Source: Pseudomonadota bacterium (lineage in GTDB: Bacteria; Pseudomonadota; Gammaproteobacteria; Burkholderiales; Burkholderiaceae_C). Taken from it: a DNA stretch of 32,703 nucleotides. The notes below the pieces were generated by a model. It made no database searches. It worked only from the letters and a program-made list of their open reading frames with translations, and was not told the origin of the DNA. A program made the translations under genes and the position numbers. The number at the start of each line of letters is the position of its first letter. Position 1 is the stretch's first letter. Location of the stretch: the NCBI GenBank assembly GCA_021792835.1, contig JAJYTY010000019.1, positions 1 to 32,703 on the forward strand. Reading direction: 5' to 3'. This document shows positions 1 to 32,703 of this stretch, piece by piece.

Positions 1-978
1 CAGGCCGATGAAACCCAGGTCCATCGGCGCCTGCGCGGGGTCGCCCTGCAGGGGCTCGCGGCGCAGGCGCAGGCGCAGCTGGCCCAGCGTGCCCAGCACG
101 ATCGAGACCCCGCCGACGATTCCCAGCAACGTCGGCAGGCTGGTGTAGGCATAGGGTGCCGGCAGGCCCAGCACATAGTCGTAGAAGGTCGCCACCACGG
201 TGGCCGCGAAACACAGCGCGAATCCGTAGAAGGTCGCGTGGTGAAAGCGCCGTCGCGCCAGCGAGTAGCGGTCGTCCTCGTTGTTGCAGCCCTCGCCGTG
301 GCCGCCGTCCAGGTAGCGCAGCGTGGCCGACGCGCCGGCTGCCTCGGCCGCGGCGGCGGCCCCGATCGGATCCTCGCCGAGTTCGCGCCAGAAGCGCGCA
401 ACCCCGACCCCCAGCGCCAGCAGCACGTAGGCGAAGGCGGCCGAGTACAGCCATGCCAGCAGCGCGTGCGGGAACACCTGGTAGAAATTCCCGCCGGCCG
501 CCGCGCCCCACAGGGTGCCGCGAAGCGCCAGCGCGAGCAGCAGGAACATCGCCACCGCCGCCGCCAGCGCGAGCGAAAGCACGAGTCCGTTGCGCGCGTA
601 CAGCGCCCCCAGCGCGCGCGGCCAGGCGAAACGTCGGTAGCTCTGCACCCGCAGTTGCGCCAGCGTGCGCGGAACGTTCACGGCGAACTCGTGCGGCGGC
701 GCGTACTGGCAGGCGTGCAGGCAGGCGCCGCAGTTGTGGCACAGGTTGGCCAGGAAATGCACGTCGGCGGCAGGGAACTCGAGCCGGCGGGTCATCGCCG
801 GGAACACCGCGCAAAAGCCCTCGCAGTAGCGACAGGCATTGCAGATGTGCAGGATGCGCGAGGCCTCGTCCTCGACCTCGACCACACCCTGGGCCGACGA
901 TGCGTCGACGCGTCGCGCGCCGGCCGCCGGCGCGAGCGCCTCGCCGGCCTCGCGCATCAGGCGTTCAAGCTGCTGCAC
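1..978 (-). CDS. tcuB: Tricarballylate utilization protein B (TcuB/CitB), 3' end cut by window
   Basis: Membrane iron-sulfur partner of TcuA; in the known Tcu pathway it reoxidises the TcuA flavin and passes electrons to the membrane. The reading frame is open to the window edge (326 codons), so the C-terminus is missing. Two cysteine clusters are visible, CNACRYCEGFC near residues 46-56 and CHNCGACLHAC roughly 35 residues later. They are followed by hydrophobic segments and an RRFHHATFYG region typical of the family. I chose GTG at 978, which is preceded by GGAGGT and overlaps the tcuA stop by 14 bp; ATG at 957 is the alternative. The overlap indicates translational coupling with tcuA. The citrate/tricarballylate transporter tcuC, usually next, would lie outside the window. 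Family assignment is firm; the substrate is inferred from the operon. Confidence 0.88.
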   Translation of the reverse strand, partial: MQQLERLMREAGEALAPAAGARRVDASSAQGVVEVEDEASRILHICNACRYCEGFCAVFPAMTRRLEFPAADVHFLANLCHNCGACLHACQYAPPHEFAVNVPRTLAQLRVQSYRRFAWPRALGALYARNGLVLSLALAAAVAMFLLLALALRGTLWGAAAGGNFYQVFPHALLAWLYSAAFAYVLLALGVGVARFWRELGEDPIGAAAAAEAAGASATLRYLDGGHGEGCNNEDDRYSLARRRFHHATFYGFALCFAATVVATFYDYVLGLPAPYAYTSLPTLLGIVGGVSIVLGTLGQLRLRLRREPLQGDPAQAPMDLGFIGL

Positions 979-2368
979 GCGCCACCTCCCCGCGCGCGGC
1001 CTGTGCCGCGCCTTGTCCGGCGATGCGCCCGAAGGCGGTGCCGATGCTCATGCCGACGCCCGCCGTGTAACCCCTGCCCAGCACGTTGCCGGCCATCATC
1101 TCGCCGGCCACGTACAGGTTCGGGCTGGGCCGATCCCCGAAACGCACCGCGGAGCTCTCGTCGGTGCGAAGTCCGAGATAGGTGAAGGTCACCCCCGGGC
1201 GCAGCGGGTAGGCCTGGAACGGCGGCGTGTCGATGGGCAGCGCCCAGTGGCTCTTGGCCGGCGCCAGATCCTGGGTGCGGCAGTCGTCGAGCCGCGTGTG
1301 GTCGAAGCTGCCGGGACGGCAGGCGGCGTTGTATTCGTCCAGTGTGCGCAGCAGGCGCTGTTCGGGCAGCTGCAGCGCCCGCGCCAGCCCGGCCAGCGAG
1401 TCGGCACGGGTTCCGGGGAACACCGGGGGCATGAAGCGGCCGACCGCTTTCGCGTCGATGATCGAATACGCCAGCTGCTGCGGCTGCTGCGCGACCAGGC
1501 GCCCCCAGATCGCATAGCGCTTGGGCCAGAAGTCCTCGCCCTCGTCGTAGAAGCGCTCGCCTTCGCGGTTGACGACCACGCCAAGGGACACGCAGTCGAT
1601 GCGGGTGCAGATGCCGCCGTCGTACAGCGGGGCGCGTGCGTCGATGGCCACCATGTGGGCCTGGGTCGGATCGCCGACGGCGTCGGCCCCGGCATCCAGC
1701 ATGAAGCGCAGCAGCACCCCGGTGTTGTAGCGGGTGCCCCGGATCAGGAACTGGTCGGCCGGGTACTCGCCGCGCTCGTTGCGCCCCCAGGCCTCGCGCA
1801 GCCATTCGCGGTTGGACTCGAAGCCGCCGGCGGCCAGCACGCAGCTGCGTGCCTCGATGCGCTCGTCGCCGACCCACGCGGCGACGAAGCGCGAGCCTTC
1901 CAGCTGCAGGCGCTGCACCGGCGCTTCATAGCGCACGGCCACGCCCAGGCGCTCGGCGCTGCGGTAGTAGGCGTTGAGCAGCGCCTTGCCCCCGCCCATG
2001 AAAAAGGCATTGGTGCGCGCCGTGTGCAGCGCGCCCGACAGCGAGGGCTGGAAGTGCACGCCGTGGCGCCGCATCCACGGGCGCACGCTGCCGGACGCGC
2101 GGATCACCAGCCGTGCCAGCGATTCATCGGTGTGCCCGCCGGTGACCTTCAGCAGGTCCTGCCAGAACTCCTCCTCGGGGTAGGCGTCGACCAGCACGTC
2201 CTGCGGCGCATCGTGCATGCAGCGCAGGTTGCGCGTGTGCTGCGAATTGCCTCCGCGCCATGCGCGCGGCGAAGCCTCCAGCATCAGCACCGACGCACCG
2301 GCCTCGCGCGCCGTCAGCGCGGCACACAGCGCGGCGTTGCCGCCACCGATCACGAGCACGTCGATCAC
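965..2368 (-). CDS. tcuA: FAD-dependent tricarballylate dehydrogenase TcuA
   Basis: Flavoprotein of the succinate-dehydrogenase/fumarate-reductase flavoprotein fold, which in the Tcu pathway oxidises tricarballylate to cis-aconitate. The N-terminal dinucleotide-binding motif DVLVIGGGNAAL begins at residue 3 and is followed by an acidic residue in LMLEA. Near the C-terminus, NLYVAGEMMAG and the GRGYTAGVGMSIG segment complete FAD binding. I chose GTG at 2368 because it puts the FAD motif at the N-terminus and gives 467 residues, the usual family size. The open frame extends upstream, but ATG at 2482 would add an uncharacteristic leader. The gene overlaps tcuB and diverges from a LysR gene, the standard tcuR-tcuAB arrangement. 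Confidence 0.9.
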   Translation of the reverse strand: MIDVLVIGGGNAALCAALTAREAGASVLMLEASPRAWRGGNSQHTRNLRCMHDAPQDVLVDAYPEEEFWQDLLKVTGGHTDESLARLVIRASGSVRPWMRRHGVHFQPSLSGALHTARTNAFFMGGGKALLNAYYRSAERLGVAVRYEAPVQRLQLEGSRFVAAWVGDERIEARSCVLAAGGFESNREWLREAWGRNERGEYPADQFLIRGTRYNTGVLLRFMLDAGADAVGDPTQAHMVAIDARAPLYDGGICTRIDCVSLGVVVNREGERFYDEGEDFWPKRYAIWGRLVAQQPQQLAYSIIDAKAVGRFMPPVFPGTRADSLAGLARALQLPEQRLLRTLDEYNAACRPGSFDHTRLDDCRTQDLAPAKSHWALPIDTPPFQAYPLRPGVTFTYLGLRTDESSAVRFGDRPSPNLYVAGEMMAGNVLGRGYTAGVGMSIGTAFGRIAGQGAAQAARGEVARAAA

Positions 2369-2445
2369 GTCCCGGTTCCCGCGAGCAAGGGGCCAGATGG
2401 ATTGAGCATAGCCCCGCAGTGTCGGATTCGGGACAGTAGTCGTCA

Positions 2446-2462
2446 ATTGCAATGATGGCAAT
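2446..2462. promoter_or_regulatory. Candidate LysR-type operator between tcuA and tcuR
   Basis: The 17-bp palindrome ATTGC-N7-GCAAT has the T-N11-A spacing of LysR-type operators. It sits in the 176-bp gap between the divergent tcuA and LysR genes, so it is the natural binding site for that regulator. The sequence match is direct; the function is inferred. Confidence 0.5.
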
Positions 2463-2544
2463 GATTCATCGAAAATAAGCATCAATCCGCGATTTCCGAC
2501 TTCCCCTTGCCCTGCCCGGCAACCCGCCCCCATCGCACTGCACC

Positions 2545-3441
2545 GTGAGCCTGCCCTTCGATCTCGACGACCTCATCGCCTTTCGCGCCCTGGCCGAGCT
2601 CGGCAGTTTCCGCCGCGCAGCCGAGGCCGTGCATCTGTCGCAGCCTGCGTACAGCCGGCGCATCGACAAGCTCGAACGCGCACTCGGCGTGCGCCTGGTC
2701 GAGCGCACCACGCGCCGGGTGAAGCTGAGCGCTGCCGGTCATGAGTTCGAGCGCAAGATGCGGGTGTTGCTCGACGATCTCGACAACGCGCTGCTGGCGA
2801 TCCGCGGCGACCCCGGAACCCGCGGCGAGCGGGTCACGCTGGCCTGCGTGCCCAGCGTCGTGCCGTCGCTGGTGGCCGGTGTGCTGGCGCGCTACCGCGG
2901 CAGCCATCCGCGGGTGCAGGTGACGGTGCTCGACACGAAGTCCAACGAGGTGCGCGAGGCGGTGGCACAGGGCGACGCCGACTTCGGCCTGAGCTTCGTC
3001 GACGAGCCCGACGGCGAGCTGGAATTCACGGCGCTGTTCGACGAAGCCTTCGTGCTCGCCTGCCCACCGGGGCACGCACTGGCGCGCACGACCGGAGTGC
3101 GCTGGGCCGAACTGGACCGGCATGCCTACATCGCCCTGGCGCGCACTTCGGGCAACCGCCTGGTGGTCGACCGCGCGCTGGCCGCGGCCGGGCTGCGCCC
3201 GCGGGTGGCCTACGAGGTGCAGACCGGCGCCACCGCGCTGGCGCTGGTCGAGGCCGGGCTCGGCGTGGCGGCGATGCCCGCGATGGCCCTGCAGGGGCGC
3301 GGGCAGGCCCGGCTGGTCGGCGTGCCGCTGCGCGAGCCCGAAGTGCGACGCACCATCGGGCTCGTACGCAGGCGCGCGCGCGCCCTGTCGGCCAGCGCGG
3401 CGCAGCTGTATGCGCTGTTCGGCCAGGCCGGCTCGGCTTGA
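2545..3441 (+). CDS. tcuR: LysR-family regulator, probable TcuR
   Basis: A 298-residue LysR-type transcriptional regulator. The N-terminal winged helix-turn-helix (about residues 5-65) has the hallmark SFRRAAEAVHLSQPAYSRRI followed by LVERTTRRVKLSAAG. The rest is a periplasmic-binding-protein-like effector domain beginning around residue 90 (GERVTLACVPS). Translation starts at a GTG. It is divergent from tcuAB across a gap with a T-N11-A palindrome, so it probably senses tricarballylate or a related tricarboxylate and activates tcuAB. The family is certain; the ligand is inferred from position. Confidence 0.85.
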   Translation: MSLPFDLDDLIAFRALAELGSFRRAAEAVHLSQPAYSRRIDKLERALGVRLVERTTRRVKLSAAGHEFERKMRVLLDDLDNALLAIRGDPGTRGERVTLACVPSVVPSLVAGVLARYRGSHPRVQVTVLDTKSNEVREAVAQGDADFGLSFVDEPDGELEFTALFDEAFVLACPPGHALARTTGVRWAELDRHAYIALARTSGNRLVVDRALAAAGLRPRVAYEVQTGATALALVEAGLGVAAMPAMALQGRGQARLVGVPLREPEVRRTIGLVRRRARALSASAAQLYALFGQAGSA

Positions 3442-3516
3442 TCCGGCTCGCGACGCCTGCGCCTGCGCGCTGCTAGCATCGAAGACCCTTCCCTTCATGC
3501 TCGCAGAGGCTACGCC

Positions 3517-3939
3517 ATGGCCGCGCTTTCCCCCTTTCACCTCGCCTTCCCGGTCACCGATCTCGCGGCGGCGCGGCGCTTCTACGGCGAACTGCTGGGT
3601 TGTCCCGAAGGGCGCAGTTCCGACACCTGGGTGGACTTCGACTTCCACGGTCACCAGATCGTCGCCCACCTGGCGCCCGACGAGGCCGGGCATCGCACGA
3701 CCGGCTCGGTCGACGGCGACCATGTGCCGGTGCGCCATTTCGGCGTGATCCTGCCGATGCCCGAGTGGCATGCGCTGGCCGATCGCCTGCGCGCCGCCGG
3801 CGTGCGCTTCGTCATCGAGCCGCACGTGCGCTTCAAGGGCCAGGTCGGCGAGCAGGCGACGATGTTCTTCCTCGATCCCTGCGGCAACGCGCTGGAGTTC
3901 AAGGCCTTCGAGGACATGAGCCAGGTATTCGCCAAATAA
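3517..3939 (+). CDS. VOC-superfamily (glyoxalase/dioxygenase-fold) protein
   Basis: A 140-residue single VOC module built from two beta-alpha-beta-beta-beta repeats. The first begins [22 protein letters not shown] and the second [23 protein letters not shown]. Likely metal ligands are the His of FHLAF (residue 8), the His of VRHFGV and the Glu of NALEFKAF near the C-terminus. Members include small lyases, isomerases and resistance proteins, and this sequence does not say which. It lies 41 bp upstream of thiM on the same strand, so co-transcription is possible, but no thiamine role is known for such proteins. A 12-bp direct duplication covers its stop codon. Confidence 0.8.
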
Positions 3940-3960
3940 GCCCCCGCCTAAGCCCCCGCC
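3937..3960. repeat. 12-bp perfect tandem duplication at the VOC stop codon
   Basis: TAAGCCCCCGCC occurs twice in a row. The first copy contains the TAA stop of the VOC gene and the second copy repeats that stop in frame. It looks like a slippage duplication and has no evident function. Confidence 0.8.
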
Positions 3961-3980
3961 GCCGATCCCGAGGCCCCGCC

Positions 3981-4808
3981 ATGCTGCATGCCCGCGACCT
4001 GTGGGACGACGTGCTCGAACTGCGCGCGCGTTGCCCGCTGGTGCACAACGTGACCAACCTCGTGGTCATGAACTTCAACGCCAACCTGCTGCTGGCCGCC
4101 GGCGCATCGCCGGTGATGGTGCACGCCGCCGAGGAGGTACGGGAGATGGCGCGCCTCGCGGCGGCCGTCGTGCTCAACATCGGCACGCTGCAGCCGTCGT
4201 GGGTGGAGTCGATGCGCATGGCGCTGCTTGCGGCGCGCGAGCGCGGCACCCCGGTGGTGCTCGACCCGGTGGGCGCCGGCGCCACCGCGTACCGGCGCGA
4301 GGTCGTGCGCGCGCTGCGCGCCGCGGCCGAGCCCGACGTACTGCGCGGCAACGCCGCCGAGATCGCCGCGGTGGCCGGCGCCGGCGACGCCGGCTCCGCG
4401 CGCGGAGTCGACAGCATGCTGGGCGCCGATTCGGTGCTGGACACCGCATCGCGCCTGAGCCGCGACAGCGGCTGCGTGGTGTGCGTGTCCGGCGAGCACG
4501 ACCATGTGGTCGATGCCCGCGGGCGCCATGCGCGCCTGGGCAATGGCGACGTCTGGATGACCCGCGTCACCGGCGTGGGCTGCGGCGCCAGTGCGCTGGT
4601 GGCGGCCTTCGCGGCGGTGCAGCCCGACCGCTGGCGCGCCACGGTCGCCGCGATGGCCTACCTGGGAGTCGCCGGCGAGCTCGCCGCCGAACGGGTTCGC
4701 GACGCGGGGGGCGGCCTTGGCAGCTACCAGGTCGCGTTGCTCGACGCCGTGCACCTGCTCGACGCCGGCACCTTCGAGTCCCGGCTGCGCATGGAATTGC
4801 CGGCGTGA
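3981..4808 (+). CDS. thiM: Hydroxyethylthiazole kinase ThiM
   Basis: Phosphorylates 4-methyl-5-(2-hydroxyethyl)thiazole in the thiazole salvage branch of thiamine synthesis. The 275-residue product has the ThiM signatures [15 protein letters not shown] near the N-terminus, [23 protein letters not shown] in the middle, and [10 protein letters not shown] for the phosphate-binding anion hole and catalytic region. Length is normal. Translation starts at ATG 3981, and the stop overlaps the GTG start of thiE by 4 bp (GTGA), so the two are translationally coupled. I looked upstream for a thiamine-pyrophosphate riboswitch and could not see a THI-box. Confidence 0.93.
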
Positions 4809-5482
4809 CGGCGCCGGCCTCCACGCCCCGTCTGCCACGCGACGCGCTGCGCCTATACCTGGTGGTCGGCGGGCTCGACGAAGCGCGGTTGCTGCGACTG
4901 GTGCACGACGCGGTGCGCGCGGGCGTGCGCTGCGTGCAGCTGCGCGAGAAGGAGCTGTCGACGCGCGAATTCGTCGCGCGCGCCAGGCGGCTGCGCGGCA
5001 TGCTGCGCGAGCATGGCGTGCCGCTGATGATCAACGACCGCCTGGACGTGGCGCTGGCCGCCGAGGCCGACGGCGTGCACGTGGGCCAGGACGACCTCGC
5101 GGTGGCCGACCTGCGGCGCCACATGCCTCGGGCCATCATCGGACTGTCGGTGGGCACGCTGGACGAACTCGACTCCGGGCTGCGCCAGGACGTCGACTAC
5201 CTCAGCCCGAGCCCGCTGTTCGCCACCCGCAACAAGGCGGATGCCGGTGCGCCGCTCGGCCTCGACGGGCTGCGCGCGATGCGCGCGTGCTGCAGCCTGC
5301 CCCTGGTGCCCATCGGGGGCATCGACGCCGGAAATGCCGATTCGGTGTTCGAGGCCGGCGCCGACGGCATCGCGGTGCTCGGCGCGATCGCCCACGCCGC
5401 CGATCCGGCCGCGGCGGCCGCCGCGCTGGCCGCCGTGGCCATGCGCCGGGGCGGCGGCGGCATGCAGGCCGCACGGCACTGA
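4805..5482 (+). CDS. thiE: Thiamine-phosphate synthase ThiE
   Basis: Joins hydroxymethylpyrimidine diphosphate and thiazole phosphate to give thiamine monophosphate in a TIM-barrel active site. Motifs in order are [48 protein letters not shown] (diphosphate and Mg binding), [22 protein letters not shown] and [15 protein letters not shown] 4805 overlaps the thiM stop and gives 225 residues, normal for the family. Partnering with ThiM points to use of salvaged thiazole. Assignment is firm. Confidence 0.93.
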
Positions 5483-5561
5483 ACCGGCGCACGGCGCCGA
5501 ACTCCCGGCTCCGGATCCATGATTTCGCAGTTTTCGGTACGCCTTGGCCCGACATGTAAAC

Positions 5562-5580
5562 GATAATGGTTCGCATTCCA
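5562..5580. promoter_or_regulatory. Fur-box-like site
   Basis: GATAATGGTTCGCATTCCA matches the 19-bp Fur consensus (GATAATGATAATCATTATC) at 12 positions, including the whole first seven bases and the CATT block. It lies 20 bp before the ATG of the secreted protein at 5601, where it would overlap a promoter. Iron control is inferred from the match. Confidence 0.5.
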
Positions 5581-5600
5581 TATCTCAGGGAGCAAGCTGA

Positions 5601-6389
5601 ATGCGTACAAGCCGTCGTTGGTCGGCGGTCGCGCTGGGGGCGCTGTGCGCCGCCTGCGCGACCGCGGCGCGGGCACAGTCCTGCGACGTGGACGACTACA
5701 TCACCAAAGCCATCGGCATCGAGGAGCCCTGGGTCGAGAACGCCGCCTACCTGTACACCCAGGCGGGGGGCAGCCCGCGCGCCCTCACCCTCGCGCCCGA
5801 ACTCGAGACCCGGTTCAACGACCGCGTGGGCATGGAGCTGGACCTTCCCGGCTACACCGCCCAGACGCCTCCGGGAAGCGCACCCGGCGCCTTCGGGCCG
5901 CTGGCCGCGGGCCTGAAGGTGGCCGCGCTGCACGAATGCGACATGGGCCATGGCCGCGCCACCTTGCTGACCGGCGAGATCGAGGGGCAGTACTGGGCCG
6001 ACCCGCGCCCGTCCGTGCTGCCGGACCAGGGCAACTCGATCACCGCGCAGGCGATGTGGGCGCAGCTCTGGTATCCCTGGTTCACCCAGGGCGAGGCCGG
6101 CTACACGCAGGCCGCGGGCCATGGCGTCACCAGCGGCTGGTTCGTCAACACCTCGTTCGGCAAGGCGCTGACCAGCGCCTGGTCGGCGCAACTCGAGGTG
6201 CAGGCCGACAACCAGCTGATCCTCGACCGCGGCGGCCGCGGCATCGAGGGCAGCGTGATGCCTCAGATCGGCTGGCGCGGCTCACCGACCTGGCTGATCG
6301 CGCTGGGCGAGCAGGCCTCGTTCCAGCAGGCCAGCGCGCACCCGCAATGGTCGACCTGGCTGATGCTGGAACATGAGTTCTCGCCCTGA
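5601..6389 (+). CDS. Secreted protein, possibly a small outer-membrane barrel (unknown function)
   Basis: A 262-residue product with a clear Sec signal peptide: a basic N-terminus (MRTSRR), a hydrophobic core, and probable cleavage after ARAQ near residue 26. The mature part alternates polar and aromatic/hydrophobic residues in strand-like stretches (LTLAPELETRFNDRVGMELDL, GEIEGQYWADPR, AQLEVQADNQLIL). It ends WSTWLMLEHEFSP, compatible with a beta-barrel. I do not recognise the family; it may belong among porin-like or MetA-type barrels. A ribosome-binding site (AGGGAG) precedes the ATG, and a Fur-box-like element lies just upstream, suggesting expression under iron limitation. It stands alone, convergent with the large signalling gene that follows. 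Confidence 0.72.
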   Translation: MRTSRRWSAVALGALCAACATAARAQSCDVDDYITKAIGIEEPWVENAAYLYTQAGGSPRALTLAPELETRFNDRVGMELDLPGYTAQTPPGSAPGAFGPLAAGLKVAALHECDMGHGRATLLTGEIEGQYWADPRPSVLPDQGNSITAQAMWAQLWYPWFTQGEAGYTQAAGHGVTSGWFVNTSFGKALTSAWSAQLEVQADNQLILDRGGRGIEGSVMPQIGWRGSPTWLIALGEQASFQQASAHPQWSTWLMLEHEFSP

Positions 6390-6486
6390 CTGACACACGG
6401 CAGCCTTCCCGTGCACCGCGTGCGGGCTGTGCATGCGCCGACGGCGTGGCCCTTGCAGCGACCAGCCCGCGCAGCCCGGAGCGACT

Positions 6487-9400
6487 TCAGACGAGATGAC
6501 CCACGGGGCGCAGCAGACGCGCGAACGCATCCGCAGCAAGCGGGGGGGCACACAGAAAGCCCTGGAATTCGTCGCAGCCCTGCGCGCGCAGGAAAGCCAA
6601 CTGCTCGGAGCTCTCCACGCCCTCGGCCACCACCTTGCGCCGCAGCGCGCGCGCCAGCGCCAGGATGGCGCCCACGATGGCCACGTCCTCGGCGTCCCCG
6701 GGCAGGCTGCGGATGAACTCGCGGTCGATCTTGAGCGCGCCCACCGGCAGGCGCTTGAGATAGGCCAGCGACGAGTAGCCGGTGCCGAAGTCATCGATCG
6801 CCGACTCCACGCCCATGAGCTGCAACTCGCGCAGCACGCCGCCGACGCGCTCGGGCTCCAGCATCAGCACGCTCTCCGTCACCTCGACCTCGAGCAGCCG
6901 TCCGTCCACGCGATGCGCGCGCAGCGCACGACCGACCTGCTCCACCAACGACGATCCGTGAAACTGGCGCGCCGAGCAATTCACGGCCACCGGGACCGGC
7001 TCCAGGCCCCGCGCGCGCCAACGGGACTGCTGCGCGCAAGCGGCATCGATCACCCAGGCACCCACGGCGGACACCAATCCCATTTCCTCCAGCAGGGGAA
7101 TGAACACGCTCGGCGGCACCCGCCCATGCCCGGGACGATCCCAGCGCAGCAGTGCCTCGGCTCCCGTCAATCGTCCGCTGCGCACGTCGATCTTGGGCTG
7201 GAAGTACACGGTGAAAGCCCCCGTCTCCAGCGCCATGCGCAAGTCGCCCTCCATCGCCAGCCGATCCTCGATCGCGCGCGAGTCGGTCTCGCCGAAATAG
7301 CGCCAGCCGCCGGGCGCCGCCTGCTTGGCCACGAACATGGCCGCATCGGCCCTCTGCAGCAGGCGCTCCACCTCGGTGCCGTCGGCCGGACACATGGCGA
7401 TGCCCACGCTGGCCGCGGTGTACACCTGCCGGGCTCCAAGCTGGAACGGCGCGCGCAGCGCGGCGAGCAGTCGTTCGGCCATCTGCGCGGCAGCGCCGAC
7501 ATCGTGCAGGGCTTCGAGCAGGACCACGAAGTCGTCGCCGCCCAGGCGCGCCAGCGTGTCCCCCGGGCGCAACGCCGCCTGCAGGCGCGACGAGACTTCC
7601 ACCAGCAGCCTGTCGCCGGCCTCGTGTCCCAGGGATTCGTTGACGGTCTTGAACCGGTCCAGGTCGAGGAACAGGACCGCCAACATGCCGGAATCGCCGC
7701 CCATGCGCTGCAGGGCCGCGCGCAGTCTGTCGACGAGCTGGTGTCGGTTGGGCAGCCCGGTCAGCGCATCGTGGTAGCTCAGCCACTGCAGCTCGAGCCG
7801 GCTGCGGCGCACCTCCGTCACGTCGTGCGTGACCAGCACCGCGCCGATCGCCCTGCCCTGCGGGTCGTGCAGCGGCTCGCTGCTGGCCTGGAGGTGCAGC
7901 AGCGCCGTGGTTTCGATGCCTTGGCCGGCCAGCAGTTCCAGGCGGGCGACGGCCTGGCCGTCCAGGGCGCAGCGCAACGGGTGTTCGGCCGCATCGAGCG
8001 CACGCATGTCCAGGTGGTACAGCTGCCCGGTGCCCTCCCAGCCCGCCTGGGCATCCAGTTGCGAACGCGAGTAGCCCAGATGGGCCCTCGCCGATTGATT
8101 GAGGTAGCGCAGGCGCCCGGATTCGTCGACGGCCACCACGCCTTCGCGCATCTGGCCCAGCACGGCGAGCAGGAACGCGTGCTCGCGCCGGAAGGCCTGC
8201 TCCTGTTCGAGCATGCGCGTGACATCCTGCACGAAGGCCACGGCCATGTCGGACTGGCCTCGATGGTTGATCATCGGCGACACGTGCAGGCGCACGGTCA
8301 CGAAGCCGCCGTTGCCGAGCGCGTAGCGGCGCTGCGCGCAATACGCGCTGCCTTCGTCCGACCCGAAGGCGTCCGCCAGTGCGCCGCGCGCAAGCTCCTG
8401 CTCGCCGGGATGCACAAGGTGTACGACGTCACCCAGCTCGAGCAGTTCGCGCTCGCTGCGGCCCAGCAGGTGCGACACCGCGGCGTTGGCCATGACGATG
8501 CGCCCGCCGCGCTCGAACATCAGCACGCCCAGGCCCGACTCCTCGAAAGCACTGCGCAACCGGACCTCGCTGCGGTGCAGACGACGCACCAGCGGGCGCA
8601 GCTGCCAGCCCAGGGCACACAGGCCGAGCAGCGCGAGCAACGGAAGCGCCAGGCCCACCCAGCGCTGGCCGTCCAGCAAGGCGGCATACAGATCCCTCGC
8701 AGGCACGCGCAAGACCAGGTGCAGTCCGGTGGATCCGACCGGCGCGCGCGCCTCGATCATGCGAGGGCCCGCGGCGATGCCGGACGGCCCGGTGGCACCG
8801 TTCTGCTCCGTCAGGCATGCCGACGCCTCGCCTCGCGAGTCGCAGATCTGCAGCTCACCGCCGGCACCACGCGGAACAAGCCGGTGCGCGAGACGCCAGA
8901 TATCGAAGGGGAAGGCCAACTCCAGCGCGGCGGCCGATGCTGCGCCCGGAGCCAGCGGGACCCGCAGCAGCAGGCGCGCCGGAACATCGCCCGCGCCTGC
9001 CACCAGCCGCCCCCCGACGCCGCCGATCGCCACGCGCAGCGCGCGCCCCGAAGCGGGCAGGTACCCGTCGCTCGCGCGCACCCGGCCATCGGAGTCCACC
9101 AGGGCCCATGGGTGAGCGCCCGGCCCGAAAAGGGCCGAGGCCGCGCGCCCTGCGACATGCGCTGCGTCACCTCCGCCCGAGCGCAGCAGCGAAGGCTGCA
9201 ACTCGGCAGCGAACAGGCGTGCCTGCCGGGCGCGCTCGGAAATGGCCTCGTCGACCAGGTCGCCCATCGCCATGGCACTGCGTCGCACGTCGCGCTGGAC
9301 GCTGCGGCGCTCGTGTTCACCGATCGCCGCCACCGCGAGCAGCACCGACAGGTAGCCGGCCAGCAACAGCATGGCCCCGGCCGTAGCAAGAATGCGGCGG

Positions 9401-9675
9401 TCCTCGCGCTCATGCAACCACGCGCCGATGCCGCGCAGACGCGACACCAGCACCAGCACGGCGCCGGCCGCGGTCAAGCCCAGCAGCCAAGGCGACAGGA
9501 CCTGCGCCGTCGAGATCAGCCCCAGCCGCAGGAACAGCAGGTTCAGGCTCAGTTCGGCCAACGCCGCGGCAGCGCAGCCCAGCGCCCCCATGTCGAGGGC
9601 CAGCCACGCGGCCGGGCGCAGCGCGGCCCTGCGGTGCACCAGGGGGCGGCCCACGCCGGGCGTCGAGGATTGCAC
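6487..9675 (-). CDS. Membrane PAS-GGDEF-EAL cyclic-di-GMP signalling protein
   Basis: A 1062-residue sensor for cyclic-di-GMP turnover. Three hydrophobic segments lie near residues 28-52, 58-80 and 93-117. They are followed by a roughly 220-residue probable extracytoplasmic sensing region and a fourth segment near 340-362. Then come two PAS-like domains (LRSAFEESGLGVLMFERGG and LGQMREGVVAVDESGRL), the GGDEF domain and the EAL domain. The active-site motif reads GGDDF (residues 712-716), with an RPGD inhibitory site five residues ahead. The EAL domain has EALLRW (from residue 840), DDFGTGYSSL and VAEGVES, so phosphodiesterase residues look intact. Which activity dominates cannot be told from sequence. 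The frame starts at GTG 9675; a later start at the Met of MGALGC is possible. Confidence 0.9.
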   Translation of the reverse strand: MQSSTPGVGRPLVHRRAALRPAAWLALDMGALGCAAAALAELSLNLLFLRLGLISTAQVLSPWLLGLTAAGAVLVLVSRLRGIGAWLHEREDRRILATAGAMLLLAGYLSVLLAVAAIGEHERRSVQRDVRRSAMAMGDLVDEAISERARQARLFAAELQPSLLRSGGGDAAHVAGRAASALFGPGAHPWALVDSDGRVRASDGYLPASGRALRVAIGGVGGRLVAGAGDVPARLLLRVPLAPGAASAAALELAFPFDIWRLAHRLVPRGAGGELQICDSRGEASACLTEQNGATGPSGIAAGPRMIEARAPVGSTGLHLVLRVPARDLYAALLDGQRWVGLALPLLALLGLCALGWQLRPLVRRLHRSEVRLRSAFEESGLGVLMFERGGRIVMANAAVSHLLGRSERELLELGDVVHLVHPGEQELARGALADAFGSDEGSAYCAQRRYALGNGGFVTVRLHVSPMINHRGQSDMAVAFVQDVTRMLEQEQAFRREHAFLLAVLGQMREGVVAVDESGRLRYLNQSARAHLGYSRSQLDAQAGWEGTGQLYHLDMRALDAAEHPLRCALDGQAVARLELLAGQGIETTALLHLQASSEPLHDPQGRAIGAVLVTHDVTEVRRSRLELQWLSYHDALTGLPNRHQLVDRLRAALQRMGGDSGMLAVLFLDLDRFKTVNESLGHEAGDRLLVEVSSRLQAALRPGDTLARLGGDDFVVLLEALHDVGAAAQMAERLLAALRAPFQLGARQVYTAASVGIAMCPADGTEVERLLQRADAAMFVAKQAAPGGWRYFGETDSRAIEDRLAMEGDLRMALETGAFTVYFQPKIDVRSGRLTGAEALLRWDRPGHGRVPPSVFIPLLEEMGLVSAVGAWVIDAACAQQSRWRARGLEPVPVAVNCSARQFHGSSLVEQVGRALRAHRVDGRLLEVEVTESVLMLEPERVGGVLRELQLMGVESAIDDFGTGYSSLAYLKRLPVGALKIDREFIRSLPGDAEDVAIVGAILALARALRRKVVAEGVESSEQLAFLRAQGCDEFQGFLCAPPLAADAFARLLRPVGHLV

Positions 9676-9766
9676 GCGATGCGATCAGGCCCGCGCGGCG
9701 GGCGCGCGCGCCGCCTCATCGAGCACAGCTACGAGAGCTAGTCCCATGCCGATTCGCGGCCTCGCT

Positions 9767-11395
9767 TCAGAACTTCACGAAATCAGCGCCGTCCCCGGCG
9801 AGCGCGTGCGACACGAACGCGGCCTTCGCCGCCCCCGTTCGTCCAGGCTTGGGCTGCGAGGCCGAGGCGCGCGGTGGCGCCGTGTCCCGTGGGTCGGCAC
9901 CGTCGAGCTTGAAGCGGCTGACGCTTTCCAGCAGTTGCTGCGCCTGCGCGTTCATCTCCTCGGACGTGGCGGCCAGTTCCTCGGAGGCGGAGGCGTTTTG
10001 CTGGGTCACGCCGTTGAGCTGACTGACGGCCGTGTTGATCTGCTGCATGCCCGTGGACTGCTCGTCGGAGGCCGCGGAGATCTCCTGCACAAGCGAAGAT
10101 GTACGGGCGATGGACGGCACCATTTCACCCAGCACCTGGCCCGCGCGCTCGGCCTGCTTGAGCGAGCCGGTGGCCAGGTCCCCGATCTCCTTGGCCGCCA
10201 CCTGGCTGCGCTCGGCCAGCTTGCGCACCTCGGCGGCCACCACCGCGAAGCCCTTGCCGTGCTCGGCCGCGCGTGCGGCCTCGATCGCGGCATTGAGCGC
10301 CAGCATGTTGGTCTGGTAGGCAATGTCGTCGACCAGGGAGATGCGCTCGGCGATGTCGCGCATGGCCTGCACCGTGCGCTCGACCGCCTGGCCGCCCTCG
10401 TCGGCCTGCGCCGCGGCCTGCTGGGCGATGGAGTCGGTGACCTTGGCGTTCTCGGAGTTCTGCTTGATCGACGCGGCCGCCTGCTCCAGCGTGGCCGAGG
10501 TCTCTTCCACCGATGCCGCCTGCTCGGTCGTGGCCTGCGACAGGCTTTGCGAGGTCGACGACACCTGGGTCGACGCCGCGGACAGGTTGTCGGCTGCCGA
10601 GCGCACCATGCTCAGCGTGGCCGTCAGGCGCTGCACCATGTCGGCCAGCGCGGCCAGAAGCTGGCCGGTCTCGTCGTGCGAGGCGGCCTGCACCCGCACC
10701 GTGAGGTCACCTTCGGCGACGCGCCGGGCCACGTCCACGGCCTGCTGCAGCGGGCGCGTGATCGAGCGGGTGATCCAGATTCCGAGGACCAACGCCAGCA
10801 GCAGGGCCGCGAGCGCCGTGGCCGCGGCGGCACCGCGCGCTGTCGCATAGGCATCGTCCGCGTCGCGCGTGGCCTGCCCGAAATGCCCGATGAAGTCCTG
10901 GTTCAGATCATGCAGGTCCGCCTGCAGCGAGGCTTCGGCTGGGCGCACCTGCTGGCGGAAGATCCCCAGCGCATCGCCCGACCCGCTGGCGTGTGCGTTG
11001 GCACAGACCGACACCGCACGACCGAAAGTGCTCAGGCCTGCGTCGGCGCGCCCGAGCAGGTCCTTGCTCCGGGTGCTTCGCACCTGCTCGGCCAGCCTGC
11101 GCAGTTCCTGGTGACTGGCCTGCTCGCTGTCGCGCAGCTTCGCGGAGATGCGCTGCTGCTCCGCGGGGTCCTTGCTCAGCAGAAGATCGCGACAGTCGAC
11201 CGCCATCTGCGTGATGTCGGTGCGGATCTCCGCGACCTTGTGCGCCTCCGGCCAGGCCACCTTCGTCGCCTCGTCGGTGGCCCGCTTCATCGACTGCATG
11301 CTCACGAGGGACACCGCCGCGAGCACCACGAGCAAGGCCACCAGGGATCCAAAGCCGATGCCCAGGCGAATGCCGATACGCAGATTCTTGAACAT
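9767..11395 (-). CDS. Methyl-accepting chemotaxis protein
   Basis: Transmembrane chemoreceptor of 542 residues. TM1 lies near residues 8-32 and is followed by a helical-bundle sensing domain of about 150 residues. TM2 ([15 protein letters not shown]) is near 190-212 and is followed by a HAMP domain ([20 protein letters not shown]). The long cytoplasmic coiled coil carries the conserved hairpin tip IDDIAYQTN-like [22 protein letters not shown]. The C-terminus ends in GADFVKF, not the NWETF-type CheR-docking pentapeptide. I placed the start at ATG 11395 ([11 protein letters not shown], typical of the family) and not at 11419. No che genes are nearby, and the ligand is unknown. It is transcribed in the same direction as the cyclic-di-GMP gene, 91 bp upstream. 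Confidence 0.92.
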
Positions 11396-11419
11396 GGTCC
11401 ATTCATCCGGAGAGAGCAT

Positions 11420-11905
11420 GCGAGGCCGCCACGCGCAGGGCGGTCGTGCACGGCGCCGGCGCGCGCAAGGCCGTTGCAGGCCCGCCCGATTACGCGCCGG
11501 AATTCACCGTCCGATGGATTCTGCGTCGTTCCCCATGCTCGCAGCGTGAATTTCGTAACGCACTGATACAGCCAGATGCTGACCCGTCGGACATGAATGC
11601 GCGGGTGCACCCGGCATTCCCTGCGATAAAACCCTTGCCGAGCTCCTGATCTCGCACCCGTTGCAAACTGCCCGCAGGAACCGCTTTGCGCATTCCCGAT
11701 GGATAGCGATTCAAGGAATGATTCGAATAGTTACAAGTGTTCGAATCCATTCCGGCTGCGGCGGGACGTGGCCCCGGGGATGTGAAACAGTGCGTGATGT
11801 TCCGAGCAGTTCGCCTGAGCTTGCGGTTATTCTCGGTCCGCACCTTGATCATGGTTGAGCCGGTCACACTTGTTGCGGAAACGGCACGACAAAAAGGAGG
11901 TCACC
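11420..11905. other. Intergenic region with an imperfect inverted repeat, no supported gene
   Basis: This gap of nearly 500 bp separates the leftward chemoreceptor from the rightward small ORF, so it must contain two divergent promoters. It is noticeably more AT-rich around 11690-11750 than its surroundings. Open frames across it lack ribosome-binding sites and recognisable domains, so I do not call a gene. The clearest structure is the inverted repeat annotated at 11715-11753. Confidence 0.5.
11715..11753. repeat. Imperfect inverted repeat GGAATG(G)ATTCGAA
   Basis: GGAATGATTCGAA (11715-11727) is followed after 12 bases by TTCGAATCCATTCC (11740-11753), its reverse complement apart from one extra base. 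The AT-rich loop and lack of a following T-run make an operator or a cruciform-type element more likely than a terminator. Function is unknown. Confidence 0.6.
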
Positions 11906-12301
11906 ATGTCGGGAAAATTGCGGCAGCAGGCAACGGAGCCACCTCCCGGCGGAACTGCGAGCGTGACGGACATCCCGGATGGCGACGAGCCGCTGCTCGC
12001 GACGCTCGAGCGTGCCATCGACGACGTCGGGCAGTGCGCGCGGGCGTCACGCGAGGCCGGCCATGAGCACGGCTTCCAGGTCGGCGAGGTCCTCGGGCTG
12101 CTGTACTGGCAGCGCTGCCTTGGGGGAGAGGGGCCGCACGGCCTGGCCCTGCTGATCGAACGCATGCTCGCCGCCCCCGCCGGGGATGAATCCGACGGTG
12201 CCCGCCGAGCCTTGTTCTCGGGATTTTGCTGGCAACTCGAACGGATTCTCATGGCACAGTCCGGCGCCGCGCCGCATGCCAACCGGGAAACCGCTCACTG
12301 A
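11906..12301 (+). CDS. Small hypothetical protein, 131 residues
   Basis: The ATG at 11906 follows a near-perfect ribosome-binding site (AAAAAGGAGG, five bases before the start), which is the main reason to call it real. The product has a polar, proline-rich N-terminus up to about residue 28. A probably alpha-helical body follows (LLATLERAIDDVGQCARASREAG, LLYWQRCLGG, LALLIERMLAAP, FCWQLERILMAQ). No signal peptide, membrane segment or catalytic motif is visible, and I do not recognise the family. It converges on the Cro/CI-like gene with only 18 bp between the stops. Confidence 0.65.
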   Translation: MSGKLRQQATEPPPGGTASVTDIPDGDEPLLATLERAIDDVGQCARASREAGHEHGFQVGEVLGLLYWQRCLGGEGPHGLALLIERMLAAPAGDESDGARRALFSGFCWQLERILMAQSGAAPHANRETAH

Positions 12302-12319
12302 GAATATCCCGGTCGCGGG

Positions 12320-12712
12320 TCAATCACCCTCGATCTGCGCGACGATCTTGCGCTGCAGGTGCTGATAGATTTCCTCGTTGCGCTGGCGGGCCTTCTCGAG
12401 GAGTTCGAGGAATTCAACCTGCTGCCCCGGAGCGAGCACGTCGAAGCTCTCGAGCAGCGCAGCATGCCGCGGGGTGATCGAGCGCCCCCCGGATTGTTCT
12501 CCATCGAGCCAATAACGCGGAAGATGCAGCGCCTGCTCGACGTGTCTTGCAAAAACCTCGCCGATCGGTTTTTCTCCATTCAGGCAGCGCGAGATATAGC
12601 CGGTCTGCCGATCCAGGACCTGCGCGAGCAAAGTCTGTCCGCCCCGACCTGGAAACTGCTCGTCGAGTATGCGCCTGAGGCGATCCCTGCGGGTTGCGCG
12701 CAAATCCTCCAT
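12320..12712 (-). CDS. Small Cro/CI-type helix-turn-helix DNA-binding protein
   Basis: A 130-residue cytoplasmic protein. The central segment has the lambda-repressor-like helix-turn-helix pattern: GGQTLLAQVLDRQTGYISRC, with recognition-helix residues around QTGYISRCLNGEKPIG, then EQALHLPRYWLDG. The C-terminal half (LLESFDVLAPGQQVEFLELLEKARQRNEEIYQHLQRKIV) is helical and may form a coiled coil for dimerisation. No peptidase or SOS-cleavage domain is present. ATG 12712 or GTG 12718 are the plausible starts; neither has a strong ribosome-binding site. The target is unknown; similar proteins occur in prophage remnants and as stand-alone regulators. Confidence 0.75.
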   Translation of the reverse strand: MEDLRATRRDRLRRILDEQFPGRGGQTLLAQVLDRQTGYISRCLNGEKPIGEVFARHVEQALHLPRYWLDGEQSGGRSITPRHAALLESFDVLAPGQQVEFLELLEKARQRNEEIYQHLQRKIVAQIEGD

Positions 12713-12718
12713 TTTCAC

Positions 12719-13363
12719 ATCGTATGAACCAGTTCGCCGGCCATCAATGACCGTCGGAAACCTCAATTTGACCGACCGGACAGCGAGGTGGAGCCCACTC
12801 GCTGAAGGTCCGGCGAGGATGCGTCGCGCGAGTGGATGGATCGCGGCGGCGCGTTGTTTACATTTGATGACACATTGCGGAACATCGGATCGGGACATAC
12901 CCTTGCCCGACCCGCCTGGGGAGGGGCACGGGTCTGCAAGGTCCGCTTCACCCTCGCCGGAGCCGCCGAGCGCACGCGGCAATGTCGAGCGCAACAGGAG
13001 AACGGGTCGTCCGGGAGTCGGGCATGTCGCCCGCGGGCGAAGCACTGCGCAGCGCCGTGGTTGCGCCGTGGTTGCGCCGTGGTTGCGCCGTGATTGCGCC
13101 GTGGTTGCGCGCTCGCTACGGCGTCGTTGCCAGCAGCTGAGACTTTGATAGAGATCTGCAAGCACGTAGATCGTAGTCTGGCCGATGGCGATGCAGAACC
13201 TGCCGGCGCCTCGACGCGTAAGCCCTCTCCCACAAGAACCGACCCCGCGCGATTCAAGGAAGAACGAGCCGGTTGTCGCCTTAGACGGAACCTCTTGGCC
13301 GAAAATTGCGTCGACGGTTCGACAGCTTGCACCGCGCGCGCTGCGCTACAGGCCAATAACTGG
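12719..13363. other. Gene-poor stretch with 11-bp tandem repeats
   Basis: This 645-bp stretch lies between the helix-turn-helix gene and the IclR remnant and carries no reading frame with recognisable domains. It contains the promoter region of the leftward helix-turn-helix gene and a short tandem repeat. The right half may be the decayed 5' part of the IclR gene, but no helix-turn-helix is recognisable in any frame. Confidence 0.5.
13052..13106. repeat. Five tandem copies of an 11-bp unit
   Basis: GCGCCGTGGTT is repeated five times head to tail; copy four differs by one base (GTGATT). The array is in a non-coding stretch. The unit is not a multiple of three and could expand or contract by slippage. 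Confidence 0.9.
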
Positions 13364-13780
13364 CCCCCGGTCGAGAGGGCGTTGCCGTTCAGTTCGAATT
13401 TTCCGCTCCACGCCACGGCGGCCGGATAGATCCTCGCGGCCTACACGGGTGAAGCCACGCGCAGGAAGATGCTGTCGGCGCCACGATTCGATCGCATCAC
13501 GGCCAAGACCATCGTGTCCCACGAAGGCATTCGGGCCGAGCTCGAACGCACGCGACGCGAAGGATTCGCCCGCTCGGACGGCGAGCGCATTCCCGGCATC
13601 GGCGCGCTGGCGGTACCCATCATCGGCCGCGAAGGCGAACTCATCGCGGCGCTGGGCATCGCGTATCCCAGCAAGCCCATGCCCGCGTAGGAGTGCGAAT
13701 ACCACGCCGCGATCCCGCTGAAAGGCGGCGCTCAAACGCTGGCCGAGCGGCTCCACGGAACCGCGCACGCGCGTCGTGAC
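13364..13780 (+). pseudogene. IclR-family regulator remnant with two in-frame amber codons
   Basis: Reading one frame through two stops recovers most of an IclR effector-binding domain. FPLHATAAG is followed by TAG (13427-13429) and then ILAAYTGEATRRKML. Next comes IRAELERTRREGFARSDGE, IPGIGALAVPIIGREGELIAALGIAYP, a second TAG (13688-13690), and a helical tail EYHAAIPLKGGAQTLAERL. The first stop replaces the Lys/Arg expected in the conserved TAxGKAxLA motif, one base from AAG. The 5' part with the DNA-binding domain is missing or scrambled. IclR proteins often regulate aromatic-acid operons, so this may be a former regulator of the neighbouring cluster, now replaced by the MarR gene; that last point is inference. 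Confidence 0.75.
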
Positions 13781-13831
13781 GTCCCGCCTTCAGGCCGGTC
13801 GCATCAGGACGGGTGGTCCGACGGTGGGCGC

Positions 13832-14344
13832 TCAGCCGGCGACCCGGTCTTCCTCGTCCTTCGCCAGATTGCGGACCATGCTCAGCACGGCACGTCGCGT
13901 GACCTCGACTTCACTGGTCGACAAGCCCTGCAACGCGATCGCGTTGACCTCCTCGGCCAACGGCACGAGTCGCTTCTCGAGCCGACGCCCGAGCGGCGTC
14001 AGGTAGACATAGATGTTCTTGCGGTTGTCGGGCTTGCGCTCCAGGCGCACGTAGCCGAGGCCCTCCATGGCGCGCAGCGCCACGACGGTCGTCGGCTCCA
14101 TGACGCCTGCTTCCATGCTGAGTTCGCGCTTGGTCAGCCCGTCCTGCTGCCAGAGAATGCGCAGGAAGGTCCAATGTCCCAGTTGCACATCGTGCTTCGC
14201 CAGGCGCCATTGCAACGAGCGCAGGAAACCCCGCGTAGCGTCCTTCACCAGGTGCGCCATGCGGTCCTCGGGAACCGCCTCCATCCAGTGGCGCAAAACG
14301 CGGTGGGAGATTTCCTGATCCCGCTTGGGTTCGATCTTCGCCAA
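13832..14344 (-). CDS. MarR-family transcriptional regulator, candidate repressor of the phthalate-type locus
   Basis: A 170-residue MarR protein. The helices RGFLRSLQWRLAKHDVQLGHWTFLRIL are followed by the winged helix-turn-helix: GLTKRELSMEAGVMEPTTVVALRAMEGLGYVRLERKPDNRKNIYVYLTPLGRRL (split here for description only by its DNR wing). The C-terminal helices contribute to the dimer. I chose TTG 14344 because GAGGGG lies just ahead of it; ATG 14284 is the alternative. It is the only intact regulator inside the catabolic region. Palindromes typical of MarR targets lie ahead of four cluster promoters, with a weaker one directly ahead of this gene. The ligand is presumably the aromatic acid or its CoA/ring-cleavage product. 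Confidence 0.85.
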   Translation of the reverse strand: MAKIEPKRDQEISHRVLRHWMEAVPEDRMAHLVKDATRGFLRSLQWRLAKHDVQLGHWTFLRILWQQDGLTKRELSMEAGVMEPTTVVALRAMEGLGYVRLERKPDNRKNIYVYLTPLGRRLEKRLVPLAEEVNAIALQGLSTSEVEVTRRAVLSMVRNLAKDEEDRVAG

Positions 14345-14359
14345 TGTCCCCTCGCTTTC

Positions 14360-14371
14360 TTGGTCGCCTAA
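14360..14371 (-). promoter_or_regulatory. Weak TTAG-N4-CTAA operator ahead of the MarR gene
   Basis: Read on the gene's strand, TTAGGCGACCAA differs by one base from the TTAG-N4-CTAA palindrome found at four other cluster promoters. It ends 15 bp upstream of the TTG start, a position fitting autorepression. Confidence 0.35.
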
Positions 14372-14388
14372 CGAAAAGGGGATTGTCG

Positions 14389-14418
14389 CAGGTCGAAAGC
14401 GAACAGGTCGAAAGCGAG
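14389..14418. repeat. Two tandem copies of a 15-bp unit upstream of the MarR gene
   Basis: CAGGTCGAAAGCGAA is followed directly by CAGGTCGAAAGCGAG, and a decayed third copy (CATGTCGAGG) follows. The array lies in the short gap between the dehydrogenase stop and the MarR start, where regulator or polymerase binding would be expected. Confidence 0.75.
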
Positions 14419-14462
14419 CATGTCGAGGCGTCGGCACCGCGAGCGGGGCCGTGCGGGCGGCC

Positions 14463-15632
14463 TCAGCGCAGGGTGATCTCCTCCATGCTGCCCGCCGATT
14501 GCAGTATCGCAAGGCACACGATCAAGGTGTCGCGCGCCCATTTCCCGTCGTGGATCGGCGCACGCTCGCCGCGTACGGCCGCCTCAAGTTCGTCGATCAC
14601 TTCAAATCGGGGGGACGGCCCCAATGGCAGGTCGATGCTCGACATCTTCGCATCGCCGTAGACCAGGACTCTGTCGGGCAACGGCCTCAAGTCGGCGTGC
14701 TCGCAGCAGACGATGATCGGGCCGAAGTGTTGATGCGCCTGCGCCGGAGTCCTCGCCGCTGCCTGGTAACGAGCGCCGCCGTATGTGCTGTCGGCCTTCA
14801 GGCTCGCCTCGGCCTCCATGGAGCCGATCTGCTGCAAGCGCCGCCTGGCACTGCCATAGGAATCGGGCGCCTTGGCCTGCCCCATCTCGCCGATTCCCTC
14901 GCACCATTCGTCGCTGTCGAAATGGCCGTAACCGCTGTAGGAGAGGTTGGCGAAGGCACCGGACTCGAACCAGAGCAAGGCACCGTAGGCCCCTTCGGTC
15001 GGGCGCTCCGGGTCCCAGCGGCCGAGCACGGAGCGCACCCGACTCACGCCCGATCCAGCCAGCAACCGAACCACGTCGACCTGATGGGCCGCCTGGCTGA
15101 ACACCACGCCGCCCCCATCCTCGGTACGCAACTCCTCGGGTCGACGCGGCCTGTACAGGAAGTCGGTGTAATTCAAGGCCTGGATCATGCGCACATCGCC
15201 GTAGAGCCCGGACTCGATCAGCTTGCGGGTCTGCAGGTAGGGCGTATCGAAACTGTGGCAATGACCAACGACGAGCGCGACGCCGGCTGCCTGGCAGGCA
15301 CGGATCATGGCGTCGCATTCCTCGCGCGACAGTGCCATCGGCTTCTCGACCAGCACATGCTTGCCGGCCGCCGCCGCCAGCTCGACGTGCTCGGCGTGAA
15401 ACTGGTGGGGACTGGCCACATACACCACGTCCACCTCCGGATCACGCACCATTTCGGCGACCTCGGCGTAGACCGGAGCGCCGAAATCCGCCTTGAATCG
15501 AGCACGAGCCGCCTCGCGCGGGTCGCATGCCGCCACCAGGCGCACACGCTGCTCGGCCAGGAAGGTGGGCAGCATCAGGGTGAACGCCCGCCCCAGGCCA
15601 ATCACCCCAAGACGCAGAGCGGACCCTCTCAT
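14463..15632 (-). CDS. ophB: Gfo/Idh/MocA oxidoreductase, probable cis-dihydrodiol dehydrogenase (OphB/Pht4-like)
   Basis: NAD(P)-dependent dehydrogenase of 389 residues. The Rossmann motif [10 protein letters not shown] begins near residue 8, and the family motif [14 protein letters not shown] supplies the catalytic lysine. The second domain contains [21 protein letters not shown] with the usual histidine. Phthalate 4,5-cis-dihydrodiol dehydrogenase belongs to this family, and the gene sits in one operon with an oxygenase, reductase and decarboxylase of the same pathway. It would therefore oxidise the cis-dihydrodiol to the catechol-type dihydroxyphthalate. Its ATG overlaps the reductase stop (ATGA), so it is translationally coupled. 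The family is certain; the exact substrate is inferred from context. Confidence 0.82.
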
Positions 15633-16597
15633 AGATCGATCACCAGCAGATCACTGCGAGCTCGTGACACGCAGGTCATGATTTGCGTGTCGGTCTCCTC
15701 GGGAAGAAGAACCATGTCTCGATGGTCGGCAACTCCTTCCAACAGGCGTGTGCGGCACGTCCCGCAAGTCCCGCTCTCGCACGACGAAGCGGCCTGGATG
15801 CCATTTCGATGCAGTACCTGAAGAATCGTCTGCCCCACCGGCACGTCGAACTCCTGGCCGGTCGAGGCCAGCCGAACCCGGAAGGGCCGATCGTCGGGGC
15901 GTGCCTGCCCTCCCTCGACGAAGCTCTCGAAGTGCACCTGTCGGCTCGACCAATGCCCAGCCATGTCCTTGACCGCGGACATCAGCCGCTGCGATCCACA
16001 GCAATAGATGTGCTGTCCCGGCTTGGGCTGCTCCAGCAGCGGCCAGAGATCGAAGCTGCGGCGCGGATCTCCCTCGGTGTGGTGAACGGTCACCCGGCTG
16101 CGCCACTCCCTCGTCTGCAATTCGTCGAGAAAGGCCGTTGCCTCATGGTGGCGCGAAAGGTAGACGAGCTTCCATGTAGCGGGAGGCATGTCGCCGAAGC
16201 TTCGGATCATCGACAGGATGGGCGTGATCCCGATCCCGCCGGCGATGAAGAGATAGCTCTTGGCTCCGGGATCCAGCGCGAACGCGTTGTCCGGCATGGA
16301 GACGTCGATGAGGTCTCCGGACCGCAGATCGTCGCACATGCTGCGTGAGCCGCCGCGGCCGTCTTCTTCGCGCTTGACCGCGATGCAATAGCGCGTGTCG
16401 TCGCCGGGATCGCTGCAAATGGAATACTTGCGCAGCAGGCCGTTCGGAGCCCGCACGCGGATGTGCGATCCCGCGGTGAAGGCCGGCAATTTCACACCGT
16501 CCGTTGGCGCAAATGCAAAGCCCTTGACACCGCGCGCCAGATCGCGAACCTCCACGACCTCGAGGCGCAACGGAAGTTCCACGTGTTCAGCGTCCAT
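15629..16597 (-). CDS. ophA1: Phthalate-dioxygenase-reductase-type flavin/2Fe-2S reductase (OphA1-like)
   Basis: A 322-residue electron-transfer protein that would pass electrons from NADH through FMN to a plant-type 2Fe-2S centre and on to the Rieske oxygenases. The N-terminal flavin domain contains [11 protein letters not shown] and the pyridine-nucleotide domain contains [17 protein letters not shown]. The C-terminal ferredoxin domain has [16 protein letters not shown] plus a distal Cys in IMTCVSRA, the four cluster ligands. This domain order is diagnostic of the PDR/VanB family. ATG 16597 follows GAGGAG and overlaps the preceding nadC-type gene by 11 bp. It is the only reductase in the locus, so it probably serves both oxygenases. 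Confidence 0.88.
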
Positions 16598-17522
16598 CGC
16601 GCGACTCCTCGACCTGCAGGCGCATCGACAAGTCCACGGCTTGCACATCCTTCGTCAGCTTGCCGATCGAGATGCGATCGACGCCCGTCGCGGCAATGCT
16701 GCGGATCGTGGGAAGGTCGACGCCCCCCGAAACCTCCAGTTCGGCACGCCCCGCGTTGATATCGCAGGCTTGGGCCATGGCCGCCAGGTCGAAGTCGTCG
16801 AGCAGGATGTGCTCGGCGCCGGCACCCAGTGCCTGGCGCAATTCATCGACATCTTCAACTTCGATCTGCAGCGGCACGCCGGCCGCAAGCGCCCGCGCAG
16901 CCTGCAAGGCCTGCGCGACGCCACCGGCCGCGGCGATGTGGTTCTCCTTGATCAGCATGGCATCCCACAAGCCCATGCGGTGGTTCATGCCTCCTCCGAC
17001 GCGCACCGCGTACTTCTGCGCCTGGCGCAACCCGGGGAGGGTCTTGCGGGTGTCCAGGATCCTGCAGCCGCGAGGATTCGGCGAAATCCCCCGGATTTCG
17101 TCGACGTAGCGCCGAGTCGTCGTTGCAACCGATGACAGCATCTGAAGGAAGTTCAGGGCCGAACGCTCGGCGGACAGCAGGGATCGCGCATTACCACGAA
17201 GGCGACAGACCTGCTCCCCGGCAACAGTAAGGTCGCCCTCGGCGATCAACCACTCGATCTCGACCGCTGGGTCGCAGTGGCGAAGGCAACCTTCAAACCA
17301 GGCGCAACCTGCCAGCACGGCGGACTGCTTCGCGACAACCGCGCCCGTCACGCGGCGGTCTTGCGGTACCAGCCGCGCCGTCCAATCCACCGGTCCCAGG
17401 TCCTCGAGCAGAGCGTCACGCACATTGCGCGCCCGCGCCTGCTCAAGCGTTTCGTGAGATGCATGCATAGGTTCTTGCGCCGGATCGACGGCAGGACTCG
17501 ATGGGGCCTTTCGACCGCTCAA
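16587..17522 (-). CDS. ophE: Quinolinate phosphoribosyltransferase isozyme (NadC/OphE-like)
   Basis: Decarboxylating enzyme that makes nicotinate mononucleotide from quinolinate and PRPP. Visible motifs are ALLEDLGPVDWTA at the N-terminus, SALNFLQMLSSVATTTRRYV, RILDTRKTLPGLRQAQKYAVRVGGG (substrate-binding Arg/Lys/His-type loop), NHRMGLWDAMLIKENH and EVSGGV. The protein is 311 residues from TTG 17522, which overlaps the decarboxylase stop (TTGA); ATG 17468 would give 293. It is embedded in a phthalate-type operon. The analogous ophE of Burkholderia cepacia DBO1 is known to offset inhibition of NAD synthesis by phthalate, a quinolinate analogue. That role is inferred here from position. A direct role in pyridine-dicarboxylate breakdown is the alternative. 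Confidence 0.85.
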   Translation of the reverse strand: MSGRKAPSSPAVDPAQEPMHASHETLEQARARNVRDALLEDLGPVDWTARLVPQDRRVTGAVVAKQSAVLAGCAWFEGCLRHCDPAVEIEWLIAEGDLTVAGEQVCRLRGNARSLLSAERSALNFLQMLSSVATTTRRYVDEIRGISPNPRGCRILDTRKTLPGLRQAQKYAVRVGGGMNHRMGLWDAMLIKENHIAAAGGVAQALQAARALAAGVPLQIEVEDVDELRQALGAGAEHILLDDFDLAAMAQACDINAGRAELEVSGGVDLPTIRSIAATGVDRISIGKLTKDVQAVDLSMRLQVEESRDGR

Positions 17523-18544
17523 ATGCTGTAGGACTCATAGGTCGCCGGATGGAACAGCTGGTCGACCCGCATGGGAGCTGCCGAGAGCCCCTGCGCATGG
17601 TGCGCGGCCAGGAAGCCCTCCAGGGTCTGCCTGTTCGAGTCGACACCATAGGACCAGAAGTCCTGCCCCATGAGGTCCCTGGCAGCCTTCAACTGCTCCT
17701 CCACGAAGGGCAACGTGACCTTGGTCGCCGAAGTGTCCGAAAGCATCTGCAGGGCCAGGGTCTTGGACTGCGTGAAGGCCTTGACCAGCGCCGCCGGCAG
17801 CCAGGGATGGGATCGAGCGAGCTCCTGGCGCAAACCCAGCACATGCATGATCGGAAAGATCTTCGTGCGCTGGTAATAGGCCTTGGCCTCGGCCGTCGGG
17901 TCGTCGAACAGCCAGCCGACGTCCGGATTGGCCATCGCGGCCGGCGCGGGTGTGCGTGGGGCGATGAAGCCGTCGATGTCGCCACGGTCGAGCATCGCCG
18001 AGATCGTCTCGCCAACGGGCGCCTGTTCGATCCGGATGCCGGGCGGCAGCTGCAGTCTGATCTTCTCGGGGCGCCCCGGTGTCTCGATGCCGCCGCGCAC
18101 CCAGACCACGTCCTCGGCCTGAATCCCGAATTCACTCTGCAGCAGCGCTCGTGCCCAGACGATGGCGGTGAGCTGATACTCGGGAACGCCGATTCGTCGC
18201 CCCTTGAGATCCTGCGGCCGCGTGATCCGGTCCTTGCGGACGTAGATCGACGTATGCCGAAAGGCCCTGGAGAGAAAGACCGGCAGCGCGATGTAGGGGC
18301 TCTCCCCACGCGAGTGCTTGACGAGATAACTCGAAAAGGACAGTTCGCAGACATCGAAGTCCTGCGAACGCATGGCCCGGAAGAACATCTCCTCGGGGTT
18401 GAGAAGCATGTAGACCGGGTCGACGCCGTCGATGAGAACGCGGCCGTCGTACAAGGCCCTCGTCCTGTCGTAGTCGCCCATGGCGACCGAGAGATGCAGA
18501 TTTGCCATGTGCTTGAACACCTTCAGCTTCGGATCAACGTGCAT
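17519..18544 (-). CDS. ophC: 4,5-dihydroxyphthalate decarboxylase-like protein (OphC/Pht5 family)
   Basis: A 341-residue protein of the periplasmic-binding-like fold family that includes 4,5-dihydroxyphthalate decarboxylase, which yields protocatechuate. The family signature LSVAMGDYDRTRALYDGRV begins near residue 18. It is followed by FFRAMRSQDFDVCELSFSSYLV, IPVFLSRAFRHTSIYV-like ALPVFLSRAFRHTSIYVR, and DLKGRRIGVPEYQLTA. No signal peptide is present, so it is cytoplasmic. The ATG at 18544 overlaps the oxygenase stop by 11 bp; a second ATG at 18508 lies nearer to the usual family start. Its place in the operon directly after the oxygenase supports the decarboxylase role. Substrate regiochemistry is inferred. 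Confidence 0.83.
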   Translation of the reverse strand: MHVDPKLKVFKHMANLHLSVAMGDYDRTRALYDGRVLIDGVDPVYMLLNPEEMFFRAMRSQDFDVCELSFSSYLVKHSRGESPYIALPVFLSRAFRHTSIYVRKDRITRPQDLKGRRIGVPEYQLTAIVWARALLQSEFGIQAEDVVWVRGGIETPGRPEKIRLQLPPGIRIEQAPVGETISAMLDRGDIDGFIAPRTPAPAAMANPDVGWLFDDPTAEAKAYYQRTKIFPIMHVLGLRQELARSHPWLPAALVKAFTQSKTLALQMLSDTSATKVTLPFVEEQLKAARDLMGQDFWSYGVDSNRQTLEGFLAAHHAQGLSAAPMRVDQLFHPATYESYSI

Positions 18545-19865
18545 TCACTTGATAGGAGCCCTCCGCCTCTGCGAGGCGGGGCGCCGATTGGTCCACATCC
18601 CAGATGGGGCGCGCTGCGAACTCGCGCCAGTCCTGCTCCTTGGGAATCACGCACTGGAAGGAACAGACGGCGGCCGGCGGCGCGGAGGGACCGGAGCCGA
18701 TGGCCGTGCTTGCGCTCTCGAATTCCCCCAGCGCGTCGAGCATGCGTTGCCGGAAGGCGACGACCGCCATGTCGCTGGCACCGAGTCGATCGCGGCTTCG
18801 ATCGGCGATGCTGCCCATCGTCACCCACATCGCGATGTCCTGGTTGGGGAAGCCCTTGATGCCCGTGAAATTCCCGGCGCGCATGGCCTGGCGGTCCTGC
18901 CAGAACCTGTTTTCGTGGTTGCGGTAGGGGCGATAGCGCTCGTCGAGGTCGATTCCGACGGTGTTGCCGAGGAATTTGCGCCAGGTCTGCGTCTCCGGCG
19001 TCGTGTCGGGATGACCCCACGCAATGAAGTAAAACGCGGTGTTGGTGTCATCCATCGGGATGTTCACGTTGGCGACGTTGTACAAGTTGTTCGGCGGAAC
19101 CAGGACCGTGTAGGGAGCGGCGAACACGGTGCAACGGGCATAGACATGCGTGGCCGCGTCCTTGATCGGTCGGCGCAACGCGGCATAACGGAACCCGTAC
19201 GGGGTGCGCTCGACCTGCATGCGCGGCGCCTTGTCCGTCGATGGGCGCAACCACAGGTTCGATGTCGCTTCTGCGCCACCGACTCGCGCCGGCACCATGT
19301 CCGAGCTATGCAGGCTCGAGCTGTGCGCGCTGTCGATGGCCCCCTCCAGCACCTGCGCCCAATTGCAGGGCAGAAGCGCCTTGACAATCGAGACCCGGGC
19401 ATCGGAGGTCGGAGCCCACAGAGGTGGCCGGAACTCCGGCACCTGATCGGCTTCGCCGAAATAGGCCCAGATCATCCCGCCCCACTCCTTGACCGGATAG
19501 GCCTTGTGCTTGACCTTCTCGCACAAGCCGCTTTGCTCCGGCTCGGACGGCATTTCCATGACGTTGCCATCGACGTCCATCTTCCAGCCGTGGTACAGGC
19601 AGCGCAGCCCGCCTTCTTCATTGCGCCCATAGACGAGCGACACGCGGCGATGCGGGCAGCTTTCCTCCAGAACGCCAACGCGTCCTTCGCTGTCGCGAAA
19701 CACTACGAGGTCCTCCCCCAGCACCCGCGCCTTCACCGGATCACCATCGGGCTCGGCCACCTCCTCGCTCAGACAAACGGGCGTCCAGTGCTTGCGCATC
19801 AGCTGCCCCATGGGTGCGTCACCCTCGACGCGGCAGAGCAGTTCGTTTTGTTCGCGGGTCAACAT
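18534..19865 (-). CDS. ophA2: Rieske non-heme iron oxygenase subunit, phthalate 4,5-dioxygenase type (copy 1)
   Basis: A 443-residue oxygenase component. The Rieske cluster ligands are CPH in ESCPHRR (near residue 70) and CLYH in GLRCLYHGW. The mononuclear iron site is supplied by DSAHSSSLHSSD and a downstream Asp in NQDIAMW. The MLTREQNELLCRVEGDAPMG opening and the PVKEWGGMIWAYFG segment are typical of the phthalate-dioxygenase group, which has no beta subunit; none is encoded here. ATG 19865 follows AAGGAGG. It is the first gene of a five-gene overlapping operon and is preceded by the CTTAG-N4-CTAAG operator. About four residues in five match the second copy at 27211-28530. Confidence 0.9.
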   Translation of the reverse strand: MLTREQNELLCRVEGDAPMGQLMRKHWTPVCLSEEVAEPDGDPVKARVLGEDLVVFRDSEGRVGVLEESCPHRRVSLVYGRNEEGGLRCLYHGWKMDVDGNVMEMPSEPEQSGLCEKVKHKAYPVKEWGGMIWAYFGEADQVPEFRPPLWAPTSDARVSIVKALLPCNWAQVLEGAIDSAHSSSLHSSDMVPARVGGAEATSNLWLRPSTDKAPRMQVERTPYGFRYAALRRPIKDAATHVYARCTVFAAPYTVLVPPNNLYNVANVNIPMDDTNTAFYFIAWGHPDTTPETQTWRKFLGNTVGIDLDERYRPYRNHENRFWQDRQAMRAGNFTGIKGFPNQDIAMWVTMGSIADRSRDRLGASDMAVVAFRQRMLDALGEFESASTAIGSGPSAPPAAVCSFQCVIPKEQDWREFAARPIWDVDQSAPRLAEAEGSYQVNAR

Positions 19866-19914
19866 GGGTTGCCTCCTTGCGTATTTCGTGGTTGAATCCG
19901 GTCACGCCTCTTTG

Positions 19915-19928
19915 CTTAGGCATCTAAG
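19915..19928. promoter_or_regulatory. TTAG-N4-CTAA operator ahead of Rieske copy 1
   Basis: CTTAG-GCAT-CTAAG is a perfect 5-bp-arm palindrome about 50 bp upstream of the oxygenase ATG. On the gene's strand a TAGGAT hexamer abuts it upstream, so a bound repressor would cover the start of transcription. It lies in the gap to the divergent hemerythrin gene and could affect both. Confidence 0.65.
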
Positions 19929-19951
19929 TATCCTAATGCGCGAATGGCCTG

Positions 19952-20533
19952 ATGCGCAACACGCCTAGTACAAACCCCGATGACCCGCCTTTCCACTGGA
20001 GCGATGCGCTCCTGCTGGGACATGGCGCCATGGATGTGACACACCGCGAGTTCGTGGACCTTGTGGCGGCCTTGAGTCGCGCCGAGGATGGGCGACTTGC
20101 CGGCCTGCTGGACGCCTTCATCGCGCACACGGAAGAACATTTCTCCGCCGAGGACCGCTGGATGGTTCAGAGCGCCTTCCCGGCGACGGACTGTCATCGC
20201 GACGAGCATGCGGCCGTGCTTGCCACGGTGCACACCGCGCGGCGCAAGCTTGCGCAAGGCGACGCCACCCTTTGCCGACGTGTCGTATCGGAATTGATCC
20301 GCTGGTTCCCCGCCCACGTCGAACAACTGGATTCGGCTCTGGCCCAGTGGCTGTGCAAACGCCAGCATGCCGCAGTGCCGCTCGTACTGCGGCGCGGCGT
20401 GACGCGCAGCGCCTTCGTCGCCCCCCGGAGCCATGCTCCATATCGTCCCGGATCGGCCGAGGCTGCTTCGCCTGGTCCGGGGATCACCTTACCGAACCCC
20501 GGCGACTGGCACGGCGCCGGCGAGCCAGAATGA
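19952..20533 (+). CDS. Bacteriohemerythrin-like oxygen-binding protein
   Basis: A 193-residue protein with one hemerythrin four-helix domain over residues 14-140. All di-iron ligand positions can be read: His in VTHREF, His and Glu in EEHFSAEDRWM, two His in CHRDEHAAV, and His plus Asp in PAHVEQLDSA. The last 50 residues are proline- and glycine-rich and not part of the domain. No signal peptide or membrane segment is present, so it should be cytosolic. It diverges from the Rieske operon across 86 bp containing the shared operator. Its stop overlaps the start of an orphan LysR domain (ATGA). A role in supplying or sensing oxygen for the oxygenase is plausible but is inference. Confidence 0.85.
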   Translation: MRNTPSTNPDDPPFHWSDALLLGHGAMDVTHREFVDLVAALSRAEDGRLAGLLDAFIAHTEEHFSAEDRWMVQSAFPATDCHRDEHAAVLATVHTARRKLAQGDATLCRRVVSELIRWFPAHVEQLDSALAQWLCKRQHAAVPLVLRRGVTRSAFVAPRSHAPYRPGSAEAASPGPGITLPNPGDWHGAGEPE

Positions 20534-20793
20534 ACCTGCGCCAACTCGAATATTTCGTCCAGGTTGCCAAGGCCGGAAGCATCAACAAGGCGGCCGACGA
20601 GCTCGCGGTTTCTCAATCCGCGCTGAGCCGCCAGGTACGCCTGCTCGAGGAGAGTCTGTCCACGCCGCTGCTCGAGCGCTCGCTGCGCGGAACGCATCTC
20701 ACTGCCGAGGGACAGCGCTTGCTAGGCTACGGAACGACCATTCTCAGTCTCGTCGCCGAGTCCAAGCGCAATCTGCGTGGCGACGCGCAATAG
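20530..20793 (+). CDS. Orphan LysR-type DNA-binding domain, 87 residues
   Basis: The product consists only of the LysR helix-turn-helix and the start of the linker helix. It opens MNLRQLEYFVQVAKAG, then has NKAADELAVSQSALSRQVRLLEE, LLERSLRGTHLTAEGQRLL and LVAESKRNLRGDAQ. The effector domain of about 200 residues is absent: after the TAG stop, no frame continues the family before the convergent porin. It is either a 3'-truncated LysR gene or a deliberately minimal DNA-binding protein. Its ATG overlaps the hemerythrin stop, so the two are probably translated together. The reading frame is clean, which argues against old decay. Confidence 0.7.
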   Translation: MNLRQLEYFVQVAKAGSINKAADELAVSQSALSRQVRLLEESLSTPLLERSLRGTHLTAEGQRLLGYGTTILSLVAESKRNLRGDAQ

Positions 20794-20875
20794 CCGCGCC
20801 TTGCGACGGCGATCGCCCGACACTCCACCGAAGCGCCTGCCAGGACAACGGCCGACGACGTCGGTCTGCGCGAGG

Positions 20876-20919
20876 CCGGCCGTGCCGGGCGGGGCATGGA
20901 CCCCGCCCGGCACGGCCGG
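20876..20919. terminator. Strong hairpin between convergent genes
   Basis: A perfect 19-bp GC-rich stem (20876-20894 with 20901-20919) closes on a 6-base loop. It lies between the rightward LysR-domain gene and the leftward porin, 20 bp past the porin stop, so it can end both transcripts. There is no clear T-run on either side. Confidence 0.7.
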
Positions 20920-20939
20920 GCGTCGCGTCGTCCCGACGA

Positions 20940-22124
20940 TCAGAAGAGGTGGCGGATCCCGACCGCAATCCCGGTGGAACTCTGCCCCGGCACCCCTCTG
21001 AAGACGTCCGTCGCCGATCCGATGGCCAGGGCCATGTGCGCATCGTTGCTCATGCGGGCGTACGACGCGTACAGGTCCGTGGCCTTCGACAGGCTGTAGG
21101 AGTAGCCCAGCGCCATCTGATGCGAAGACCCGTAGACCGTGCTCGGCTGCAGCACCGAATTCTGATCGGCCTTGGTATCCGCGTACGAGACCATGATCTG
21201 CCCCCGCCCCACGGGAACGGTCGCGCCGAGCATCCAGTACGTGTTGTTGCCTGCGCTCGTTCCGCTCGAGGTTCCGTAGGCATAGTCGCCACTGGCTCGC
21301 TCATACAGCGCGTGCAGCGCGGCGACCCCGAAGTTGTAGCTCCCGAAGACCTGCGCAACCTGGACCTTGCCGTTGTTGACCCCTGCGGCATCGGTGGCCC
21401 ACGTCGAGTTGGTCATCTGCAGGTAGGTCACGCCGGCCGTCAGAGGCCCAGCCGCATACTTGCCCTGCAGCGACCACGCCCGCGGCACCTGGGACCCGCT
21501 GGCCGTGCTTGTCGGGACCGTGCCCGTCAACGGTGCGAACGAGTACGCCACCGCGCCGGTGAAACCGCCGAGGTGGGGGGTCGTGTACTGCACCTGTTGA
21601 GACGCGCGAAGGAACGCGAAACCGCGCTGGATGCCTGCCAGCGACAGGTTGGTCATTGCACCCGTCGTTCCGTAGGAAAAGGGATCGGTCGCTCCCTCGG
21701 CATCGGCGATCAGGGTGTACATCCGGCCGCCTTGCAGGGTCCCGAAGTTCCCGCTGAGCCCGACCCACGCCTGACGCTGCATGAAGCCTCCGCCCGTGCA
21801 GAAACCATTGGCCGGACCGGCTCCGCTGTACGTCGTAGCCTGGTCCTGATTCGTGCCTGCCGCGCAAAACCCCGTCTCCACGTCGAACAACGTGGACAGG
21901 CCTCCGCCCAGATCCTCCCGCCCCTTCAACCCGATGCGAGAGCCGGATTGAACGCCCGAGCTCAGCCCAGTCGACGATGTCGTGCCCCCGGCGCCGTTGT
22001 CAACGCCGGTGAAATGGGTCACCCCCATGTCGATGATGCCGTAGAGCTGCACGCTCGATCCCTGGGCATGCGCCGTCGCGGCGAAGGCCGCGCCTACGGC
22101 GATGGCGAGCAATTGTCGTTTCAT
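20940..22124 (-). CDS. Burkholderiales-type outer-membrane porin
   Basis: A 394-residue general porin. The signal peptide MKRQLLAIAVGAAFAATAHAQ is cleaved after AHA, and the mature start SSVQLYGIIDMGV is the hallmark of this family. SRIGLKGREDLGGGLSTLF, RQAWVGLSGNFGTLQGGR and the final GIRHLF with terminal Phe are the other signatures of the 16-stranded trimeric porins. It follows the ABC importer genes on the same strand by 67 bp with a good ribosome-binding site (AAGGAG). It may therefore be co-expressed as the outer-membrane entry for the aromatic acid. Substrate specificity cannot be read from sequence. Confidence 0.93.
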   Translation of the reverse strand: MKRQLLAIAVGAAFAATAHAQGSSVQLYGIIDMGVTHFTGVDNGAGGTTSSTGLSSGVQSGSRIGLKGREDLGGGLSTLFDVETGFCAAGTNQDQATTYSGAGPANGFCTGGGFMQRQAWVGLSGNFGTLQGGRMYTLIADAEGATDPFSYGTTGAMTNLSLAGIQRGFAFLRASQQVQYTTPHLGGFTGAVAYSFAPLTGTVPTSTASGSQVPRAWSLQGKYAAGPLTAGVTYLQMTNSTWATDAAGVNNGKVQVAQVFGSYNFGVAALHALYERASGDYAYGTSSGTSAGNNTYWMLGATVPVGRGQIMVSYADTKADQNSVLQPSTVYGSSHQMALGYSYSLSKATDLYASYARMSNDAHMALAIGSATDVFRGVPGQSSTGIAVGIRHLF

Positions 22125-22191
22125 GGTGTCTCCTTCAATGGATTCAATGCCCCCTGCGGGGCCGGATAAAACACGTACCGCTGTACACGCG

Positions 22192-22992
22192 CTACGTCTC
22201 GGCGTCAGCGCCGATGCACATGGCCATGCCGTTCGCCAAGCCTCGCGCGCGCTCGCGAGAAAAGCGCGCGTCGGCCCCCACGCCCAGATATCGCTCCGCG
22301 ACTTCGCTCGATGCGAGAAGCTCCGATCCCCGACCGGACATGGCCACGCGCCCGTTTTCCATGACGTAACCCCGATCGGCGACGCTCAAGGCGGCGCGGG
22401 CATTCTGTTCGGCCAGCAGCACCGAAACACCGGCCTCGCGAAGCTGCCTGATCAACTGGAACAACTCGCCGACCAGCTTCGGCGAAAGGCCGAGCGAAGG
22501 CTCATCGAGAAGCAGGCAACTTGGGGCCGACATCAGGCCCCGCGCGATGGCCAGGATCTGCTGCTGCCCCCCGGAGAAATTGCCCACCACGTCGCCCATG
22601 CGCTCGCGCAGAACCGGGTACTGCTCGCACAGATCGTGCATGCGCTTGCGAATCGCCCCTCGATCCGGCTTGGGCACCGCATAGGCCCCGAGCATCAGGT
22701 TCTCGGCGACCGTCATCCCTGCGAAGACCTGGCGCCCTTCCGGCACATGCGCCAATCCGAGACGAAGGCGTTGCAGCGGCGTGCATGCGTCGATGCGCCG
22801 GCCCATGAAGGAGATCTCCCCGCGCGTCGGCCGGAGCAATCCGGAGATGACCTTCAGCAACGTGGACTTGCCCGCACCGTTGGCCCCGACCAGCGTGACG
22901 ATCTCGCCTTGCCCGACCTCCAGCGAGACTTCGTTCAGCACCGGAGACGACGATACGTATCCGGCACTCACCGCACGGCATTGCAGCATCAT
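22192..22992 (-). CDS. livF: ABC transporter ATPase, LivF type
   Basis: A 266-residue ATP-binding subunit of a branched-chain-amino-acid-type (HAAT) importer. Walker A GANGAGKST, signature FSGGQQQILAIARGL, Walker B CLLLDEPSLGLSP and the switch histidine position (written AEQN in LivF) are visible. The length is slightly above the usual 235 because of a C-terminal extension after YLGVGADARFS that shows no known domain. Its ATG overlaps the livG-type stop (ATGA). It acts with the neighbouring ATPase, fused permease and binding protein. Context points to uptake of an aromatic carboxylate, not an amino acid. Confidence 0.9.
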   Translation of the reverse strand: MMLQCRAVSAGYVSSSPVLNEVSLEVGQGEIVTLVGANGAGKSTLLKVISGLLRPTRGEISFMGRRIDACTPLQRLRLGLAHVPEGRQVFAGMTVAENLMLGAYAVPKPDRGAIRKRMHDLCEQYPVLRERMGDVVGNFSGGQQQILAIARGLMSAPSCLLLDEPSLGLSPKLVGELFQLIRQLREAGVSVLLAEQNARAALSVADRGYVMENGRVAMSGRGSELLASSEVAERYLGVGADARFSRERARGLANGMAMCIGADAET

Positions 22993-23765
22993 GCGGGAAC
23001 CTCCTCACCCAGGTAGGCACGCAGGACCTGAGGATGCCTTTGAATCTCCTGGGCGGTCCCGCAAGCCACGACAGCGCCAGCCTCCAGCGCCACGACGGCG
23101 TCGGCGATTCCCATGACCAATGGCATGTTGTGCTCCACGAGAAGCACCGTCACACCGGTGTCCCGGATTGCGAGCAGGAGCTCGGCCAACTCCGTCGTCT
23201 CGCTATCGTTCAGCCCGGCTGCCGGCTCGTCCAGGAGCAGCAGGCGCGGCTTGGCCATCAATGCACGCAAGACATCGAGCAGCTTCTGGGCTCCCATCGG
23301 AAGCGCTTGCGCCTCTTGATTTCGCAGATGCCCCAGGCCGACGAGTTCGAGAAGCTGCGTTGCGCATTTGCGGAGCTCACGCTCTTCCGACCTCACTGCG
23401 GGCGACCAGGCCAGCTGCGCGAGCAATCCCTGCTGAAGCCGGCGGTGCCGCCCCACCATGAGGTTGTCCAGCACGGTCATCCCCGGGAAGACTCGTGCGG
23501 CCTGGAAGGTTCGGATCAAGCCCATCTGCGCAATGCGCACGGGCGCCAGGCCGTCGATGCGCTGTCCGTCATAGATGACCCGCCCGCTGTCGGGTCGGAT
23601 CAAGCTCGTGATCAGGTTGAACAGCGTCGTCTTGCCAGCTCCGTTCGGGCCGATCAAGGCGGTGATCTCCCCGCGACGAACTCCGAACGAGACGTCGACG
23701 GTCGCGCGCAACCCCCCGAAGGCGAGATTGAGCTCGTGCACGTCCAGCAGATTGGTGTCCTTCAT
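22989..23765 (-). CDS. livG: ABC transporter ATPase, LivG type
   Basis: A 258-residue ATP-binding subunit. Walker A GPNGAGKTT, the LivG-specific IRTFQAARVFPGMTVLDNLMV segment, Walker B LLLLDEPAAGLN and the switch histidine in LLVEHNM are intact. The ABC signature is unusual, LPMGAQKLLDVLRAL where most homologues have LSxGQQR, though the central Gly is kept. I placed the start at ATG 23765, which overlaps the permease stop (ATGA). A longer open frame upstream is only the permease in another frame. Confidence 0.9.
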   Translation of the reverse strand: MKDTNLLDVHELNLAFGGLRATVDVSFGVRRGEITALIGPNGAGKTTLFNLITSLIRPDSGRVIYDGQRIDGLAPVRIAQMGLIRTFQAARVFPGMTVLDNLMVGRHRRLQQGLLAQLAWSPAVRSEERELRKCATQLLELVGLGHLRNQEAQALPMGAQKLLDVLRALMAKPRLLLLDEPAAGLNDSETTELAELLLAIRDTGVTVLLVEHNMPLVMGIADAVVALEAGAVVACGTAQEIQRHPQVLRAYLGEEVPA

Positions 23766-25666
23766 GACCGCGCCACGAGGTTCGTCATACCGGAAGCTGG
23801 GCGACGTCGGCACGGTCGCCAGGTCACGAGATGCAGCACGGAGCCGAAGATCCCTTCGGGCAGGTAAAGAAAGCACAGCATGAGCAAGGCACCATCGGCA
23901 AAGGTCTTCCACTGCGCCAACGGCTGGAACAATGCGGGCAACAGCGTCAGCAGCGTCGCCCCGAAGATCGGTCCGATGAGGGTCCCCTCGCCGCCGATGA
24001 CCATCATCGCGACCAGTTCGATCGAACGCGAGGTCCCGACCATGTCGGGAGACAAAAAATGGAAGTCGAAGGCGTACAGGCTTCCCGCCAGGGACGCCAG
24101 CCCCGCGCTGATCGAGAAGGCGATCAACTTGCACCGGACCACATCGATCCCCAGCGCCGCCGCGGCGGTCTGGTCGGTTCGGATGGCCTTCAAGGCGCGC
24201 CCGAACCCCGAGCGGGCCAAGCCACCGAGCAGGATCGTCACGAGCACGCCCAGCGAGGCGACCAGGCCATACATGGCAAGCGGGCTGCCGAAGTCCCACG
24301 ATCCGATGCTGAAGGACGGGATGCCGACCATGCCCGAAGGTCCGCCCGTGATGTCGTTGAGTCCGACCGCTGCGGAGTGAATCAGGAGCCCGAAGGCCAA
24401 CGTGGCCAGCGCCAGGTACAGTCCACGCAGGCGCAAGGTGACCACGGAAAGAATCAAGGCGGCGACAACCGAAAGGACGATTCCCGCGAGCACGCCGACG
24501 AGCGGTGACCAGCCGTGCTGAATGACGAGATACCCGGCTGCGTAGCCGCCGATCGCCATGAAGCCGGCCTGACCCAGGCTGACCTGTCCCGCATAGCCCA
24601 TGAGCAGGTCAAGCCCGGCCAATGCGATATAGAGGATGCCTGCGATGATCAGGCTGCTCATCACGAGCCCCTGGCCGACCACGAACGGCAGCAGGACCAG
24701 GACAACGAGGCCGACCATTGCGCCAGCCACGAGACCACGCGGCGAGAGATGGACCGCCCGCCTCCAGATGCGGTGCTCTTCCGCCGAATCCTGCCTCTTC
24801 GACGGCCCGGAACGGATCAACCCCATGGGACGCCAAACCAGGACGGCCAGCAAGAGCGCCAGGGCAATCGCATTGCTGTAGAGAGACGACAGGTACGCCG
24901 TGGCCAACTGCTCGACGACGCCCAGCAAGAGGCCACCGACGATCGCGCCGGGAAGCGAGCCCAGGCCCCCGATCGCCACGGCAATGAAGCCCGAGATCGT
25001 GAAGAGCCGGCCGGTATCGAACTGCAACGACGTCGTCGGCGCGATCACGATGCCGGCGACGGCTCCGATCAGGGCGGCAATGACAAAGCTCATGCCCTGC
25101 ACGCGCCGCACGCTGATGCCCATCAGCAGCGCCGCCGTGGGATTCTGGGCGCAGGCGCGCAACGCCTTGCCAAACGACGTGCGGTACAAGGCCCAACCCA
25201 GGATGCCGACGATGACGAATGCGCTGCCGATCACCCAGACGCCCTGCACCGGCATCGAAACACCACCGAGGATCAGCGGCGAGTGGCTGGAGAACGCAGG
25301 CGCTGCGTAGGGCTGGCTACCCCAGATCACGAGCGCCAGACCCTCGAAAATCGTCAACATTCCCAGCGTGAGCATGAGCATGTTGGCATGGGACAGGCGC
25401 TGCAGGCCCGGCACGAACGCGACGACGGCGAACAATGCGCTGATGACCGCGGTGGCGATCAGGGCGGCCAGCGCCGCCGCCGAAAGCTGCCAGCCGTGAT
25501 CGACCTGCAGGCTATACGTCATCAACGCGGCCAGCACGCAAAATGCCCCCTGTGCCAGGCTCACGATATTCGTCACCCTGTAGATCAGGGAAAAGCCCAG
25601 CCCGATCAAGGCGTAGATCACGCCGACCTGGATCCCGCCGAGGGTGATCTGCAAGAACTCCGTCAT
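23762..25666 (-). CDS. Fused LivH-LivM-type ABC permease
   Basis: A 634-residue membrane protein in which both permease subunits of a HAAT importer are joined. Residues 1-290 are LivH-like, with ITLGGIQVGVIYALIGLGFSLIYR at the start, TSFGKALRACAQNPTAALLMGI as the ATPase-coupling helix, and AVAIGGLGSLPGAIVGG. A hydrophilic linker of about 25 residues follows (SGPSKRQDSAEEHRIWRR). Residues 315-610 are LivM-like, with MGYAGQVSLGQAGFMAIGGY, SGFGRALKAIRTDQTAAAALGI and MVIGGEGTLIGPIFGA. Usually these are two genes; the frame is continuous here. It lies 15 bp downstream of the binding-protein gene and overlaps livG. Confidence 0.9.
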   Translation of the reverse strand: MTEFLQITLGGIQVGVIYALIGLGFSLIYRVTNIVSLAQGAFCVLAALMTYSLQVDHGWQLSAAALAALIATAVISALFAVVAFVPGLQRLSHANMLMLTLGMLTIFEGLALVIWGSQPYAAPAFSSHSPLILGGVSMPVQGVWVIGSAFVIVGILGWALYRTSFGKALRACAQNPTAALLMGISVRRVQGMSFVIAALIGAVAGIVIAPTTSLQFDTGRLFTISGFIAVAIGGLGSLPGAIVGGLLLGVVEQLATAYLSSLYSNAIALALLLAVLVWRPMGLIRSGPSKRQDSAEEHRIWRRAVHLSPRGLVAGAMVGLVVLVLLPFVVGQGLVMSSLIIAGILYIALAGLDLLMGYAGQVSLGQAGFMAIGGYAAGYLVIQHGWSPLVGVLAGIVLSVVAALILSVVTLRLRGLYLALATLAFGLLIHSAAVGLNDITGGPSGMVGIPSFSIGSWDFGSPLAMYGLVASLGVLVTILLGGLARSGFGRALKAIRTDQTAAAALGIDVVRCKLIAFSISAGLASLAGSLYAFDFHFLSPDMVGTSRSIELVAMMVIGGEGTLIGPIFGATLLTLLPALFQPLAQWKTFADGALLMLCFLYLPEGIFGSVLHLVTWRPCRRRPASGMTNLVARS

Positions 25667-25681
25667 CGCGTCGACCTACCC

Positions 25682-26863
25682 TCAGGACAACGGCTTGCCG
25701 CCGGAGGCGCTGACGGGCTTCCAGGTTCCCGCTGCCGCATCCCATTCGGTGATGTAGACGTTCTTGTCTCCCAGGCCGCGCTGCGGATAGGCCTTGAAGT
25801 CATAGCGTCCGTTGACACCGTAGATTTCCTTCTGCGAGGCGAGATACGCGCGCACCTGCTCGGCCGTCGCGTTCGGCCCGAGTTTGCGCAGGGCCTTGAT
25901 CACCAGCAGGGCGGGATCCCATGCATACGTTGCGGCGGCATCGGGCTTCATGCCGGCCTGCTGGTACGAGCCGAACAGACGTGCCTTCGCCACGACCTGG
26001 CCCTGCGGCGCGTCGGATGGCGCGCCCGGCAGCCATTCCGGCGACGGGATGAGCAGCTGCTTGGGCAGGAAGCTCGCGTACTGCTTCATCTGCGCATAGG
26101 TCATGTTCCCGTCGGTGGTCGCCACAGGGATGTTCAGACCGGCGTCGGCCAGGCCCTTGAACACGGTGCCGATGGCCGAGCCGGTCGACCAGGCGACCAG
26201 CGCCTGCGGCTTGCTGGCCTTGATGCGCTCGATCTGCGCGCTGGCGCTGACATCGGTCGGGTTGAACGAAGCCTTGGCGACGATGTCGATGCGCTTGAAT
26301 TCAGGCAACTGCAGCAGCGCCGACAGGTTGTGCCGCCCATCCTCGCCCGAAGCGTCCGTGCTGTTAATCAGGGCTACGCGCGTCCAGCCCTTGGCGACGA
26401 AGTAGCGAAGCTGCGCGGCGAGCAGGTCACGTGTCGCGATGCTGGAGGAGAAGATGTAGCTGCCCGCTCGGGGATGGATCCCCGGCGAGAAGCAGTACAT
26501 GACCGGGCCATGGCTGGCCAAGGGCGCCATCGCGTTGCACAGCGCCACCACCGCTGAACCCAGCACGACCGCCGGGTGCGAAACGATCAACTGCGACGCG
26601 AGTTGCACGGCGGTCTGCGGACTGGATTGGTCGTCGTGGAATACGAAGTGGACCGAGCGCCCACCGATTCCGTTCGCCCCCTGCAACTGCGTCTGCATGC
26701 GCTCCAAGGCAACTTGCTCGGGCTTGCCGAGGAAGGCGACCGGCCCCGTCAAGGGCAGGACCACATTGATGTCGTACGGTTGCTGGCCGGCCTGCGCGGC
26801 CGATGCGATCCCCAGAGCGCCCAGCGCCAGTGCAGCGCCCCCGACCCATGACTTGATACCCAT
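25682..26863 (-). CDS. ABC transporter substrate-binding protein, HAAT family
   Basis: A 393-residue periplasmic binding protein, with signal peptide MGIKSWVGGAALALGALGIASAAQA cleaved before GQQPYDINV. The mature protein shows the type I periplasmic-binding fold: INVVLPLTGPVAFLGKPEQVALERM, HFVFHDDQSSPQTAVQLASQLI, VVLGSAVVALCNAMAPLA and WTRVALINSTDASGED. Such proteins in aromatic clusters commonly bind aromatic carboxylates. The ATG follows an extended AGGAGGAGG ribosome-binding site, fitting high expression. It heads the transporter unit and is preceded by the CTTAGTCGACTAAG operator. Phthalate or a relative as ligand is inference from the neighbours. Confidence 0.9.
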   Translation of the reverse strand: MGIKSWVGGAALALGALGIASAAQAGQQPYDINVVLPLTGPVAFLGKPEQVALERMQTQLQGANGIGGRSVHFVFHDDQSSPQTAVQLASQLIVSHPAVVLGSAVVALCNAMAPLASHGPVMYCFSPGIHPRAGSYIFSSSIATRDLLAAQLRYFVAKGWTRVALINSTDASGEDGRHNLSALLQLPEFKRIDIVAKASFNPTDVSASAQIERIKASKPQALVAWSTGSAIGTVFKGLADAGLNIPVATTDGNMTYAQMKQYASFLPKQLLIPSPEWLPGAPSDAPQGQVVAKARLFGSYQQAGMKPDAAATYAWDPALLVIKALRKLGPNATAEQVRAYLASQKEIYGVNGRYDFKAYPQRGLGDKNVYITEWDAAAGTWKPVSASGGKPLS

Positions 26864-26968
26864 ACCACCTCCTCCTGGAATGACTGCCCCCGGGCCCTCA
26901 CGCGACTGCGGGGTCTCGAGACTTCGACGTCTAGTGCCGCGAAGCAGCGCCTGCCTGGCGCCTTGTTG

Positions 26969-26982
26969 CTTAGTCGACTAAG
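26969..26982. promoter_or_regulatory. TTAG-N4-CTAA operator ahead of the ABC importer
   Basis: CTTAGTCGACTAAG is a perfect 14-bp palindrome about 105 bp upstream of the binding-protein ATG. On the gene's strand TTGCCG and TAGGAT, 16 bp apart, lie immediately upstream and resemble a sigma-70 promoter whose start region the operator would cover. The rest of the 347-bp gap between this gene and the oxygenase stop at 27211 holds only the hairpin annotated at 27145. Confidence 0.65.
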
Positions 26983-27144
26983 TTTTATCCTAGATCAAGA
27001 CGGAAGTTCGGCAATGTAGTAGTTACCCGGGGCCGTCGGAGGGCTCTGCGGCAGCAGGAGTCTTCAAACTCAGCAAATAGGGCAGACCAACCCGCGCGAT
27101 GGTGCGCGTCGGCAGGAGCGCAATGACATGGACTCAGGGATACC

Positions 27145-27183
27145 GCGGGCAGCCCGGCGGCAAGGGCACCGCGGGCTGCCCGC
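27145..27183 (-). terminator. Hairpin downstream of Rieske copy 2
   Basis: GCGGGCAGCCCG and CGGGCTGCCCGC form a perfect 12-bp stem, extended by an inner CGG/CCG pair. It begins 28 bp past the oxygenase stop. It probably terminates that transcript before the separately controlled ABC importer; there is no T-run. Confidence 0.6.
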
Positions 27184-27210
27184 TTCGTTGACGCGAAACC
27201 GACGCGTGGG

Positions 27211-28530
27211 TCAGGCAGTCTGCGTGGCACGCGCCGGCCGTGCCTGCGGGTCGGCGGCACTTCCCCACACGTAGCGAGCGTCGTGGGCGCGCCAGTCACG
27301 CTCCCTGGGCAGAATGGCCTGGAACGAACAGACGCCGGCCGGTACCGCTTCCGGCCCGACGCCGATGGGCGCGCCGCCGGCCTCGAAGGCCTGCAATGCG
27401 TCCAGCATGCGCTGGCGGAACTCGACGATCGCCAGATCGCTGGCACCCAGCCGATCGCGGGAGCGATCCGCGATCGGCCCCATGGTCACCCACATCGCGG
27501 AATCCTGATTGGGAATGCCGTGGATCCCCGTGAAGTTGCCGGCCTTCATCGCCTGCCGGTCCTGCAGGTAGCGGTTATCGTGGTTGCGCACCGGGCGATA
27601 GCGCTCGTCGAGATCGATGCCGCGCACGTTGCCGAGGAACTCGCGCCACGTCGCCGTCTCCGGCGTGGTCGCCGGGTCTCCCCAGGCGATGAAGTAGAAC
27701 GCCGTGGTCGTGTCGTCGACGGGAATGTTGACGTTGGCGACGTTATAGAGGTTGTTGGGGGGAATCAGGACCGTGTACGGAGCCACGAAGACGGTGCAAC
27801 GGCTGTAGACATGCGACGCCGCGTGGTTGATGGGACGGCGCAGGGCCGCGTAGCGAAACCCGTATGACGTGCGCTCGACCTGCATGCGCGGCGCCTTGTC
27901 GGTCGACGGACGCAACCAGAGCCTGTCGGTCGCCTCGGCGCCATCGACCCGCGCCGGAACCATGTCGGAGCTATGAAGGTTCGAACTATGTGCACTGTCG
28001 ATGGCGCCTTCGAGGACCTGGGCCCAGTTGCAGGGGATGATCGCCTTGACGATGGACACACGTACGTCGATCGACGGAGCCCACCGCGGCGGCACGAATT
28101 CCGGAGCCTGTTCGGCGGCACCGAAATAGGCCCAGACCATGCCGCCCCACTCCTTGACCGGATAGGCCCTGTGCTTGACTTTCTCGCACAGGCCGCTTTC
28201 AGGCGGCTCGGAGGGCATGTCCACCGTGTTGCCGTCTACGTCGAACTTCCAGCCGTGGTACAGGCAACGAAGCCCATCCTCTTCATTGCGCCCATAGACC
28301 AACGATGCCCGGCGATGCGGACACGCTTCGTCGAGCACGCCCACGCGCCCCTTGCTGTCGCGAAACACCACCAGTTGTTCGCCGAAGACGCGCGCCTGCA
28401 CAGGCGTTCCGTCGGGTTCTCCCACCTCCTCGACCAGGCACACGGGCGTCCAGTGCCTGCGCATGAGTCGGCCCATCGGCGCGTCGCCCTCGACGCGGCA
28501 CAGCATCTCGTTTTGTTCATGGGTCAGCAT
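27211..28530 (-). CDS. Rieske non-heme iron oxygenase subunit, phthalate-dioxygenase type (copy 2)
   Basis: A 439-residue paralogue of the oxygenase at 18534-19865, about 80 percent identical by eye. Rieske ligands are CPH in EACPHRR and CLYH in GLRCLYHGW. The iron site uses DSAHSSNLHSSD and the Asp of NQDSAMW. ATG 28530 follows AGGAGGG. Differences concentrate in the middle and C-terminal part of the catalytic domain (RINHAASHVYSRC, RGIDLDERYRPVRNHDNRY), so substrate or regiochemistry may differ. It is a single-gene unit with its own operator upstream and a hairpin downstream, and no second reductase accompanies it. It probably shares the reductase at 15629-16597. Confidence 0.9.
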   Translation of the reverse strand: MLTHEQNEMLCRVEGDAPMGRLMRRHWTPVCLVEEVGEPDGTPVQARVFGEQLVVFRDSKGRVGVLDEACPHRRASLVYGRNEEDGLRCLYHGWKFDVDGNTVDMPSEPPESGLCEKVKHRAYPVKEWGGMVWAYFGAAEQAPEFVPPRWAPSIDVRVSIVKAIIPCNWAQVLEGAIDSAHSSNLHSSDMVPARVDGAEATDRLWLRPSTDKAPRMQVERTSYGFRYAALRRPINHAASHVYSRCTVFVAPYTVLIPPNNLYNVANVNIPVDDTTTAFYFIAWGDPATTPETATWREFLGNVRGIDLDERYRPVRNHDNRYLQDRQAMKAGNFTGIHGIPNQDSAMWVTMGPIADRSRDRLGASDLAIVEFRQRMLDALQAFEAGGAPIGVGPEAVPAGVCSFQAILPRERDWRAHDARYVWGSAADPQARPARATQTA

Positions 28531-28582
28531 CCCTATCCCTCCTACGGTCAAAGCCACTAAGGCAAAATATTCACGATTCCAC

Positions 28583-28602
28583 ATACTTAGGTCTCTAAGT
28601 AT
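28583..28602. promoter_or_regulatory. TTAG-N4-CTAA operator between Rieske copy 2 and the hydrolase
   Basis: ATACTTAG-GTCT-CTAAGTAT has perfect 8-bp arms, the longest of the set. It lies about 53 bp upstream of the oxygenase ATG and inside the divergent intergenic region, so it may control both directions. TAGGAT again abuts it on the oxygenase strand. Confidence 0.7.
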
Positions 28603-28711
28603 CCTAAGCGTGCAGGGCGCGCGGCGAGGCCCGTGGAATCCCTTATGGGGCCCAGGGGCGAGAACCGGCTGCGCGCGCTGGCCGCGCGACGCCAGAAGAG
28701 GAGGAGGAGTC

Positions 28712-29878
28712 ATGAACTTGCCCGTCGAACGCCGCTGGGTTCACGTGATGGTCAGCGAACCGACGCCGCCATACAGCGAGTCCTACGCATTCGCGGCAAC
28801 GCGCGAAGGAGCGCAACTCGAGGGAGTGCTGCTGAGCCCCACGGTGGGCGCAAGCGACACGCTCTTGCTGATGATGCATCCCGCGGCCACCCTGCAGTTG
28901 CTGCCGCTGCCCGAAGCGCTGGCACAGGCCGGGTATCCGGTGCTTTGCATGGGAAGCCGTTATGCCAGGAACGACACCTCGCTGATTTACGAAAAGGTGG
29001 CACTCGACCTTGGCGCGTGTGTCAGGCACGCGAAGGAATCCCTGGGATTTCGCACGGTGGTGTTGCTCGGTTGGTCGGGTGGCGGCTCTCTGGCGCTGTT
29101 CTATCAAGCCCAGGCCGCAAAGCCATGGATCACGCACACACCTGCCGGCGATCCCGTGGATCTGCTCGCTGCCGACCTCCCCGAGGTCGACGGGATCGTG
29201 CTCGACGCATCCCACCAATCTCGCGCCGGCATGCTGCGCGACTGGATCGACCCGTCGGTGCTCGACGAGGCGAACCCCGAGCGTCGCGATCCGCGGCTCG
29301 ACCTGTACAGTCCGGACCTTCCGGTGCGCCCACCCTACCCAGCGGACTGGCTACGCGAATACCGGACGGCGCAGCACCAGCGCATCCAGCGCATCACCTC
29401 GCGTGTGGAGGAATGGCTGCATGCCTTGCGCAAACGCGGAGGAGCCGAGGTGGAGCGAGGCTTTGTCACACACCGCACGCTGGCCGATCCGCGATTTCTC
29501 GACACCAGCATCGACCCCAACGACCGCCGTCCTGGACACTGCTATCTGGGCCTTCCCGAGACCGCCAACACCGGGCCCGCCGGGCTGGCCCGCTTTTCCA
29601 CGCTCAGGTCCTGGCTGTCGCAATGGTCGATCGAGCACACACGCGCCAACGGCACGCGGTGTGCCGCCCAGATCACGGTTCCGCTGCTTGCGATCGAGCA
29701 CGGCGGCGACGACGCGGTACCCCAGCCTGAAATGGGAATCCTCTATCGCGCCTGCGCCAGCACCGACAAGCAAATGGTCCTGATACGCCACGCGACCCAT
29801 TTGTTCAGCGGCCAACCTGCTCAGCTGCACGAAGCGGTCGAGCACATCACGGCATGGTGTCGGCGGCACGCATGGTGA
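28712..29878 (+). CDS. Alpha/beta hydrolase of unknown substrate
   Basis: A 388-residue cytoplasmic alpha/beta-hydrolase-fold enzyme. The nucleophile elbow is LLGWSGGGSLALF (Ser near residue 116). The acid is probably in IEHGGDDAVPQPE and the catalytic His in IRHATHLFSGQ near the C-terminus. A long insertion between the core strands (about residues 150-320) forms a cap. It is larger than the usual ring-cleavage (meta-cleavage product) hydrolases, so an ester or amide substrate, such as a phthalate monoester feeding the pathway, is one option. ATG 28712 follows GGAGGAG. It diverges from Rieske copy 2 across the shared operator. Confidence 0.8.
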   Translation: MNLPVERRWVHVMVSEPTPPYSESYAFAATREGAQLEGVLLSPTVGASDTLLLMMHPAATLQLLPLPEALAQAGYPVLCMGSRYARNDTSLIYEKVALDLGACVRHAKESLGFRTVVLLGWSGGGSLALFYQAQAAKPWITHTPAGDPVDLLAADLPEVDGIVLDASHQSRAGMLRDWIDPSVLDEANPERRDPRLDLYSPDLPVRPPYPADWLREYRTAQHQRIQRITSRVEEWLHALRKRGGAEVERGFVTHRTLADPRFLDTSIDPNDRRPGHCYLGLPETANTGPAGLARFSTLRSWLSQWSIEHTRANGTRCAAQITVPLLAIEHGGDDAVPQPEMGILYRACASTDKQMVLIRHATHLFSGQPAQLHEAVEHITAWCRRHAW

Positions 29879-29895
29879 CCTCCAGTCCATCTACT

Positions 29896-29915
29896 TCGAG
29901 GCGCGCGCGCCTCGA
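29896..29915. terminator. 20-bp palindrome between convergent genes
   Basis: TCGAGGCGCG followed by CGCGCCTCGA is a perfect 20-bp palindrome in the 49-bp gap between the stops of the hydrolase and the class II aldolase. It could act as a bidirectional terminator, although a loop-less hairpin would lose some pairs and there is no T-run. Confidence 0.4.
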
Positions 29916-29927
29916 GCGAACGATGCG

Positions 29928-30662
29928 CTAACGAGCGCTCAGCACTTGCTCTTTCCACAGGTCCCAAGGCCGGGTGATGACGCCCTGCATCATCTCATCG
30001 GCCTTGTCGGCTTCCTCTTCCGTCAGGTAGACCACGTCACCCCCCAGCGCAATGGCCTTCTGTTGCAACGCCGCATTCGACTCGGTGTACATCGCCCGAT
30101 AGACGGCAACACGCAGATCCGCGCCTACAGCGACGAAACCGTGCCCGCGCATCAGCGCCACGGCGTGATCGCCCAGGATGCGTGCCAACTCCACCCCCTG
30201 TTCCCGGTTGCGCACCAGCAAGTCCGTCGAGCCAAAGCACTTGCAGATATCGAACACGGGGGCTCCGCCCCTTAGAAAACCAGCCATGTGGTAGATGGGC
30301 CGCAAGCGCGTCGAGGATGAGGCAAACGGAATGACGGAAGGCGAATGGCTATGCACGATAGCTTGCACGTCGGGACGCGCGCGATAGATTTCGCCGTGTA
30401 TGTAGCGCTCCAGATACGCCGTGCGCGGGTCGCCCCCGGTCGCATTCGAGTCCTGGTCGAAGACCATCACATCGTCAGGCGTGACGAGCGCCGGCGCCAG
30501 GGAGCGGGACAGCAGGAAGTGGTCCCGCAGCCGCGGATGGCGCATGCTGACATGCCCGAATCCATCGAGCACGCCGTAGTGGGCAAGCACCCTGTTCGCG
30601 ATCACCAGATCTTGCAGGGCGGCTTCCCCATCGGGCCTAACACGAAGGCCGGCGTCGTTCAT
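29928..30662 (-). CDS. Class II aldolase/adducin-family protein, possible dihydroxyphthalate decarboxylase
   Basis: A 244-residue zinc-dependent class II aldolase/adducin fold. Metal ligands are HSH in QAIVHSHSPSV and His in ALMRGHGFVAVG, with a conserved Glu in YIHGEIYRARPD. LAHYGVLDGFGHVSMRHP is the family's N-terminal signature. The family includes sugar-phosphate aldolases but also the 3,4-dihydroxyphthalate decarboxylases of actinobacterial phthalate pathways and related aromatic decarboxylases. Here the neighbours make the decarboxylase role attractive. ATG 30662 follows AGGAGGAG; the frame extends 14 codons upstream without a better start. It has its own TTAG-N4-CTAA operator, so it appears to belong to the same regulon. 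Confidence 0.82.
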   Translation of the reverse strand: MNDAGLRVRPDGEAALQDLVIANRVLAHYGVLDGFGHVSMRHPRLRDHFLLSRSLAPALVTPDDVMVFDQDSNATGGDPRTAYLERYIHGEIYRARPDVQAIVHSHSPSVIPFASSSTRLRPIYHMAGFLRGGAPVFDICKCFGSTDLLVRNREQGVELARILGDHAVALMRGHGFVAVGADLRVAVYRAMYTESNAALQQKAIALGGDVVYLTEEEADKADEMMQGVITRPWDLWKEQVLSAR

Positions 30663-30709
30663 GTCTCCTCCTGTGGCCTGCTCCATGGTCGTGAGCACGA
30701 TCATTTTTT

Positions 30710-30723
30710 GTTAGCGTTCTAAC
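30710..30723. promoter_or_regulatory. TTAG-N4-CTAA operator ahead of the class II aldolase
   Basis: GTTAG-CGTT-CTAAC is a perfect 5-bp-arm palindrome 48 bp upstream of the ATG, the same distance as at the two oxygenase genes. On the gene's strand CATAAT lies just upstream and may be the -10 hexamer. Confidence 0.6.
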
Positions 30724-30821
30724 ATTATGCGTCCCTCGTGAGAATTTGGTCGTGACCTGCCGCGGCTAGCGAGGTCGGCGCTCGTGCCTACCAAGGCAGG
30801 GACTTCAACCCGGCTGTGATC

Positions 30822-31592
30822 TCAATGGATTTCTATCACCTTGAAATCGTCAAACCCGGTGTCGTCCCCCATGCCGTAGCCCAGCGGATTGCAAACCAGG
30901 CGCACGCCGTGGACGACCTCGTCGACCGCCACGTGGGTGTGCCCGTACAGCCACGCAACCACGGGCGGGCGCACAAAGTGATCCCAGTCGTTCGCATAGG
31001 CAGCGTCCAGGGGGTGGCGCTCCCCGATGAACTCGAAGCTCGGCCCATAGGCGTACTCCAGCAGCGGGGCGTGATGCGTGATGACCACGGTTTTGCCTGC
31101 GAAGGGCTCAGCCAGCTTGCTCTCGAGCCAGATCCGGAAGGCGCCGTTTTCTTGCAGGACATCCTCCGTCGTCAGGTGGCGGAAGTTGCTTCCCGCGCGG
31201 ATGCGCCGATAGTCGGTCATCGATTGCATGGCGATGGACCGGGCGAGTGCCTGGTTTCCCGTCGATGTGAAATCCGTCCAGCAGGTCCCTCCGAGGAAGC
31301 GCACCCCCTCGATCACGACTTCGTCGCCTTCGAGGAAGCGCACGCGCTCGCAGCTTGCCGCGCGCATCTTCTGGCTCGTGCGCTGAAGGTGGCCCCCGTA
31401 GTACTCGTGGTTGCCCGCAACGACCAGCACCCGGCCGGGGAAGGTGCCGCGCGCCCACTCCAGCACGCGCGGGCCCTTGTCGATGTCGCCAGCGAGTACG
31501 GTCACGTCCGCGTCGAGCACCTCGGGCTTGAAGGCTGCGCGTCGACTGGGACTGAGTTCCAGATGCAGGTCCGAGAGAAGATGGATACGCAT
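30822..31592 (-). CDS. Calcineurin-like metallophosphoesterase (copy 1)
   Basis: A 256-residue dinuclear metallophosphoesterase. All blocks are present: DLH in LLSDLHLE, GDIDKG, GNHEYYGG, THHAP and GHTH in LYGHTHVAV. No signal peptide is present. ATG 31592 follows AGAGGAC and starts the conserved MRIHLLSD; the long open frame upstream is not coding. The substrate cannot be predicted. A paralogue of the same length lies 85 bp upstream on the same strand, and the pair probably arose by tandem duplication. No link to the aromatic cluster is evident. Confidence 0.88.
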   Translation of the reverse strand: MRIHLLSDLHLELSPSRRAAFKPEVLDADVTVLAGDIDKGPRVLEWARGTFPGRVLVVAGNHEYYGGHLQRTSQKMRAASCERVRFLEGDEVVIEGVRFLGGTCWTDFTSTGNQALARSIAMQSMTDYRRIRAGSNFRHLTTEDVLQENGAFRIWLESKLAEPFAGKTVVITHHAPLLEYAYGPSFEFIGERHPLDAAYANDWDHFVRPPVVAWLYGHTHVAVDEVVHGVRLVCNPLGYGMGDDTGFDDFKVIEIH

Positions 31593-31677
31593 GAGATGTC
31601 CTCTTGAACAGGATGAGGGATCGAACGAAGGTGGAGGGTTGGCAGCGGGGCCATGTGCGGATCTGCTGCGCAGCACG

Positions 31678-32448
31678 TCACACTTCGAGCGTGAGGATTT
31701 GGTCGGCGGCGTAGCCCGTGTGCTCGAAGGGATAGCCCACGGGGTTGCAGACGACGCGCGTACCGTTGCAGACCCGGTCCATGGCCTCATGGGTGTGCCC
31801 ATGCACGCAGAGGTTCACCGCCGGGCCCATGAGGTCCTCCCAGTCGTTGGCGTATGCCGCGAGCCGATGATTGACCGGGCCATCGCGGCGCAGGTGGCTT
31901 CTGGGAGGCGGGGGCAGCGGTGCATGGTGCGTGATGACGCAGGTCGGCCCCGCAAAGGGCTCCGCCAGCCTGGCGCGAAGCCATGCCTTCGTGTGCTGGT
32001 TGATGGCCTCCACGTCGTCGACGTGCAGCCAGCGAGGGTAGACCGGAGCTCCTGCGCGGATGCGCCCGAAGTCGTTCATCTGCTCCAGCGCCTTGGCCCG
32101 CGCAGCGAGTCGGTCGCCCGTGCTGGTGAAGTCCGTCCAGGCGGTGGCGCCCAGGAAGCGCACACCCCCGAGGACGACTTCATCGCCTTCGAGGAAGCGC
32201 ACGCGATCGCAGCTCTCGGCACGTATCGTCGTCAAGGTGGAATCGATGTGGCCGCCGTAGAACTCATGGTTGCCGGCGACGTAGAGGACTGTCCCCGGGA
32301 AGACGCGGCGCGCCCATTGCAGGCCGCGCCCTCCCGTATGGATGTCGCCGGCCAGGATCGTGACGTCGGCGTCCAGCACGCTGGGCTCGAAGGCGTAGCC
32401 CGGGATCTCGATGTCGAGGTGGATGTCGGAGAGAAGGTGGATTCGCAT
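31678..32448 (-). CDS. Calcineurin-like metallophosphoesterase (copy 2)
   Basis: Also 256 residues, with DIH in LLSDIHLD, GDIHTG, GNHEFYGG, THHAP and GHTH in VHGHTHEAM, so all metal ligands are kept. I chose ATG 32448 to match its paralogue, but it lacks a ribosome-binding site. ATG 32541, 31 codons upstream in the same frame, follows GAGGAG and lies 16 bp after the stop of the preceding gene. Translation may therefore begin there and add a basic N-terminal tail. The two copies are similar throughout, including the RVRFLEGDEVV segment. Confidence 0.86.
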   Translation of the reverse strand: MRIHLLSDIHLDIEIPGYAFEPSVLDADVTILAGDIHTGGRGLQWARRVFPGTVLYVAGNHEFYGGHIDSTLTTIRAESCDRVRFLEGDEVVLGGVRFLGATAWTDFTSTGDRLAARAKALEQMNDFGRIRAGAPVYPRWLHVDDVEAINQHTKAWLRARLAEPFAGPTCVITHHAPLPPPPRSHLRRDGPVNHRLAAYANDWEDLMGPAVNLCVHGHTHEAMDRVCNGTRVVCNPVGYPFEHTGYAADQILTLEV

Positions 32449-32557
32449 GGTCAGATGGCATTTGCCAGGATATGGGGAAAACGGACGGCAGGTCGCAGCG
32501 CGCCTTCGCCGAGGTGAGTCGTACGCCGCGATGGCGGCCATCGTTGGTCTCCTCGGT

Positions 32558-32703
32558 TCATGGCGCACTCCCGCGTTGCGCGAGAAAGCCCATCGATCGC
32601 GCCACGGGCGGCCGTGGGATGTCGTCTTCCCGGACGACACGTTCCCCGCGGGCTAGCGCCGCTGCGAAGGCGTCCTCGATCGCCTGACGCTGCGCCCGGG
32701 GTG
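32558..32703 (-). CDS. C-terminal end of an unidentified gene (partial)
   Basis: One frame is open from the window edge to TGA at 32558-32560 and encodes 47 residues, including AIEDAFAAALARGERVVREDDI. The amphipathic helix followed by a V-x-x-x-DI strand resembles the ends of some AAA+ ATPases, but this is too little to name it. Its stop is 16 bp before the alternative metallophosphoesterase start at 32541, suggesting one operon. Confidence 0.5.
   Translation of the reverse strand, partial: PRAQRQAIEDAFAAALARGERVVREDDIPRPPVARSMGFLAQRGSAP

Follow-up and report, generated by a model that had tools for sequence, protein, structure and literature searches.

A TTAG-N4-CTAA palindrome as the probable operator of a local MarR protein in an o-phthalate catabolic locus

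The palindrome TTAG-N4-CTAA is very probably the operator of a MarR protein encoded in the same locus (13832-14344), which would repress the phthalate genes and be released from them by a ligand. When the window (the whole stretch of DNA analysed, 32.7 kb) was searched, exact cores were observed at positions 19916, 26970, 28587 and 30711, ahead of two Rieske oxygenase genes, one solute-binding-protein gene and one class II aldolase gene. An initial annotation had described these four palindromes and a one-mismatch copy ahead of the MarR gene, and all were recovered. The features are listed below, with distances running from the edge of the core to the start codon.

13832-14344, minus strand: marR, 170-aa MarR-family regulator with a TTG start (Pfam MarR and homologues)
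14360-14371, minus strand: one-mismatch operator copy TTAGGCGACCAA, 15 bp upstream of the marR TTG start
14463-15632, minus strand: gfo, Gfo/Idh/MocA oxidoreductase (Pfam; operon position)
15629-16597, minus strand: red, ferredoxin-NAD reductase of PDR/VanB type (Pfam; relatives annotated PDR/VanB)
16587-17522, minus strand: nadC-like quinolinate phosphoribosyltransferase (TIGR00078, 277.8 bits, cut-off 198.4)
17519-18544, minus strand: dec (own Pfam matches weak; annotation of the homologue in locus L071)
18534-19865, minus strand: oxyA, Rieske oxygenase of phthalate 4,5-dioxygenase type (PDB 7fjl/7v25/7v28)
19916-19927, minus strand: operator 1, TTAGATGCCTAA on the oxyA coding strand, 50 bp upstream of the oxyA start
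19952-20533, plus strand: hem, hemerythrin-domain protein, divergent from operator 1 (Pfam)
20940-22124, minus strand: porin, end of the uptake operon (Pfam Porin_4)
22192-23765, minus strand: two ABC-transporter ATPases, livF and livG type (Pfam)
23762-25666, minus strand: putative fused ABC permease (position and size)
25682-26863, minus strand: sbp, periplasmic solute-binding protein, first gene of the uptake operon (Pfam Peripla_BP_6)
26970-26981, minus strand: operator 2, TTAGTCGACTAA, 106 bp upstream of the sbp start
27211-28530, minus strand: oxyB, second Rieske oxygenase (Pfam; 79% identical to oxyA)
28587-28598, minus strand: operator 3, TTAGAGACCTAA, 56 bp upstream of the oxyB start, inside a 20-bp palindrome (28583-28602)
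28712-29878, plus strand: weak alpha/beta-hydrolase match, divergent from operator 3 (Pfam scores under cut-off)
29928-30662, minus strand: ald, class II aldolase family (Pfam)
30711-30722, minus strand: operator 4, TTAGAACGCTAA, 48 bp upstream of the ald start

The longer arms around operator 3 (ATACTTAG-GTCT-CTAAGTAT, 28583-28602) were read directly from the sequence. By homology and gene order, the locus was assigned to the o-phthalate 4,5-dioxygenase (oph/pht) type, with a PDO-type oxygenase and reductase, dehydrogenase and decarboxylase genes. The oxyA product matched PDB 7fjl/7v25/7v28 with an E-value of 2.6e-230 (768.5 bits), and 7V25 is described as a phthalate dioxygenase, the crystallised enzyme being from Comamonas testosteroni KF1. 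The dec product is 74% identical to an L071 gene product annotated as 4,5-dihydroxyphthalate decarboxylase and is likely to have that function. From its place in the operon, gfo is likely to code for the phthalate dihydrodiol dehydrogenase, and red is the likely oxygenase reductase.

The initial annotation had proposed a scan of the whole genome, with a motif common outside the locus counting against the finding, and the outcome of the scan does not count against it. The 3.77-Mb assembly (95.27% complete, 323 contigs) contains five exact sites, four of them in the window, compared with 14 matches to a reversed control pattern. With up to one mismatch, 20 matches were found in the genome (control pattern 283) and seven in the window, where 0.85 were expected and none of 100 shuffles reached seven (maximum six). 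The fifth exact site was rejected as a member of the regulon, as it lies 40 bp upstream of rpoH (NCBIfam RpoH, 401.5 bits, above cut-off) and reads as half of a CIRCE-like repeat. The background in 10 genomes of the family without this marR was 19 sites in about 47 Mb. In the case of 21 genomes with a MarR homologue, a hand tally placed 48 of 77 sites outside the locus.

Comparison with relatives supports the interpretation. In 52 loci with a MarR homologue, the half-sites were found 66 times at a spacing of 4, and between zero and four times at each of 12 other spacings. The real sites carry 38 different spacers and 1.65 sites were expected from 20 shuffles; just three pairs of loci had at least 1 kb at 90% identity in common. 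The half-sites and the 4-base spacing are constant across loci while the spacers vary. All 33 of these loci with an oxyA homologue (at least 55% identity) contain an exact site, which lies within 250 bp of the oxyA start in 27 of them (shuffles 0.05). In the other six it precedes a gene ahead of oxyA or the divergent red gene (L057, L071, L072, L074 and L079) or lies between marR and a permease gene (L076). The first spacer base is A in 21 of 27 sites, and C tends to precede the core and G to follow it. In Thiomonas delicata, the oxyA and sbp sites are letter-for-letter identical to those in the window, and oxyB is in pieces and carries no site.

The loci in which the site accompanies this marR and the phthalate oxygenase operon come from Beta- and Alphaproteobacteria and from one gammaproteobacterial plasmid. 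Among 399 genomes of the order, all nine with oxyA (E-value of 1e-120 or lower) also carry marR (E-value of 1e-15 or lower); as oxyA never occurred without marR in this sample, the gene that the site tracks might in principle be oxyA and not marR. When loci with a marR of at least 50% identity were compared, 11 of 47 had no site, and none of these 11 has oxyA in the stretch compared. Several of them end at contig edges; L021 (genome G119), L044 and L056 do not. G119 contains four sites, none close to its marR, and no oxyA at an E-value of 1e-120 or lower. The oxyA locus of G137 (L065) has a one-mismatch site only.

The TAGGAT that the initial annotation had placed beside three sites is present on the coding strand, two bases before the core at oxyA and oxyB and five bases before it at sbp, and the ald promoter has CATAAT instead, one base before the core. 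Among relatives, a -10-like hexamer immediately precedes 18 of 27 oxyA sites, compared with 8.1 in letter shuffles. A consensus scan of 13700-31000 for sigma-70-like promoters found none (2.1 expected), and the promoter assignment, based on a weak -10 resemblance, is one of the two weaker parts of our interpretation. The one-mismatch matches at 19925 and 28596 merely overlap exact sites. We rejected them as second operators: at the corresponding place T. delicata reads TTATGATAC and the window TTAGGATAC, a difference more in keeping with a -10 element than with a half-site. Both matches are probably part of the -10 region.

The other weaker part is autoregulation of marR, since the copy before it is imperfect here and most relatives with an operon-terminal marR have no exact copy. 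No exact copy stands directly before marR in any of the gfo-marR arrangements examined; copies ahead of marR were found in L076 and L078 (exact) and L074 (one mismatch). The marR product exceeded the Pfam cut-off for the MarR domain (PF01047, 33.2 bits vs 24.6). It was rejected as a SlyA orthologue, as no SlyA model was among its NCBIfam matches and the PDB chain named SlyA (1lj9) gave an E-value of only 1.3e-05, and as an HpaR equivalog (TIGR02337, 33.1 bits, cut-off 121.2).

Four other explanations were weighed. It is unlikely that the sites are bound chiefly by another MarR/SlyA-type protein of this genome, with the local MarR acting at other places or competing. The half-sites are of the general SlyA type and the genome holds 13 further MarR-domain matches above the Pfam cut-off. 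However, the closest paralogues share just 25% identity over part of the protein, and the sites cluster here and accompany this marR through the classes named above. Slightly less probable still is that MarR binds and activates, or works with an activator, instead of acting as a simple repressor. Some MarR proteins activate, as SlyA does at hlyE (PMC2156107), and some sites are distant (159 bp from oxyA for the nearest site in L019, as well as that of sbp here), but the position of the 18 oxyA sites just downstream of a -10-like hexamer is one that would block transcription.

That a LysR-type regulator encoded here binds the sites is highly improbable. A LysR helix-turn-helix gene, the sole other regulator noticed in the phthalate section, starts at 20530, but it ends after 87 residues and codes for a DNA-binding domain only, and as such a fragment it was rejected as the binder. 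In addition, a 12-base palindrome with a 4-base spacer is not known as the usual LysR site. Equally improbable is that the four sites have no common binder and are leftovers of promoter copying or chance matches. The promoters of oxyA and oxyB resemble each other, with TAGGATAC ahead of TTAG in both, and may go back to one event, but sbp and ald have promoters of different appearance, the spacers differ, the site is conserved across classes, and the spacing and shuffle controls already contradict this explanation. The initial annotation had only inferred that the local MarR is the binder; co-conservation of site, marR and oxygenase, fixed half-sites and spacing, and half-sites of SlyA type now support this well at the level of sequence.

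Under repression by the local MarR, a dimer would occupy the palindrome a short way past the putative -10 element, over or beside the transcription start. Bound MarR would block two predicted operons, oxyA-dec-nadC-red-gfo(-marR) and, for uptake, sbp-permease-ATPase-porin, together with oxyB and ald. The inducer would be an aromatic acid of the pathway, either o-phthalate or a dihydroxyphthalate, and less likely protocatechuate. It would free MarR from the DNA, and uptake, ring dioxygenation and decarboxylation would be turned on together. An operon-terminal marR would have its own level set via the same operator, and here marR may in addition be autoregulated directly through the imperfect copy ahead of it. 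We also lean, with less confidence, towards this MarR clade being a dedicated, so far uncharacterised o-phthalate sensor of proteobacterial 4,5-dioxygenase loci. Regulator and operator would be borne together on both chromosomes and plasmids in three classes, and here the operator would have spread from an ancestral oxygenase promoter to the uptake operon, the duplicated oxygenase and the aldolase gene.

HpaR is a MarR repressor of aromatic catabolism, and CouR and PcaV are described as others. As with these, the putative operator lies in catabolic promoters and release by a pathway aromatic ligand would be expected, whereas the pathway here is o-phthalate 4,5-dioxygenation. The isophthalate repressor IphR belongs to the IclR family. 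The sites fit the SlyA-type operator core (TTA-N6-TAA / TTAG-N4-CTAA): SlyA of Salmonella and E. coli, also of the MarR family, has the reported consensus TTAGCAAGCTAA with the same half-sites and 4-base spacer (PMC5797941), but the MarR here has no NCBIfam SlyA match, belongs to an aromatic catabolic locus and has a variable spacer. The Sphingobium yanoikuyae SHJ phthalate cluster is reported to have a MarR gene, phtR, beside 4,5-dihydroxyphthalate decarboxylase, dehydrogenase, oxygenase and nadC genes; its role comes from genome annotation and the parts of the report available to us name no operator (PMC6051330). The MarR matches on Sphingobium plasmids share about 36% identity with the protein here. 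IphR of Comamonas sp. E6 is a dedicated repressor of a phthalate-isomer operon, as the MarR here would be, but it responds to isophthalate instead of o-phthalate. A 2026 review covers the terephthalate regulator TphR and the isophthalate regulator IphR, the latter characterised in detail, and presents o-phthalate gene clusters as a large resource for biosensor design (PMC13040137). An engineered XylS responding to o-phthalate is reported (PMC11683335). Among the literature matches listed, judged by title and abstract opening in a library with few subscription journals, none reported experiments on a MarR operator from an o-phthalate locus. This would be a known kind of control in an apparently uncharacterised proteobacterial phthalate regulon. 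Common plasticisers are built around o-phthalate; a natural regulator-operator pair conserved together with its catabolic genes is a candidate dedicated sensor, and the operators offer a route to further phthalate genes.

We also analyzed the remaining genes of the locus. The ald product scored 88 bits against a 3,4-dihydroxyphthalate decarboxylase model (cut-off 200) and is possibly a decarboxylase. The permease homologue in L033 (68%) lies between the sbp and ATPase homologues. The nadC-like gene is one of two copies in the genome, and hem homologues are present in several oxyA loci.

The genes of the window were assigned using Pfam and NCBIfam, and the label of a phthalate-type locus in the initial annotation proved right. 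OxyA matched phthalate dioxygenase structures in the PDB (7fjl/7v25/7v28; E-value 2.6e-230), and dec shares 74 % identity with a gene on plasmid pPNAP04 of Polaromonas that is annotated as 4,5-dihydroxyphthalate decarboxylase. Entry 7V25 comes from C. testosteroni KF1 and is its phthalate dioxygenase, an enzyme yielding phthalate cis-4,5-dihydrodiol (PMC10511449). The locus contains:

13832-14344, minus strand, MarR-type regulator (marR)
16587-17522, minus strand, quinolinate phosphoribosyltransferase (nadC) inside the phthalate operon, one of two in the genome
19952-20533, plus strand, hemerythrin-domain gene
Gfo/Idh/MocA dehydrogenase
NAD-ferredoxin reductase
dec, periplasmic-binding-protein-like decarboxylase candidate
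oxyA and oxyB, two Rieske oxygenases, both with a LigXa C-terminal domain
uptake operon of solute-binding protein (sbp) and ABC ATPases, porin gene last
ald, class II aldolase

The two oxygenases share 79 % identity. The other nadC copy lies on contig C11 (24300-25091), and in Burkholderia cepacia DBO1 the role of such an extra enzyme has been reported (Chang and Zylstra 1999, cited in PMC6051330). The hemerythrin-domain gene recurs in several phthalate oxygenase loci and is immediately ahead of the oxygenase in three plasmid loci (L071, L072 and L079).

When the window was scanned for TTAG-N4-CTAA, the four palindromes proposed as operators were all present as described, 50, 106, 56 and 48 bp from the start codons on the coding strand, and the one-mismatch copy claimed ahead of marR was located 15 bp before its start. 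A whole-genome scan, also suggested in the initial annotation, detected five exact sites in the assembly (3,773,918 bases, 323 contigs), four of them inside the window; the reversed-letter control occurred at 14 places. With at most one mismatch, 20 places were found, seven inside the window. Ten genomes of the same family in which this MarR is absent (at E ≤ 1e-15) together contained 19 exact sites in about 47 Mb (0 to 7 per genome), a background that the four sites within 32.7 kb greatly exceed. The assembly's only exact site outside the window (G000:C186:6126-6137) lies 40 bp ahead of rpoH, where it forms one half of an inverted repeat resembling CIRCE (TTAGCACTC-N9-GAGTGCTAA), which we take to be the CIRCE element of HrcA.

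For footprinting, 52 loci with a MarR homologue (941,442 bases, window left out) were collected: 12 from 11 matching genomes among 399 of the order besides the window's own, 30 from the genome_contigs collection and 10 of 64 matching plasmid records. Just three pairs have at least 1 kb in common at 90 % identity, so that the loci are mostly distinct, though related. TTAG-N4-CTAA occurred 66 times, against 0 to 4 times for each other spacing (0-3, 5-12), 0 to 3 times per spacing with the halves reversed and 2 to 16 times per spacing for the control letters GATT-N-AATC (13 at spacing 4). Twenty dinucleotide shuffles of all loci gave a mean of 1.65 sites (maximum 4). The 66 sites carry 38 different spacers (strand-collapsed), with partial constraint (AGAG 10 times, ATAT 7 times).

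There were 33 homologues of oxyA with at least 55 % identity and at least 200 bp of upstream sequence; in 27 of them an exact site lies no more than 250 bp upstream (mean 0.05 and maximum 2 in 200 shuffles). In these 27 nearest sites the first spacer base is A in 21, and C precedes the core in 24 and G follows it in 19, extending the palindrome to CTTAG-N4-CTAAG. In 18 of the 27 promoters, the stretch preceding the site contains a hexamer resembling a -10 element, defined as matching TATAAT at five positions, or at four or more with T1, A2 and T6 among them (8.1 expected from letter shuffles, 0 of 1000 reaching 18), a statistic that is indicative only since related sequences were counted separately. 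The hexamer is TAGGAT in the window and TATGAT at the matching place in Thiomonas delicata; a consensus promoter scan found no promoter. A MarR dimer at the palindrome, downstream of the hexamer, would cover the transcription start.

Counted per locus, the exact site was present in 33/33 loci with oxyA versus 5/19 without. Six of the 33 have none within 250 bp of oxyA. In L071, L072 and L079 it lies ahead of the hemerythrin gene preceding oxyA, and in L074 ahead of a reductase gene preceding oxyA. L057 has two sites ahead of a divergent reductase gene; in L076 a one-mismatch site precedes the reductase gene, and the exact site separates marR from a gene for a permease. Two loci are not among the 33: L065, whose oxyA has a one-mismatch site only and whose marR is on another contig, and L067, which is cut off by the end of its contig. 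MarR identity is at least 50 % in 47 loci, 11 of which have no site; in none of these 11 does the fetched stretch include oxyA. One siteless locus, L035 (Azohydromonas australica), has oxyA-dec-nadC and two sites on another short contig (L084). Counting against the reading that the site follows marR, L021 (genome G119), L044 and L056 (MarR identity 58, 65 and 63 %) have neither oxyA nor an exact site in 19-20 kb. G119, where phthalate oxygenase is absent at E ≤ 1e-120, carries four exact sites elsewhere, none near its 58 % identical marR (C9:22445).

Other binders were also considered. Of 18 MarR-domain matches in the genome, 14 exceed the Pfam cut-off, the local MarR among them; its nearest paralogues are 25 % identical to it. 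Across 21 genomes with a MarR homologue (11 of the order and those of 10 of the 30 genome_contigs loci) there are 77 exact sites; the reversed control gave 10 to 92 per genome. By hand tally, 29 of the 77 fall within stretches fetched around marR or oxyA, less than 0.5 % of the bases, and the other 48 are scattered. The SlyA consensus TTAGCAAGCTAA has the same half-sites and spacing (PMC5797941); since this half-site is general, some of the scattered sites may serve other MarR proteins. The LysR-type gene (20530-20793, plus strand) is a fragment that encodes 87 residues, a DNA-binding helix-turn-helix domain alone; the porin gene follows on the opposite strand.

A homologue of the local MarR (E 1e-15 or better) is present in 9/9 order genomes with oxyA (E 1e-120 or better) versus 12/399 overall. 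When the window's MarR was aligned with those of 25 of the 52 loci, the recognition helix region was kept (P84, T85 and A89 invariant, 26/26). W20, D27, R28, H31, R38, H57, W58, R62 and W65 in the first part are also invariant, and these charged and aromatic residues could possibly form a pocket for an aromatic acid.

The palindrome finding is real and well explained, and the proposed mechanism is ordinary. Repression of aromatic catabolism by MarR proteins is well known (PMC5487221), and the part of PMC6051330 available describes a Sphingobium phthalate cluster with a MarR gene annotated phtR, giving no operator. Application of the operator/MarR pair would be useful and is apparently untried so far.

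In T. delicata (L083), the oxyA and sbp sites are identical letter for letter, spacers included. Its oxyB (13166-13952) matched only as three pieces in three frames, the first 176 residues without match, and no site lies ahead of it; no ald homologue was found in the 19.9-kb stretch. Thus, the window's lineage has either added or retained the sites ahead of oxyB and ald, and T. delicata has seemingly not kept an operator that lacks a working gene. The LysR-type gene region there (6524-6785) also matches in two frames. In Azohydromonas loci L040 (10544-11233) and L044 (10559-11269), a class II aldolase 52 % identical to ald adjoins the marR homologue, so that ald and the regulator may long have been partners.
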